NCBI GenBank assembly: GCA_949285255.1 | Contig: CASDXV010000007.1 | Location: 36,288 to 91,596, forward strand | DNA length: 55,309 nt | Source: an uncultured bacterium | GTDB taxonomy: Bacteria; Cyanobacteriota; Vampirovibrionia; Gastranaerophilales; Gastranaerophilaceae | Reading direction: 5' to 3' | In this document: positions 1 to 55,309 of the stretch, piece by piece | How positions within the stretch are numbered: position 1 is the first letter of the stretch | Layout: each line of letters opens with the position of its first letter | Notes under the pieces: model-generated | Told to the model about the DNA's origin: nothing | Seen by the model: the letters and a program-made list of their open reading frames with translations, nothing else | The model's database searches: none | Translations under genes and position numbers: made by a program

Positions 1-1
1 C

Positions 2-1297
2 GACATAGTTAAATACATCCCATACCCTGTAATTTCAGGATTTATGAACGCAGTCGGGATGATACTCATAATCTTGCAAATCAATCCCTTTATAGGAGCA
101 AAAACCCTTGCAACACCGGCTCTGGCACTTGAGAGTGCACCAAAGGCATTATTGAGCATAAACGAAAACGCTCTTGTTGCAGGAATTTTGACCTTGGCGT
201 TAATTTTTTGGACGCCAAAATTTATAACAAAAATCATCCCCGCGCAAATTTTCGCTCTTGTTGCAGCTACCATAGTCACAATAGCCTACGGGCTTGATTT
301 GCCGACGGTTCAGGGTGTAAGTTCACATCTGCCGCAGATTGTTCAGGCAGATTTTTCCAACATAAAAACCCTTATAATACCCGCTTTAATTATTGCTGTT
401 GTGTGCTCATCGGAGAGCCTCTTGAGCAATCTTGTAGTCGACTCTCTGACAAAAACCAAATGCAACGGCAACAAAATGGTGCTGGCTCAAGGCATTGGAA
501 ACATTGTCTGTTCGCTTTTTGGAGCAATAGGAGGCTCAGGAGCCACTATGCGCTCTGCTGCAGCAATTAAAGCAGGCGGGTCAAGCAGACTTTGCGCAAT
601 TATATGCTCTGTTATTTTGCTTTTAATAATTCTTTTCGGGTGCGATTTTGCAAATAAAATCCCTCTGAGCGCGCTTGCCGCAGTGCTTTTTAAAGTAGGA
701 TGGGACATAATTGACACAAAACTTTTAAAGGTTATAAAATATGCGCCAAAACAAGACCTTTTTGTAATGTTTAGCGTTTTTGTACTTACTATATTCTACG
801 ATATTATCCTTGGCGTAAGCACGGGAATTGTATTATCGGCTTTAATTTTTGCCAAACAAATTGCCGATAAGGCAAACGTAAAAATAAAAGATATTGAAGA
901 CGAGCATGCTATTTTTCTTGAGAAAAAATTAAAAGATGAAATGGGCTACAAAATAAGAGTAGTGCACATTTTCGGAGAATTTTTCTTTGGCAGTGCAACT
1001 CAAATAATCTCGCATTTTGAAGAGGTCTTGGGAACAAAATATATAATTATCTGCTATGAATCGGAAAATATACTTGATATCAGTGCAATTTTTGCCCTTG
1101 AAGATATTATAACAAGGCTTAAGTCACAGGAAATCTCTGCTCAACTTGTAATTAAAAATAAAGAAATTTTTGACCAGCTTGAAAAACTTAAAATCACCGA
1201 GCAATTGGGCGAGCATAACATCTTCTACAGCGAAGAAGAAGCAATTGAGCATGCAAAAAAACTTTTAAAATCCAACACCCCTAAAAAACACCGATAA
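2..1297 (+). CDS. SulP family anion transporter, 5'-truncated
   Basis: The reading frame is open from base 2, before the first internal ATG at 44, so the gene begins outside the window. The visible part starts with a YIPYPVISGFMNAVGM-type stretch characteristic of the SulP transmembrane core. Several hydrophobic helices follow, to about residue 290, and then a cytoplasmic C-terminal domain that fits a STAS domain (about residues 310-415). SulP proteins are inner-membrane sulfate, bicarbonate or dicarboxylate transporters. The substrate cannot be told from sequence, and no carbonic anhydrase or sulfate-assimilation gene is adjacent. The downstream dfx gene has its own Shine-Dalgarno after a 69-nt gap, so co-transcription is uncertain. 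Family assignment is strong; the substrate is unknown. Confidence 0.88.
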   Translation, partial: DIVKYIPYPVISGFMNAVGMILIILQINPFIGAKTLATPALALESAPKALLSINENALVAGILTLALIFWTPKFITKIIPAQIFALVAATIVTIAYGLDLPTVQGVSSHLPQIVQADFSNIKTLIIPALIIAVVCSSESLLSNLVVDSLTKTKCNGNKMVLAQGIGNIVCSLFGAIGGSGATMRSAAAIKAGGSSRLCAIICSVILLLIILFGCDFANKIPLSALAAVLFKVGWDIIDTKLLKVIKYAPKQDLFVMFSVFVLTIFYDIILGVSTGIVLSALIFAKQIADKANVKIKDIEDEHAIFLEKKLKDEMGYKIRVVHIFGEFFFGSATQIISHFEEVLGTKYIIICYESENILDISAIFALEDIITRLKSQEISAQLVIKNKEIFDQLEKLKITEQLGEHNIFYSEEEAIEHAKKLLKSNTPKKHR

Positions 1298-1366
1298 GAC
1301 TCTCCTTTTGGGGAATAAATATTTTTGTCGTTTTATTTAACCTCTCATTTAAAGAAAGGAAATAAA

Positions 1367-1768
1367 ATGACAAATAAGCTTGATATTTTTAAGTGCAATG
1401 TTTGCGGAAACATAGTAGAAGTGGTTATTTCAGGTGGCGGAGAACTTGTTTGCTGCTCGCAGAAAATGGAACATTTAGTACCTAAACAACACGAAGAAAC
1501 CGCAGAAAAACACGTCCCCGTACTTGAGCAAAACGGTGAAGAAAAAATTGTTCGTGTAGGTTCAATGCCTCACCCTATGACAGATGAGCATCATATTCAA
1601 TTTATCGAAGTAATTTCTAAAGACCACAAATGGGTAAAAAGAAAATACCTTTCAGCTGGCGAAGAACCTGAAATGAAGTTCAAATGCAAGTGCGAACATA
1701 AATTTAGCGCTATTGAAAACTGTAACCTTCATGGCCTTTGGGGTAACGACTTTAAGGAGGAAAACTAG
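1367..1768 (+). CDS. dfx: desulfoferrodoxin (2Fe superoxide reductase)
   Basis: This 133-residue protein reduces superoxide to hydrogen peroxide without making oxygen, a typical anaerobe defence. The N-terminal desulforedoxin domain has C10, C13, C29 and C30 as ligands for a rubredoxin-like iron. The C-terminal superoxide-reductase domain has the E47-K48-H49 signature with the catalytic lysine. H49, H69, H75, C119 and H122 are the centre II iron ligands. The start at 1367 is chosen over an in-frame codon at 1325 because AAAGAAAGGA (1351-1360) is correctly spaced and the protein then begins exactly like the family. One base separates the stop from the ferritin start, so the two form an operon that detoxifies superoxide and stores iron. 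Confidence 0.96.
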   Translation: MTNKLDIFKCNVCGNIVEVVISGGGELVCCSQKMEHLVPKQHEETAEKHVPVLEQNGEEKIVRVGSMPHPMTDEHHIQFIEVISKDHKWVKRKYLSAGEEPEMKFKCKCEHKFSAIENCNLHGLWGNDFKEEN

Positions 1769-1769
1769 T

Positions 1770-2258
1770 ATGGAGCAGAAAATAAACGAGCTTTTAAACA
1801 CACAAATAAATCACGAGTTTTATAGCGCTTATCTTTACTTTGCCATGTCTACATATTTTAGTGAAATCAATATGGACGGTTTTGCAAAATATATGAAAAA
1901 TCAGGCAAAAGAAGAATTAAGCCATGCACAAAAAATCTACGACCATTTGATTTTAAGAAATGAAAAAATAACATACAAAAGAATTGAAGCCCCTGATACA
2001 GACTGGGTAAACCCGCAGGATGTACTTGATAGCGCACTAAAACATGAAGAATTTATCACATCACAAATTTTTGAAATTGCAAAAACAGCTAAAGAATTAA
2101 ACGATTTTGCAACAAAAAACCTTATAAATTGGTTTATAGAGGAACAACTAGAAGAAGAAGATAAGTTCCGAAGATTGAAAGAAAAAATCAAAGCCTTTGA
2201 CGAGTGCAGCTGCACCATTGAGGCAATAAATCGAGAACTTGATAAAGACGGGGAATAA
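1770..2258 (+). CDS. ftnA: non-haem ferritin
   Basis: A 162-residue four-helix ferritin that oxidises Fe(II) at a dinuclear centre and stores it in the 24-mer cavity. The ligands are visible: E16 in the NHEFYSAY helix, E49 and H52 in the EELSHA helix, and a Glu/Gln-rich WFIEEQLEEE helix supplying the remaining positions. A strong Shine-Dalgarno (AAGGAGG, 1754-1760) lies inside the end of dfx and fixes the start at 1770. An in-frame upstream codon at 1713 lies inside dfx and is rejected. The operon pairing with superoxide reductase is common in anaerobes. A hairpin terminator overlaps the stop region. Confidence 0.95.
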   Translation: MEQKINELLNTQINHEFYSAYLYFAMSTYFSEINMDGFAKYMKNQAKEELSHAQKIYDHLILRNEKITYKRIEAPDTDWVNPQDVLDSALKHEEFITSQIFEIAKTAKELNDFATKNLINWFIEEQLEEEDKFRRLKEKIKAFDECSCTIEAINRELDKDGE

Positions 2259-2280
2259 TCCCGTCTTTATTTTATTTTTT
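2244..2280 (+). terminator. intrinsic terminator after ferritin
   Basis: A 9-bp perfect stem (2244-2252 with 2260-2268, AAAGACGGG/CCCGTCTTT) with a 7-nt loop is followed by a T-rich tract. The stem overlaps the last codons of the ferritin gene and the stop of the convergent nth gene. Confidence 0.85.
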
Positions 2281-2923
2281 TCTTACAAAATTCAGCTATT
2301 GAACACTTGTCACACTGTGGCATTCGGGGTTTACAGACATTTTGACCGTGCGTTACAAGAAGAGTATTAAAATCTATCCAGTATTTTTTAGGCAGCTTTT
2401 CTCTTAGCGCAAATTCTGTTTCATCCGGAGTTTTTGTTTTGACATATCCAAGGCGGTTTGAAATCCTGTGCACATGTACATCAACACATATTGCGGGCTT
2501 GTTAAACCCCTTTGTTAGTACAAGATTTGCCGTTTTTCTGCCCACACCCTTAAATTTAGTAAGCTCATCAATGCTATCAGGTACTTTGCCGTTGTATTTT
2601 TCAACTATTTCTTTTGACAACTCTATTATCTGCGCTGCTTTATTTTTATAAAAACCTACAGGATAAATAGCTTCACTCAATGTATCAACATCAAGTTTCA
2701 TTATCTCATTTGGCGTTTTACCTAACTTTAGCATGCGCATTGCTGCAGGGTATGTTGTTTTATCATTTGTCCTTAAGCTCAAAATGCAACATATAAGGAC
2801 AATGTAGGGGTCACCAACATGTTCCATAAACTCGACAAACTCAGTCCTTACAACAGAATTTGTCTTATTGTCATCAATTAAATTTTTAACTATTTTATCT
2901 ATATCCACTTTTCTAACTTGCAT
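2267..2923 (-). CDS. nth: endonuclease III
   Basis: A 218-residue DNA glycosylase/AP lyase for oxidised pyrimidines in base-excision repair. The helix-hairpin-helix with the catalytic lysine (KGVGRKTANLV) is followed by the catalytic aspartate in VDVHVHR. Four cysteines at the C-terminus (C-x6-C-x2-C-x5-C) form the [4Fe-4S] cluster. The longest frame starts at 2983, but its first 20 residues lie in the divergent trxA promoter and look unnatural. The ATG at 2923 gives the usual family length (E. coli Nth is 211 aa). A TATAAT on this strand (2944-2939) would give a 5' leader of about 9 nt without a Shine-Dalgarno. Confidence 0.93.
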   Translation of the reverse strand: MQVRKVDIDKIVKNLIDDNKTNSVVRTEFVEFMEHVGDPYIVLICCILSLRTNDKTTYPAAMRMLKLGKTPNEIMKLDVDTLSEAIYPVGFYKNKAAQIIELSKEIVEKYNGKVPDSIDELTKFKGVGRKTANLVLTKGFNKPAICVDVHVHRISNRLGYVKTKTPDETEFALREKLPKKYWIDFNTLLVTHGQNVCKPRMPQCDKCSIAEFCKKKIK

Positions 2924-2946
2924 AAGATAGTAATTATGATTATAAT
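2918..2946 (+). promoter_or_regulatory. trxA promoter, overlapping the divergent nth -10
   Basis: TTGCAT (2918-2923), a 17-nt spacer and a perfect TATAAT (2941-2946) form a near-consensus housekeeping promoter for trxA. Because the -10 is part of the palindrome ATTATAAT (2939-2946), the opposite strand also reads TATAAT (2944-2939), pointing at nth. Confidence 0.75.
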
Positions 2947-2970
2947 ACCTTAAAAAAGGAGAAAATGAAT

Positions 2971-3294
2971 ATGAGTAACGCAAAAGACATAAATGACGCT
3001 ACTTTTGAATCAGAAGTGCTTAAAAACGAAGGTCTTACACTTGTTGACTTTTGGGCACCTTGGTGCGGCCCTTGCAGAAAAATGGGCCCCGTGCTTGATG
3101 AGATAGCTTCAGAATTTGAAGGTAAATTAAAAGTAGTAAAAATTAACACGGATGAAAACTTAAAAACCGCAAAAGACTATCAAATCAGCGGACTTCCAAG
3201 CTTGCTTTTATTTAAAGGCGGAGAAGCAAAAGAGGTTATGGTAGGTCTTATGCCAAAATCTGCAATTATTTCTAACATAGAAAAATTACTATAA
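2971..3294 (+). CDS. trxA: thioredoxin
   Basis: A protein-disulfide reductase of about 107 residues with the canonical WCGPC active site in FWAPWCGPCRK and the cis-proline loop SGLPSLL. It passes electrons from thioredoxin reductase (not in this window) to target proteins in the cytoplasm. Two ATGs, at 2965 and 2971, follow the Shine-Dalgarno GGAG (2958-2961). The second has the better 9-nt spacing and is preferred. It is a single-gene unit with its own strong promoter and a terminator at 3311-3340. No unusual features. Confidence 0.96.
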   Translation: MSNAKDINDATFESEVLKNEGLTLVDFWAPWCGPCRKMGPVLDEIASEFEGKLKVVKINTDENLKTAKDYQISGLPSLLLFKGGEAKEVMVGLMPKSAIISNIEKLL

Positions 3295-3310
3295 AAACTT
3301 TTTATAATAC

Positions 3311-3340
3311 AAGAGGCGCTAAACTAAGCGCCTCTTTTTT
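3311..3340 (+). terminator. intrinsic terminator after trxA
   Basis: Perfect 10-bp stem AAGAGGCGCT/AGCGCCTCTT (3311-3320 with 3327-3336), 6-nt loop, then a T run. Confidence 0.9.
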
Positions 3341-3345
3341 AGTAT

Positions 3346-5574
3346 TTATTTAAGAAAAGTCGACCTGTAATCAGGCACCCTAAAGACTCTTTTATCTTCA
3401 CCATCAAGCGCAAATTCCTCATACATTTCAAGAGATTTTGCTTTTGAGACTTCAACATAGTCTTTAGATAAATATTTTAAATAAGTATCGTTTAACTCAC
3501 CGCTGTAGTTACCAAGCGTTTTTGCAAAAAGCGAGAGCTCGTCTTTATTTGCACCGCCTGCATAGGCTTTTGTCTTGGCGTCAGTTCCCGATGGCCTTAT
3601 TTCAACAAATTTATCTTCAAAATCAAGATAAGTACCGTCACCTACAAACTTCACATCAAGCAGTTTTGAAAAATCAAGATTTGAAAAAGTGCTCGATAAA
3701 ATTTCTTTTATTTCATTAAGCGAAATTTTACCCTGAGCGTTAGCTACCGCAAGAGCAAGGTAAAATATATCATTTTTTGTCCTCATGCCCTCACCGACTT
3801 TTTTAGCCTCTTTTAATTTTTCAATATTTGGCTCAGATTCGTTGTAGTAGGCTATATCTTCTCTTACGTCGTATTTTGCAATGATGTTATTGTTTTTATA
3901 AACAGAATTTAAGTGTTCCCAGAGCATAACATCTAAGCTTGCAACAAGAGCAGAAGCTACTATAATTGCCTCTGTTGCACTTTTTTCACGCATTGCAAGA
4001 GCACATCTTCCGCTAAGGGATTTTATAAGCTCTTGAGAGCCTATTATCATGCCGCCTGATTCTTCCCCGCCAAAGAGCATTCTCGGAGATGAAGAAAGAG
4101 ATATTGTATTTGAGAAAATATCTTTGATTTTTATGTCTGATACGTTATTTTCTATTTGATATTCGATTTTCTTTGCAGCATTTGCAATTTCTTTAAAACC
4201 GACAGGAGTATTAATAACGGCTACATTATTATTTTTTGCCCACTCGTCCCAGCTTTTTGAACTTGCGGTAGTTTTAACTATAAAGCGTTTGTGCTTGTCA
4301 AAATTTCCGTCTTTTTTAAGCTGCTGCGCCCAAAAGTCCATAATCATCAAAAACGCCTGATTTGCACTAAAGACGCAAAGCAATCTGTTATCATCCAATT
4401 TAACGGTATCAACACCTGAAGCGTTTATTTTATCGGTATTTTTAATATCTTCAACCTGCACCACACTTAATCTGTCATGGTCAGGGTCAGTTACAAAGCA
4501 AACCGTGCCTATTGGGTAGTTTTTCAATTTTTCATTGTAACCTAGAGTTTCTATAACAGGGAAATACTCTCTGCCATCAGGTTTTTTGGCTACAACTGTA
4601 ATATCAAGCGACCAGTCATAGAACTTTCCGTCTTTTGTATCTTTGCCGATAGAGTGGAAAAACGGGTCTTCTTCGATATTTAGCCAGTCATATTTAGCTG
4701 CAACGCCCAGTTTATCAAGTATCTTGCTTAATGTATTGTAAGCAGCTCCGCCCACGGCGTCGATTATTATTTTTTTATCAAAATTTTTGATAAGTTCTAT
4801 ATTTTTTTCGTTTGCAACACCGTTTTTAAGGTATTCAACATAAAGGTCGATACCGTTATTCAGCCTTGCCATGGTGTTTTCATCTATTAAATCATTTTTT
4901 GATGCTGCAAATTCTATCTTATATTCGCCTTTTGTTTCAACGGTATTTAGAATTTCTTCGATTTTATTAACAAATTCCATACTCTCGTCGGGCAAAAACT
5001 GTGAGCCTTGGTTATTTAAGTCTTTTGTTGCGTTTTTAACACTAATACCGTGAGAACTTGTAATATACTCAGCCCCTACAAGGTCAAGCTTAAAAGCCAA
5101 AAAAGACGCCAGCCAGATTGGCATGGTTTTTCTATCAACATTTGCAAGAGTTCTGATACCAAGAGCGCTTTGTATTCTTGCGATAATATCAAGGTAAATG
5201 TCTGAATTGTATCTTACCTCAGAACCTACAAGCTTAATAAGTTCCGAGTTTGGATATTTTTCTTTTAAAACAAGTGCTTTTGCAAGTGTAGCAAGGGTAA
5301 TACCTATAGTGTTAATCGGAAAACGCGTATCGTGAGGATACATAATGTTTTGAGGACCTCTGATACCCGCCGTTGAAACCATTGCTTCTTTTTTATATGA
5401 TTCAAACCATTTTTTAAGTTCTAATCTGTCAACAATATCTTTTGTAAGTGTAAAAGTAAATTTGTCTTTATTGTTATAATCAAAAATTTTATCTTCTTTT
5501 ATAGCCTGCGGTGTATTTGACTCAACACCGTCTATTAACAATTTCTCAAGCTGAGAGGGGTTTTGTTTACTCAT
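3346..5574 (-). CDS. phosphoglucomutase/phosphomannomutase family protein
   Basis: A 742-residue alpha-D-phosphohexomutase superfamily enzyme, which interconverts hexose 1- and 6-phosphates through a phosphoserine. Four expected regions are visible: TAGIRG near the N-terminus; the phosphoserine loop as TSSHGIS (usually TASHNP-like); the metal loop DPDHDR; the sugar-specificity loop GGEESGG; and the C-terminal phosphate-binding RPSGTDAKTKAY. It is clearly longer than the usual 450-580 residues, and the serine loop is divergent. The exact substrate (glucose, mannose or glucosamine phosphate) therefore stays open. It lies downstream of the large SFTG gene on the same strand but has its own extended -10 and an inverted repeat that includes the GGAAGGAA ribosome-binding region. 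Confidence 0.88.
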   Translation of the reverse strand: MSKQNPSQLEKLLIDGVESNTPQAIKEDKIFDYNNKDKFTFTLTKDIVDRLELKKWFESYKKEAMVSTAGIRGPQNIMYPHDTRFPINTIGITLATLAKALVLKEKYPNSELIKLVGSEVRYNSDIYLDIIARIQSALGIRTLANVDRKTMPIWLASFLAFKLDLVGAEYITSSHGISVKNATKDLNNQGSQFLPDESMEFVNKIEEILNTVETKGEYKIEFAASKNDLIDENTMARLNNGIDLYVEYLKNGVANEKNIELIKNFDKKIIIDAVGGAAYNTLSKILDKLGVAAKYDWLNIEEDPFFHSIGKDTKDGKFYDWSLDITVVAKKPDGREYFPVIETLGYNEKLKNYPIGTVCFVTDPDHDRLSVVQVEDIKNTDKINASGVDTVKLDDNRLLCVFSANQAFLMIMDFWAQQLKKDGNFDKHKRFIVKTTASSKSWDEWAKNNNVAVINTPVGFKEIANAAKKIEYQIENNVSDIKIKDIFSNTISLSSSPRMLFGGEESGGMIIGSQELIKSLSGRCALAMREKSATEAIIVASALVASLDVMLWEHLNSVYKNNNIIAKYDVREDIAYYNESEPNIEKLKEAKKVGEGMRTKNDIFYLALAVANAQGKISLNEIKEILSSTFSNLDFSKLLDVKFVGDGTYLDFEDKFVEIRPSGTDAKTKAYAGGANKDELSLFAKTLGNYSGELNDTYLKYLSKDYVEVSKAKSLEMYEEFALDGEDKRVFRVPDYRSTFLK

Positions 5575-5579
5575 ATTAT

Positions 5580-5618
5580 AATAGTTCCTTCCTATATCGG
5601 TTTGGAACTATTTTAACA
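5580..5618 (-). promoter_or_regulatory. pgm promoter with inverted repeat over the leader
   Basis: On the minus strand an extended -10 TGTTAAAAT (5618-5610) should start transcription near 5603. A 9-bp perfect inverted repeat AATAGTTCC/GGAACTATT (5612-5604 and 5588-5580) straddles that start and includes part of the Shine-Dalgarno. In read-through RNA it could fold into a hairpin; in DNA it could be an operator. Confidence 0.45.
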
Positions 5619-5635
5619 TAAATTATTTAAAGATT

Positions 5636-8014
5636 TTATGCTTTCTTTGCTTTTTTCTTTTCTTCGTCTTGAGCTTTTTGAGAAATTGTCTTTTTACCCG
5701 TAAGTTTTGACATAAACCTAAAGTATTTGCCCCAGAAGTCATCACGGGTCAGGTTCTGTCTGTCATGTTCTTCTATTTGTGCTTTTGTCATTTTTGTTGT
5801 CGGAACACCGATTGACTTACGTATAACATTTTCATTTGTAAATTCAGTAGCTGCAGCAACCGCACCTGCACCTATCAAGCTGCCATGGTAAGCTGTTTCA
5901 AATACAGAGTTAAACAAGTTCATAAACATTGCATTAAAGAAGAAGTTTGAAACTTTATGCATAATTCTTTCTTTAGCTACCGCATTTGCGCCTTCAACAT
6001 CTTTACCGTTTGATGTTATCAACACTTCGTTACGATAGTCATTTACAAAGAAATAACTTGCAATAAGTGTAACTATTGGTCTTGAAATAGCAGCAAGAGA
6101 AGAGTTTTTGTATGTTGATTTACCTGTCTTATCTTCTATGCCAATTATAGTTTTTCTTTTAATAAATCTTTCAAGCTCTTCAGCAGACATTTTACCTGCT
6201 TTTACATTGTCTAAAGCCTTGTCAAATGTCTTGTAAAGACCCATTATATCTTCAGGCTTAACTTTACATCCGTCTTTTTTAACTTCTTTTTCAAATAAGC
6301 CCCTTATTGTTTTAACAGGGAATCTTATAGCACCCCAAATAAATGCAAAAGGATAAGTTACTGCTTTTACAAAAGGTGCAACAAATTTCTTATCAACAGA
6401 GCCGAGTTTTATATATTCCACATCTTTGCCATCAATTTTTTGAACAAATCTTTTATACGTAGAGTCATCAGCAAGTGCTTCTCTAAATTTTTCAGCATAA
6501 GCATGAAGTTGATAATCTTTATCAATTTTATCAATCATTGAGTTAATTTTTTTAGCAGGGACGCTATAATCTTCTTTGGTTATCATATTATAGGCATCAT
6601 CAAGACCTTTTCTTGCATCTTTTAGAAAACTGTTGAATTTTTCATTTCTGCTTCTTGCAAAACAGACTACCATGCCTGCAGCAAATAATCCGCCAACAAC
6701 TTTTAAGAAATTATGAAGATTTAAGGGAGAAGAACTCTTGGGTTTTTCTTCTTTATTATCCGAAGAACCCTTGAATTCCGTGGCTTTAGAAGTGTTTTCT
6801 TCCTTATTTAGTGCAAATTGACTAAATACATCCGGTGTATTTTTAAGAACAGCTGCACTTTGAGCCTTAGCAATTTCTGAAGCCGTATCGCCTCCGCTTT
6901 GCCTATTTTCTTTTTGAGCTTTTTTATCATGCTGATTTTTAGCAAATATTTTTGCCTCATCAGGTGTAAGCGGGTGCAACGGCATACCGCTTAAAAGTCT
7001 TGATAAAACTTCAGATACAAGCGTTGTACCTGAAATTGTGGCAAGTGCTATGTATTTATTTGCGTTAGCATATTTTGAAAGGGCACCTAAAGTCAAAAAT
7101 GTCATACCGGCACTCATCATTATTCTGGAAGATTCTTGTCTAAAGCGCTTGTTTTGAGATTTTCTTGCAAGCTCATCATTGTCATTTTGCATTCTTGAAA
7201 TGTTATAAAAGTCTATACCTGCCATTGTAGAACTTACAAGACCTGTGCATATCCTGTTAATTGTTCTTTCATCTGCGGTTTTATAGTTGCCTTTTACACT
7301 TCCTGTTGAATGAAGCATATTTTCAAGGATTGTTTTTGCACCGTCAACTTTATTATTGTTAATTTTTTTGGCATTTTTTTCGACAACGGTTTTTATTGCT
7401 TTTTGTAATTCAGGGCTTGGTTCTTCACCTTTTGCAAGGTCAGAAAAAGCACCTTGAATGATACAGAAAACATCTTCCAGTCTTTTTGAGTTAGCCCTTT
7501 TCTTCAAAATATCCGATTCAAGACCGGTTTTAGCTAATTCAGAAAGCTTTGGAAATTTTTCAAACTTAGATATGCCACCCAATGCCCAGTTTGCAAGGTC
7601 AAGCCATAAGTCCTTAACAGGATAAATGGCACTTTTAAAGAACTTAGGCAAAATTCCATCCTCAACAAAAGTGACCGAGCCGTTACGGTTCTGCATTACT
7701 CTATGAGCATAAACACTTGCACCCCAGCCTTCTTGGAGTTCTTTTTCCATCTTGGCAATTTCATTACCAAAAAGCTCGTTTAATACAACTTTTTTGTCCT
7801 CAAAGTTGCTAAAACTTACAGAACTTTTTGTTAATTTGTCTACAACACCCTTTAGTGCTCTATTTACCCCCGTAAATGAAACATCCGAATTATGCGAATT
7901 TGATATATTATTTTTTTTATTCAGAGAAGAAAATGTTACCGCGCTTTTGTCTTTTAAGTTACTGCGGTTTTGTAGTTTATCAGCAATATTCACTTGTTGT
8001 ATATTGAGAGTCAT
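5636..8014 (-). CDS. large multi-pass membrane protein with N-terminal SFTG peptide, unknown function
   Basis: I do not recognise a known domain in this 792-residue protein. A Ser/Asn/Lys-rich N-terminus carries VSFTG at residues 45-49. Hydrophobic segments lie near residues 300-335, 437-456, 552-570, 642-655 and 690-722, separated by basic helical linkers. The C-terminus is strongly Lys-rich. There is no classical signal peptide. The start is supported by an AGGGAAGAA ribosome-binding site immediately upstream. It is followed on the same strand by the phosphohexomutase. A second protein with the same layout lies at 42881-44914. Both look like representatives of lineage-specific families; any role in envelope or cell architecture is only a guess. 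Confidence 0.7.
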   Translation of the reverse strand: MTLNIQQVNIADKLQNRSNLKDKSAVTFSSLNKKNNISNSHNSDVSFTGVNRALKGVVDKLTKSSVSFSNFEDKKVVLNELFGNEIAKMEKELQEGWGASVYAHRVMQNRNGSVTFVEDGILPKFFKSAIYPVKDLWLDLANWALGGISKFEKFPKLSELAKTGLESDILKKRANSKRLEDVFCIIQGAFSDLAKGEEPSPELQKAIKTVVEKNAKKINNNKVDGAKTILENMLHSTGSVKGNYKTADERTINRICTGLVSSTMAGIDFYNISRMQNDNDELARKSQNKRFRQESSRIMMSAGMTFLTLGALSKYANANKYIALATISGTTLVSEVLSRLLSGMPLHPLTPDEAKIFAKNQHDKKAQKENRQSGGDTASEIAKAQSAAVLKNTPDVFSQFALNKEENTSKATEFKGSSDNKEEKPKSSSPLNLHNFLKVVGGLFAAGMVVCFARSRNEKFNSFLKDARKGLDDAYNMITKEDYSVPAKKINSMIDKIDKDYQLHAYAEKFREALADDSTYKRFVQKIDGKDVEYIKLGSVDKKFVAPFVKAVTYPFAFIWGAIRFPVKTIRGLFEKEVKKDGCKVKPEDIMGLYKTFDKALDNVKAGKMSAEELERFIKRKTIIGIEDKTGKSTYKNSSLAAISRPIVTLIASYFFVNDYRNEVLITSNGKDVEGANAVAKERIMHKVSNFFFNAMFMNLFNSVFETAYHGSLIGAGAVAAATEFTNENVIRKSIGVPTTKMTKAQIEEHDRQNLTRDDFWGKYFRFMSKLTGKKTISQKAQDEEKKKAKKA

Positions 8015-8158
8015 TTCTTCCCTGGTTTAGAAAATCATTTCACACACCTGTGCAAAACTCAAGTACTATTATTCTCAAATTCGCACAGTCAAATTTATAA
8101 AACAAATGAATATTGGTTTTTGCCAAAATGTAACAAAATTTATATTTTTGTAAAATAT

Positions 8159-8194
8159 TTGTCTGAAACAAATAAATAAATTATCCTGTAAATA
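8159..8194 (+). promoter_or_regulatory. leaderless promoter of the histidine kinase operon
   Basis: TTGTCT (8159-8164), 17-nt spacer, TATCCT (8182-8187), then 6 nt to the ATG at 8194. No Shine-Dalgarno precedes the ATG, so the transcript should begin at the start codon. Confidence 0.55.
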
Positions 8195-9750
8195 TGGATA
8201 CACGCGGGAAAATTGTACTTGTAGATGATGAAGTAATGGTTACAAAGACCCTCTCAACACTTTTAAAGCTGGAGGGGTTTAAGGATACCATAGCTTTTAA
8301 TGATTCGCAAGAAGCACTAAGCTACCTTAAGGAAAACCCTTGCGACCTTATTGTTTCGGATTTTATCATGCCAAAAATGGACGGCATTGAGTTTTTATCC
8401 AAAGCAAAAAAAATTCCGCTGCAAGAAGACACAACTCAAATTCTTTTAACAGGATATGCCGATAAAGAAAACGCTATTAAAGCTATAAATGAAGTAGGAA
8501 TTTTTAAATATATTGAAAAGCCTTGGAATAATGATGATTTAATACTGAATATAAAAAACGCTATCGAGCGGACAAATTTAAAAAAACAGTTAAAAGAAAA
8601 AATAATACAGTTAAAAATCGCAAATGACGAGCTTGAAGAATATTCTAAAAACCTTGAAGCACTTGTGCAAAAAAGAACAAAAGAACTCTATGAGAGCAGA
8701 GAAAAACTAAACGCCATTTTTACAAACTGCGCAGACGGGATAGTTACTTTTAAAAAAGACTACTCGATAAACTCGCTAAATCAGGCAGCATGCGAGCTTT
8801 TTGGACTTGAAGAAAAAGATATTTTAGGTAAAAACTTTTTTGAGCTTGTTATAAATGAAAAAAATCAAAAAGTTCAAAACCCTCTAAGCCTTGAGGGTGC
8901 AGAGTTTTTAAGGGATTTTAGCCTTGTAAACTACAAAAAAGACACTAAAATTCCTATTGAAATAAGTCTTGCAAAAATAGAAAATGACAGTGAACCTTTT
9001 GTGGTGGCTGTTATAAGGAATGTTTCCTATCAAAAGGAAAACGAAAGACTAAGGGATGATTTTATTGCAACACTCACTCATGATTTAAGAACCCCTCTGC
9101 TTGCAGCGATTAGTGGTCTTGAATTTATTATTAACGGCACATTAGGTGAAGTTGCACAAAAACAAAAAGAGCTTCTTGAAGCAATGAAAAAAAGTAACGA
9201 AGATATGCTGGGGCTTACAAATGCACTTCTTGAAGTTTACAGGTATGAAGCAGGCAAAATTTATTTGAGCAAATCGAGATTTTGCATAAATGAACTTATA
9301 AGAGAGTGCACAAAAGAGCTTGAAATGCTTCTTAGAGAGAACAATACAAAAGTCGAGTTTGATTTTGAAAGAAATAATGAGTTTGAAATTAACGCAGACA
9401 AAAACGAGATAAGAAGAGTTATTCTAAATCTTTTAGGCAACGCCATAAAACACGGGGGCGAAAATACAAAGGTTACAATATCAGCAAGACAAGAAAATAA
9501 AGACCTTAAAGTAAGTGTCAAAGACAACGGCACAGGACTTAGTGAAGAAGATTGCAAAAAACTCTTTAAGAGATTTTCTCAAGGCACAAGCAAAAAACGC
9601 TCCTGCTCAACCGGTCTTGGACTTTACCTGTCAAGGCAAATTGTTGAAGCGCACAACGGGACTATATTTGTCGAAAGCGAGCTTAACAAGGGCTCAACCT
9701 TTACTTTTATTCTTAAAAATGCAGCAATTGAAAGCAAGGTTTTATTATGA
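8194..9750 (+). CDS. REC-PAS hybrid histidine kinase
   Basis: A 518-residue cytoplasmic sensor kinase with no membrane segment. Domains in order: a receiver (about residues 5-125) with the acidic pair D11/D12, phospho-acceptor D56 in IVSDFIMPKMDG, and the conserved LLTGYA and IEKPW positions; a coiled linker; a PAS domain (about 170-280); a HisKA domain with H296 in THDLRTPL; and an HATPase domain with NLLGNAIKH (N box), DNGTGL (G1) and STGLGLYLS (G2). All catalytic motifs look intact. The N-terminal receiver suggests input from another kinase or feedback control. The stop overlaps the ATG of the next response regulator (ATGA), so the two are translationally coupled and form a cognate pair. 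Confidence 0.92.
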   Translation: MDTRGKIVLVDDEVMVTKTLSTLLKLEGFKDTIAFNDSQEALSYLKENPCDLIVSDFIMPKMDGIEFLSKAKKIPLQEDTTQILLTGYADKENAIKAINEVGIFKYIEKPWNNDDLILNIKNAIERTNLKKQLKEKIIQLKIANDELEEYSKNLEALVQKRTKELYESREKLNAIFTNCADGIVTFKKDYSINSLNQAACELFGLEEKDILGKNFFELVINEKNQKVQNPLSLEGAEFLRDFSLVNYKKDTKIPIEISLAKIENDSEPFVVAVIRNVSYQKENERLRDDFIATLTHDLRTPLLAAISGLEFIINGTLGEVAQKQKELLEAMKKSNEDMLGLTNALLEVYRYEAGKIYLSKSRFCINELIRECTKELEMLLRENNTKVEFDFERNNEFEINADKNEIRRVILNLLGNAIKHGGENTKVTISARQENKDLKVSVKDNGTGLSEEDCKKLFKRFSQGTSKKRSCSTGLGLYLSRQIVEAHNGTIFVESELNKGSTFTFILKNAAIESKVLL

Positions 9751-10412
9751 GCAAAGAAAATATAAAAATTTTAATCGTTGAAGACCATATGGTCGCAAGA
9801 ATGGGGATAGCTATTGTCGTTGAAAAAACCCCTAACTTAGAGCTTTTAGGACAAGCGTCAGACGGTCAAGAAGGTCTTATGCTGGCACAAAAACTAAGGC
9901 CTGATGTAATTTTAATGGACATAGGACTTCCTAAAATTGACGGTATTGAAGCAACAAGAAAAATAAAAGAACTTGGACTTAACAGTGCGGTTTTAATGTT
10001 CACATCAAGAGATAGCAATGAAGATGTCTTTGCAGCACTTAAAGCAGGAGCCGACGGGTATATTATGAAAGGCTCAAATGAGCAGACACTTATAAACGCT
10101 ATTGAAGCCGTAAGCCAAGGTGCAGGCTGGCTTGACCCTCAGATTGCAAGAGTTGTACTGTCCGGCATAAACGAACAAAAAGAAAACGCCAAAGAAACAA
10201 ATAAAGGCACAAAAAATAAATACGGGCTTACAAAAAAAGAACTTGAGGTGTTGTCTTTAATAGTTGACGGGCTCTCAAATAATGAAATAGCAGAAAAACT
10301 TGTTGTTTCATTGTCTACGACAAAAGCTCACGTACACAGTATTTTGCAAAAATTATACCTTTCAGACAGGACAAAAGCAGCCATCACGGCGCTTAAAGAA
10401 GGACTTGTTTAG
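9747..10412 (+). CDS. NarL/FixJ-type response regulator
   Basis: A 221-residue transcription factor. The receiver domain (about 5-120) has the acidic pair E12/D13, phospho-acceptor D58 in ILMDIGLPKIDG, and the switch region MFTSRD. The C-terminal LuxR helix-turn-helix (about 155-215) reads GLTKKELEVLSLIVDGLSN followed by EIAEKLVVSLSTTKAHV. It should be phosphorylated by the kinase encoded just upstream, with which it shares an ATGA overlap. The next gene starts at the base after its stop, so the secreted protein 10413-11372 is in the same transcript. Confidence 0.95.
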   Translation: MSKENIKILIVEDHMVARMGIAIVVEKTPNLELLGQASDGQEGLMLAQKLRPDVILMDIGLPKIDGIEATRKIKELGLNSAVLMFTSRDSNEDVFAALKAGADGYIMKGSNEQTLINAIEAVSQGAGWLDPQIARVVLSGINEQKENAKETNKGTKNKYGLTKKELEVLSLIVDGLSNNEIAEKLVVSLSTTKAHVHSILQKLYLSDRTKAAITALKEGLV

Positions 10413-11372
10413 ATGAAAAAATTCTCTACGCTGGTGCTTGCTGCTGTTGCACTTTTCATCTGCACACAGAGCAGTTTTGCTTTCTCTCTGCATAATCCTT
10501 TTTCTAAAAAAAGTAAGCAGGAAGCTGAAAAAATGGTTCAAACAAAACAGGAATGGGAAGAAAAAGCTCAAAACATCGACCTTGAAGAAAGAAAAATCTC
10601 CCCCTACCAAAGACCCGAGGATAAAGACTTTAAACCTAAAAATCCTCCTCTTAAAAAATTTGTAAAATATAACGTATCACCAGGGTATAGGGAGGCGGAT
10701 TTATCAAAAATAATAAGAGAAAAAGACATAAAAAGCCAAGGGGTTTTTGACCCGTCTTTTAAATACATTGCTTACACTCAGTACTATTACACACCTTTGT
10801 ATAATCAAATATCAAGCGAAGTGTATGTGCAAAAACTAAAAGAGGGTGCAACAAGAATGCAAAAAGCACTGAGTGCCACCCCTCTTAATACCCATAGAAC
10901 AGCTGCAATTGAAACAGGCACAAAAGAATTTCAAAAAGATTTATTTTCTACCCTTACCATAGTTGACTTTTCTAAAGATTCAAAAAAACTGCTTGTAAAA
11001 GAAAAAATAGGCTCGAACAAAGAGGGGATTTTCAGGAACTATGTTTGGGTATATTTTATGCAGGGAGATGAAATTGAATGGTTTGCAATTAAATTTAACA
11101 ACTTAAATGAAACAATAAAAAAATACCATGCTCAAAATTCTTATATAGCGCTTGATAACTACAGATGGGACATAAAGCCTCTGGGGTTTAGCAAGGAAAA
11201 CCCCGACGTCATAATTGTAGAATCATACGCTTGGGACAAAGACAAAAAAGAAATATTCTTAGGTCTTTGGGGACTTAACTGCGCTGATGCCTCGGTACAG
11301 TTGATATCAAAAGACCCCATGCCTGTTGAATTATCAATAAACGGACTTATGGTCAAAGAATATTTACCATGA
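10413..11372 (+). CDS. secreted protein of unknown function
   Basis: A 319-residue protein with a clear Sec signal peptide (MKK, hydrophobic core, cleavage likely after SSFA near residue 23). The mature part starts with a Lys/Glu-rich helical stretch (about 30-60), followed by a mixed, aromatic-rich domain to the C-terminus. I do not recognise a family, catalytic motif or lipobox, and there is no second membrane span. The ATG directly abuts the stop of the LuxR-type regulator. This suggests a periplasmic output or sensory accessory of that two-component system, which is inference from gene order only. Confidence 0.75.
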   Translation: MKKFSTLVLAAVALFICTQSSFAFSLHNPFSKKSKQEAEKMVQTKQEWEEKAQNIDLEERKISPYQRPEDKDFKPKNPPLKKFVKYNVSPGYREADLSKIIREKDIKSQGVFDPSFKYIAYTQYYYTPLYNQISSEVYVQKLKEGATRMQKALSATPLNTHRTAAIETGTKEFQKDLFSTLTIVDFSKDSKKLLVKEKIGSNKEGIFRNYVWVYFMQGDEIEWFAIKFNNLNETIKKYHAQNSYIALDNYRWDIKPLGFSKENPDVIIVESYAWDKDKKEIFLGLWGLNCADASVQLISKDPMPVELSINGLMVKEYLP

Positions 11373-11398
11373 CCCTGTTGCAAAAATATAAAATATGC

Positions 11399-11404
11399 TA
11401 TAAT
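11399..11404 (+). promoter_or_regulatory. -10 element upstream of the SprA-like gene
   Basis: Perfect TATAAT with a TTGCAA 15 nt upstream (11378-11383), which is shorter than ideal. It would give a leader of about 29 nt ending in GGTGGAAAAA before the ATG at 11440. Confidence 0.5.
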
Positions 11405-11439
11405 TATAGTAGTTGTGAAGGATTGCCTCGGGTGGAAAA

Positions 11440-11838
11440 ATGATAGAAATGAACAATTATCCTTTTTTGGGTCAAAGGAGCCAAAAACAGGAGATTGAAC
11501 GACTCAAAAAAGAAAACTACAGCAGAATATACTCCCATGAAGCTGCACACAAAGCGGCGGCAGGTTCTTTGGGCGGGCCTATTGTAATTGAGTACAATCC
11601 TCAGGGCATACCCGTTTCAGGCCATGTCAGTATCAGAATACCATCACTAAACAAAGCAAATCCCGATGAGACAATTTCTCAAGCGCAACAGGTAAAAAGA
11701 GCAGCGCTTGCCCCGGGGTCTGATTTATCTGATGCAGACTTAAATGTTGCAAGAGAGGCAGATGTTTTATTAAGCGAAGCACAAAGCCTTAAAAAAGATA
11801 GTGCAAGACGAGGCGAAACACTTGATATTACAGGCTAG
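11440..11838 (+). CDS. short SprA-related putative metalloprotease
   Basis: This 132-residue protein matches the core of the SprA-related family: SHEAAHKAAAG carries an HExxH zinc motif and is followed by GGPIVIEYNPQGIPVSGHV. The SLNKANPDETISQAQQVKRAAL and ALAPGSDLSDADLNVAREA segments (split here for length) also fit. Family members known to me are usually longer, with an N-terminal extension; here almost only the conserved domain remains, without signal peptide or membrane helix. The gene has its own -10 and a GGTGG ribosome-binding site, and its stop overlaps the convergent tsaB stop by 4 nt. Peptidase activity is predicted only from the zinc motif. Confidence 0.72.
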   Translation: MIEMNNYPFLGQRSQKQEIERLKKENYSRIYSHEAAHKAAAGSLGGPIVIEYNPQGIPVSGHVSIRIPSLNKANPDETISQAQQVKRAALAPGSDLSDADLNVAREADVLLSEAQSLKKDSARRGETLDITG

Positions 11839-12479
11839 TTACCTTTAGTAAACACAGGCGGTGTTTGTATGTAATTTGCCTTTAATTTGGCGTGGGCAAA
11901 ATCTTCTTTAGGGCATTTTGAAGCATTTAATTTCTCAAGCGCAAGTTTATACATAACGCTTGCAAGAGGGTAGTTTTGCTTTTCATAATTTATAAATTCA
12001 GCACCGAAAGCACCTGAAAAATCCCTATAGACCCCACTATCGCATATAACTTTTTTATTTTTTATTTTGTTTTCAACATCATCTTTTAAAATAAGTTCAA
12101 TTTTAGAATCTTCATAGTAATAATACATAAGACGTCTTGCATCAAGCAAAACGACGCTATCATCACCTGAAGCACTTTTTAAAATCTCGCAAGAGTTAAG
12201 CGTCACAACAGGCAAATCAAGCTCAAGCGCCATAACTTTTGCCACACTAAGCGCTGCTCTAATGCCTGTGAAACTCCCGGGGCCACAGTTTACGCAAAGG
12301 GCGTCCAGCTCTTTTAAGGTAAGATTTTTATCCTCAAGCATTTGCTTAATTTTAGGAATTAAATAAGCACTGTGATAATTTGTATCATCACTTTTTATCT
12401 CGCAGCACTCGCAGTCGTCATTATTGCCTAAAGCAATGTATGTTTTATCTAAAGATGTATCAAAACAGAGGATTTTCAC
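11835..12479 (-). CDS. tsaB: tRNA t6A37 synthesis protein TsaB
   Basis: A 214-residue ASKHA-fold protein that scaffolds TsaD in making N6-threonylcarbamoyladenosine at position 37 of ANN-decoding tRNAs. Conserved features are the N-terminal ILCFDTS strand, the HSAYLIPKI segment, and CGPGSFTGIRAALSVAK, diagnostic for TsaB. Length is close to family norm. Its start overlaps the stop of tsaE by 4 nt, forming a tsaE-tsaB operon; tsaD and tsaC are not in the window. Confidence 0.95.
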   Translation of the reverse strand: MKILCFDTSLDKTYIALGNNDDCECCEIKSDDTNYHSAYLIPKIKQMLEDKNLTLKELDALCVNCGPGSFTGIRAALSVAKVMALELDLPVVTLNSCEILKSASGDDSVVLLDARRLMYYYYEDSKIELILKDDVENKIKNKKVICDSGVYRDFSGAFGAEFINYEKQNYPLASVMYKLALEKLNASKCPKEDFAHAKLKANYIQTPPVFTKGN

Positions 12480-12976
12480 TTAATCACCTCGTAGTCTTTT
12501 AAAATATTTTGCGCAAATATCTTGTTTTCATCTCCCCAAGGTTCAAACTCAAACACCCTCGGGTCGCCGTTTTCACCATATTCAAGGACATCAGGGTATA
12601 AAATTTTTATGTTTAATCTGTCAAGAGAAAGTGCGCCGGCGCCAAAATCCGCCCACTCAACAAAAGTTAAAACATTTCTTTTGGAATAATCTGCAAGCTC
12701 CTGCTCAATTGTCTTTATACCCTCGTTTTCAAGCCTGTAGAGGTCAAAGTGGTATATCGGCATTTTGTAGTTTAAATATTCATTTAATATAACAAAACTG
12801 GGGCTTGTGACTTTGTCTTTTACACCTAATTCTTTTAAAACATATCTTACAAAGGCTGTTTTACCTGCGCCGATATCGCCATACAGTGATACAAAGCAGC
12901 CGCTGTCGGGCAGATTTTTTGCAAATGCCCTAGCAAGCCTTTTTGTGTCATCCAGATTTTTACACTCGATTTTCAT
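12476..12976 (-). CDS. tsaE: tRNA t6A37 synthesis ATPase TsaE
   Basis: A 166-residue P-loop ATPase that regenerates the TsaB-TsaD complex during t6A synthesis. The Walker A motif is in YGDIGAGKTAFVR. SPSF-VILNEY and the HFDLYRL signature follow, and FVEWADFG is also typical. It is the first gene of the tsaE-tsaB operon. Its promoter is an extended -10 (TGTTAAAAT) placed exactly 6 nt before the ATG, with no Shine-Dalgarno, so the mRNA is probably leaderless. Confidence 0.95.
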   Translation of the reverse strand: MKIECKNLDDTKRLARAFAKNLPDSGCFVSLYGDIGAGKTAFVRYVLKELGVKDKVTSPSFVILNEYLNYKMPIYHFDLYRLENEGIKTIEQELADYSKRNVLTFVEWADFGAGALSLDRLNIKILYPDVLEYGENGDPRVFEFEPWGDENKIFAQNILKDYEVIK

Positions 12977-12982
12977 AAATTA

Positions 12983-12991
12983 ATTTTAACA
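12983..12991 (-). promoter_or_regulatory. leaderless tsaE promoter (extended -10)
   Basis: Minus-strand TGTTAAAAT (12991-12983); the hexamer TAAAAT ends 6 nt before the ATG whose A is 12976. There is no good -35, compensated by the TGn extension. Confidence 0.6.
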
Positions 12992-13081
12992 TAAATACAC
13001 AAAACCTAAAGTTCAATCAAGCATGTGACGAGAACATAAATACAAGGATATTAGTGTATATGGCAGAAAGGTTGAAGTGTT

Positions 13082-13258
13082 ATGAATGATTATTTGAACT
13101 ATGGGGAGTACAATCCGGATATGTGCGAATACAACCCGAGAAGCGCAGAACTGGAGAGCGAATTAAGAAGCCTTGTTGAAAGTGTAGAAAATCCTAAAAT
13201 GTCTTTCTTGCAAGGATTTATGAAAAGAATTATACTCCTTACCTCCGCACAAAACTAA
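13082..13258 (+). CDS. small protein of unknown function (58 aa)
   Basis: This short reading frame encodes an acidic N-terminal half rich in Tyr/Asn (MNDYLNYGEYNPDMCEYNP...) and an amphipathic or basic C-terminal half (FMKRIILLTS). Support comes from an AGAAAGG ribosome-binding site about 10 nt upstream, a clean stop, and a strong hairpin terminator 8 nt after the stop. It is transcribed divergently from tsaE. I recognise no family and there is no signal peptide. Confidence 0.6.
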   Translation: MNDYLNYGEYNPDMCEYNPRSAELESELRSLVESVENPKMSFLQGFMKRIILLTSAQN

Positions 13259-13265
13259 ACCCATT

Positions 13266-13296
13266 AAAAAAGCCTGCAAGCTATGCGGGCTTTTTT
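13266..13296 (+). terminator. bidirectional intrinsic terminator
   Basis: The stem AAAAAAGCCTGCA/TGCGGGCTTTTTT (one T-G wobble) has a 5-nt loop (13266-13278 with 13284-13296). A-runs and T-runs on both sides make it usable for the small gene and for the convergent gene ending at 13295. Confidence 0.88.
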
Positions 13297-13933
13297 AGAA
13301 TAATTTTTTATTGCCTTGCTCGTGGAACTGGCCGCCTGCGCAGACAAGCTCAATAACTTTTAGTAAAAACTCTCTTGGGGCATCAATAGGGCTTATCAAA
13401 AATTCCTGATTATCTTTGTGTCTTATTGTCATAATAGAACTTTGAGTTTTTTCCGCAGGAACATAAAGTGACGCAATTTCATTATCCAAAAGTGCTCTCA
13501 TTTGCGAGTCATAATCATCAGCACCTTTCATAATAGTTGCGTAGTTACCGTTAAGTGCAAAAATTCTTCCGCAAAATAACGGCGCTCTGCCCTCCTGCGG
13601 CAAGGCTTTTGGAGAAATATTAAAACGAGATGTAAAGGTTATTTTATGCCATAAAATATTCACACAAGCAAGCGTTTGAGAATTATCTATCTCGCAAAAT
13701 ACATTTTGTGTCGGGATATTTCTTATTTTAAAAGACTGTTTAAGGTACTCAAGGACAGACTGCATAGTGTCAAGCATCTTAATAAAAGTTTCTTGAGTAA
13801 ATTGTGTTGATTGCTGAAAATCAAGAAACTGCTTGTACATATACACGGCAACAAGCCCTGCACGTTCTTGTACAACGGAGGACTTACGAACCTGTATATC
13901 AAGATTGTCAAGACTGTCAAAATTGTTCTGCAA
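13295..13933 (-). CDS. hypothetical protein, 212 aa
   Basis: I do not recognise this soluble protein. An N-terminal helical region (about residues 15-75, QERAGLVAVYMYKQFLDF and onward) precedes a mixed alpha/beta part with Phe/Ile-rich strands. There is no signal peptide, membrane helix or obvious catalytic motif. The start codon is TTG, preceded by AGAAAGG at about 10 nt; no better ATG exists near the N-terminus. It ends in the bidirectional terminator, so it is probably monocistronic. An 18-bp palindrome lies in the region shared with divergent xerC. Confidence 0.65.
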   Translation of the reverse strand: MQNNFDSLDNLDIQVRKSSVVQERAGLVAVYMYKQFLDFQQSTQFTQETFIKMLDTMQSVLEYLKQSFKIRNIPTQNVFCEIDNSQTLACVNILWHKITFTSRFNISPKALPQEGRAPLFCGRIFALNGNYATIMKGADDYDSQMRALLDNEIASLYVPAEKTQSSIMTIRHKDNQEFLISPIDAPREFLLKVIELVCAGGQFHEQGNKKLF

Positions 13934-13995
13934 TTTATTTTAGCCTTTCTGAGAAGATATCTAAATGATATAACAAAAACGGGGATAATTAATAT

Positions 13996-14013
13996 AAGAA
14001 TAATATTATTCTT
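13996..14013. promoter_or_regulatory. 18-bp perfect palindrome, operator-like
   Basis: AAGAATAAT directly abutting its reverse complement ATTATTCTT lies in the 158-nt space between the hypothetical gene (minus, start 13933) and xerC (plus, start 14092). It sits about 60-75 nt upstream of the predicted xerC transcription start and close upstream of a possible minus-strand promoter. The form resembles Fur/PerR-type operators, but this is only a resemblance. Confidence 0.45.
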
Positions 14014-14059
14014 TACATTTTAGAATACGGGATTTATATTATTTTTTTGAAATTAAGTG

Positions 14060-14065
14060 TATAAT
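14060..14065 (+). promoter_or_regulatory. xerC -10 element
   Basis: Perfect TATAAT preceded directly by TG; predicted start near 14072, leaving a 20-nt leader with CGGGGA before the ATG. No clear -35 is seen. Confidence 0.5.
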
Positions 14066-14091
14066 TAAAAAAAGACACATCGGGGAATTTT

Positions 14092-14994
14092 ATGGGAGTT
14101 AATAATAATTCCAAAAAATATACGGAAGATTTTGAAATATATTTAAAAAGTGAAAAAAACTTTTCGCCCCACACAGTGCGCGCTTATTTAAGCGATGTAT
14201 ACACTTTTTTGATTTGGGCGGATAACCTTGATGTGGGTGAAATTGATACAAAAAAATTCAGCGAGTATCTTTATTTTATTCAAAAAATTAACTACACAAA
14301 AACCACAATAGCAAGGAAAATCGCCTCAATCAGAGCTTTTTACAAATTTTTGTATCAGGAAGAAATTATAGAGAATAACCCCTCTGATGCCATCCACGCA
14401 CCAAAACGTCCAAAATCACTGCCTGATTTTATGAGCGAAGAAGAAGTTGAAAACATCCTGAGAAACGTAAAAATAGAAACCCCCGCAGGATATCGTAACA
14501 GGGTGATTTTTGAGCTTTTATGGGTTTCGGGAATGAGAATAAGCGAGCTTTCGGGGCTTAATTATGAAAACTTAAATCTTGAACAAAATGAAATAAAAGT
14601 TCTTGGTAAAGGCTCAAAAGAGCGCATAGTCCTTATTCCAAACAGAACCAAAGAAAGCCTCATAAACTATATAGAAAACGTCTCTGACCTTATATGCAAA
14701 ACAAAAAAACTGCCCTCATCACCGCTTTTTATAAACTACAACGGTTTTAGGCTGCAAAACCAAAGCATTAGAAAAGCGCTAAATGAGGTGGTTGAAAAAA
14801 TAGAACTCCCTAAAAAAGTCACACCGCACGTATTTAGGCACAGTTTTGCTACAAAAATGCTCGAAAACGGCGCAGATTTAAGAATTGTGCAAGAACTATT
14901 GGGCCATGCCAGCATTTCAAACACTCAAATCTACACTCACGTATCAAGCGCAAGGCTAAAATCAGTATACGAAAGCACCCACCCAAGAGCCTAA
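14092..14994 (+). CDS. xerC: tyrosine recombinase XerC/XerD
   Basis: A 300-residue tyrosine recombinase that resolves chromosome dimers at dif. The N-terminal SAM-like core-binding domain (about 10-95, FSPHTVRAYLSD) is followed by the catalytic domain with R149 in GMRISEL, the beta-hairpin lysine in GKGSKER, HVFRHSF, LGHASISNTQIY and the nucleophilic Tyr in IYTHVS. The length and motif layout are those of the chromosomal Xer proteins rather than a phage integrase. No attachment site, tRNA or phage gene is nearby. Whether it is XerC or the only Xer of this genome cannot be decided here. Confidence 0.9.
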   Translation: MGVNNNSKKYTEDFEIYLKSEKNFSPHTVRAYLSDVYTFLIWADNLDVGEIDTKKFSEYLYFIQKINYTKTTIARKIASIRAFYKFLYQEEIIENNPSDAIHAPKRPKSLPDFMSEEEVENILRNVKIETPAGYRNRVIFELLWVSGMRISELSGLNYENLNLEQNEIKVLGKGSKERIVLIPNRTKESLINYIENVSDLICKTKKLPSSPLFINYNGFRLQNQSIRKALNEVVEKIELPKKVTPHVFRHSFATKMLENGADLRIVQELLGHASISNTQIYTHVSSARLKSVYESTHPRA

Positions 14995-15051
14995 ACACTT
15001 AGCCTACACAGGCAATAACTATGTATAAAAAATTGTACTATCATCATTTTG

Positions 15052-16119
15052 ATGAAAAAAATATTTGTTTTTATAGGGTTTATTTGTATTTTTAGCCTGT
15101 GCGGATGTATTAAAGAAACGCAAGAAACAATCCGCCCTGTTGAATATACTATTGTAACCTGCGCTAACGATATTACAAAAAAGACATTTTTTGGCTATCT
15201 TAAATCCGCCTCGCTTACCGATTTAAGTTTTCAAATTGAGGGAAAACTCAAAAAAATATTCCCCTACGAGGGTCAAAAAGTAAAAGCAGGACAATTAATC
15301 GCTCAGCTTGACGCACCTTTGTATAAAATTCAGGTGCAAGAAGCCAAATACAATCTTTCAAATGCCGTTATTCAATATGAAAATGCTAAAAATTATTTTG
15401 AAAGAATACAAAAACTCCACGCCGCAGGGGGTATTTCAGATAATGACATGGACAGCGCAAAGACAAAAATGGAATCCGCTAATTATCAAATTCAAGCCGC
15501 AAGAGAGCGCTACAACTACATAAGCTATCAATCAGGGTATGAAAAAATATTTGCCCCTGCAAACGGAATAATAGTAACAAAACTCGCAAACGAGCAACAA
15601 TACCTAAGGGCAGGCGACCCTGTCGTAAAATTTCAGAGCAATAATGACATTGAAGCTTTTATATCAGTACCTCAAGACTACATCAACTATCTAAAGCGCG
15701 GACAGGGAGCGAAGATAAAAATTGACGCCATAAAAGATAAAATTTTTAGTGCCACTATTAAAGAAATCAGTGAAACAAGTCTTGAGGGACTATCTTACAG
15801 AGTAAGGCTAAAGCTGGATGCTCAAAACCAAGACCTTAAAGACGGCATGAGCGCAAGCGCTGTTTTTGTATTTGAAAAAACACCTCAAAAAAAGCTTTTT
15901 GTGCCGATAAATTCCATACTTGAAGAAAATAACCAAAAAGTTGTTTATACAATTGAAAACAGGCAAGAAAATATCGGAACGGTTAAAAAAAATATTGTCC
16001 AAACGGGAGAAATAGAGGGTAATAACATAGAGATAACCTGCGGTATAAAAAGCGGTGATTACCTTATTACAAAAGGCACGCAAGAGGTGCAAGAGGGGCA
16101 GAGGGTAAAATTTCAATGA
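15052..16119 (+). CDS. RND efflux membrane-fusion lipoprotein (HlyD family)
   Basis: The 355-residue periplasmic adaptor of an RND pump. A lipoprotein signal ends in FSLCGC, so the mature protein would be acylated and anchored in the inner membrane. A biotinyl-lipoyl-like half (QIEGKLKKIFPYEGQKVKAGQ) precedes a helical hairpin (about 105-160), the second lipoyl half (GYEKIFAPANGIIVTK), a beta-barrel domain and a membrane-proximal domain ending QEVQEGQRVKFQ. ATG 15052 is preferred to the in-frame TTG at 15049. Upstream, TACTAT (15036-15041) suggests a leader of only about 4 nt. Its stop overlaps the pump gene start. Confidence 0.9.
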   Translation: MKKIFVFIGFICIFSLCGCIKETQETIRPVEYTIVTCANDITKKTFFGYLKSASLTDLSFQIEGKLKKIFPYEGQKVKAGQLIAQLDAPLYKIQVQEAKYNLSNAVIQYENAKNYFERIQKLHAAGGISDNDMDSAKTKMESANYQIQAARERYNYISYQSGYEKIFAPANGIIVTKLANEQQYLRAGDPVVKFQSNNDIEAFISVPQDYINYLKRGQGAKIKIDAIKDKIFSATIKEISETSLEGLSYRVRLKLDAQNQDLKDGMSASAVFVFEKTPQKKLFVPINSILEENNQKVVYTIENRQENIGTVKKNIVQTGEIEGNNIEITCGIKSGDYLITKGTQEVQEGQRVKFQ

Positions 16120-19100
16120 ACCTTACCGAGTTTTTCTTAAAAAATAAATTTCTCCTCGTTACTTTTGTTTCAATCGTGATTCTCGGGGGAATTTCATACT
16201 ACTTCAACACTCCAAGAAATGAAGACCCCGGGTTTAAAATAAGAACGGCAGTCATCACGACCCTATATAAAGGTGCTAACGCAAAGCAGGTTGATGAATA
16301 TGTTACGGATAAAATAGAATCCGCAATAGAGCAAATGAATGAAGTAGAGGACATAAAAAGCCGCTCGTACAACGGGAAAAGCGTTATTTATGTAAATGTT
16401 TATGAAACCTATAAAAACCTGCAGCCTATATGGGATAAATTAAGAAGAAAAGTCCAAAGAGCACAAAGTGACTTGCCGCAAGGAGTAGTACCCTCTGTTG
16501 ATGATGAATTCGGTGATGTTTTCGGTATAGTTCTTGCCGTTTGCGCTAAAGAATTTGACTATTGGAAACTGAAAGACTACGCAGACAAAGTAAAAGACGA
16601 GCTCTTACTTTTAAAAAACTGTGCCAAAGCAGAAGTCTTGGGCGCACAGGAAGAGGTTGTTTATCTATACTATGACAACGCTAAACTTGCAAGGTACAAG
16701 CTAAACGCACAAGAACTGCAAAAAATACTCTCATCAACAAACCTTATTACCCCAAGCGGTGAAATACTTGTCGGGGATAAGTATATTTTTGTACAGACGC
16801 AAGATAACTACAAAAGCGTTGAGAGCATAAAAAATACCCCTATTTCACTTACAAAAGACGGCGGAACGCTAAAACTGGGGGATATTTTAACCGTTGAGAA
16901 AACTTACAGAGAGCCAAGCGCAACAATAACAGGGTTTAACGGAGAAAAAGCGCTTATAGTAGCTCTTTCTATGAAAGAAAACGGTAATATACTTGAATTT
17001 GGAAAAGAGGTTAAAAAAAGAATAGAAGAGCTAAAAGAGTTTCTCCCTCTTGGCATAAACATACAAATAGCAGCTTTTCAGCCTGATTATGTAAAATATC
17101 TGACCGATAAATTTACAGACAGCCTGTTTCAAAGTGTAGCTATCGTTGTGGGGCTTATTTTGCTTATTTTAGGGGTAAAAATGGGGCTTATTGTAGGCGC
17201 GATTATTCCCGTTACAATACTCGGTACATTTTTTGTCATGGGAAATCTCAACATAGGACTTGATAAAATCTCGCTAAGTGCGCTAATTATATCTCTTGGA
17301 ATACTTGTTGATAATTCAATTGTTATCTCTGAGGGGATTTTAAAAAAAATAAAAACCACCACGCAAGATATTCAAAGTGCTGCAATTAAGGTATGTAAAA
17401 AATTCCAAACCCCGCTTTTAATCTCAACTCTTACAACCTCATGTGCGTTTTTACCCATATATCTTGCTAATTCAACAGTAAGCGAATACACATCAAGCCT
17501 TTTTAAAGTTGTTGCAAGCGCGCTTTTAATTTCTTGGCTTTTATCCGTAACTTTTCTGCCTTACCTTATTGAAAAATTTTACAAAAATCAAAACCGGAAA
17601 GGTAAGTTTAGAGAAATAAATATCTCAAAATATATGGCAAGATTTATTAAAATTGCACTAAATGCACCTAAAAGAACCGTGTTTTTTGCGATAATTTTTG
17701 TAGGATTTTCTTTTGTTGCATTTTCTTTTGTACCGAAAATATTTTTCCCCGACTCAGATAGAGCAATGTTTGAAGTAGAATTTAACCTTGCACAAGGCAC
17801 AGACATAAAAGTTGTTCAAAATATAATTGAAACAACGGGGCAATACCTAAAAACCTTAAAAGGTGTAAAAAATTTCTCAACATATGCAGGAACTTCAGCT
17901 CCAAGATATGTACTATCAGCAAGCCCTGAACCCATAAAAAGCAACTACGGAATGATTCTTGTAAATACGGACAACAGAAAAGTTGTCACAAAACTTGTAA
18001 AAGATGTTCAAAACTACTGCGATGAAACTTTTGCAAATTCTAATACAATTGTAAGAAAAGTCCCCTTAGGCCCGCCTTATGACGCGCCTGTTGAGATAAG
18101 AATTTTTGGCAGCAGTGAGAATGAACTTTTTAAAATTGTGCGACAAGTGCAGACTAAATTAAAAGAACTCGATGGCGTCATACTTGTAAAAGACGACTGG
18201 GGTGTAAAAGTACCCAAAATAAAAATCAATGTAGATGAATTTAGCGCCTCAAGATACGGTATAACAAATGAAAATATTGCAAATGCCCTGCAATCAGGGC
18301 TTAGCGGATATGAAGTATCCTCCTATCGAAGAGGCGGAACAAAAATACCGATTATTTACCGCTTAAATGAAACCTCAAGGGATAATATGGATAAAATCGG
18401 CACAATAGGGGTATATTCATCTCTTTACAACACCACTATGCCCCTTTCGCAAAGCGCACAGGTGTCACTTGAGTTTGACTACCCGCAAATTTTCAGGAAA
18501 AACGGCTTTTTAACAGTAACCGTGCAAGGCTATATTGATAATGAGAAAACCACGGCACATAAAGTAATACAAACAATGAAACCGTATCTCAATAACATCA
18601 AATATCCTCTCGGCTATGGTTGGGAAGTAGGCGGAAGTGTCGAAAACTCTAAAAAGGGCAACAATTCAATAGCACAAAAAATCCCAATTGCCTTTGGTAT
18701 AATACTTTTGCTTTTAATAGGGTATTTTAATTCATATAAAATCCCCTTTATTATACTTTTAAGTGCGCTTATGGCACTTAGCGGAGCAAATATAGGGCTT
18801 TTAATCACAAAAAGCGAATTTGGTTTTATGACGTTTCTGGCTTACATTTGCCTTGTCGGTATAGCAACAAATAACGCGGTTGTACTTCTTGATACTATAG
18901 TAAAAGAAGAAAAAAACACTAACGACAATATGCTTTTAAACCTGCAAAAAGCAGCAAGAAGCAGAATTACGCCTATATTTTTAACCGCAGTTACAACAAT
19001 AGGCGGTATGCTTCCGCTTTGGATAGGGCGCGACCCGATGTTTTCATCTCTTGCGGTAGCTATTATTTTTGGACTAATAACATCCGTATGCGCCACACTT

Positions 19101-19160
19101 CTTGTAACACCTTGTTTGTATTTTATTTTAGTTGGTAAAGAACCTCAAAAAGCCCCGTAA
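16116..19160 (+). CDS. RND family efflux transporter permease
   Basis: A 1014-residue inner-membrane pump of the AcrB/HAE superfamily: N-terminal helix, two large periplasmic loops, and helix bundles at about residues 330-500 and 850-1005. The family signatures are SYNGKSVIYVNV, LGILVDNSIVISEG in TM4, LTTSCAFLPIYLA, TTIGGMLPLWIGRDPMF and LVTPCLYFI. TM4 has Asp-Asn where AcrB has Asp-Asp. TM10 has TNNAVVLLDT instead of the Lys-containing AcrB motif, as in many non-AcrB RND proteins. Translationally coupled to the adaptor by an ATGA overlap. No TolC-type outer-membrane factor or regulator is adjacent. The 3' end overlaps the convergent bioF-like gene by 38 bp. Confidence 0.93.
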   Translation: MNLTEFFLKNKFLLVTFVSIVILGGISYYFNTPRNEDPGFKIRTAVITTLYKGANAKQVDEYVTDKIESAIEQMNEVEDIKSRSYNGKSVIYVNVYETYKNLQPIWDKLRRKVQRAQSDLPQGVVPSVDDEFGDVFGIVLAVCAKEFDYWKLKDYADKVKDELLLLKNCAKAEVLGAQEEVVYLYYDNAKLARYKLNAQELQKILSSTNLITPSGEILVGDKYIFVQTQDNYKSVESIKNTPISLTKDGGTLKLGDILTVEKTYREPSATITGFNGEKALIVALSMKENGNILEFGKEVKKRIEELKEFLPLGINIQIAAFQPDYVKYLTDKFTDSLFQSVAIVVGLILLILGVKMGLIVGAIIPVTILGTFFVMGNLNIGLDKISLSALIISLGILVDNSIVISEGILKKIKTTTQDIQSAAIKVCKKFQTPLLISTLTTSCAFLPIYLANSTVSEYTSSLFKVVASALLISWLLSVTFLPYLIEKFYKNQNRKGKFREINISKYMARFIKIALNAPKRTVFFAIIFVGFSFVAFSFVPKIFFPDSDRAMFEVEFNLAQGTDIKVVQNIIETTGQYLKTLKGVKNFSTYAGTSAPRYVLSASPEPIKSNYGMILVNTDNRKVVTKLVKDVQNYCDETFANSNTIVRKVPLGPPYDAPVEIRIFGSSENELFKIVRQVQTKLKELDGVILVKDDWGVKVPKIKINVDEFSASRYGITNENIANALQSGLSGYEVSSYRRGGTKIPIIYRLNETSRDNMDKIGTIGVYSSLYNTTMPLSQSAQVSLEFDYPQIFRKNGFLTVTVQGYIDNEKTTAHKVIQTMKPYLNNIKYPLGYGWEVGGSVENSKKGNNSIAQKIPIAFGIILLLLIGYFNSYKIPFIILLSALMALSGANIGLLITKSEFGFMTFLAYICLVGIATNNAVVLLDTIVKEEKNTNDNMLLNLQKAARSRITPIFLTAVTTIGGMLPLWIGRDPMFSSLAVAIIFGLITSVCATLLVTPCLYFILVGKEPQKAP

Positions 19161-20271
19161 GCTCGGCATTATCTATTGAGGCATTAAGAGAAATCCTAAG
19201 CCGCGCCGAGTTTTTGGCAACGGTAGGATATCTTATAGGCAGGCAATAATACCCCGCATCGTAGAGTTTTTTTGAAGCGTCAAGAGCTTTTTTATTTTCC
19301 CCTAATACCACAGGTACAATGTAGCTTGAGCCTAAAACATTAAAATCTCTAAGATTTTTGTGCACAAAATCCGTAAGCTCAAGCAGCTTTTTTGACAGGG
19401 TATCTGATTTAAAGATATAGTTTTTAAGCACATAATAAGAAAACTCGGCACTAATTTGAGGAAAAACGGTAGAGAAAATAAATGAGCGCGCAAAGTTTAT
19501 TAAATAATCTATAAGCACCCTATCGCCCACACAAAAAGCCCCGTAGGAGCCTACTGATTTTCCAAAAGTAGCCATTAATAAATCAATCTTATCAAGCATG
19601 CCTTCTTGCGCACAAAAACCAAGCCCCGAGCCGTAAACTCCAAAAGAATGCGCCTCATCCACTACAAGTATGGCATTATACTTTTCTTTCAATTCAACGA
19701 GTTTTTTAATGTCGCAAAAATCCCCGTCCATAGAAAAAAGCGCCTCTGTTGAAATTATTGCATTGTTGTACTTTGCCCTGTATTTTTTAAGCTTATTTTC
19801 TAAATCATCATAATCACAGTGCTTATAAGGTATAAGTTCGCTTTTAGAAAGGCGAATGCCGTCAATTATACTTGCATGGTTTAACTTGTCACAAAAAACC
19901 ACATCGCCGTTTTTTGCAAGAGAAGAATAAATACCCACATTTGCGTGATAGCCGCTATTAAAAAGAAGTGCCGCCTCTTTTGAAAACTTCTCGCACAAAA
20001 GTTCTTCAAGCTTAGTGTAAGATTTTGTATTTGCACACAAAAGCCTTGCTGACGGAACATCAAGAGGTTTATCGTAAGAACTTAAAAAATCCCTGTAGAT
20101 TTCTTTTTTTGTACTTATTCCAAGATAGTCATTTGACGAGAGATTTAGGAGTTTTCTCCCGTCTTGAAAAATATACTTACCCTCAATTTCAAGAGGTTTT
20201 AAGGAACGAAAATTAAGTGAGTCTTTTTGTGTTTGAATTGCATTTTGATAAAAACTATATAGCTTTTTCAT
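19123..20271 (-). CDS. bioF: alpha-oxoamine synthase, BioF-like
   Basis: A 382-residue PLP enzyme condensing an amino acid with an acyl-CoA. It most resembles 8-amino-7-oxononanoate synthase (pimeloyl + alanine, biotin pathway). The features are the N-terminal LLNLSSNDYLG, NHASIIDGIR, STEALFSMDGD, VVDEAHSFGVYG, and the PLP lysine in ATFGKSVGSYGAF. Glycine C-acetyltransferase (Kbl) is the main alternative because no other biotin gene is in the window. ATG 20271 gives the normal N-terminus; it overlaps the end of the alanine symporter gene by 17 bp. A longer in-frame start at 20298 has no ribosome-binding site. Adjacency to an alanine transporter suits alanine as substrate. Confidence 0.85.
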   Translation of the reverse strand: MKKLYSFYQNAIQTQKDSLNFRSLKPLEIEGKYIFQDGRKLLNLSSNDYLGISTKKEIYRDFLSSYDKPLDVPSARLLCANTKSYTKLEELLCEKFSKEAALLFNSGYHANVGIYSSLAKNGDVVFCDKLNHASIIDGIRLSKSELIPYKHCDYDDLENKLKKYRAKYNNAIISTEALFSMDGDFCDIKKLVELKEKYNAILVVDEAHSFGVYGSGLGFCAQEGMLDKIDLLMATFGKSVGSYGAFCVGDRVLIDYLINFARSFIFSTVFPQISAEFSYYVLKNYIFKSDTLSKKLLELTDFVHKNLRDFNVLGSSYIVPVVLGENKKALDASKKLYDAGYYCLPIRYPTVAKNSARLRISLNASIDNAELTGLFEVLYQLK

Positions 20272-21799
20272 CTTTGAACCACGGTCTGTTAAGGACATTT
20301 ATCATTTTATATTTCTTACAATATGCAATTAAATCTTGCTTTATTTCAGGAAGCAATATAAATATCGCTATTAAGTTTGGTGCTGCCATTGCAAGCATTG
20401 TTGAATCGGTAAAATCAATAATACTTTGAAGATTCATGCAAGAACCAATGACAATAAATACACAAAACATTAATTGATAAACTTTTGTACGCTTAAAGCC
20501 CTCACCGAATATATAGCTCCAAGCCTTTTGTCCGTAATATGCCCAGCTTATTATTGTTGAAATTGCAAAAAGAATTATAACAATAGCAAGGACATAAGGG
20601 AAAAATGAAAACGTACCCGCAAAAGCAGCTGAAGTCAGCTGTACACCCGTTATACCCTCACGGTAGTTAAGGTATTCGCCTGTGATTATAATTACAAAAG
20701 CCGTGATTGAACATATTACAACTGTATCCAAAAAAGGCTCCATCAAAGATACAAAACCTTGTGATACAGGTTCATTTGTTTTAACTGCAGCGTATGCTAT
20801 AGGAGCAGAGCCCGAGCCTGCTTCGTTTGATTGAACAGAGCGGCGAAAGCCTATAATAATAGTTCCTATTATCCCCCCTACAACAGATTGAGGGAAAAAC
20901 GCTTCTTTAAATATGGTAACAATTGCATGAGGTATATGTTGAAAATTCATAAGAATAATTACAATAGCAGCAAGCAAATATATACCGCACATAACAGGGA
21001 CGATTTTTGAAGTTACATTTGCTATAGATTTAATACCGCCAACTATAATCAAACCTACAATTGTTGCTACTATCAGGCCAAAAACCCAACTGTGGGCCGC
21101 AAAAAAGCTGTTTTGGCCGCCTGTAATACTTATAACCTGCTGAGTTGCCTGATTTATCTGCAACATATTGCCGCCGCCAAGCGCACCGGGGACACACATT
21201 AGTGCAAAAATTAACGCCAAAGGTTGCCCCAGCCACCTTAAACCTTTTCTTGTCAGACCATGGGCAATATAAAACATTGGCCCGCCTGAAACAGAGCCGT
21301 CTGCGTTAAATCTTCTGTATTTAACAGCTAAAGTACACTCCAGAAACTTTGATGCCATACCGCAAATAGCGCCAAAAGTCATCCAAAACATAGCACCGGG
21401 GCCGCCTATTGAAATAGCTATTGCAACACCTGCGATATTTCCAAGACCCACAGTTCCTGATAGCGCCGTTGCAAAAGCACCCATTGAGCTTACTTCGCCA
21501 TCTCTGTCGTTATCATGTTCTTTATGATATTTACCAAAAAGCTGATGCAGCGAGTGTTTAAAGCCCCATATGCCAATAAATCTTAAATATATTGTAAAAA
21601 CTATACTTGATACTATTAAAAACATGATAATAATAGGCACACTTACTGAGCCTATTTTTATAGGTGTGAAAATAATATTTGAAAAAGCGTCCGAAAAAGG
21701 CGCAAAATATTTATCTACACACTCGCTCACACCAAGAGCTTGAGCGTTTTGGGGGACAAAAAATAATGTTGTTAATAACAATAAAAATCGACTATACAT
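20255..21799 (-). CDS. sodium:alanine symporter family protein (AgcS)
   Basis: A 514-residue inner-membrane protein of the AGCS family, importing alanine or glycine with Na+ (or H+). An N-terminal signal-like segment precedes about ten transmembrane helices. The family signature GTVGLGNIAGVAIAISIGG is intact, followed by GPGAMFWMTFGAICGM, and RRSVQSNEAGSGSAPIA is also typical. It is upstream of and overlaps bioF, suggesting one transcript in which imported alanine could feed the oxoamine synthase; that link is inference. Confidence 0.93.
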   Translation of the reverse strand: MYSRFLLLLTTLFFVPQNAQALGVSECVDKYFAPFSDAFSNIIFTPIKIGSVSVPIIIMFLIVSSIVFTIYLRFIGIWGFKHSLHQLFGKYHKEHDNDRDGEVSSMGAFATALSGTVGLGNIAGVAIAISIGGPGAMFWMTFGAICGMASKFLECTLAVKYRRFNADGSVSGGPMFYIAHGLTRKGLRWLGQPLALIFALMCVPGALGGGNMLQINQATQQVISITGGQNSFFAAHSWVFGLIVATIVGLIIVGGIKSIANVTSKIVPVMCGIYLLAAIVIILMNFQHIPHAIVTIFKEAFFPQSVVGGIIGTIIIGFRRSVQSNEAGSGSAPIAYAAVKTNEPVSQGFVSLMEPFLDTVVICSITAFVIIITGEYLNYREGITGVQLTSAAFAGTFSFFPYVLAIVIILFAISTIISWAYYGQKAWSYIFGEGFKRTKVYQLMFCVFIVIGSCMNLQSIIDFTDSTMLAMAAPNLIAIFILLPEIKQDLIAYCKKYKMINVLNRPWFKDEKAI

Positions 21800-21845
21800 T
21801 CAACTACTCTCTATTTGTAAAAAAAGACCTTGTCTATAATTACAC

Positions 21846-21875
21846 AAAAAAGGCTCAATGACAAATGCTTGAGCC
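21846..21875 (-). terminator. intrinsic terminator of the LysM gene
   Basis: Minus-strand stem GGCTCAA/TTGAGCC (21875-21869 with 21858-21852), 10-nt loop, followed by a run of six T (21851-21846). Confidence 0.82.
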
Positions 21876-21903
21876 AATTTTGTTACATAAATTTAAAAGT
21901 TTT

Positions 21904-22467
21904 TTATCTTGCAGTGTCAACGGGGATTAGAATAACCTGACCTATTTGAAGTGAAGCAGGGTCTACTATATTGTTGAGCTTTTGTATTGCTTCAATTTTT
22001 TGCGTATCATACTTGCCATAAAATCTGTATGCAATTTTATCTAAAGTATCACCGCTTTTTACTTCGTATTTTTCTTCAGATACAACTGCTGCTGCCTCAG
22101 GTGCAACTTGCGCATCAGCGCCAATTACAGCGACATTAGGCTTTGCAGGTTGCTGAACAACAATCTCTTGAGTTCCTTGGTTTCCTACAAAGTTAGAAAA
22201 ACCTGCTATAAGAGATATCAACCCCATAAACAAAGCGCCGCATACAAAGCCTATCGCAAGGTAAACACCCGGAGCTTTTTGTTTTGTAACTCTTGTATCA
22301 GTATTTGTTTTACCAACGCTTCTCCAAAGTACATCAAGTTCTGGGGTTTTTGTAGGTTTTGCATAGCGCAGGTATTCACTTCTGTCCAAGTCAAATGTTC
22401 TTGAACTCTCAAGCGCCGACATATTCTCGCGAGTAAGACCTGCTCTGTGTAAAGTTGAACTTTTCAT
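21904..22467 (-). CDS. membrane-anchored LysM-domain protein
   Basis: A 187-residue protein with an N-terminal cytoplasmic part (about 1-75), one transmembrane helix (VYLAIGFVCGALFMGLISL, about 80-100), a Pro/Ala/Val-rich linker and a C-terminal LysM domain (about 140-187: YEVKSGDTLDKIAYRFYG, then LQIGQVILIP). LysM binds peptidoglycan N-acetylglucosamine, so the domain should sit in the periplasm against the wall. ATG 22467 follows AAGAGG at proper spacing; the longer frame from 22524 has an unnatural N-terminus. It is a single gene ended by a strong terminator. The specific role is unknown. Confidence 0.82.
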   Translation of the reverse strand: MKSSTLHRAGLTRENMSALESSRTFDLDRSEYLRYAKPTKTPELDVLWRSVGKTNTDTRVTKQKAPGVYLAIGFVCGALFMGLISLIAGFSNFVGNQGTQEIVVQQPAKPNVAVIGADAQVAPEAAAVVSEEKYEVKSGDTLDKIAYRFYGKYDTQKIEAIQKLNNIVDPASLQIGQVILIPVDTAR

Positions 22468-22562
22468 AAGACCTCTTAATCTTTTACAATATGAATAATA
22501 TTGGAAAAGTAGTCTTGAAGTCAATATTGTAACAAATACAACATTAAGAAATATTTACAATG

Positions 22563-23135
22563 CTAATTGCCTATTTTAAGATATTTTTTTGCACCGTCAA
22601 ACATAGCCTGAGTAAGTTCTCTGTTTTTTTCAATATTAAAACCGCCATCATCTAAAAACTCGCTCATTCTTCGCTGCCAAAGCTCATAAAGCTCTTCGTC
22701 AGATAAATTAAGTGCATCGGATATTGTTTTTAATTCGGTAAAATCTATATGCAAAGGCTTTGCACCGCGCAAAATATCTACAAGATGCAGTCTCTTTTTT
22801 CTTTCAAATTTCTTTAAAAATTCAACCGTTGTAAGGTTATTGTGTTTTATTGCATCCTTTAAAAATTCAAGATTATCATCATACAGCGCAGGGTCTTGCG
22901 GTATTTGATACTCAATAAATTCTTCAGGCCTTATATCCATAACCGTGGCAATTCTCTCAAGCGTTGTGGCACGGGAAGAAAAAGGTATAGTTTCGTCAAT
23001 TAAATTATAAACATAAGAAAGCGTGACACCAATCATCTGTGCAAAATCTTTTTTATGAAGATTGTTTTTTTCAAGAAATTTTGCTACTTTTTGCGAACTT
23101 TTTTCATTTACTATAGGTTTATTTTTCATTGACAT
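22563..23135 (-). CDS. XRE-family regulator with two HTH-like domains
   Basis: A 190-residue cytoplasmic protein. The first HTH_XRE domain (about 15-75) reads KVAKFLEKNNLHKKDFAQMIG and then VTLSYVYNLI. A second, weaker repeat at about 90-150 has the same order: FLKDAIKHNNLTTVEFLKKF, then IDFTELKTISDALNLSDEEL. The tandem form suggests an internal duplication in which the second copy may bind DNA poorly. A GGAG 7 nt before the ATG fixes the start. It is divergent from pth by about 100 nt and could regulate itself; no target can be named. Confidence 0.75.
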   Translation of the reverse strand: MSMKNKPIVNEKSSQKVAKFLEKNNLHKKDFAQMIGVTLSYVYNLIDETIPFSSRATTLERIATVMDIRPEEFIEYQIPQDPALYDDNLEFLKDAIKHNNLTTVEFLKKFERKKRLHLVDILRGAKPLHIDFTELKTISDALNLSDEELYELWQRRMSEFLDDGGFNIEKNRELTQAMFDGAKKYLKIGN

Positions 23136-23239
23136 AATTCAACTCCGTCTAATATGATATTTTACAGATACCCCTAAAGCTCTTTTTTTTAATTAGCAAA
23201 AGGAGTACACAAAAGGGTAAATATAAAGAAAGGTAAAAA

Positions 23240-23794
23240 ATGAAAGCAATTATAGGGCTTGGAAATCCTGAAGTTAAATACCTTAAAACAAGGCACAATA
23301 TAGGTTTTATGGTAGTAGATAAATTGCTTGAAAAAAATAACGTAACCTTAGGCGAGAAGTTTCAGTCTTTCTTTGGCAAAAAAGATGATGTATTATATCT
23401 TTTGCCAAAAACATACATGAACCTCTCAGGTCGTGCTGTTATTGAGCTTATGAATTTTTACAAACTAAACATTAAAGATATTATAGTAATTTGCGACGAT
23501 ACAACTCTTGAGCTTGGCACTTTGCGCTTTAGAAAAGACGGCTCTCACGGCGGTCATAACGGACTAAAGTCCATAATAAACCTAACGGGCTCATCTGACT
23601 TTGACAGGCTAAAAGTAGGTGTTGGGCCGATACCTGAGAATATTCCCATTGAAAATTTTGTACTGGGTAATTTTACACAAGACGAACAGGAAAAACTCAA
23701 CAAGGTTACATCCCTTGCAGCAGAGGCTGTTGAAGAGTATTTAAAAACAGATATCGCACAAGTGCAAAATAAATACAATAAAAAACATTACTAA
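23240..23794 (+). CDS. pth: peptidyl-tRNA hydrolase
   Basis: A 184-residue enzyme releasing tRNA from prematurely dropped peptidyl-tRNA. Conserved features are IIGLGNPEVKYLKTRHNIGF with the catalytic His, KTYMNLSG, ICDDTTLELG with the catalytic Asp, and GSHGGHNGLKSI. The Shine-Dalgarno AAAGAAAGG sits just upstream of the ATG. No hairpin terminator is obvious before the next gene, which has its own promoter. Confidence 0.97.
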   Translation: MKAIIGLGNPEVKYLKTRHNIGFMVVDKLLEKNNVTLGEKFQSFFGKKDDVLYLLPKTYMNLSGRAVIELMNFYKLNIKDIIVICDDTTLELGTLRFRKDGSHGGHNGLKSIINLTGSSDFDRLKVGVGPIPENIPIENFVLGNFTQDEQEKLNKVTSLAAEAVEEYLKTDIAQVQNKYNKKHY

Positions 23795-23797
23795 GTT

Positions 23798-23832
23798 TTG
23801 TCTTTTTTTTATAAAAAAGTATAATCTATATA
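23798..23832 (+). promoter_or_regulatory. leaderless promoter of the secreted-protein gene
   Basis: TTGTCT (23798-23803), 16-nt spacer, perfect TATAAT (23820-23825), then 6 nt to the ATG at 23832; no Shine-Dalgarno. Confidence 0.65.
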
Positions 23833-24551
23833 TGAAAAAGATTGCGGTAGTTTTTTTAATATTTTGTTTTACCCTGCTAAGTGCCCCCATAAGCGCACAA
23901 ACAGAGCAAAGTATCATTAATCCTGACGGTTCATACAACCAGCCGGTGAAAAAAAGTTTTTTTGATTTTTTCAAAAAAAAGAAAAAACAACCCGCACAAA
24001 ACCTTGAAGGCAAAGGATACTACGGTACGCTGCCTGATATTGAGGGAGATTTTGAATACAAAAAAGAGACCATACAAAGCGCCCCTAAAAAACAATACAG
24101 TGAAAAAGACTTAAAAGACGGGCTTTTGCTTGATGCGCCTCTTGATGACCCGCTGTTTTTAGATGTAATAATTAAAAAAGATAAAAACTCAGAGTACGTC
24201 AACGACCTTGTAAAAATTAAAGAAACCCTTGAAAAACTAAGAGAGTGCATAAACAACAACGCCTCTATTCAGTTTTTTAACGCAAATGTCAATGTGCTCG
24301 ACCTGCAGACAAGAAACCTTGAGCGAAAATACCAATATACATCCAACGCACAGACAAACAGTTACTACGCCATAAGACATGTAAACTACAGTGCAAAAGT
24401 CCTTGGCAACTTAAAATTTGATGCAAATTTCTACTCACGCTATATGCCCCTGCAAGATAGCATCTACACTCCTCAAAACATAAAAGCACAATCAAACGCA
24501 TTACTTGAAGAAATAGACAAAACAATATTTGAAATAGGTAATGCCCAATAG
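23832..24551 (+). CDS. secreted protein of unknown function, 239 aa
   Basis: A clear signal peptide (MKKIAVVFLIFCFTLLSAPISA, cleavage likely after SA near residue 22; motif given whole only to its core FLIFCFTLL) is followed by a Lys-rich patch (FFDFFKKKKKQP). The rest is a largely helical domain with repeated Asn/Tyr residues. No cysteine-lipobox or known domain is visible. It belongs to a run with the next secreted protein (40 nt downstream) and comEC, all on the plus strand, but each has its own promoter-like sequence. Periplasmic or surface location is predicted; function unknown. Confidence 0.72.
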   Translation: MKKIAVVFLIFCFTLLSAPISAQTEQSIINPDGSYNQPVKKSFFDFFKKKKKQPAQNLEGKGYYGTLPDIEGDFEYKKETIQSAPKKQYSEKDLKDGLLLDAPLDDPLFLDVIIKKDKNSEYVNDLVKIKETLEKLRECINNNASIQFFNANVNVLDLQTRNLERKYQYTSNAQTNSYYAIRHVNYSAKVLGNLKFDANFYSRYMPLQDSIYTPQNIKAQSNALLEEIDKTIFEIGNAQ

Positions 24552-24555
24552 GGTG

Positions 24556-24591
24556 ATGAAAATTATTTTTGATAACTCTATTTTTGAGTTA
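24556..24591 (+). promoter_or_regulatory. leaderless promoter with small inverted repeat
   Basis: ATGAAA (24556-24561), 17-nt spacer, TATTTT (24579-24584), 6 nt, ATG 24591. A 6-bp inverted repeat TAACTC/GAGTTA (24573-24578 and 24586-24591) surrounds the -10 and touches the start codon. It is the weakest member of the leaderless set. Confidence 0.4.
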
Positions 24592-25466
24592 TGAAAAAAT
24601 TAATTTTATGTTTAACACTCATAACTACCATACAGTGCGCATTTTGCGAGATTGCATTTGACAGTCTGCCAGAACTAAAGTATCGAAACCCTGACGGAAC
24701 AGAGTTTGTACCAAACAGTGCAAGCTACCCCAAAATCAGCGAAATAGAAAAACTAACCTTTAATAAAACTTTTGAAGATGAACCCATTGAAATAAGGTTA
24801 AGCAGACTTGAGAGTAAATTATACAAAAAAGACTACTCCCAAAATTCGCTCGCCCAAAGGGTAGAAACCATAGAAAATACCCTTGATGAAAAATGCATAA
24901 GTAACAAAGAAAAAAACACCCTTACTTCACTTGAGAAAAAAATATTTAACCAAACCTATTGTAATCAAAGTGCTAAAGAAAGAGTGGAAAGACTTGAAAA
25001 ATCAGTCCTTGGAGCAAATCAATGCGGAGATTTAAACTCAAGAATCGCAACTCTTAAAACCGCAAGTTCATCTCTTGAAGACCAATCCCGACAACTTGCA
25101 AACATGCAGCAGTATAACTTTCAAAATGACCCATACAGACCGCAAAACGGGCTAAAAAATATGGTGAAAAATTTCTTCTCGCCATTTTCCGGCGGCTCAA
25201 TGACAGGCTTTAGTCCTCCTGTAACTTCAAGCCCTTATTATCAACCATACAGCGCTTATCAAAACCCAGCACAAAATATGTACAGTAGAGCTTGGAACAA
25301 TATAAACACAAATCAACCTTATGCAAATCCGCAAGGAGCAAACAACACATTTTACAGAGATATTTTTCAGGATAACGGCGGAGATGAAATGTACTACACT
25401 GACGGACAGTACTACAAAGACTTAAGGTCAACTTCAGGCGGCTGCGGTGTAACAATAATTAATTAA
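24591..25466 (+). CDS. secreted protein with 21-residue tandem repeats
   Basis: A 291-residue exported protein. The signal peptide (MKKLILCLTLITTIQCAFC) is followed by a tandem array at about residues 52-160 with a period of 21 residues (three heptads) and the pattern [LI]E-x2-[LI/T]-[FY]-N/K-K/Q-x-[FY]-x7-R-[LV]-x2. Clear copies begin IEKLTFNKTF, LESKLYKKDY and LEKKIFNQTY; two more are degenerate. The C-terminal 120 residues are low-complexity Tyr/Asn/Gln/Pro/Gly-rich and end in GGCGVTIIN. The repeats probably form a coiled coil. Surface or envelope role is likely; no enzyme motif is present. Confidence 0.75.
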   Translation: MKKLILCLTLITTIQCAFCEIAFDSLPELKYRNPDGTEFVPNSASYPKISEIEKLTFNKTFEDEPIEIRLSRLESKLYKKDYSQNSLAQRVETIENTLDEKCISNKEKNTLTSLEKKIFNQTYCNQSAKERVERLEKSVLGANQCGDLNSRIATLKTASSSLEDQSRQLANMQQYNFQNDPYRPQNGLKNMVKNFFSPFSGGSMTGFSPPVTSSPYYQPYSAYQNPAQNMYSRAWNNINTNQPYANPQGANNTFYRDIFQDNGGDEMYYTDGQYYKDLRSTSGGCGVTIIN

Positions 25467-25467
25467 T

Positions 25468-25503
25468 TTGTTATAATTTGAATAAAAATTTAAAATGGTC
25501 TTG
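25468..25503 (+). promoter_or_regulatory. leaderless comEC promoter
   Basis: TTGTTA (25468-25473), 17-nt spacer, TAAAAT (25491-25496), 6 nt, GTG 25503. The placement supports GTG as the true start. Confidence 0.55.
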
Positions 25504-27971
25504 TGGAAACAAATTACAAGACCATTTTAATAATTACGGTAACTATATCTTATATTCTTGGCATATGTTCGTTCATCACAGTGCATAGTGAAATGTATGC
25601 GATTTTGTGCGCGCTAATTTTATGCGCTTTTATGTTTTTAGGGTTAATAAAACCAAAACACACACTTTTTATTTTTCTTATTTTTATAGCAGGTTTTATA
25701 AACACAAAACATTCAATAAAAGACACAAACCAGCTTGCTAACACTCATGCAAATAACGTCTGTCTTTATGGCAGAGTAACATCAATTCCTACTAAAACAA
25801 GGGAAGGTACAAGAGCAAAATTTTACCTTGATGTCGATAGGGCGCAAGTTTATCAAAAAACGTATAAAATAAATAATTCTAAAGCCCTTGTAACAATAAA
25901 TGACGACAACAAAAGTTTTAATGAAATTCAAATCTCGGATAAAATAAAAATCTGCGGAAATTTAAGAGAGCCAAAGGCTGCGACAAATCCCTCCCAGTTT
26001 GACTACGCTAAATACCTAAAATACCATGACACTTTTTCTGTTTTATATTCAAACGGCAAAAATTTTGAGATTTTAAGCAAAGCAGACAGTTACAAAAACC
26101 TTGAAGAGTTTTGGTGGTACATTCTGAATAAAACAGACAGTGCAAGAAAAAAGATAATAGATAAACACGCAAAATATGTAAAAAGCCCGCAGCTTGAAAT
26201 ACTTGGCGGAATAGTTTTTGGCAATGAAGCAATAAATCCGCCCGATGAAATAAAACAGAGCTTTATAAACTCGGGACTTTTACACCTTTTAGCTGCAAGC
26301 GGATTAAATGTCGCGCTGATTTTTGGAATCTGGTGGTTTTTGGCGCAAAACCTCAGACTTCCATACACTATTTCTATCTGGGGCGGTATAGCTTTTGTAG
26401 TGCTATATACTTTTATGACAGGCTTTCCGCCATCTGTTATAAGAGCCTCTATTATGCTTCTTTTTGTACTGTTGGGTAAATTAATCGACAGGCAATCAAA
26501 ACCTGTGGCTCTTATTTTCTTTGTAGGGTTTATTATGTTGATATTTGACCCAAAAATGTTTCTTGACGTAGGTTTTCAGCTTTCATTTATCGTAACTATA
26601 GGGCTTATTTCATCAATTGAACCGATAGTGCAAAAAGCAAGCACCTTGCAGAAAGATTTTATTAAAAGAATTAAGGACTATCCTAAAGCTCTTAAAATTC
26701 CTCTTATGATAATATCGCCAAAATCACTGTTTGCAATGGTTTTAGTCCCACTATGCGCGCAGCTTTTTGTCTGTCCTTTACAGATGTATTACTTTAACAC
26801 TTTTACACCTTGGAGTCTTTTTGCAAATCTTTGTGTTGTACCTTTTATAGGGATTATAAGCTTTCTTGGTTTTATAAGCTCGATTTTGGGTTTTATTCCT
26901 TTTATAGGGATAAAATTTATAGCATTTTTTGATATTGTTTCTAACCCGCTTTTAGTTTTACTTGTTAAAATATCAAAATTCTTCTCGACCCTTAAATACT
27001 CAATAATCACAACACCCTCACCAAATATTGTTCAAATGCTTTTATTTTGGATAATACTCATTTTAATTGTTCAAAATATAAAATTATCTTTTAAAAATAA
27101 AAAGATTTTATACGGGCTTTTAGCTTGCGTTTTAGTACTTTGTTTAACTTTTATCAAACTGCCCGAGGGTGACTTTGAGATACTTGCTTTTGATACGGGA
27201 AATTCCGATTGCACGTTAATTAAGACACAAAAGAACAAATACATAATGATAGACACAGGTAAAATGCCCTACAAGGGACTATCTGATGCAAAAATCATAA
27301 CAAGCGAGTACCTTAAGGATAAAAACATAAAAGAACTGGAAATTTTAATCATAACTCACTTTGACTCAGACCACTGCGGCGGAGCAGTCGATATTTTAAA
27401 TGATTTTAAAGTTAAAAAAGTTTATCTTCAAAACTCTAACCCAAGCGAACCCATAGGAAAAAGGATTCTAGAAAAACTAAATAAGGAAAATATAGAGTAT
27501 AAAATAGCCAAAAACAATGAAATTATCTACAAAGAGGATAATCTGGAGTTAACAACATATGTGGCAAATTTTAATAATATGGCGAAAAATAAAGCGGATA
27601 ATGAAAATTCTATAATAACTCTTGTAAAATCAAACTCCACTCGTGCGCTTTTTATGGCAGATGTGAGCGCGGATACTTTTTCTAAAATAAAAGAATTACA
27701 TAAAAGCGTTGATATTCTAAAAGTAGGTCACCACGGCGCAAGATATTCAGTCAATGAAAACATGCTTAAAATATTAAAACCAAAATACTCAATAATTTTA
27801 GGCGGTTACAACACCTACGGTCATCCGTCTTATGAAACCGTTAAACTTCTTCAAAAATCAGACACCAAAGTACTTCTTACAAGAGAACTCGGGGCTATAA
27901 AAATTTCAAACCCCATAGGCAAGACCTACAGGGTTGAACATTTTGATAACGGTTTTAAAGAACTTAAATAA
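25503..27971 (+). CDS. comEC: DNA internalisation competence protein ComEC/Rec2
   Basis: An 822-residue inner-membrane channel for uptake of transforming single-stranded DNA. The N-terminal DUF4131/OB-like region (about 30-190) is followed by the Competence domain with many helices (about 215-550; LLHLLAASGLNVALIFGIWW segment) and a C-terminal metallo-beta-lactamase domain (about 560-800). The last carries ITHFDSDHCGGAVD (HxxxDH metal motif), VGHHGARYS and ILGGYNTYGHPS. The start is GTG, favoured by the promoter 6 nt upstream; the nearby ATG 25495 is out of frame. No comEA, comF or pilus gene is in the window. One base separates it from the convergent yebC stop. Confidence 0.94.
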   Translation: METNYKTILIITVTISYILGICSFITVHSEMYAILCALILCAFMFLGLIKPKHTLFIFLIFIAGFINTKHSIKDTNQLANTHANNVCLYGRVTSIPTKTREGTRAKFYLDVDRAQVYQKTYKINNSKALVTINDDNKSFNEIQISDKIKICGNLREPKAATNPSQFDYAKYLKYHDTFSVLYSNGKNFEILSKADSYKNLEEFWWYILNKTDSARKKIIDKHAKYVKSPQLEILGGIVFGNEAINPPDEIKQSFINSGLLHLLAASGLNVALIFGIWWFLAQNLRLPYTISIWGGIAFVVLYTFMTGFPPSVIRASIMLLFVLLGKLIDRQSKPVALIFFVGFIMLIFDPKMFLDVGFQLSFIVTIGLISSIEPIVQKASTLQKDFIKRIKDYPKALKIPLMIISPKSLFAMVLVPLCAQLFVCPLQMYYFNTFTPWSLFANLCVVPFIGIISFLGFISSILGFIPFIGIKFIAFFDIVSNPLLVLLVKISKFFSTLKYSIITTPSPNIVQMLLFWIILILIVQNIKLSFKNKKILYGLLACVLVLCLTFIKLPEGDFEILAFDTGNSDCTLIKTQKNKYIMIDTGKMPYKGLSDAKIITSEYLKDKNIKELEILIITHFDSDHCGGAVDILNDFKVKKVYLQNSNPSEPIGKRILEKLNKENIEYKIAKNNEIIYKEDNLELTTYVANFNNMAKNKADNENSIITLVKSNSTRALFMADVSADTFSKIKELHKSVDILKVGHHGARYSVNENMLKILKPKYSIILGGYNTYGHPSYETVKLLQKSDTKVLLTRELGAIKISNPIGKTYRVEHFDNGFKELK

Positions 27972-27972
27972 A

Positions 27973-28767
27973 CTAAAGATTTTTGCTCACTTCGGCAATT
28001 AAATCTTCATCAGCTTCAAAGTTAGAATAAACATTTTGAACATCGTCATGCTCTTCAAGTTTATCTAAAAGAAGTAAGATTTTTCTCACTATAGCAGCGT
28101 CAGTTACCTCGCATGAGTTAGATGGAACTCTTGTAAGCTCTGAACTCTTTAGCTTGTAACCAAGCTTCTCAAGACCTTCTACCGCATTTTGAAAACCCTC
28201 AACAGTTGTTGTAATTTTATACTCGCCGTCTTCTTCAACAACGTCTTTTGGGTCAAATTCCATGCAATCTTCAAAAAGCTCATCAAATGTGAACATTTTT
28301 ACAACTTCTTTGGATTTTTTATCCGGCTCTTTTGGAACTTCTATAACAATTTCGCCCACAGGTTCAAATATCCAGCCTACACAACCTGTTTCGCCTAAGT
28401 TACCGCCAAATTTTGTGAAATAACTTCTGACATCACCTGCGGTTCTGTTGCGGTTATCCGTTGCAGCTTCAATAAATACCGCAACTCCGCCTGCACCATA
28501 GCCTTCGTATGTGATTTCTTCATAGTTTTCCGTAGATGAGCCGCCTGCGCCTTTTTCAATCGCTCTTTTAATTGTATCGTTTGGCAGACCGCCAGCTTTT
28601 GCTTTCTCTACCGCAGTTCTTAATCTAAAGTTACCGTTAATATCCCCTCCGCCAATTTTAGCGGCGATTATTATTTCTCTTGAAAACTTAGCAAAACTGA
28701 CACCTTTAGCCGCATCTGTTTTTGCTTTTTTATGTTTAATATTTGCCCACTTAGAATGTCCTGACAT
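27973..28767 (-). CDS. yebC: YebC/TACO1 family protein
   Basis: A 264-residue protein with the hallmark N-terminus (GHSKWANIKHKKAKTDAAKG) and GGLPNDTIKRAIEKGAGG. Family members act as transcriptional regulators or, as shown more recently, help ribosomes through proline-rich stretches. A slightly longer acidic insertion follows residue 140 (EVPKEPDKKSKEVVKMF). An AAGGA ribosome-binding site precedes the ATG. It is divergent from the TPR-glutaredoxin pair by 42 nt. Confidence 0.95.
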   Translation of the reverse strand: MSGHSKWANIKHKKAKTDAAKGVSFAKFSREIIIAAKIGGGDINGNFRLRTAVEKAKAGGLPNDTIKRAIEKGAGGSSTENYEEITYEGYGAGGVAVFIEAATDNRNRTAGDVRSYFTKFGGNLGETGCVGWIFEPVGEIVIEVPKEPDKKSKEVVKMFTFDELFEDCMEFDPKDVVEEDGEYKITTTVEGFQNAVEGLEKLGYKLKSSELTRVPSNSCEVTDAAIVRKILLLLDKLEEHDDVQNVYSNFEADEDLIAEVSKNL

Positions 28768-28793
28768 ACTATTTCCTTATTTTCCTTATTTGC

Positions 28794-28801
28794 TATATAA
28801 T
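28794..28801 (+). promoter_or_regulatory. promoter of the TPR-glutaredoxin operon
   Basis: TGCTATATAAT gives overlapping -10 choices (TATATA 28794-28799 with TGn extension, or TATAAT 28796-28801). The start would be at 28806-28808, only 2-4 nt before the ATG at 28810, with no Shine-Dalgarno. Confidence 0.5.
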
Positions 28802-28809
28802 TAAACCAT

Positions 28810-29271
28810 ATGAAAAACGAACTTTCAAGAATAGATTACATAAGAGAGCTTATTAAAGACTGCAGGTACGACGAAGCACTTGAAGCACTTGAAGTTGCGC
28901 AGGCAAAAGAGCCTGACAATTGGGAATTGTTTTATGAATTTGCAAGACTGCAGTTTGAGCTGGGTGACTATGCAAGCGCTGTAGCCAACTATGAAGAGCT
29001 CATTGAACACCACCAAAGTGCAATTATTTACTATAACTTGGGTGAAGCGTATGAATGCAACAATCAGCTTGATAAGGCAATAGGTTCATACCTTAGAGCC
29101 CTTACGGTTAATGAAAAATTTCCTTTCGCATATAAAAAACTCGGTATGCTTTTTATGGCAAGAAATGATATGGAAAGCGCAAAAGAATATTTTGAAGACT
29201 ATCTGAAATTAGACGTAGCGCAAGATGAAAAAGAGAGCGTAGAAAAAGTTCTAAAAAGGATAGAAAAATGA
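28810..29271 (+). CDS. TPR-repeat protein, 153 aa
   Basis: A small soluble protein made of about four tetratricopeptide repeats (DEALEALEVAQAKEPDNWEL, then DYASAVANYEELIEH, DKAIGSYLRALTVNEKFPFA and ESAKEYFEDYLKLD). TPRs bind other proteins; no catalytic domain is present. Its stop overlaps the glutaredoxin ATG by 4 nt, so the two are translationally coupled, which may mean a shared client. The target is unknown. Confidence 0.85.
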   Translation: MKNELSRIDYIRELIKDCRYDEALEALEVAQAKEPDNWELFYEFARLQFELGDYASAVANYEELIEHHQSAIIYYNLGEAYECNNQLDKAIGSYLRALTVNEKFPFAYKKLGMLFMARNDMESAKEYFEDYLKLDVAQDEKESVEKVLKRIEK

Positions 29272-29519
29272 ATGTAGAAATTTATACCGTTGATTACTGC
29301 CCGTACTGCAAAAAAGCACTGGCGTTTTTAAATGAGCACAATGTTGAATATACTCAGCATAAAATCGACAAAGACGAGGCGCTATGGAGAGAAAAACTTG
29401 CTCATATGTATGATATTAAAGGCGATGTCACCGTACCGCAAATTATTATTAACGGCAAAAGAATAGGCGGCTTTAGCGACTTAATGGAAACATACAACAG
29501 CGGCAGCATCAAATTTTAA
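29268..29519 (+). CDS. grxC: glutaredoxin
   Basis: An 83-residue class I dithiol glutaredoxin. It has the CPYC active site at residues 11-14 (YTVDYCPYCKKALAF), the cis-proline TVPQIIING and the glutathione-binding GGFSDL. It reduces disulfides with glutathione or another low-molecular-weight thiol. It is the second gene of a two-gene operon with the TPR protein. The family letter is by length and CPYC motif only. Confidence 0.92.
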   Translation: MNVEIYTVDYCPYCKKALAFLNEHNVEYTQHKIDKDEALWREKLAHMYDIKGDVTVPQIIINGKRIGGFSDLMETYNSGSIKF

Positions 29520-29607
29520 TTGTAAATTTTTATTAAAAAAATCAAACGCACTCTAAAGTAAAAAAGCGCATGTGTCGATATTTTAGGCATAGGATAAGGA
29601 TGTGTTT

Positions 29608-29763
29608 ATGCTTAAAAAATTATCAAGACCGATGAATAATTCTCTTGAGTGCGTTGATTTAATGTTAAAAGGTGCTAAAAAACGCCGCAGACTGGCATCT
29701 GCCGCAATAAACTCCGCAAATGCAGGTCTTGGTTTTGCGCCAAACATAAAGCTTGTAAAATAA
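29608..29763 (+). CDS. small basic protein (51 aa)
   Basis: A short frame with good AAGGA ribosome-binding site 7 nt before the ATG. The product is basic (KGAKKRRRLASAA in the middle) with an Ala/Asn/Gly-rich C-terminus and one Cys. It ends one base before the convergent ftsB-like gene stop. No family is recognised; the basic patch could bind nucleic acid. It is below usual ORF-length cut-offs and easily missed. Confidence 0.55.
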   Translation: MLKKLSRPMNNSLECVDLMLKGAKKRRRLASAAINSANAGLGFAPNIKLVK

Positions 29764-29764
29764 G

Positions 29765-30223
29765 CTAAAGAGGGCTGTTTTCATTGAGCATAAATTTGCT
29801 TGCAACTTTTTGTTCAAAAAAATAAACGACTTTTTCTTTAAAAGTTTTCGGTACAACTTTTTCTTTCTCGGGTTCGTTTATAATAACCAGAACCTCGTTT
29901 TTTGCGGCCATCTTAAGGTTATTTCTGGCTATTGACTCTACTTTTTCCATAGAGTTAAAATTCTCAACTTCTTTTTTTAGAGTTTTATTTCTCTTTTGAG
30001 CCACTTCAAGCAACTGGCGGGATTTAACAATTTTACTTTGATATATAACGATTTTTGAAATGTTTAAAAGCGCACTGTAGCTTATCTGAAAAACACACAA
30101 CATAAGAACAATAGTCAAAAAAGAATGATAAAAGCGAACTTTTGTATTTTTCTTTTTTTGATTTTTTTGAACCTTTTGTTTAAGGTTGTCTTTGCTTAAT
30201 GTTTTTACATTTTCCATCTGCAT
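29765..30223 (-). CDS. FtsB/DivIC-like septum formation protein
   Basis: A 152-residue bitopic membrane protein: Lys-rich cytoplasmic N-terminus (about 1-30), one transmembrane helix (FLTIVLMLCVFQISYSALL, about 35-53), then a periplasmic coiled coil (about 60-95). A conserved-looking MEKVESIARNNLKMA segment, typical of FtsB/DivIC/FtsL proteins that activate septal peptidoglycan synthesis, follows. A longer C-terminal tail (about 115-152) is unusual. FtsL is the main alternative. The ATG at 30223 is exactly 6 nt after a TAAAAT, suggesting a leaderless mRNA; ATG 30217 is a possible alternative start. Confidence 0.75.
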   Translation of the reverse strand: MQMENVKTLSKDNLKQKVQKNQKKKNTKVRFYHSFLTIVLMLCVFQISYSALLNISKIVIYQSKIVKSRQLLEVAQKRNKTLKKEVENFNSMEKVESIARNNLKMAAKNEVLVIINEPEKEKVVPKTFKEKVVYFFEQKVASKFMLNENSPL

Positions 30224-30229
30224 AGACTG

Positions 30230-30258
30230 ATTTTAGCGCGGTCGGTGTTTTTTTTCCA
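30230..30258 (-). promoter_or_regulatory. leaderless promoter of the ftsB-like gene
   Basis: Minus-strand TGGAAA (30258-30253), 17-nt spacer, TAAAAT (30235-30230), 6 nt, ATG with A at 30223. Confidence 0.55.
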
Positions 30259-30265
30259 CACATTG

Positions 30266-31210
30266 TTACAAAAAAGAAAAATTACAAAAATATTCCCCTA
30301 CTTTTTTACCCCAATCGTTAAAATATGATTTTGGTGAGGGGTTTTTATCTATCCAAGAGAGTTGATAAAGCGCATTTAGAGCAATTATTCTCCTTGGTAT
30401 GTTATTGTTTTGCGACATTTTTATAATCAAAATCTTATCTTCTTTTATGTTATAAACAAGCAAAAATCCGCCCGCACCGACTTTTGCCAAAAGATTTTTA
30501 TTACCAAGTTCAACTATTTCACTATCCAACCTGTCAAACCCGCCAAAAACGTAAGGGTTATTAACAATTGCTTCTTTTATAAAAGAATATTTTTCATCAT
30601 TAAAAAAGTTAAAAAACATTTTTGCAATTTCATCTATTCTAAGCGCAAATACAGGCGCTCCGCACCCGTCAAGAGAAACCTTAATATCATTAGCTCCACT
30701 TAAAAACAAATGTCTTTGTTTAATTAGCTGCTGCAAGGGGTGCTCAAAATCTAAATAATCATCCAAACTCCAGCCTCTGGCTTTACTTATACAGAGCATA
30801 AGAGCATGTTTTGCGCTACAGTTGTGATAGATTTCTTTTTTTTCTTCGCCAAAATCTCTTTTATCAAGAGCACTGGCTTTTGGGCATTTTAGATATGATT
30901 CATCAAGTCCTGCTTTATTTAAAATAGATTTAACAAGCTCACAATGCCTCTTTGTGGCGCTATGGGATGCACAGCAGATTGCAATTTCTTCCTGAGTCAG
31001 ACCTAAAATATTATGCAGATTAAAATCTTCCATAAGGCTCGCCTGAATTGGCTTTGAAAGCGACCTTAGGTAAAATTGTGCGCCATTATCATCACCAAAT
31101 GATTTTATCCTTTTAAATTTTTCATATAAAAAAATAAAGCCAAAATACTCTTCGTCAACTACATCCTCTCTATAAGAGGATAAAAGAACTTCAGGAAAAA
31201 TACTGCGCAT
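30266..31210 (-). CDS. asparaginase II family protein
   Basis: A 314-residue cytoplasmic protein of the thermolabile, plant/rhizobium-type L-asparaginase family (Asparaginase_II). Conserved features are the ICCASHSATKRH loop, the HNCSAKHALML catalytic segment (family consensus has NCSGKHAGM) and DGCGAPVFAL. The Gly-to-Ala and Ala-to-Leu changes in the NCS-KHA segment are worth noting, but the Ser, Lys and His remain. Hydrolysis of asparagine to aspartate and ammonia is expected. It starts 2 nt after the stop of the upstream MshEN-like gene, so they are one operon. Confidence 0.85.
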   Translation of the reverse strand: MRSIFPEVLLSSYREDVVDEEYFGFIFLYEKFKRIKSFGDDNGAQFYLRSLSKPIQASLMEDFNLHNILGLTQEEIAICCASHSATKRHCELVKSILNKAGLDESYLKCPKASALDKRDFGEEKKEIYHNCSAKHALMLCISKARGWSLDDYLDFEHPLQQLIKQRHLFLSGANDIKVSLDGCGAPVFALRIDEIAKMFFNFFNDEKYSFIKEAIVNNPYVFGGFDRLDSEIVELGNKNLLAKVGAGGFLLVYNIKEDKILIIKMSQNNNIPRRIIALNALYQLSWIDKNPSPKSYFNDWGKKVGEYFCNFSFL

Positions 31211-31212
31211 AA

Positions 31213-31965
31213 TCAGCCTTTAATATTTAAAAGTTTTCTAAGTCTTGATTTTAAAATTCTGTTTTCATGTTCAAGACGCTTAAGTTCTCTTTGCATATTT
31301 TGATAAACCTGAGCCACGGTTGCCTGTTTTTCCATCTTTAATGATGCAAGTCCTAAGCCCATAATAAAGCGTTTTTTAGACTCTTCTTTAAAGAGCAGAA
31401 TGATTTTGACATCCTTTTCGGTTATATAGCCAAGCTCAATCATAACATCTGCTATTCTTATGTTATTACCTGCTTCAACTCTTCTTTTTTGCTCACGAAT
31501 AGCATTTTCCAATTGAAAAACATCAATTTTTCCAAGTCTTTTTAAAAGCTCGCCGGTTCTTATTTTATTTGCCAAAAATTGTGTAATTACATAGTTTCTT
31601 TCACAATCCGGAATCTCAATAAACTCTTTTTCAACAGCTCGAACAAAAATAGCAGCTGTTTCAGATAGTGTCCAAAAATTCCTCAGTGTAATTTCAAATA
31701 TATCAAATTTTTCTATGCAATTTTCTAAGAAAATATAAAACTGTTCACTAAAGTTATGACTTCTCTCTTCAAGCTCTTTTTTGCCTTTGAAAGTAATTTT
31801 TGGAACTACAAACTGCAAAGGTTCTTTAGGGTTCAAAAGTTCTAAAAAATCATCCAGCTCTTCAGAGAGCTTTTGTTCTGTTTTAATGTATACAACCTGC
31901 CTAACCCACAGGGGGAGAGCATAAACATTATTAAGAAAAAGTTCCGAGTTCTTTTGCTGTTCCAC
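31213..31965 (-). CDS. protein with degenerate MshEN/T2SSE_N-like domain
   Basis: A 250-residue soluble protein. The N-terminal 125 residues are unrecognised. Residues about 134-205 contain two copies of the GspE-N/MshEN pattern: RTGELLKRLGKIDVFQLENA followed by IREQ, and RIADVMIELGYITEKDV. In MshEN these motifs bind cyclic-di-GMP; here the R-L-G positions are R-T-G and R-I-A, so binding is uncertain. The C-terminus (about 215-250) is a basic coiled coil. The start codon is GTG with AGGGG 7 nt upstream. It is upstream of and close to the asparaginase gene and divergent from the flagellar set. A regulatory role linked to cyclic-di-GMP is a hypothesis. Confidence 0.6.
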   Translation of the reverse strand: MEQQKNSELFLNNVYALPLWVRQVVYIKTEQKLSEELDDFLELLNPKEPLQFVVPKITFKGKKELEERSHNFSEQFYIFLENCIEKFDIFEITLRNFWTLSETAAIFVRAVEKEFIEIPDCERNYVITQFLANKIRTGELLKRLGKIDVFQLENAIREQKRRVEAGNNIRIADVMIELGYITEKDVKIILLFKEESKKRFIMGLGLASLKMEKQATVAQVYQNMQRELKRLEHENRILKSRLRKLLNIKG

Positions 31966-32088
31966 TAAATAACCCCTATAAATACAGTTTAATTATAGTT
32001 TATAATAAAAATAAATAAAATACACCATTTAATTTATAACAAAATTATGCGATAATGTAAAATATACCTGTAAGATGGAATAATTACC

Positions 32089-32520
32089 ATGGGACTTGAC
32101 GGAATTTCCGTAAACCAGTTAAGAATAACTCAAGAAAATACTTCGAAAGAAAACACTCTAAACTCTCAAATGCTTGCCAACATCGGAAGCGGTTCAAGAA
32201 GTGTTAATTCTCTTGACAAAAAAAGTGCAATAGATACAGATGACAAAGAAAACACATCTTTCTTCGGCGGAGAAAGCTCAAGCGAAGAAGAAGAGCAGGA
32301 GGAAAAAAAAGACAATGAAGAAGAGAGTTTTGACTTTCCCAAAATTGACTTAACAAACAAAGAATTATACGAGATAAAAGTAGATGAGAGCAAAAGTTCG
32401 TTTTCCATCTACAATAAACAAGAAAACAAAATTGTACAGGAAATATCACCAAACGAGCTGTCTGCACTTGTAGATAGTTTAAAAAACCCAAGTGGAATTC
32501 TTATAAACAAAAGGATATAA
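32089..32520 (+). CDS. flaG: FlaG-like flagellar protein
   Basis: A 143-residue protein. The N-terminal 95 residues are Ser/Asn/Glu-rich and disordered (with an acidic stretch ESSSEEEEQEEKKDNEEE). The C-terminal 50 residues match FlaG: YEIKVDESKSSFSIYNKQEN with IVQEISPNELSALVDSLK. FlaG influences filament length and is usually next to fliD/fliS, as here. TAAGAT (32071-32076) may be its -10, with a short leader. It is the first gene of the flaG-fliS-fliT-like-CDF run. Confidence 0.75.
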   Translation: MGLDGISVNQLRITQENTSKENTLNSQMLANIGSGSRSVNSLDKKSAIDTDDKENTSFFGGESSSEEEEQEEKKDNEEESFDFPKIDLTNKELYEIKVDESKSSFSIYNKQENKIVQEISPNELSALVDSLKNPSGILINKRI

Positions 32521-32525
32521 AGCAT

Positions 32526-32996
32526 ATGAACCAATACGTCAAGCAATATCAAAAAACAACAGTAGAAACAGCATCAAATGAAAAAATACTCATAATGCTA
32601 TATGACGGCGCTATTCAATTTTTGAATAAGGCAAAAATAGCATTGGATGAAAAAAACTATGAACAATCGCACAACAACCTTATGGGTGCTCAAAGGATAC
32701 TTGAAGAGTTCATTAATACAATAGATAAAGAACCCAACCCCGAGCTTGCAACAAATTTAATCAACCTTTATGAGTACTTTATTTCAAGATTAGTTCAAGC
32801 CAATATTAAACATGAAATTGCCCCCATAGATGAAGTTTTAAAGTTTTTAAAAGAACTCAAATCAACTTGGGAGAAAGCAATTGCCATTGCACAAAAAGAA
32901 AGGGCTGAACTCAGTGCAAAAATAAGAGCTGCAAATGAAGATGAAGATGAAGATGAATACGACAAAGACGATGATGAAGATGACGATGACGAATAA
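32526..32996 (+). CDS. fliS: flagellin chaperone FliS with acidic tail
   Basis: FliS binds flagellin in the cytoplasm and delivers it to the export gate. Residues 1-130 match the family (YQKTTVETASNEKILIMLYD, then AIQFLNKAKIALDEKNYEQ, and INTIDKEPNPELATNL). The protein has 156 residues instead of about 130 because of a strongly acidic Asp/Glu tail (about 137-156) encoded by GAT/GAA repeats. It starts 6 nt after flaG. The next gene starts inside the tail sequence in another frame. The tail may affect chaperone release or be a neutral expansion. Confidence 0.92.
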   Translation: MNQYVKQYQKTTVETASNEKILIMLYDGAIQFLNKAKIALDEKNYEQSHNNLMGAQRILEEFINTIDKEPNPELATNLINLYEYFISRLVQANIKHEIAPIDEVLKFLKELKSTWEKAIAIAQKERAELSAKIRAANEDEDEDEYDKDDDEDDDDE

Positions 32997-33357
32997 AAAT
33001 TTTAAACATCTTATGCACTTGTATGATAGAGCATACAAAATGTGTGAGCAGGTTGAGAAAATAATCGAAAGCGGTAAAATTCAAGAACTTGACAACATTT
33101 TAAGGAACAAGGGTGAACTTTTAAAAAGCATTTTAAGATTTGAAAAAACACTAAAAGCAACTCCGCAAGAAGAAGAGCAAAGACTTGAATTCAGAAAAAA
33201 AATTGAAGAATACGAAAAATCAAATATTGAGCTTTTAAAAAGTAAACAAGAACTGATAAAAAACGAACTTCAAAAGGTGGCAAAAGGTAAAAAAATAACA
33301 GGGGCATATCTTTCTAAAATGCCCGAAACATACTCTACGATAGACATAATAGAATAA
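32986..33357 (+). CDS. FliT-like small helical protein
   Basis: About 123 residues, almost entirely helical and rich in Lys/Glu/Leu (LMHLYDRAYKMCEQVEKI, LDNILRNKGELLKSILRF). By size and position directly after fliS it is likely a FliT-type export chaperone, but similarity is too weak for a firm name. The start is uncertain: the frame has ATGs at 32971, 32974, 32980 and 32986 within the GAT/GAA repeat of fliS, none with a clear ribosome-binding site. 32986 gives the least artificial N-terminus and an 11-nt overlap with fliS. The stop overlaps the CDF gene start (TAATG). Confidence 0.6.
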   Translation: MTNKNFKHLMHLYDRAYKMCEQVEKIIESGKIQELDNILRNKGELLKSILRFEKTLKATPQEEEQRLEFRKKIEEYEKSNIELLKSKQELIKNELQKVAKGKKITGAYLSKMPETYSTIDIIE

Positions 33358-34256
33358 TGATAACAAAAGAACTGGCACAAGAAAAAAAATTCGGCGCAGC
33401 CGTATCAATAGCATCAAACACGGTTTTGATTTTAATCAAAGTACTGGCGGGAATTTTATCAGGCAGTATCAGCGTGTTATCTGAGGCACTACATTCTTTT
33501 GCAGACTTAAGCGCTTCTTGCCTTGCTTATTTTTCTGTTTCAAAATCCGCAAAACCCGCTGATGATGACCATCCCTACGGACATGGCAAATACGAAGATT
33601 TAGCGGGCTTTATTGAAGCCATTCTTATAATACTTACTGCTCTCTACATTCTTTATGTAGCTTGCGAAAAAATCATAACACATGGCGGAAATTATGAAAT
33701 ACACACAACCGTAGGTATTTTAATAATGTGTCTGTCAGTTTTTGTAAACTGGCTTATAAGCTCTTATCTTGACAAAATAGCCAAAAAAACCGACTCTATA
33801 GCTCTAAAGACAGACTCTGAACATCTAAGAGCTGATATTTATTCATCATTAGGGATAATTCTAGGACTTATTGCCGTAAAAGTGACAGGGTTAAACATCC
33901 TTGACCCGATTATTGCAATTTTTGTTGCTGCAATAATCTTAAAGACAGGAATAAAACTTACTAAACAAAGCTCAAATAACCTGCTTGACGGGTCATTACC
34001 CAAAGAAGATAAAGAAAAAATAGATGAAGTGCTAAAAAGCTTCTGGGCGCACGGCGTAATCGGCACAAAACAAATAAGAACGTCAAAATCCGGCTCAAAA
34101 AGGCTTATTCAGATGATAATCTTTCTACCCTCGGGTATGACACTTCTTGAGACACATAATATTTGCGATGAAATTGAAACACAAATCAGAAAAAACCTTA
34201 AAAACTGTGATATAATAATACATGCAGAACCATATTGTAAATGTGCCGATAAGTAA
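33357..34256 (+). CDS. cation diffusion facilitator family transporter
   Basis: A 299-residue metal/H+ antiporter that exports Zn, Fe, Mn or similar divalent cations. Six transmembrane helices occupy about residues 12-205, with the TM2 metal-site segment SEALHSFADLSAS, the DDDHPYGHGKYE loop and the TM5 ALKTDSEHLRAD segment. The C-terminal cytoplasmic metallochaperone-like domain ends in HAEPYCKCADK. The metal cannot be predicted safely. It is embedded in the flagellar gene run by a TAATG overlap, which is unusual. About 100 nt separate it from fliD. Confidence 0.93.
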   Translation: MITKELAQEKKFGAAVSIASNTVLILIKVLAGILSGSISVLSEALHSFADLSASCLAYFSVSKSAKPADDDHPYGHGKYEDLAGFIEAILIILTALYILYVACEKIITHGGNYEIHTTVGILIMCLSVFVNWLISSYLDKIAKKTDSIALKTDSEHLRADIYSSLGIILGLIAVKVTGLNILDPIIAIFVAAIILKTGIKLTKQSSNNLLDGSLPKEDKEKIDEVLKSFWAHGVIGTKQIRTSKSGSKRLIQMIIFLPSGMTLLETHNICDEIETQIRKNLKNCDIIIHAEPYCKCADK

Positions 34257-34362
34257 CAAAAAGTTACATTTCCTGTTTTTATACGATTATAAAAAAACTA
34301 TTGTGGAATATACTAAAATATAAAAGGATTTATTTGTTTTTTATCGATAAGGAATCAAAAAT

Positions 34363-36111
34363 ATGAGTATACAATTTAGCGGCCTCGGGTCGGGAATGGA
34401 TTACGCTTCTTGGATTGAGCAACTCGTAGAAGCAAAAAAACTATCTTCCGTAACCCCACTTGAAACCAAAAAAACAGAACTTGAAAATCAAAACAGCGCT
34501 TTAAGTACAATAAAAACATCTTTTACATCACTTCAAAGTGCACTTAAAAACTTTACAAGTGTTATAAACGGCACAAGTAATGATATTTGGGGTAAAACAA
34601 ATGTTACCTCAAGTAATGACGCCTATGTAAGCGCAACAAGCACAAGCGGACTTGCAACAGGAGATATTAAAATTTCTGTTGAGCAACTTGCAACAAGCAC
34701 TGTTGCACAAGGTGTTGTTACGCCGGGAAAACTAATAAGTGAAGATACAAAATACTCTGAAATCGGCAACAACCAAGCAAAGGGCGGAACTTTTTCTTTT
34801 TATGTCGATAACAAAAGATATGAAATAGAAATTGATAAAACTAACGACACGCTTGGCGACATTGCAAACAAAATAAATGACGCCGCAGGCGGCAAAGTTA
34901 ATGCAAAAATAAACGATGACGGTACTTTTGAAATCGCTGCAACAAACGGAGAAAAAATATCAATAGGTAGCCTTTCTGATACTTCTAATTTTACAAACAT
35001 AATGAAATTGACCGAAGCAACAGATACAGGCTATAAAAGCGCCTATACTCTCACTTCATTTTTAACAAATAAAGCAATGAGCAGCGAACAAAGCGGACTC
35101 AGCCAGCCTGTTACTACAGGTACAATAAAAATAAACGGTGTAGAATTTGAAATAACAGAATCTACAGCCCTTCAAGACGTAATAAACAAAATAAATTCAA
35201 CAGAAGAAGCCAAAGTAAGCGCCAAGTATGATACACTTACCAATAAACTTATTTTGACATCAAAAGAAACAGGTGAATTTAACATAAGCCTTGAAGCCGA
35301 AGGAACCAATTTCTTTGATGTTTTTGGCCTTACAAAAGACGGTGCACTCGCCGAGGGTTCTCAAACACTTGGACAAAATGCCATAATAACTGTGGATGGC
35401 AATAAAATTGTTTCGTCTTCAAATACAATAACAAGCGAATCATCGGGTGTTTCGGGTTTAACTATTACCGCAAAAAAAGTAACCGATGGCACAGATGATG
35501 ACAAAACAACAGAGATAAACCTAAATGTTAAAAGCGATTTAACCGATGTTAAAAGCGCAATAACCGAATTTGTTGATGCGTACAATAAAGTAACAAGTCA
35601 AATAAAAGAAGCAACCGCACAAGACGGTTATCTTGAAATGGATATTAACCTAAGAAGCTTGCAGAGCGAGCTTAGAAATATGTTGAGCTCTTTTGTAAGT
35701 GACAACGGTTCATTTGGTATGTTATCTCAAATAGGCATTTCAACAGGTGAAGCAGGACTATCTGTGGATGATGATGCAACCACTCTGAAGTTTGACGAAG
35801 AAGCGTTCGATGAAGCCTGGGCAAAAGATTCAACATCTGTAAAAAACCTCATTTCAGGCGGTTCATCAGGAAACAAAAACGGCATCTTCGACAAGATGGT
35901 TGAAAAGGTCAATAACACACTTGACGTCACAACAGGTATGTTTACAGTAAAAAGCGACTCTATATCAAGACTAATATCAACACAGGAAGATAGAATCACA
36001 AGAGCTTATGAAAACCTTGATGCTTATGAATCACAACTGACTAAACAATTTCAGTATATGGATGAAATGATAGCTAAACTGCAACAACAGTATGCTTCAT
36101 TTTTAAGCTAA
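34363..36111 (+). CDS. fliD: flagellar filament capping protein FliD
   Basis: A 582-residue protein exported to the filament tip, where it folds flagellin subunits. The typical N-terminus (SIQFSGLGSGMDYASWIEQL) and C-terminal coiled-coil (LISTQEDRITRAYENLDAYE, then LTKQFQYMDEMIAKLQQQYA) form the D0 region. The central 400 residues are Ser/Thr/Asn/Gly-rich D1-D3 domains. An AAGGA ribosome-binding site precedes the ATG. It has its own upstream space and a strong terminator. Flagellin itself is not in the window. Confidence 0.95.
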   Translation: MSIQFSGLGSGMDYASWIEQLVEAKKLSSVTPLETKKTELENQNSALSTIKTSFTSLQSALKNFTSVINGTSNDIWGKTNVTSSNDAYVSATSTSGLATGDIKISVEQLATSTVAQGVVTPGKLISEDTKYSEIGNNQAKGGTFSFYVDNKRYEIEIDKTNDTLGDIANKINDAAGGKVNAKINDDGTFEIAATNGEKISIGSLSDTSNFTNIMKLTEATDTGYKSAYTLTSFLTNKAMSSEQSGLSQPVTTGTIKINGVEFEITESTALQDVINKINSTEEAKVSAKYDTLTNKLILTSKETGEFNISLEAEGTNFFDVFGLTKDGALAEGSQTLGQNAIITVDGNKIVSSSNTITSESSGVSGLTITAKKVTDGTDDDKTTEINLNVKSDLTDVKSAITEFVDAYNKVTSQIKEATAQDGYLEMDINLRSLQSELRNMLSSFVSDNGSFGMLSQIGISTGEAGLSVDDDATTLKFDEEAFDEAWAKDSTSVKNLISGGSSGNKNGIFDKMVEKVNNTLDVTTGMFTVKSDSISRLISTQEDRITRAYENLDAYESQLTKQFQYMDEMIAKLQQQYASFLS

Positions 36112-36140
36112 CAACCTTATGCAATCCCATAAAAGCATTA

Positions 36141-36167
36141 ATGCGCTCCAAATAGGAGCGCATTTTA
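36141..36167 (+). terminator. intrinsic terminator after fliD
   Basis: Perfect 9-bp stem ATGCGCTCC/GGAGCGCAT (36141-36149 with 36155-36163), 5-nt loop, then TTTAAATTTAA; it can serve both convergent genes. Confidence 0.8.
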
Positions 36168-36170
36168 AAT

Positions 36171-37187
36171 TTAAGATTTTCCCGCCAACTGTCCGCAAGC
36201 AGCATCAATATCTGCCCCGCGCTCAAGCCTTACTGTGACTTTTTTACCTTGAGATTCAAGCAGATACTTAAAAATCATAGTATCTTTTTTATTTGGTTTT
36301 TTATACTTATTAACACCTATAGGATTGTATGGGATAAGATTTATATTGCATTTTAAATCTTTAATGTAATCGCAGAGTTTTTGAGCCATTTGCTTGGTAT
36401 CTGTTAATCCGCCAATTAAAATGTACTCAAGGGTAACTCTTTTACCTGTCTTGTCGCAATAGTAAACAAGTGATTTTTTAAGCTCGTCAAGCGGGTACTT
36501 ATTCTCAACAGGCATAATTTGTTTCCTTATGTCACTATCAGCACAGTGCAATGATATTGCAAGCGTAGGAACAAAATCCGACTCACACATTTTTTTTATT
36601 TTATCTGCTATGCCGCAAGTAGATATTGTTATTCGCCTTATACCGATATTCAAATTTGTATTAATAGCCTCAATTGCACTAAAAACATTGTCAAAATTAT
36701 TTAAAGGCTCACCCTGTCCCATAAAAACAACATTTGTAATCTTTAAACCGGTATCTTGCTGAATAGTTAAAATTTGGCTCATTATTTCGTAGGGTTCAAG
36801 ATTTCTTATAAAACCTCTTTTGGCCGTTGCGCAAAAATCACAACCCATATAGCAGCCAACTTGCGAACTTACACAAGCGCTAAGATTTGAGCGGTTATCA
36901 AAACGCATAAGAACAGTTTCAGCACAATTACCGTCAACATATTCAATCAGGTATTTTATAGTACCATCCGATGAAACCTGCTTTTTTTTGATTTTTGTAT
37001 CTAAAATAACCGCATTTTCTTTTAATTTTTCTCTAAAATCTTTTTTAATATCACTCATTTGCTCAAAATCACTTGCAGATTTTGAATAAATCCAAGAAAA
37101 AAGCTGTCTTGCGCGAAATTTTTTCTCACCCAATGACTCTACAAAATTTTCTAACTGTGACAAATTTAATTTAGTAAGTACTTCCAT
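36171..37187 (-). CDS. rlmN: dual-specificity RNA methyltransferase RlmN
   Basis: A 338-residue radical-SAM enzyme that methylates C2 of A2503 in 23S rRNA and A37 in some tRNAs. The radical-SAM cluster motif CYMGCDFC (about residues 112-119) follows SACVSSQVG. Further signatures are VFMGQGEPLNN and the catalytic cysteine near the C-terminus in DIDAACGQL. The length is within the family range. It has a leaderless-type promoter (TGCTAAAAT ending 6 nt before the ATG), divergent from the HD-GYP gene 68 nt away. Confidence 0.96.
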   Translation of the reverse strand: MEVLTKLNLSQLENFVESLGEKKFRARQLFSWIYSKSASDFEQMSDIKKDFREKLKENAVILDTKIKKKQVSSDGTIKYLIEYVDGNCAETVLMRFDNRSNLSACVSSQVGCYMGCDFCATAKRGFIRNLEPYEIMSQILTIQQDTGLKITNVVFMGQGEPLNNFDNVFSAIEAINTNLNIGIRRITISTCGIADKIKKMCESDFVPTLAISLHCADSDIRKQIMPVENKYPLDELKKSLVYYCDKTGKRVTLEYILIGGLTDTKQMAQKLCDYIKDLKCNINLIPYNPIGVNKYKKPNKKDTMIFKYLLESQGKKVTVRLERGADIDAACGQLAGKS

Positions 37188-37193
37188 AGTGAA

Positions 37194-37202
37194 ATTTTAG
37201 CA
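37194..37202 (-). promoter_or_regulatory. leaderless rlmN promoter (extended -10)
   Basis: Minus-strand TGCTAAAAT (37202-37194); the hexamer ends 6 nt before the ATG with A at 37187. No strong -35. Confidence 0.62.
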
Positions 37203-37243
37203 CAATCATACAAATAACGTGTGTAATTTGTAAAAAATATGGG

Positions 37244-37249
37244 TATAAT
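37244..37249 (+). promoter_or_regulatory. leaderless promoter of the HD-GYP operon
   Basis: Perfect TATAAT ending 6 nt before the ATG at 37256; no convincing -35 and no separate Shine-Dalgarno beyond a TAGGA directly abutting the ATG. Confidence 0.62.
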
Positions 37250-37255
37250 TTAGGA

Positions 37256-38245
37256 ATGATAGTTGTATCCAGTGAAGAAATAATTTCACAAAAAGTGCTT
37301 CCATACGACCTGTATGATGAAGCGGGCATAAAAATACTTGAAGCAGGGGAAATACTTACCCCCGGCAAAATTTTGCTTGTCAGAAACCACGAAGTACTTT
37401 ATCGAAAAGATAAAAAACAAACCCAAACGGATACACCACGTAAGACGCAAAGCTACAACAACAACGAAGCACCGTACTCAGATACCATAGAAGATGTAAA
37501 AAAATACGGCCCGCTAAATAAAAAATCTAAAATTGATTTTGAAACACAAATAGAACTAAAATCAGGTTATACAAACGCTCTTAGCGTATTTAACCAAAAC
37601 GATGTCAGCCGCGCAAAGGCTATGATACTTGAGGTTCGAGACAGAATTATAAAGGACTCTCAATTAATCAAAAAAAATGTACAGTTTTTCTCCGAACTTA
37701 AACTCCTTGGAGAACATAAAAATATTCATCCCCTAAATACAGCTATCTTTAGTGTTTTTCTCGCAAATAAGCTTGAGTACAACGAAGTGCAAATCATGGA
37801 AATTGCACTCAGTGCACTTTTACATGATATCGGAAAAATCAAACTTACAGGCGAGATTACAGATACATCAAAAATGACAAAAGATGAAGAAACAGCCTAC
37901 AGGAAACACCCGCTTATAGGTCACAGGCTCATTAAGACAGAGTTAAAATTAAGTGAAAATATAGCCCGTGTAGCTCTTCAGCACCATGAGAGAATGGATG
38001 GCACAGGCTGGCCTTATGGTATTTCTTCAACAATGATTAGCGAATATGCGCAGATTATTGCCGTTTGCAACCATTTTGATAATATGACATCATCTGCAAC
38101 AAACCTTGAAATCTCAAACTTTAGAGAAGCACTAAGGGCACTGCTCAAAGCAGGCAGCAGAGCATTTTCTCCAAAACCTCTCTACGCTTTTGTACATATG
38201 CTAAGTTACGGAGATACAACATCATTTGAGGAGCTTAAATTTTGA
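37256..38245 (+). CDS. HD-GYP domain protein
   Basis: A 329-residue cytoplasmic protein. The N-terminal 125 residues contain a small beta-rich module (DEAGIKILEAGEILTPGKI) often found before HD-GYP domains. The HD-GYP domain (about 130-320) has LLHDIGKIKL, KHPLIGHRLI, and the signature as HHERMDGTGWPYG (GWP in place of GYP). It probably hydrolyses cyclic-di-GMP or is a sensor of it. Its stop overlaps the TTG start of trmFO, forming an HD-GYP-trmFO-pepA operon. The Trp replacement may be tolerated, as the metal ligands remain. Confidence 0.88.
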   Translation: MIVVSSEEIISQKVLPYDLYDEAGIKILEAGEILTPGKILLVRNHEVLYRKDKKQTQTDTPRKTQSYNNNEAPYSDTIEDVKKYGPLNKKSKIDFETQIELKSGYTNALSVFNQNDVSRAKAMILEVRDRIIKDSQLIKKNVQFFSELKLLGEHKNIHPLNTAIFSVFLANKLEYNEVQIMEIALSALLHDIGKIKLTGEITDTSKMTKDEETAYRKHPLIGHRLIKTELKLSENIARVALQHHERMDGTGWPYGISSTMISEYAQIIAVCNHFDNMTSSATNLEISNFREALRALLKAGSRAFSPKPLYAFVHMLSYGDTTSFEELKF

Positions 38246-39573
38246 GAGTTATTGTCGCAGGAGGGGGACTTGCAGGCTCAGAGGCAGCATTATATCTTGC
38301 AGACAATGATATAGAAGTAGAGCTCTATGAAATGCGCCCCAACAAAAGCACAGGCGCGCATACAAGCTCGGACTTTGCAGAGTTTGTCTGCTCAAACAGT
38401 TTAGGTTCTATCGGCACATCATCTGCCTCAGGCTTACTTAAGGAAGAAGCTAAAATCCTCGGCTCAAGGCTAATTAAAGAAGCATTTAACAACAAAGTGC
38501 CATCAGGCAATTCTTTATCGATAGACAGATTTGGATTTAGTTCAAAAATAACACAGCTAATCAATAATCATCCTAACATTAAGGTAATAAGAGAAGAAAT
38601 AAAAGAAATTCCAAAAAACACTCCTGCAATAGTTGCCACAGGGCCCCTAACTTCAGATGAACTGTGCAGCGATATTAAAAAAATGACAGGTGAGGAGAAC
38701 TTTCACTTTTTTGACGCTATAGCACCAATTGTTAAAAAAGAATCAATAGATTTTAAAAAAGCTTTCTATGCCTCACGCTGGGATAAAGGGGATGCTGATT
38801 TTATCAACTGCCCGATGAATAAAGAAGAGTATGAAAATTTTTACAATATAATAACAACGGCAGAAAAAATCCCCCTAAAAAGCTTTGAGGCAAAATATTT
38901 TGAGGGGTGTATGCCCGTTGAAGTTCTTGCCTCAAGAGGAAAAGATACTCTTCGTTTTGGACCAATGAAGCCTGTCGGGCTTTTTGACACAAGAACAAGA
39001 AAACCCGAACACAAAAACTACCAGTTCTACGCAGTTGTACAGCTTCGTCAGGATGATAAAGAGGCAGATTTGTATAATCTTGTAGGTTTTCAAACAAATT
39101 TAAAATGGGGTGAGCAAAAACACTTGCTATCCTCTATCCCCGGGCTTGAAAACGCTGAAATTGTGCGCTATGGGGTAATGCATGCTAATACTTTTATAAA
39201 CAGTCCAAAAATCCTAAATAAAACCCTGCAGACAAAAGCAAACCCTAATTTGTTCTTTGCAGGACAAATAACAGGGGTGGAGGGGTATAGCGAGAGCATT
39301 ACCACAGGGCTTTTTGCAGGTATTAATATGTTAAAGCACCTAAAAGGAGAAAAATTAATTGAGCTTGAGCCTATATGTATGCTGGGCGCACTTTTAGAGT
39401 ATATTACATTTGAAGGTCACAAGTCTTTGCAGCCCATAAACTCCAACTGGGGGATACTAAAAAAACCCGAGATTGATAAAAAATTAAGAAAAAACAAAGA
39501 AGAGAAAAGCGCACTGCTATCAGGCATTGCACTTGAGTACATAAAGGAGATAAGAAATGGATATTTCTGCTAA
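38242..39573 (+). CDS. trmFO: folate-dependent tRNA (uracil-54) methyltransferase TrmFO
   Basis: A 443-residue flavoprotein using methylenetetrahydrofolate to make m5U54 in the T-loop. The FAD-binding GGGLAGSEAA, YEMRPNKSTGAHTSSDFAEF region, catalytic FVCSNSLGS and ITGVEGYSES are all present. The start codon is TTG, supported by GAGGAG 8 nt upstream and by the family N-terminus. It overlaps the HD-GYP gene by 4 nt and pepA by 17 nt. Confidence 0.96.
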   Translation: MRVIVAGGGLAGSEAALYLADNDIEVELYEMRPNKSTGAHTSSDFAEFVCSNSLGSIGTSSASGLLKEEAKILGSRLIKEAFNNKVPSGNSLSIDRFGFSSKITQLINNHPNIKVIREEIKEIPKNTPAIVATGPLTSDELCSDIKKMTGEENFHFFDAIAPIVKKESIDFKKAFYASRWDKGDADFINCPMNKEEYENFYNIITTAEKIPLKSFEAKYFEGCMPVEVLASRGKDTLRFGPMKPVGLFDTRTRKPEHKNYQFYAVVQLRQDDKEADLYNLVGFQTNLKWGEQKHLLSSIPGLENAEIVRYGVMHANTFINSPKILNKTLQTKANPNLFFAGQITGVEGYSESITTGLFAGINMLKHLKGEKLIELEPICMLGALLEYITFEGHKSLQPINSNWGILKKPEIDKKLRKNKEEKSALLSGIALEYIKEIRNGYFC

Positions 39574-41050
39574 AAATCAAGAACTGACAAGTATTTTAAG
39601 TAATGTGCTTGTCTTAGGCGTATTTGAAGATGACAAAAACCTAAACGCCGCACAGAAGAAAGTTGATGATACCCTTAATGGTCTTATTAGCGAGCAACTT
39701 ATTAAAAAAGAGGGATTTAAAGCAAAATTTGCTGACAGTGTTACCGTTCACACTCAGCTAAAAATCCCCTCAGACAAGCTAATGCTTGTAGGACTAGGTA
39801 AAAAGAAAGAATTTGACTCAACAAAACTAACCGAACTTACATCAAAAATAATTAAACAACTTGATAAAACCCTTGGTGCAAAAAACGTGTCTTTTGAGCT
39901 TTTAGGTATAGACAGTAAAAATATGGATGTTGAGCAATGTGCCTATTCAACTGCAGTCGGTATTTTAGTCGGTATGTATGATTATGATAAATACAAAAGC
40001 AAAAAATCCACACCGCAGATTAAAAAAATCCGCATAGCAACAGATAATATTAAAGATGAAAAAGCAGCAAAATCAGGTGTAAATAACGCTAAAATTATAT
40101 GCTCGGCTATGGATTTTACAAAAGACCTTATAAATGAACCTGCGCAAAATGCAACTCCTGAAGCTATAGCAGAAATTGCAAAAAACTTTAGTGAAGATTT
40201 AGGGCTTACTTTTAAAGTTTACAATAAAAAACAACTTCAACAGATGAACTTTAACGCTTTTCTTGCAGTAGGACAAGGAAGCGAACGCGAGCCTAAGTTT
40301 ATTCATTTAACTTATAAGCCAAATAAACCCAAGAAAAAAATTGTCCTTATAGGTAAGGGTATAACTTTTGACTCAGGCGGTTTAGATATTAAACCCGCCA
40401 ATTCAATGCTTACAATGAAAACAGATATGTCAGGCTGCGCTACCGTTCTTGGTGTTATTCAGGCAATAGCAGCACACAAACCCGATATAGAAGTCCACGC
40501 ACTTAGTGCCTTGTGCGAAAATATGCCAAGCGGAACATCATACAAACAGGGTGATGTACTAACGGCTAAAAACGGCAAGACAATTGAGGTTGATAACACT
40601 GACGCCGAGGGAAGATTAACTCTGGCCGATGTTCTAACCTACGCTGATGAACTTGATGCCGATGAAGTTATAGACATTGCAACCCTTACAGGAGCTTGCA
40701 TTGTGGCGTTGGGACAAAATATAACAGGCATTATGGGCAATAACCCTGATATGATTAAAAGAATAATCAAAAAAGGCAAAGAGTCAGGTGAAAATCTCTG
40801 GGAATTGCCGATTTATGATGATATGCAAGAAATGCTTAAAAGCGACATTGCAGATATGAGAAACACAGGCTCAAGATTTGCAGGTGCAAGCGTAGCGGGA
40901 AGATTTCTGCAAAACTTCACAAAGAGCAAAAACTGGGCTCATATCGATATAGCAGGAACTGCCTTTATCGATAAACCATACAGAGAACTCAACAAAGGCG
41001 CAAGTGCCGTTATGGTAAGGACTCTGACAAATTATATAATGTCATTATAA
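39557..41050 (+). CDS. pepA: leucyl aminopeptidase (M17)
   Basis: A 497-residue cytosolic di-metal aminopeptidase that trims N-terminal residues from peptides. The C-terminal catalytic half has KGITFDSGGLDIKP, MKTDMSGCATVLG and NTDAEGRLTLADVL, with the metal ligands and the catalytic Lys and Arg. The N-terminal macro-like domain occupies about residues 1-160. The ATG at 39557 follows AAAGGAGAT inside the end of trmFO. A GC-rich terminator follows the stop. Confidence 0.96.
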   Translation: MDISAKNQELTSILSNVLVLGVFEDDKNLNAAQKKVDDTLNGLISEQLIKKEGFKAKFADSVTVHTQLKIPSDKLMLVGLGKKKEFDSTKLTELTSKIIKQLDKTLGAKNVSFELLGIDSKNMDVEQCAYSTAVGILVGMYDYDKYKSKKSTPQIKKIRIATDNIKDEKAAKSGVNNAKIICSAMDFTKDLINEPAQNATPEAIAEIAKNFSEDLGLTFKVYNKKQLQQMNFNAFLAVGQGSEREPKFIHLTYKPNKPKKKIVLIGKGITFDSGGLDIKPANSMLTMKTDMSGCATVLGVIQAIAAHKPDIEVHALSALCENMPSGTSYKQGDVLTAKNGKTIEVDNTDAEGRLTLADVLTYADELDADEVIDIATLTGACIVALGQNITGIMGNNPDMIKRIIKKGKESGENLWELPIYDDMQEMLKSDIADMRNTGSRFAGASVAGRFLQNFTKSKNWAHIDIAGTAFIDKPYRELNKGASAVMVRTLTNYIMSL

Positions 41051-41056
41051 AATTTT

Positions 41057-41083
41057 AGCGGGGACTAAAACCCCCGCTTTTTT
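41057..41083 (+). terminator. intrinsic terminator after pepA
   Basis: Stem AGCGGGG/CCCCGCT (41057-41063 with 41072-41078) with an 8-nt loop and a following T run; it lies between two convergent genes. Confidence 0.88.
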
Positions 41084-41918
41084 AGTTTTTATTTTCGGTA
41101 ATAACCAGTTGATTAAACGGTATTTCAATATTTAACTCGTCAAATTTTTCTTTTATTCTAAGGTTAAAAACTCTTTTAATTTCCCACTGGTGGCGAGGAA
41201 GAGTCTTAAAGCGAGCAAGTATGGATATTGAACTGTCATTAAACTTATCTAAACCCAAAACCTCAATTTCACCAAGAATTTTTTCTCCATACTCAGGCTC
41301 AGAGCGCAAGTCCTCACCAATTTGCCTTATAACTTCCATAACATATGAAATATTTTCTTTGTACGCTACGGGAATATCAACAAGAGAATACGAATATCCC
41401 CTTGTATAGTTTGTAACCATATCTACCATACCGTTTCTTATAAAATGCGCAGCCCCGTCAATACTTCTTAAAACAAGTATTGAAAGGGTCATTTTCTCAA
41501 CCGTGCCGGTTACATTTTGAATTTCTACAACATCGCCTACCCTTATTTGCCCCTCAAAAAGGATTATTAAACCTGAGATTAAATCCTCTACAAATCTTTT
41601 TGAACCAAAGCCTATAGCCACACCTAAAACCCCTGCAGCTGTTATAATCGGGCGAACATCCACACCGAGAAGATTTAGAATATTTATCGCAACAAATATA
41701 AAAACAATAAAATCTATTATATGAATTGAAATTACCTTCAGCGTGTCAAAGTTTTTTGCAGCTTCTATATCTTTTGAGCGGCTTTTTATTCTTTCAAAAA
41801 GATGCGTCATGAATGTCTTTGTAAATTTCATAGCAACCACAAAAAATACTAGGGTAAAAAATATGTTTAAAATTACGGGCCACTTGAGCGATTTAAGAAA
41901 CAAAATAATATCCAACAT
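41082..41918 (-). CDS. mechanosensitive channel of the MscS family
   Basis: A 278-residue inner-membrane channel opening under hypo-osmotic shock. Three transmembrane helices occupy about residues 12-35, 62-90 and 92-118; the third is the Gly/Ala-rich pore helix with GVAIGFGSKRFVEDLISGL. The beta domain (VGDVVEIQNVTGTVEKMTL) and a C-terminal alpha/beta domain follow. The length is close to E. coli MscS. AAGGAGG lies only 2 nt from the ATG, so TTG one codon later is a conceivable start. Monocistronic. Confidence 0.93.
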   Translation of the reverse strand: MLDIILFLKSLKWPVILNIFFTLVFFVVAMKFTKTFMTHLFERIKSRSKDIEAAKNFDTLKVISIHIIDFIVFIFVAINILNLLGVDVRPIITAAGVLGVAIGFGSKRFVEDLISGLIILFEGQIRVGDVVEIQNVTGTVEKMTLSILVLRSIDGAAHFIRNGMVDMVTNYTRGYSYSLVDIPVAYKENISYVMEVIRQIGEDLRSEPEYGEKILGEIEVLGLDKFNDSSISILARFKTLPRHQWEIKRVFNLRIKEKFDELNIEIPFNQLVITENKN

Positions 41919-42052
41919 TGCCTCCTTATAAGATTTTTTAAAATTATATCAAAAATAAACCTATGGATAATAAAAATTCAACCAAAAGGTTAATCTATTT
42001 TTTATTAAATAAACATAAACTAAAAATATATTAAAGGGATATTTGGCGATAG

Positions 42053-42817
42053 ATGGGTATTAAATTTACAAATAGTGAAGAAAAACTGGAAAAGTTCCTG
42101 CAACCTGTTTACACGCGCGAGTGTGAGCACTTTAAGCTTGCAAGAAAATTCATGAACAAAAAAAACTACAGACAAGCTATCAAAGAATATCTTATGTCTA
42201 TGATTTTTACTAAACCCGATACGCTGGTATATAAAGAAGTCTCAAAAGCGTACAAAAAAATTAAATGCTACGACAAGGCTATAAGCCACCTTGTAAAAGC
42301 AAAAACCATGAGTAGATTTGACTCAGAAATATACTACGAACTCGGGCTTAATCATCTTTTGAATGCAAATTCTGATGAAGCAAGAAAAAATTTTATCCGC
42401 ACAATAAAACTCGACCCAGACAATGTTAACGCACAAATTCAGCTTGCTATATCACACGAACTTATGGAAGAGTACGATATGGCACTTAGCATTTATCAAA
42501 AAGTAATAGAAGAAAATCCAAGATACATCCCCGCCTACAACCACAAGGCAGGATTACACATAACGCTTGAAGAATACAGAGAAGCGTCAAAACTTTTTTA
42601 TGAAATTTTAAAAGTAAACCCCGCATACTACAGGGCAAACTTGGGGCTTGGCATATGTTTTGATAAATTAAACAAATTCTCAAGCGCTATAAGGTATTAT
42701 AAAAAATACATAGCAAGAAAGCCTCACTCTGACACGACAAAATCTCTTGTAGGCAGAATTTGTGAAATATACAGCAAAAAAAGAGATAAAAAAGGAAACC
42801 TCAGAGTCGTTAAGTAA
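42053..42817 (+). CDS. TPR-repeat protein, 254 aa
   Basis: A soluble protein of about six tetratricopeptide repeats from residue 20 to 240 (for example YRQAIKEYLMSMIFTKPDTL, YDMALSIYQKVIEENPRYI, YREASKLFYEILKVNPAYYR). It has a basic C-terminal tail and no signal peptide or membrane helix. It is single-gene, bounded by a long upstream space and a terminator. Only a protein-binding role can be stated. Confidence 0.85.
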   Translation: MGIKFTNSEEKLEKFLQPVYTRECEHFKLARKFMNKKNYRQAIKEYLMSMIFTKPDTLVYKEVSKAYKKIKCYDKAISHLVKAKTMSRFDSEIYYELGLNHLLNANSDEARKNFIRTIKLDPDNVNAQIQLAISHELMEEYDMALSIYQKVIEENPRYIPAYNHKAGLHITLEEYREASKLFYEILKVNPAYYRANLGLGICFDKLNKFSSAIRYYKKYIARKPHSDTTKSLVGRICEIYSKKRDKKGNLRVVK

Positions 42818-42848
42818 AAAAGAGTAAGTCCAATACTTACTCTTTTTA
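42817..42848 (+). terminator. bidirectional intrinsic terminator
   Basis: Perfect 13-bp stem AAAAAGAGTAAGT/ACTTACTCTTTTT (42817-42829 with 42835-42847), 5-nt loop, with A and T runs on both sides. It starts at the last base of the TPR stop codon. Confidence 0.88.
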
Positions 42849-42880
42849 ACACTTAATAACATTTGTATGCATTTTGGGGG

Positions 42881-44914
42881 TTATTTCATTTTTCCTAAGA
42901 AATACTGATATGTTTGTTTTTCAATCGGTTTGAGATTGTTTAATATACTGTAATCAGGTATTTGCACATCGGGATTTTGATATTTCTTTTGAAGAGTATT
43001 ATTATCCTTCAAGTATTTTCTTTTAATAATAAGTTCGTTTATTTTTGGCAAGCCAAAGCCTAAGAACGCTGTAACAATAGCCAAAGATACTGTTTCAAAT
43101 ATGGCATTAATCTTGTTGCCGAACTTAAGGAGCGGATTCTTTTTCGTATCATTCAATACATTAAGCAGCTCGTCAACCGCATTTTTATCAATTTTGTCTG
43201 AAGAATCTGCAAGAACTTTGGCCAAATCATCTACACTTAAGTCTTTTTTCTCAATGACATCACCAAAGACTTTTTTAGCAGCATTGTACAACAATGGCTC
43301 CGACCCCTTTTGAGGTTTTGCGTCAATGTGTAATAACTTGTAGAGATTTCCTTGCTTTTCTTGAGTATCTTTAAAGAATCTCATTAGTTCATCCATATTT
43401 GCAAAAGATGACATCTGAGCCGTGTTTTGCTTTTTAGACAACACCTGAACACCATGGTCGGGACTCAGGAAGTTTTTGAATTTTTGCATAAAATTTGCAT
43501 TATCAGGTAGAATTTTATTTGTCAAAACAATACCGCTACCCTTTGAAGCCTTATGCGCCATAACAGCGCCAAGACCTTTCATAGCAAAAAGTATTGTAAG
43601 AATTGTTGTAACATCACGTCTTAAGTTATTTGCGGTTTCATCCCACTGTATAGGGCCGCCGCTTTTCTTTGAACTTTCAATATCACGTTTTGTAGACTCA
43701 ATTACACGCGGAATTAATGTAAAGCAAGTAATTAAAGTATAAAACATTGGACGGGCTACATTTATCCAATCGCTCTCAAGATTTGCGGCAGCCTTTGATA
43801 ATTTACCCGTAGCATCAGGGGAAACCTGCTTACCTAAGTCCGCCATCATTTTGGATATTCCGCCGCCCGAGAAATTTACATCTTTTTTCTCGGTACTATC
43901 TTGCTTAACTTCACCCTTAAGTTCGCTTGCCTTTTGTCTTACAGGGTCAGTCTCAGGATTTGTTTTACCTATTGTATAAATTCTCGGAATAAACCACATA
44001 GCAGCTGCAGTGAATACTCCCATTGCAATGTTTGTTGCAAATCTGCCGCCCATTCTTTTGTTAGTAAAGTTTTCAAGAAATTCAGACGACAATTCGCCGC
44101 CGGATTTTTTGAGCATATTGTAAAAGTCATCCGAGTACTTGCCCATTCTGCCTATCAAATCATCAATAGGTATTTCATGTTTTGCAGCACTTTTGGCATC
44201 TGTTACATCTGTTATCAGAGCGCTTAAAAAGTTAGGATAACCTTTTGTATTTGCTTTTTTATCTTTTACAAAGGTATTAACAATACCCTGCAGTATTTCT
44301 TCCCTGCTCTCAGGCATTGATTTACCTGCAATGTTATTTATAAGCCCTTTTTTAGGGGCATTTTCCATTTGCAAGATTCTTTTTACGTAGTCTGCAACAT
44401 CAATTTCCTTACTTGGTGCATCAAACTTTGTAAATGCCTTGTTTAATACATTTGAATAAAATGTTTCTTTAAATTTTTCTATAGAACTTGTATCAATTTT
44501 ATCAATATTGTTTGAGATTATGTTACTAAAGTCTTTTATAGTCTGAACAGGCACACCGTTGGCTTTACCTGCGTATTTCATAGAACCGTACAGAACCGCA
44601 CCGGGTACTACAAACATACTGGGGCCGGTTAAAAACTCTCTTAAACCGTTTTCAATAACTGCAACCCAGTTATTTTTGCCGGTGTATTCCTTGCCTACAT
44701 TCCTTGCAGCCCAAGTTCTCGGTATGTTTGTACCAAGCATATCTTGAACGGTAAAGCTTGCCGCAAGTCCGCCTCTGTCTACACCTTCCCAAAACTTAAT
44801 AAGTCCGTCCGTTACACCTTTAAACGAGGTATCGGATTTTTTGGTGCTTAAATACTTGTTGTTGTTGCTTTTTACGGCTCCATGTGCCGAAGTTTCAATG
44901 TTTCTAACTTTCAT
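42881..44914 (-). CDS. large multi-pass membrane protein with N-terminal SFKG peptide, unknown function
   Basis: A 677-residue protein without recognised domains. TSFKG is at residues 29-33, in the same place as VSFTG of the 792-residue protein at 5636-8014. Hydrophobic segments lie near residues 92-112, 293-313, 390-405, 433-452 and 607-628, with long Lys/Asp/Ser-rich soluble stretches between. I see no convincing residue-level alignment between the two outside the tag and the general layout. AGAGG upstream of the ATG supports the start. Single-gene unit. Function unknown. Confidence 0.7.
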   Translation of the reverse strand: MKVRNIETSAHGAVKSNNNKYLSTKKSDTSFKGVTDGLIKFWEGVDRGGLAASFTVQDMLGTNIPRTWAARNVGKEYTGKNNWVAVIENGLREFLTGPSMFVVPGAVLYGSMKYAGKANGVPVQTIKDFSNIISNNIDKIDTSSIEKFKETFYSNVLNKAFTKFDAPSKEIDVADYVKRILQMENAPKKGLINNIAGKSMPESREEILQGIVNTFVKDKKANTKGYPNFLSALITDVTDAKSAAKHEIPIDDLIGRMGKYSDDFYNMLKKSGGELSSEFLENFTNKRMGGRFATNIAMGVFTAAAMWFIPRIYTIGKTNPETDPVRQKASELKGEVKQDSTEKKDVNFSGGGISKMMADLGKQVSPDATGKLSKAAANLESDWINVARPMFYTLITCFTLIPRVIESTKRDIESSKKSGGPIQWDETANNLRRDVTTILTILFAMKGLGAVMAHKASKGSGIVLTNKILPDNANFMQKFKNFLSPDHGVQVLSKKQNTAQMSSFANMDELMRFFKDTQEKQGNLYKLLHIDAKPQKGSEPLLYNAAKKVFGDVIEKKDLSVDDLAKVLADSSDKIDKNAVDELLNVLNDTKKNPLLKFGNKINAIFETVSLAIVTAFLGFGLPKINELIIKRKYLKDNNTLQKKYQNPDVQIPDYSILNNLKPIEKQTYQYFLGKMK

Positions 44915-45208
44915 TTAACCTCTATCTGCCACACATCAGATACCTTTTAAAAAAATCAAATAAAATAAAAATTGCTCTTTTGTGCTTATTTTATTTAGTT
45001 TTTTTACAAAATACGTGATATTGTGATGGGCTCATTTAACTCTTGAATAACAGAGCGGAAAGTATTGTAACATTTACACCAAAACAATGCAAGATTTGTT
45101 AACTTATGTTAATTTTCAATTCTTATAGCCCAAACGGGCACTTCACAGATTTTTTTTAAAGAATATTTTATTTATAGATTATTAACAACAGTCAAAAAGG
45201 AGACATTA
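44915..45208. other. 294-nt intergenic region between divergent genes
   Basis: A very AT-rich space between the SFKG gene (minus) and the 27-aa peptide gene (plus). It holds the SFKG ribosome-binding site, a short GC stem GCCCAAACGGGC (45129-45140), TTGTAACA at about 45064 and TATAGA (about 45173-45178), a possible -10 for the peptide gene. No tRNA or clear ncRNA is seen. Confidence 0.4.
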
Positions 45209-45292
45209 ATGAGTATTTCTAAATTTTGCGGTGCGTATATTTTATACTGCTATATATTATTTTTTGTGCTCACAAATTTAATTTTAAGATAA
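45209..45292 (+). CDS. 27-residue hydrophobic membrane peptide
   Basis: A short frame preceded by a near-perfect Shine-Dalgarno (AAAAAGGAG, 6 nt spacing), one of the best in the window. The product starts MSISKFCGAYI, continues with a hydrophobic stretch of about 16 residues, and ends in LILR, so it should be one transmembrane helix with a short basic C-terminus. The last 9 nt overlap the stop of the convergent ribF. Small membrane peptides like this are often regulators or toxins, but no antitoxin or antisense RNA is evident. Confidence 0.5.
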   Translation: MSISKFCGAYILYCYILFFVLTNLILR

Positions 45293-46195
45293 TCTTGCAA
45301 GTTTTCTGACTGTTTCAACATCTTCTTCTATTTGTTTTTTTAGAGCTTCGACGTTAGGAAACTTCATTTCTTCTCTTATTTTCATCAGAAACATAACTTT
45401 TATAATTTTGCCATAAATTTTTGAATCAAAGTTTAGAATATGCGCTTCCACAACTTCTTCACTGTCATCGTCAAAAGTCGGTTTAACACCCCAGTTAATA
45501 ACGGCCGGATAAGTTTTATCCACTACAACATAACCGAAGTACACCCCATGGGGCAAATGTATAATGTTATTTGGCCAATAAATGTTTGCCGTTGGAAAAC
45601 CTAAAGTATGAGCTATCTGATTACCCTTAACGACGTTATTTTTCAAAGAAAATGAATGCCCTAAAAGCAGATTTGCATTTCTGATATGCCCGTTTGCAAT
45701 CATTTCTCTTATATTTGAACTGCTGACAAGGCAGCTTTGGATTTTTTGAGCGGAAAGTTCTATAAATTTATAGTTAAATTTTTCCGAATATTTTGCTAAA
45801 AGATTTGTATCACCCTGTCGCCCGCGCCCGAATTTATGGTTAAACCCCGTTACAATGCAGCAGGGGGAGAAAGATTTTACAATTACATCCTGAAGATACT
45901 CAAGCGCCTCCATTTGCATAAACTCTTCAAAATCAAGCAAATAAACAAAATCCACACCAAGTGCTTCAATTCTCTCAAGGCGCTCCTCATTAGCAGATAT
46001 ATTTTGCGTTTTATCTTTTCTAAAATAATTTGACGGATTTGTTTCAAAAGTAATAACTGCAGATTTTTTACCGTTTTGTTGCGCAAACTCAACCGCTTTT
46101 GAGATAAGTTTTTGATGAGCCTGATGCACACCGTCAAAAAACCCTAAAGCAAGGGCTAAGTCGGGATTATGATTTATACTTTTAAATACTTTCAT
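45284..46195 (-). CDS. ribF: bifunctional riboflavin kinase/FAD synthetase
   Basis: A 303-residue enzyme making FMN and FAD. The N-terminal adenylyltransferase domain has LALGFFDGVHQAHQKL, VTGFNHKFGRGRQGD and SSSNIREMIANG. The C-terminal flavokinase domain has GFPTANIYWP, LPHGVYFGYV and INWGVKPTF. ATG 46195 is the conserved start; the longer frame from 46321 lies inside relA. It overlaps the end of relA by 14 bp, so the two are co-transcribed. Confidence 0.95.
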   Translation of the reverse strand: MKVFKSINHNPDLALALGFFDGVHQAHQKLISKAVEFAQQNGKKSAVITFETNPSNYFRKDKTQNISANEERLERIEALGVDFVYLLDFEEFMQMEALEYLQDVIVKSFSPCCIVTGFNHKFGRGRQGDTNLLAKYSEKFNYKFIELSAQKIQSCLVSSSNIREMIANGHIRNANLLLGHSFSLKNNVVKGNQIAHTLGFPTANIYWPNNIIHLPHGVYFGYVVVDKTYPAVINWGVKPTFDDDSEEVVEAHILNFDSKIYGKIIKVMFLMKIREEMKFPNVEALKKQIEEDVETVRKLARLS

Positions 46196-48422
46196 TTTTC
46201 TTTTCTCGATGAGGGGGTTTATGTTTTTGCTGGTGTTTTTTTGGCTTAGGGCCAAAACTTTGGTCTTTTTGCTGCAATCTTCTAACCGAATATACATCAG
46301 GAATGGATTGAATATTGGCAATAACTTTTTTAAGAGTTTCTATGTTATCAAGCTCGATTCCTAAATCTATTATACCGAATTTTTTATTTTTTGAGTAACT
46401 GTTAGCATAGGTAATATTTGTATCTGCTATTTTCAACAATACATCCTTTAAAAGCCCTACTCTGTCTTGAGTTTCTATTCTGATATGAGCAACATAAGTG
46501 CCTTTTGATACCTTATCTGCCCATCTTATATCCATCATTCTCTCAGGTTCAACATCATATAGACACTTACAGTCAAGCCTGTGAACAGAAACACCCTTAG
46601 AGCGGGTAATTACACCCACTATAGGTTCACCGGGGATTGGAGTACAGCACTTTGCAAGACTCCAGAGCATATCCTCAAGCCCCACAATATCATATTTTTT
46701 AGAGTCTTTTTTCTTCTTTTGCGTATCCTGTTGAGTCTTATCGGGGATTGAAGTTACATCCGGTGCAATAGTCTGCGGTCTTTTAAGTTTATTTGAAACC
46801 TTATGCAGAGTTGTTTCACCGTATCCTATAGCAGCAAATAAATCATCTTGGCTTTTGTAGTTCATTTCGCGAGCAGCACGCTCAATTTCACCAGATTTTA
46901 AAAGCTCATCAAAAACAGGCTTTGTAATATAAATTTCAAGATTAGCTCTGCCTATTTCAATGTTTTCTTCCCTGTTATATTTTTTAAACCAGAGTCTTAT
47001 TTTTGAAATAGCGCTTTTTGTAACAACAAAGTTCAACCAATCAATTTTTGGCATAAACTGCTTAGATGTTAAAATCTCAACAATATCACCGTTTTTAAGC
47101 TTTGTGTCAAGCTGGGCTATTCTGCCGTTAATTAGTGCACCAACAGTTCTGTGACCGACTTCCGTGTGAATACGATAGGCAAAATCAACAGGGGTTGAGT
47201 TTGCAGGCAAGTCAATAACATCCCCTGCGGGAGTAAATGCAAATACTTGGTCTGAAAAAAGGTCAATTTTAACACTTTCGACAAAATCTTTAGCATCGGA
47301 TGAGTCTTTATCTATTTCCATCATTTTTCTCATCCAAGAAAATTGCAGGTCGTATTTATTGTCAGATTTAACAGAACCTGATTCTTTATAGCGCCAATGA
47401 GCAGCGACACCGTATTCTGCTACCTCATGCATTTCTTTTGTTCGTATTTGAATTTCAACGGGTTTATTTTTTGAACCTATGACAGATGTGTGTAATGAGC
47501 GATACATATTGCCCTTGGGCATTGCAATATAGTCTTTAAATCTACCGGGGATTGGCTTAAAGTGCGAGTGAATTATACCTAAAACTTCATAGCAGGTCTT
47601 TTCATCGTCCACTATGACCCTTATGGCGCTAATATCGTAAAGCTGGTCAAAAGTGACATTTAAGCGCTCCATTTTTTTATAAATACTGTAATAATGTTTT
47701 GCCCTGCCGTTAATTTGAGCATGTATGCCGTTTTCCTCCAAACTTGCTCTAATGTTGTCTATAAAAACAGAAATTGCAGCGTCACGGTCGTTTTTTGTCT
47801 GAGCAACAAGTTTGGCTATTTCATAATATTTCTCGGGATTTATATACCTTAGGGACAAATCTTCAAGCTCTGCTTTTATTTTCCCGATACCTAATCTGTT
47901 TGCAAGCGGAGCAAAAATATCAAGGGTTTCCTGAGCAATTCTTTTTTGCTTATTTGCCGCCATATACCCAAGTGTGCGCATATTATGCAGCCTGTCTGCC
48001 AACTTTAGAAAGATTATACGAATATCTTGTGCCATAGCGATGAACATTCTTCTAAAGTTCTCCGCCTGACGTTCTTCTTTGGATTTAAACTGATATTTTC
48101 CAAGCTTTGTAACACCCTGAACAAGCTTTAGAACATCTGCACCAAAGTTTTGTTCAATTTCTTCGGGTTTTGTATCGGTGTCCTCTAAAATATCATGCAA
48201 AAAAGCGGCAATTATACTGTCTTTATCCGCCTTTAGTTCGGTTAAAATTTTTGCTACTTCAACGGGGTGGACAATATATGGCTCTTCTGAAATTCTATAT
48301 TGTCCCTCATGCAGCCTTCTTGCAAATTCAAAAGCACGCACAATATCTGCAATATCACTCTCGGAGCGATTTTGACTGTGCAGAAGTTCTTTTAATTCTT
48401 CAAAAATTACAAGATAGGACAT
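46182..48422 (-). CDS. relA: bifunctional (p)ppGpp synthetase/hydrolase
   Basis: A 746-residue Rel protein controlling the stringent response. Domains in order: HD hydrolase (about 25-180) with IVHPVEVAKIL and AAFLHDILEDTD; synthetase (about 230-345) with GRAKHYYSIYKKM and YRSLHTSVIG; TGS (about 390-450); a helical/zinc-finger region with KCCTPIPGEP; and a C-terminal ACT domain (about 650-720). The RFKD motif in the synthetase and the intact HD residues mark the bifunctional Rel/SpoT type rather than a RelA-only enzyme. The tail is Lys/His/Gln-rich. The promoter TATAAT (48441-48436) leaves a leader of about 7 nt with no Shine-Dalgarno. Confidence 0.95.
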   Translation of the reverse strand: MSYLVIFEELKELLHSQNRSESDIADIVRAFEFARRLHEGQYRISEEPYIVHPVEVAKILTELKADKDSIIAAFLHDILEDTDTKPEEIEQNFGADVLKLVQGVTKLGKYQFKSKEERQAENFRRMFIAMAQDIRIIFLKLADRLHNMRTLGYMAANKQKRIAQETLDIFAPLANRLGIGKIKAELEDLSLRYINPEKYYEIAKLVAQTKNDRDAAISVFIDNIRASLEENGIHAQINGRAKHYYSIYKKMERLNVTFDQLYDISAIRVIVDDEKTCYEVLGIIHSHFKPIPGRFKDYIAMPKGNMYRSLHTSVIGSKNKPVEIQIRTKEMHEVAEYGVAAHWRYKESGSVKSDNKYDLQFSWMRKMMEIDKDSSDAKDFVESVKIDLFSDQVFAFTPAGDVIDLPANSTPVDFAYRIHTEVGHRTVGALINGRIAQLDTKLKNGDIVEILTSKQFMPKIDWLNFVVTKSAISKIRLWFKKYNREENIEIGRANLEIYITKPVFDELLKSGEIERAAREMNYKSQDDLFAAIGYGETTLHKVSNKLKRPQTIAPDVTSIPDKTQQDTQKKKKDSKKYDIVGLEDMLWSLAKCCTPIPGEPIVGVITRSKGVSVHRLDCKCLYDVEPERMMDIRWADKVSKGTYVAHIRIETQDRVGLLKDVLLKIADTNITYANSYSKNKKFGIIDLGIELDNIETLKKVIANIQSIPDVYSVRRLQQKDQSFGPKPKKHQQKHKPPHREKKNESI

Positions 48423-48428
48423 AGTTTG

Positions 48429-48445
48429 TTATATAATTATATAAT
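48429..48445. promoter_or_regulatory. palindromic bidirectional -10 region of relA and the DUF167 gene
   Basis: TTATATAATTATATAA (48429-48444) is a perfect palindrome. It carries TATAAT on the plus strand (48432-48437 and again 48440-48445) and on the minus strand (48441-48436), pointing in both directions. Confidence 0.6.
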
Positions 48446-48481
48446 ATATGAATTCTACAACTTTGATTGAGATTTTACCAT

Positions 48482-48793
48482 ATGCTAAATGATGTAAATG
48501 AAAATAATATCCCAAAAGACTTGGAGGGAATGATAAATACAATTAACAACAATCAAAACGGGATAAAGTTTCAAATTAAAGTTTGCGCCAATTCAAAGAA
48601 AAACTCCATTGAATTTAGTGAAAATTATATAAAGCTTAAAATATCAAAACCAGCGGTCGATGGCAAGGCAAACAAAGAGATAATAAATTTTTTAAGTGAT
48701 ATTTTAAATTTACCTAAAAATAATATTAAAATTCTCAACGGAGAAAAATCATCTCTTAAAATGTTACTTTTTACGCCCAAAACTTTACAATAG
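48482..48793 (+). CDS. DUF167/YggU family protein
   Basis: A 103-residue protein whose C-terminal 75 residues match the DUF167 fold (FQIKVCANSKKNSIEF, then KLKISKPAVDGKANKEIINF, LNLPKNNIKILNG). The family function is unknown. The N-terminal 28 residues are a Asn/Asp-rich extension. ATG 48482 is preferred to an in-frame TTG at 48467; neither has a good ribosome-binding site. A 14-codon frame starting at 48448 ends at 48492, overlapping this start. It is divergent from relA. Confidence 0.8.
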   Translation: MLNDVNENNIPKDLEGMINTINNNQNGIKFQIKVCANSKKNSIEFSENYIKLKISKPAVDGKANKEIINFLSDILNLPKNNIKILNGEKSSLKMLLFTPKTLQ

Positions 48794-48909
48794 TAACAAA
48801 TACACTTCATGTTTTAAAAAAGTTATGTTATAATTCTTAACAAAAGAGCAATTATTAATCTGTATTTGATTTATAAATATCAAGTGAAGAATTTTTTCGG
48901 AAGGTTGAC

Positions 48910-50772
48910 GTGAATTTTTACAAAAATCCCCATAATCCAACCAATCAGACGGGTGAAACAGATATAAAATCAGAAGATTCTAAGCTGAGTGTGCTTTTTT
49001 CAAACCCCATTACCGCTCAAAAAGCTATGCCGCAGAACAACAGAACCAGCGCAAACAGACTCTATGGCGGCTATTCTTCAAATTTAAACACAAAGAATCT
49101 TAATATTAACTATAAACAAACCCTAAAAATTATAAATGAAGTACTTATGCAAAAGTCCGATATCGGACAGCTCTTTTATATGCTGCATAACGTCTTATCC
49201 GCAAATATGCAGGCAAACTTTAGTGCTATAGGGCTTCTAAATGCTCAATCAAACTGCGTTAATGTAAAATTGATTGATAAAATAGGTTCAATTTACAATA
49301 CAAAAATCATGTTAAATGATGACACAAACCCTCTGATTAAGTCATATTTAACAAAAACCATACAAACTTGTCAGGATAATAAGTTTTTAAGAGCAAACTA
49401 TTTAAGCAGCTCTCCTTGTATAATTTTACCCCTTGTATCTTTTGGAGAATGTCTTGGAGTATTTATCGTAGGTGATAATCATCTGAACACTTGTACAGAG
49501 TTGTATCAATTCTTGGCAAACTATATTGCAATTTTTGCTCACAACAGAAATCTGGCTGAACTTGTGGACAAAAACACAGACATTGACTCACTTACGGGTC
49601 TTGCTAACCACAAGTGCTTCCAAGAAGAACTTATAAGACAAATAGAAAGCTGCAACAAGTCAAACTCACCGCTTTCAGTTTGTATATTTGACGTATTAAA
49701 TATTTCTCAAATAAACAGGGAATTCGGCCACGCCAAGGGTGACGAGATAATAAAAACGGTTGCAAAGAAAATTAAACAAAACATCAGAAATACTGACTTT
49801 GCTGGCCGTTACGGCGGAGATGAAATAAGCATCATTATGCCAAATACATCTACAGATGAGGCAAAATACATTGCGGAATACCTATCTTACGCTCTTTCTT
49901 GCGTTCTTATAGATGATGTAGGCCCTGTTAAGTTAAGCTGCGGTATAGCAACATATCCGCAAACTTCAAAAAATCACGAAAAACTCGTGCTTCTTGCAGA
50001 ACAGGCAATGTATATTTCAAAAAGCAAATGCTATGAAAGCGGCGATTGTGTAATTGTAACATCGGAAGACTACAACTTCTGGGATGACGAGGCTCTTAAG
50101 TGCTTTGCAGAAGTATTAACCAAAAAACACGCGCAAATCGGTGTGGACTTTGAAGAAGAACTTATCCACAAATTCCACAATGAGCAGATTTTATCAAGCA
50201 AACACATGCTTGAGGTTGTAACTTCTCTGGCGGGCACAATCGATGCTAAAGACCCATATACAAAAGGTCACTCGACACTTGTGTCACGCTACAGTGAGGC
50301 TCTTGCCAGAGCTATCAATCTGCCTGAAGCTGAAGTTGAGCGTATTAAGCTGGGTGCACTGCTTCATGATATAGGAAAAATAGGCATACCTGAAAATGTA
50401 CTTAGAAAACCGGCCATGCTTGATGATGAAGAGTGGGAAATTATGAAACAGCACCCTGTAATCGGTGCGGAAAAAGTTCTTGCTCCAAACGAATCACTTC
50501 GCGACTTAATACCTATGGTTAAATATCACCACGAACACTGGGACGGTACAGGCTATCCTTGCGGTTTAAAAGGAGAAGAAATACCGCTCAATGCAAGAAT
50601 TGTATCTATTGCAGATGCTTACCATGCTCTTGTATCAGACAGACCGTACAGAAAAGGCTTAAGTGTAGAAAAAGCTTGTGAAATCCTTAAGCTTGGAGCA
50701 GGTGTACAGTGGGATAAAGAACTTGTAAGACAATTTATTGTAATTGCACCAAGTCTGTCAACTACTGTTTAG
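48910..50772 (+). CDS. GAF-GGDEF-HD-GYP cyclic-di-GMP enzyme
   Basis: A 620-residue cytoplasmic protein combining both cyclic-di-GMP domains. A disordered N-terminus (about 1-65) precedes a GAF-like sensor domain (about 70-215) and a GGDEF domain (about 225-380). The latter has active site RYGGDEI and an inhibitory RNTD five residues upstream. A linker leads to a C-terminal HD-GYP domain (about 430-610) with LLHDIGKIGIPENVL, KQHPVIGAEKVL and HHEHWDGTGYPCGL. All key residues are present, so both synthesis and hydrolysis are possible, with product inhibition. The start codon is GTG with GGAAGG 5 nt upstream. It overlaps the convergent glycosyltransferase stop by 4 nt. Confidence 0.94.
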   Translation: MNFYKNPHNPTNQTGETDIKSEDSKLSVLFSNPITAQKAMPQNNRTSANRLYGGYSSNLNTKNLNINYKQTLKIINEVLMQKSDIGQLFYMLHNVLSANMQANFSAIGLLNAQSNCVNVKLIDKIGSIYNTKIMLNDDTNPLIKSYLTKTIQTCQDNKFLRANYLSSSPCIILPLVSFGECLGVFIVGDNHLNTCTELYQFLANYIAIFAHNRNLAELVDKNTDIDSLTGLANHKCFQEELIRQIESCNKSNSPLSVCIFDVLNISQINREFGHAKGDEIIKTVAKKIKQNIRNTDFAGRYGGDEISIIMPNTSTDEAKYIAEYLSYALSCVLIDDVGPVKLSCGIATYPQTSKNHEKLVLLAEQAMYISKSKCYESGDCVIVTSEDYNFWDDEALKCFAEVLTKKHAQIGVDFEEELIHKFHNEQILSSKHMLEVVTSLAGTIDAKDPYTKGHSTLVSRYSEALARAINLPEAEVERIKLGALLHDIGKIGIPENVLRKPAMLDDEEWEIMKQHPVIGAEKVLAPNESLRDLIPMVKYHHEHWDGTGYPCGLKGEEIPLNARIVSIADAYHALVSDRPYRKGLSVEKACEILKLGAGVQWDKELVRQFIVIAPSLSTTV

Positions 50773-51557
50773 ATGTGATAATACTCAAGCTCTTCGTTAA
50801 GATTTAGTTTCTTTGCATCTTTTTCAAATATTTTTGACTTGTAAATACCTGTATTTGCAAGGAAATAATCAATGCTTACTTTTAGAACGCCAAGACCGTA
50901 TTTTAGCGAGCGCTTGAAGTTTATTGAACTTGCGTCAGGAAAATACTTAGTAGGGCAAGATATTTCACCTATTTTAAATCCGTAGTAAAAACAAAGCGCA
51001 AGCATTTCATTGTCAAAAATAAAATCGTCATCACACTCGCTAAGAGGGAGAGTTTTTAAAACTTCAGCACTAAAAGCTCTAAAGCCGGTATGATATTCGG
51101 ATAAACTTTTGCCTGATAAAATATTTTGAAAAGCGGTTAAAAATTTGTTTGAAACATACTTATACAAAGGCATACCACCTTTTCTTGCCGAGCCTGTTAA
51201 CATTCTTGAGGCAATAGCTGCGTCATACTCCCCAAAAGCAATCATAGACGCCATAGCGGGGATTAGTTTTGGCGTATATTGATAATCAGGATGCAGCATA
51301 ATTACAATATCGGCGTTTTCCTTTAGTGCTGCAATGTAACATGACTTTTGGTTAGCACCGTATCCGAGGTTATTTTTATGAACAATTGTAGTAATGCCAA
51401 GGTTTTTTGCTATTTCTTTTGTTTTATCAATTGAATTATCATCAACAAGAATAACAGAGTCCACAATACCCTTATATATCTCGGAAAATGTCTTTTCAAG
51501 GGTCTTTTCCGCATTGTATGCAGGCATTATAACTACGACTTTTTTGTTGTTTATCAT
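50769..51557 (-). CDS. family 2 glycosyltransferase
   Basis: A 262-residue GT-A enzyme resembling dolichol/undecaprenyl-phosphate mannosyl- or glucosyltransferases. It has VVVIMPAYNAEKTLEKTF, ILVDDNSIDKTKEIA, NLGYGANQKSC and the metal-site segment IVIMLHPDYQYTPKL (HPD where DPM1 has DAD). No transmembrane helix follows, unlike the GtrB type. Acceptor and donor are unknown; no polysaccharide cluster is adjacent. The TAAAAT 6 nt upstream of the ATG and a shared -35 with the divergent TPR gene indicate a leaderless mRNA. Confidence 0.9.
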   Translation of the reverse strand: MINNKKVVVIMPAYNAEKTLEKTFSEIYKGIVDSVILVDDNSIDKTKEIAKNLGITTIVHKNNLGYGANQKSCYIAALKENADIVIMLHPDYQYTPKLIPAMASMIAFGEYDAAIASRMLTGSARKGGMPLYKYVSNKFLTAFQNILSGKSLSEYHTGFRAFSAEVLKTLPLSECDDDFIFDNEMLALCFYYGFKIGEISCPTKYFPDASSINFKRSLKYGLGVLKVSIDYFLANTGIYKSKIFEKDAKKLNLNEELEYYHI

Positions 51558-51622
51558 ACATATATTTTAGTTGTAAACTTAATTAGTTGCAAATGATTAA
51601 ATAAAAAAATATAATAAGAGCT
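51558..51622. promoter_or_regulatory. mirror-symmetric divergent promoter with a shared palindromic -35
   Basis: TTGCAA (51587-51592) is its own reverse complement. To the right, a 17-nt spacer leads to TATAAT (51610-51615) and, 7 nt later, the ATG at 51623. To the left, a 17-nt spacer leads to TAAAAT on the minus strand (51569-51564) and, 6 nt later, the ATG at 51557. Neither gene has a Shine-Dalgarno. Confidence 0.7.
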
Positions 51623-53305
51623 ATGAGCCCACAAGAAGAAAACTCTATAGATTACATAAAAAAGTCCTTTGAACTAAAAAATTCAAAGTTGTATAAAGAA
51701 GCAATTGAAATGCTCTACAAAGCTCTTGAGCTTGAAGAGGGCAGAGCAAATACTGAAATTATCTCTCAAATAGGCGATTTGTATGTACTTTTAAAAAACT
51801 ACGAGCGCGCTATTGAAGAGTATGAAAAAGTCTTGGACATTGACAAAAAACACATCCACTCGCTTGATGAAATGTCAAAAATATATTTTCTTATGGGCAA
51901 TTATCCAAAAGCCCTTGAGGTATCCAAAAAACTCCTTGAATCAACAAGTGAGGCTAAGTATTACATAAATCATTTTCAGATTTTATATAAACTTAAATAC
52001 TTTGATAAAATGAGCGAGTTGTATGAATCAATAAGCGAAAACTTAAAAAATCACCCCCATATACTCTACCTTATGTCAAAAACAGGATTGTACCCGAAGG
52101 TAGAATTTCTAAAAAGAGCAGCAGATGGGGATAGAAACCTCGCTTGTGCTTATTTTGAACTTGCTATAGAGTATTTTAACGAAGAAAAGTTCAATGAGGC
52201 AAAACCGCTTTTTAAACACGTAATTGAGTTAGAAAAAAATTCAAATGCGTATTTTTACCTTGGAATGATTGAACATATCGAGGGTAATTTCTTTGATGCT
52301 ATTGATAATTACCTTGAGTGCATAAAACTTGATAAAACAAATGACAGATGCTGCTTTGAGCTTGCAAAAGCATACATTGACATTAACTGGCTTGAAGAAG
52401 CACAAATTGCAATTAAAGGCTCTATAGGAATTTTAAAACTAAAAGACGAAAACTCCCTAAAGCTTGACGAGCACCATTTTTTACTCGCTTGGATTTTATC
52501 TAAACAAGACGATACAAAAGGTGCACTTTTGTACCTTGATTTGATAAATAAAGATTCAAAAATGTATCCTAATGCTCAAATTCTTAAAAATACCCTTAAT
52601 TTAACAAGCGACAACTACATAAGCGCAAAAGAAGTTTTGGAAAATTATTACAATAACAACCCCGATGATTCAAAAAACCCGATTTTAATAGAATCACTGG
52701 GAAAAATTTATAAAAACCTTAAACTCTACAAAGAAGCCATAAATCTTTATGAAAAAGCGCTTGAGTTTTTCCCGAATTCTCTTTTTTATGCGCTTGAATT
52801 AACAGATATTTTAATTGATGACAAACAATATGACAAAGCTCTTGAACTTGCAAAAAAACTTGAACATCAAGCACCCAAGTGCCCAAGCACTTATAATTCT
52901 TTGGCAAGAATATATTACAGACTAAAAAACTACGATGCTGCAATTGAAAATTTAAAAATTCTAAATCAGCTTGATATAAATAACGCAGAGGGATTTTATT
53001 TCTTAGGCCTTGTACAAAATGACACCTGTCAAGCTCAAGCAGCGCTTGAGAACTTCAAAATCGCCCTTACGCTTAATCCCATGCCCGCAAAATACTACGC
53101 TCAAACCGCAAGAGCATACGAAACTCTCGGCGATTATGAAAACGCTATGCTCTATATAAAGGAAGCAATTGAGATAGCACCTGAAGAAATTAATTACAAA
53201 AGACAGGCAAAAGACATAGCCCAAAAAATGAACGACAAAGAAAGAGTCGACTTTTACTCTTCTCAAATCAGCCGCCTTGAGCAGCTTTTAAGGCAAAGAG
53301 GCTAG
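51623..53305 (+). CDS. long TPR-repeat protein, 560 aa
   Basis: A soluble protein composed almost wholly of TPR repeats, about 13-15 units (YERAIEEYEKVLDIDKKHIH, YPKALEVSKKLLEST, FFDAIDNYLECIKLDKTNDR, YKEAINLYEKALEFFPNSLF, YENAMLYIKEAIEIAPEEIN). It lacks a signal peptide, membrane helix or catalytic domain. It probably works as a scaffold; a glycosyltransferase-associated role is conceivable because it shares a promoter with the divergent GT2 gene, but this is inference. Its stop overlaps the convergent U32 gene by 4 nt. Confidence 0.88.
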   Translation: MSPQEENSIDYIKKSFELKNSKLYKEAIEMLYKALELEEGRANTEIISQIGDLYVLLKNYERAIEEYEKVLDIDKKHIHSLDEMSKIYFLMGNYPKALEVSKKLLESTSEAKYYINHFQILYKLKYFDKMSELYESISENLKNHPHILYLMSKTGLYPKVEFLKRAADGDRNLACAYFELAIEYFNEEKFNEAKPLFKHVIELEKNSNAYFYLGMIEHIEGNFFDAIDNYLECIKLDKTNDRCCFELAKAYIDINWLEEAQIAIKGSIGILKLKDENSLKLDEHHFLLAWILSKQDDTKGALLYLDLINKDSKMYPNAQILKNTLNLTSDNYISAKEVLENYYNNNPDDSKNPILIESLGKIYKNLKLYKEAINLYEKALEFFPNSLFYALELTDILIDDKQYDKALELAKKLEHQAPKCPSTYNSLARIYYRLKNYDAAIENLKILNQLDINNAEGFYFLGLVQNDTCQAQAALENFKIALTLNPMPAKYYAQTARAYETLGDYENAMLYIKEAIEIAPEEINYKRQAKDIAQKMNDKERVDFYSSQISRLEQLLRQRG

Positions 53306-55101
53306 TTTTCTTCTTTTATAATCATCTCGCAGTTTTTGCAGTCAAACTCAAGTTTAAATTTCTTTGAATTTTCATCCAGCAAAAATAGTTTCTCTTTTTG
53401 ATTTGCACCTTTTTTAAGGCACATATTTAAGGCTCGTCTTATACAGTGCTTTGTCCTCATAAGTTCAGCATTTTGGACTTTTTTTGCTTCGTATGATTTT
53501 TCTTTTACATCAACTCCGCAGTCTTTATAAAATTCAAGCGCTTTTGTGTTGTGGGCATTCAGTCTGTAGTCATTATTTTTAAGCGGAAATTTTGCAGGGG
53601 TAATAACTTTATTTTTGTGACTTGCACGTTTTTTTTCATATTCTTCAAGTCTGTTTTTTATGGCCTTATCGAAAAGCTCTCTTCTGTATGCATTAATCTG
53701 CGCAACTTTTAGGAAAGCAAGGTTGTTTTCATCTTTAAAATCAATTTGTTCAACATAAAAATCGCTCTCGCCGGATTTTTGAAGTTGTGATATATATGTT
53801 TTTTTAACAACATCAGGGTTAGTTGCACTTTGTGCGTCTTTAATTTCAACACTTGCTAAAATACCATCTTCATCAACAGAAATTATTTTATCCTGAAACA
53901 CAGTTATCTTTAGTGCGATTTTTCTTTTTGTTTTTGAATTTTTTAATTTTTTTTCAAACTCAAAATCTAAATTCCTGTATATTTCTTGCCCTGTTTTTAA
54001 TTCAGGCATTTTGTTGGGGTATACAAAATACCCGCCTTGCGTTTTTTCAACCTTATTTACAAGCATTCCCGATAACTCGCCTGCAAAAAATCCACTCAGG
54101 CCATCCTGCGGGTTAATTTGTGTTTTTGTTTTAATTTTAAAATATTTATTGTTTTTAAATTCAACCTTACCTATAAATTCTCCCCTGTTTTTTGGCGTAT
54201 CGAGGTTAAAAATATCATCATTTTTGCCGCGAAGAAAATATGAAGTATAATCGCGATTAAAACTTTTGTTTAAGTCCGGCGCAAAGTCGTAAAATACTTT
54301 TCCCGATGATATTCTTTTATAGTTTTTAAGCTTCAAATTATAAAAAGCAGTGACATTTTTTACATAATTTTCATCTTTTAAGCGTCCCTCAATTTTAAAA
54401 GACACAACACCTGCTTTTACTAAATCATCTATACAATCCTTGGCGCAAAAATCTTTAAGATTAAGCAAATGCTTATCTTTTACATAAATTTTTCCCTTAT
54501 CGTTAATAAGAGTATATTTTTTTCTGCAAGGCTGCGCACACTCGCCCCGATTAGCCGAGCGAGCGCCTTGAGAACGACTCAAATAGCACTGACCGCTGTA
54601 TGAAACACAAAGTGCGCCGTGGATAAAAGTTTCTATTTCTATTTTTGAATTTTTACATATTTCTTTTATCTCATCTAATGACAACTCCCGAGCAAGAATT
54701 GCCCTATCAAAACCAAGCTTTTCAAAAAATTTTACCTTGTCTAAATCCCTTATATCGCACTGTGTACTTGCCGAGATTAAAAAAGGAGGCAATTTGAGTT
54801 TTAAAATACCAAAATCTTGAACAATTATGCCGTCGATTCCAATTTCATAAAGGTTATCAAGCATTTTTTGCACTTGATTTATTTCACTGTCATCAAGAAT
54901 TGTATTTAGCGTCACATACACTCTTACAAAAAACTTATGAGCATATTTTACAACTTGCGCTATATCTTCAAGACTGTTTGAGGCGTTTTTCCTTGCTCCG
55001 TATAACGGAGCACCGATGTACAGGGCATCTGCGCCATATTCAATAGCTGATATTGCACATTTTTTATCTTTAGCAGGTGAAAGTAATTCCAGTTTATTCA
55101 T
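53302..55101 (-). CDS. rlhA: U32 family protein, RlhA-like
   Basis: A 599-residue protein of the peptidase U32 family. The N-terminal TIM-barrel-like domain starts LELLSPAKDKKCAISAIEYG, with GADALYIGAP. The U32 signature region ETFIHGALCVSYSGQCYLS is followed by GECAQPCRKKY; its cysteines probably hold an iron-sulfur cluster. Long size with a C-terminal DUF3656-like part fits RlhA, which hydroxylates C2501 of 23S rRNA, rather than the shorter tRNA hydroxylase TrhP. ATG 55101 is the conserved start; a GTG at 55113 is an alternative. The specific RNA target is inferred from architecture. Confidence 0.85.
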   Translation of the reverse strand: MNKLELLSPAKDKKCAISAIEYGADALYIGAPLYGARKNASNSLEDIAQVVKYAHKFFVRVYVTLNTILDDSEINQVQKMLDNLYEIGIDGIIVQDFGILKLKLPPFLISASTQCDIRDLDKVKFFEKLGFDRAILARELSLDEIKEICKNSKIEIETFIHGALCVSYSGQCYLSRSQGARSANRGECAQPCRKKYTLINDKGKIYVKDKHLLNLKDFCAKDCIDDLVKAGVVSFKIEGRLKDENYVKNVTAFYNLKLKNYKRISSGKVFYDFAPDLNKSFNRDYTSYFLRGKNDDIFNLDTPKNRGEFIGKVEFKNNKYFKIKTKTQINPQDGLSGFFAGELSGMLVNKVEKTQGGYFVYPNKMPELKTGQEIYRNLDFEFEKKLKNSKTKRKIALKITVFQDKIISVDEDGILASVEIKDAQSATNPDVVKKTYISQLQKSGESDFYVEQIDFKDENNLAFLKVAQINAYRRELFDKAIKNRLEEYEKKRASHKNKVITPAKFPLKNNDYRLNAHNTKALEFYKDCGVDVKEKSYEAKKVQNAELMRTKHCIRRALNMCLKKGANQKEKLFLLDENSKKFKLEFDCKNCEMIIKEEN

Positions 55102-55113
55102 TTTATAGTCCAC

Positions 55114-55290
55114 AAATACTATTAAAATATCTTATTTTTTAAAGGTCAATAATACAAATATAATTTATAAGTATGTATCTTTTTGTAAAAAATATTTTTA
55201 TAATATTGTAAAATTTACACTTTTTATTTAATATATAAATATATTTTACAATTACATCACCAATACTCCCCAAAAAAGAAAGATATACAA
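55114..55290. other. AT-rich intergenic region with TTGTAAAA repeats
   Basis: It contains two direct copies of TTGTAAAA (55183-55190 and 55206-55213) and an inverted copy TTTTACAA (55244-55251). The last two form a 10-bp perfect inverted repeat ATTGTAAAAT/ATTTTACAAT with a 28-nt spacer. A TATAAT is at 55199-55204. No gene is seen in it. Confidence 0.45.
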
Positions 55291-55309
55291 ATGGTTAAAA
55301 AATACTGCG
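55291..55309 (+). CDS. possible start of a further gene, truncated by the window end
   Basis: An ATG followed by codons for V-K-K-Y-C, preceded by AGAAAG at about 9 nt. Too short to identify; only the ribosome-binding site and the free upstream region support it. Confidence 0.35.

Follow-up and report, generated by a model that had tools for sequence, protein, structure and literature searches.

The window analysed here (the whole stretch of DNA, 55,309 nt) belongs to the Gastranaerophilaceae, a family of the cyanobacterial phylum whose members are uncultured and do not photosynthesize. It contains genes for a hybrid kinase, TsaE, ComEC, a DivIC/FtsB-like protein, RlmN, an HD-domain protein, a GT2 protein and TPR proteins, each with a TANNNT hexamer shortly upstream of its start codon (Table 1). 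Throughout, the gap is the number of nucleotides separating the hexamer end from the start codon. The original prediction listed nine starts with a TATAAT/TAAAAT-like hexamer at gap 6, and two further genes at 7 nt (51623) and 8 nt (28810), all lacking a Shine-Dalgarno (SD) sequence. A TANNNT hexamer ended at gap 6 in all nine, but those of 8194 (TATCCT) and 24591 (TATTTT) did not resemble TATAAT/TAAAAT. The two longer gaps were correct, and the SD sequence was absent from 11/11 genes by pattern search. For six of the nine genes, as well as for 51623 and 28810, the arrangement was kept across 12–15 genus genomes; because these genomes are related, the conserved rows and divergent pairs are not independent events.

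Table 1. Candidate promoter elements and associated features, in window coordinates
Feature	Position	Strand	Start codon and conservation
Hybrid kinase promoter TTGTCT-17 nt-TATCCT	8159..8187	+	ATG 8194, gap 6; TANNNT at gap 6 in 13/13 genus genomes
tsaE -10 TAAAAT, TGT before it	12983..12988	-	ATG 12976; TAAAAT at gap 6 in 13/13 genus genomes
-10 TATAAT of 23832	23820..23825	+	ATG 23832; gap 6 here, gap 7 in both relatives seen
Weak -10 candidate TATTTT	24579..24584	+	ATG 24591; TATGCT at matching place in both relatives seen
comEC promoter candidate TTGTTA-17 nt-TAAAAT	25468..25496	+	Proposed GTG 25503; relatives keep TTGTTW and TANAAT but not the start codon
Inverted repeat around comEC start, 13-bp arms, 15-nt loop, overlapping -10	25490..25530	+	
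-10 TATAAT of 28810 (TPR protein)	28796..28801	+	ATG 28810, gap 8 in 12/12 genomes with gene found
DivIC/FtsB-like -10 TAAAAT	30230..30235	-	ATG 30223; TAAAAT at gap 6 in 14/14 genomes
rlmN -10 TAAAAT, TGC before it	37194..37199	-	ATG 37187; TANAAT at gap 6 in 15/15 genus genomes
Conserved box between divergent rlmN and HD-domain genes	37217..37226	.	AACGTGTG-like in relatives
HD-domain gene -10 TATAAT	37244..37249	+	ATG 37256; TATAAT at gap 6 in 14/14 genomes
GT2 -10 TAAAAT	51564..51569	-	ATG 51557; TAAAAT at gap 6 in 13/13 genomes
Palindromic TTGCAA, 17 nt from GT2 and TPR -10 boxes (counted by eye)	51587..51592	.	Kept in 13/13 genomes
TPR gene -10 TATAAT	51610..51615	+	ATG 51623, gap 7 here; of 13 genomes, 10 have gap 6 and 3 have gap 7

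In the rlmN comparison, the starts of distant genomes were accepted within 8 codons of the expected place. When -35 positions are placed from 17-nt spacers, those of rlmN and the HD-domain gene would overlap in the conserved box between them, and the palindromic TTGCAA could be a -35 element common to the divergent GT2 and TPR promoters. The cases of 24591 and comEC are weak, and 24591 may be operon-internal. The gene at 23832 was seen in three genomes, and Pfam returned no family for the products of 23832 and 24591.

We counted hexamers by distance upstream of 376 genes, called without upstream information from 455 kb of the same genome (the window plus 400 kb; 28% of the genome, in stretches of 36% GC). 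TAWAAT was located at gap 6 or 7 in 36 of these genes (22 and 14, respectively), compared with approximately 6.5 expected from gaps 12–44, a background that is conservative because true promoters fall within those gaps. Dinucleotide shuffles yielded 1.8 at gap 6 and 1.6 at gap 7, and internal in-frame ATGs, after scaling, 0.3 and 1.8. Among the 46 called genes of the window, TAWAAT appeared five times at gap 6 and no more than twice at each of the remaining gaps between 0 and 44; 30223 and 25503 are missing from this gap-6 count because the gene caller picked other starts. Outside the source genome, strict matches lay at gap 6 in 13 of 15 cases in the genus and in 26 of 29 in the family. The mark of TA-led genes, a TANNNT/TATAAT hexamer that recurs at a short and constant distance more often than in shuffled sequence, was accordingly found here. 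Without any gene calls, the motif TGnTAWAAT followed by ATG occurred 33 times at gap 6 versus 0–7 times at each of 29 other gaps, and no comparable gap-6 peak was found before GTG, TTG or CTG. In each of the 95 family genomes sampled, this composite motif outnumbered its reversed control (3049 versus 174 matches); the control, in which the motif is read backwards, checks composition and not spacing, which was checked separately on sequence.

The same pipeline found TAWAAT at gap 6 or 7 in none of the 105 genes of a Ligilactobacillus plasmid with 32% GC and in none of 36 E. coli genes. The Ligilactobacillus count of TGnTAWAAT before ATG (2 at gap 6, 0–3 at other gaps) likewise gave no peak, with small numbers. 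Deinococcus deserti is rich in leaderless genes, and 99 genes of a plasmid from this species displayed TANNNT 7 times at gap 6 and 5 times at gap 7, against a background of 0.5. A -10 motif of D. deserti is cited in the available part of PMC12340547. Four genomes of the wider phylum exhibited no positional peak (1/306 genes; GC approximately 0.53, none of them low-GC and Prochlorococcus-like), and the absence of TAWAAT from relatives of about 50% GC is weak evidence because their composition makes TAWAAT scarce.

An SD motif was present on 189 of the 376 genes. TAWWWT at gap 6 or 7 was found in 0/189 SD genes versus 45/187 genes without SD, so that the TA-led genes carry no SD sequence, an exclusion that is partly mechanical because both signals need the same bases. 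The genome-scale count thus gave the sharp peak at 6–7 nt, restricted to genes without SD, that the original prediction had named as support. Loss of SD initiation in this lineage was rejected, given the 189 SD genes and the CCTCC tail at the 16S 3' end of all seven order or class relatives with that end available; a 16S search of the source assembly gave no match. The leaderless class envisaged at the outset is supported, but with an excess over background of approximately 7–9% of genes by the strict pattern, to call it large is generous. TA-led genes are ordinary genes, core functions included: SmpB, the glycyl-tRNA synthetase beta subunit, an EngA-like GTPase, MraW, DXP reductoisomerase, TsaE and RlmN.

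We then compared promoter features in a pool of 11 related genomes (families f1 and f6). TGn preceded 42 of 107 TAWWWT hexamers at gaps 6 and 7, compared with 89 of 905 at gaps 10–44 (P = 1e-13), and TTG was found at spacers of 16, 17 and 18 nt in 14, 16 and 6 of the 107, versus 0–4 at 12 other spacers. Strict TA-led starts were found for 77/794 first genes and 5/302 operon-internal genes (P = 6e-7). T occupied position -1 in 66 of 80 gap-6 genes versus 145 of 340 other non-SD genes. These pooled comparisons display TGn or a -35 element and a preference for first genes, as sigma-70-type promoters would. The source genome alone gave a weaker picture: TTG at spacers 16–18 in 3, 4 and 3 of 45, first genes 30/243 against internal genes 4/112 (P = 0.01), and, with gap 6 only, 18/243 against 3/112 (P = 0.09). 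Among the 35 strict TA-led genes whose neighbour was called, four sit 7–14 nt after a same-strand gene, which also counts against the leaderless reading.

The position of the hexamer, its promoter anatomy, its conservation and its spread were observed. They suggest, at the level of sequence, that this lineage very probably possesses a class of sigma-70-type promoters placed for leaderless mRNA. Such promoters would often be of the extended -10 type (TGnTAWAAT) with a weak TTG -35 element at 16–18 nt, the -10 box ending 6, less often 7, nt before an ATG preceded by T. From this placement we infer where the RNA begins and how it is translated: because the -10 box ends 6 or 7 nt before ATG, RNA polymerase would begin on the A of the codon, and the leaderless mRNAs would presumably be translated by 70S ribosomes binding the 5' end directly. 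This class would coexist with a normal SD class in the same genome.

The original prediction had also included a leaderless GTG start, that of comEC, and this part was not supported. The GTG was found in 4 of 13 genus genomes; in eight of the other nine an ATG stands 6 nt downstream of that position, and in the last one at gap 8. For some of the rows, the 17-nt spacing of the comEC elements was counted by eye. In the inverted repeat around the start, 99.2% of 130 cells were paired (10 distinct sequences from 12 genomes), with two pairs altered on both sides; genome G006, without the repeat, was excluded from this count. Since the repeat spans the -10 box and the start, as RNA it would require a longer transcript, which argues against a leaderless one. 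TGnTAWAAT followed by GTG at gap 6 was not enriched (4 versus 1–8 at other gaps), and a single GTG start occurred among the 80 gap-6 TAWWWT genes of the 11 genomes. A general leaderless class with GTG, TTG or CTG was rejected for want of a peak.

The same promoters might instead produce very short leaders, with transcription beginning 1–5 nt upstream of ATG. Gap 7 (14 genes here), gap 8 (28810, in 12/12 genomes) and the comEC ATG 12 nt past the hexamer in 8/13 orthologues would suit such leaders, which we regard as improbable because gap 6 prevails among the strict matches elsewhere and T at -1 is as expected if transcription starts at A. It is very unlikely that the AT-rich hexamer acts in translation (as an S1 site or A/U-rich enhancer) and is no promoter: an AT-rich bias before non-SD genes is described for several phyla including Cyanobacteria, with leaderless promoters or S1 sites as possible causes, in the available part of PMC5397173, but TGn, TTG at 16–18 nt, first-gene enrichment and the fixed register all speak for a promoter. 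Mis-called starts, with true ones downstream behind a normal leader, are less credible still, even though a further ATG follows at codon 3 of 30223 and comEC orthologues have a downstream ATG, since the motif peak appears without gene calls. For 30223 itself a downstream true start was rejected, the first ATG being present in 14/14 genomes and the codon-3 ATG missing in 4/13 relatives. Chance in AT-rich DNA, to which 36% GC might lend itself, has a negligible probability against the shuffles, internal ATGs, low-GC plasmid and reversed-pattern controls, and the claim that the fixed distance recurs more often than AT-richness would give was borne out.

The leaderless mechanism is already known from other bacteria, and the authors of GeneMarkS-2 reportedly surveyed leaderless transcription. 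Among the matches listed from the open-licence literature, none reported it for Gastranaerophilales or Melainabacteria. In the available part of Zheng et al. 2011 (PMC3160421), TA-led genes similarly have a TATAAT-like signal approximately 12 bp upstream of the start that exceeds shuffled sequence; several low-GC genomes also show a TG peak, and SD-led genes exist alongside. However, the leaderless groups listed there do not name Cyanobacteria, which are called rich in 'atypical' genes, compared with the 7–9% excess here. The consulted portion of a Deinococcus-Thermus study (PMC12340547) likewise describes a -10 motif mostly 6–7 bp before the ORF and an RBS class alongside. In D. radiodurans it concerns almost a third of the genes, and TACACT is the commonest form in that study, whereas Gastranaerophilaceae have TAWAAT with TGn and ATG almost exclusively. 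Leaderless transcripts also occur in phototrophic cyanobacteria, according to excerpts of PMC6091082, PMC9938897 and PMC5607370: Synechococcus elongatus UTEX 2973 has 19 leaderless gTSSs and Synechocystis 51 (a count that PMC9938897 cites), and in Prochlorococcus MED4 6–8% of the primary TSSs fall within 10 nt. Those come from mapped transcripts, unlike the present signals, which come from sequence.

With a genome-wide sequence signature, the Gastranaerophilaceae would join those groups in which a leaderless class is clear, which is relevant to start-codon annotation in metagenome-assembled genomes of Gastranaerophilales. Candidate leaderless promoters are ready for study, and leaderless gain and loss within the phylum becomes testable. 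More tentatively, and with less than even probability, the architecture may have expanded near the base of the family (together with order-level family f6) and shaped genomes through bidirectional leaderless promoters. In divergent pairs, the whole 30–68 nt between two start codons would be promoter. The palindromic TTGCAA between 51557 and 51623, as one -35 element that could act for both genes, is an example. Two relatives have 30-nt spacers holding two back-to-back extended -10 boxes, from which transcription would therefore be mutually exclusive.

The genome to which the window belongs, an assembly of 1.6 Mb in 43 contigs with the window on contig C7, falls in an order that we take to be non-photosynthetic Vampirovibrionia/Melainabacteria, within the cyanobacterial phylum. 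For each gene, we defined the gap as the number of nucleotides between the last base of a –10-like hexamer and the start codon. The predicted spacing of 6 nt was confirmed for all nine window genes listed as having it; the hexamers of the TPR gene at 51623 and the TPR protein gene at 28810 were at gaps 7 and 8, and a pattern search detected no Shine-Dalgarno (SD) sequence in any of these 11 genes. The hexamers were –10-like, as stated, for seven genes, and were poor –10 matches for the kinase gene at 8194 (TATCCT) and the gene at 24591 (TATTTT). The assembly contains two ribosomal protein S15 genes (L001 on G000:C39 and L002 on G000:C6), one of which sits on a 3.6 kb contig; contamination is possible.

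The original prediction proposed counting hexamers by distance against shuffled sequence, and we ran this count on 376 genes from the window plus 400 kb of its genome, using a purpose-written gene caller that picked starts by codon usage and start-codon type alone. At gap 6 there were 22 occurrences of TAWAAT (W = A/T), and at gap 7 there were 14, compared with 1.8 and 1.6 in dinucleotide shuffles; relative to the background at gaps 12–44, 36 were seen at gap 6/7 and 6.5 expected. TAWWWT occupied gap 6/7 in 45 of 187 genes without an SD sequence and in 0 of 189 genes with one, an exclusion that is partly mechanical because both signals compete for the same bases. With a weight matrix for which eight relatives served as the training set, the excess came to 7–9% of all genes and 9–11% of first genes (those with a divergent neighbour or located at least 40 nt behind a same-strand gene). 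As controls, a Ligilactobacillus plasmid of 32% GC (105 genes) and 36 E. coli genes yielded no TAWAAT at gap 6/7 with the same pipeline; in a Deinococcus deserti plasmid (99 genes), TANNNT occurred 7 times at gap 6 and 5 times at gap 7, with a background of 0.5. Without gene calls, a scan of 1.26 Mb from nine family genomes for TGnTAWAAT followed by TATG gave 33 matches at gap 6, compared with 0–7 at any other gap in the 1–30 range.

We then pooled 11 genomes (the window's own, two of its genus, six of its family and two of another family, f6), picking the tested class by hexamer and gap alone. TG was located one base upstream of TAWWWT in 42 of 107 hexamers at gap 6/7 and in 89 of 905 at gaps 10–44. 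TTG preceded 14, 16 and 6 of the 107 at spacers of 16, 17 and 18 nt, compared with 0–4 at the other 12 spacers; the corresponding counts among 349 hexamers at gaps 10–24 were 8, 19 and 11. Strict TA-led genes, i.e. candidates with a TAWAAT-type hexamer at gap 6/7, were found among first genes in 77 of 794 cases and among operon-internal genes (<25 nt behind a same-strand gene) in 5 of 302. A T immediately preceded the start codon in 66 of 80 gap-6 genes, compared with 145 of the 340 remaining non-SD genes. The window's genome alone displayed the same direction more weakly (TGn, 16/45 vs 32/303, P = 5e-5; TTG, 3, 4 and 3 of 45 at spacers 16, 17 and 18; strict class, 30/243 first vs 4/112 internal genes, P = 0.01). 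The gap-6/7 hexamers thus look like promoters in their sequence context.

The hexamers were also conserved at individual loci. A protein search with RlmN yielded 15 loci, of which 13 shared 83–96% identity (nine Candidatus Gastranaerophilales, one Candidatus Galligastranaerophilus intestinavium and three uncultured bacterium) and two shared 43–45% (an Erysipelotrichaceae and a WOR-3 bin). Upstream of rlmN, TANAAT was at gap 6 in 15/15 genus genomes; outside the genus, gap-6 TANNNT was found in 4/14, the two f6 genomes included, and the start codon was uncertain in some cases. Gap 6 was kept in 14/14 genomes for the HD-domain gene and in 13/13 each for tsaE, the kinase and GT2. It was likewise kept in 14/14 for the DivIC/FtsB-like gene at 30223, whose first ATG is the likely start because the codon-3 ATG is missing from 4/13 relatives. 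The TPR gene at 51623 displayed gap 6 in 10/13 and gap 7 in 3/13 genomes, and 28810 retained gap 8 in 12/12. At 23832, gap 6 in the window's genome corresponded to gap 7 in two relatives; conservation at 24591 was weak (TATGCT at the equivalent place in two relatives).

These results strongly support, at the sequence level, the proposal that hexamer-led non-SD genes are a leaderless class, with transcription of TA-led genes predicted to begin at the start codon. TA-led leaderless genes are described for many bacteria (PMC3160421), –10 boxes are described 6–7 bp before ORFs in Deinococcus-Thermus (PMC12340547), and Cyanobacteria are counted among phyla reported to have many leaderless mRNAs (PMC5397173). 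Likewise, 19 gTSSs were called leaderless in the phototroph Synechococcus elongatus UTEX 2973 (PMC6091082), and in the phototroph Prochlorococcus MED4 the share of primary TSSs within 10 nt is 6–8% (PMC5607370); leaderless expression therefore has precedents in the phylum. No earlier report of leaderless genes in Gastranaerophilales was found in the literature searched. The mechanism is known from other bacteria, and its predicted occurrence in this order is apparently new.

Across whole genomes, with the reversed motif pattern as the control, the gap-6 motif exceeded the control in 95/95 family genomes sampled (3049 vs 174 matches; 24 vs 2 in the window's genome). Among 22 genomes from other families of the order, motif and control matches were 48 vs 3 in f6 (4 genomes), 57 vs 11 in f3 (10), 20 vs 3 in f7 (3), 6 vs 0 in f5 (1), 6 vs 6 in f2 (2) and 8 vs 9 in f4 (2). 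Among 43 genomes of the class beyond the order, they were 46 vs 3 in f10 (5), 42 vs 16 in f12 (8), 9 vs 4 in f11 (4), 5 vs 2 in f15 (2), 4 vs 3 in f13 (1), 2 vs 5 in f14 (2), 6 vs 5 in f8 (13) and 9 vs 5 in f9 (8). Motif absence in many negative genomes is weak evidence because their GC is near 50%. In called genes, the strict signal was present in 15/152 genus (3.3 expected), 29/481 family (7.7), 6/139 f6 (2.2), 2/175 f7 (2.3) and 6/543 other class genes (3.9), and in 1/306 genes of four genomes from the wider phylum (0.6). Three f10 genomes (G031, G037 and G055) each contained 12–14 composite motifs vs 0–1 control matches, and the other two 3 vs 2 and 4 vs 0; f10 is possibly a second leaderless lineage within the class. 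The family genus g88 (G168, G173, G174, G180, G191, G192 and G199) was weaker, with 95 vs 11 matches in seven genomes, compared with a median of 34 motifs per genome in the other 88. Gap-7 TAWAAT, frequent in the window's genome (14 vs 22 at gap 6), was rare in the genus (2 vs 13) and family (3 vs 26).

A 16S search of 15 genomes gave matches in eight and none in the window's own assembly; the anti-SD was intact in all seven order/class relatives with the 16S 3΄ end present. bS21 was identified in 57 of the 58 class genomes screened for it, including the window's. From these findings, the leaderless class exists beside SD initiation. Pfam scans covered all but one of the 30 strict TA-led genes located outside the window (the exception spans two stretches), and 27 of the 29 had a family at 1e-6, including enzymes, SmpB, MraW, glycyl-tRNA synthetase beta, an EngA-like GTPase, an FHIPEP-family protein, an integrase-family protein and others. 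Among the 376 genes, the codon-usage score was lower for strict TA-led genes (0.156) than for SD genes (0.190; P = 1e-4) and resembled that of other non-SD genes (0.159).

The claim that the class includes GTG starts was not borne out: GTG, TTG and CTG displayed no gap-6 peak in nine family genomes, and the comEC GTG (25503) was limited to the window's genome, G013, G008 and G001. TTGTTW and TANAAT were kept upstream of comEC across relatives; of nine genomes without the GTG, eight carried an ATG located 6 nt downstream of its position, and in G006 the ATG was at gap 8. comEC may have a leaderless GTG, but such starts are not a property of the class. An inverted repeat at comEC is a candidate operator or mRNA hairpin; if it acts as RNA, the transcript would begin upstream and comEC would not be leaderless. 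In an alignment of 10 distinct sequences from 12 genomes (excluding G006 as lacking the repeat), 99.2% of cells were paired and two pairs were altered on both sides, with the three closest genomes contributing three of the four cells in which both sides differ. Two doubly changed pairs were reached by 66/500 shuffles and the covariation score by 0/500; the window copy had a folding z of –2.8, with 2/200 shuffles equally stable.

Features at comEC and between divergent genes, in window coordinates
Feature	Position	Description	Basis
Inverted repeat at comEC	25490-25530	13-bp arms; encloses start, overlaps –10; absent in G006	Sequence comparison
Conserved AACGTGTG-like box	37217-37226	In the rlmN/HD-domain intergenic region, where the –35 positions of the two genes would overlap	
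Palindromic TTGCAA	51587-51592	17 nt from both GT2 and TPR –10 boxes	Spacing by eye; in 13/13 genus genomes

Two of the gene pairs are divergent and closely spaced. An interval of 65 nt separates GT2 from the TPR gene, and a single TTGCAA may serve as a –35 common to both promoters; the interval between rlmN and the HD-domain gene is 68 nt, and the AACGTGTG-like box between them is a possible activator site. G014 and G004 have a spacer of 30 nt with a pair of oppositely oriented strict hexamers, each at gap 6. Divergent pairs <60 nt apart numbered 18/201 in f6 and the window's family (f1) and 3/178 in other genomes, which differ in GC and size, with related genomes repeating the same pairs.
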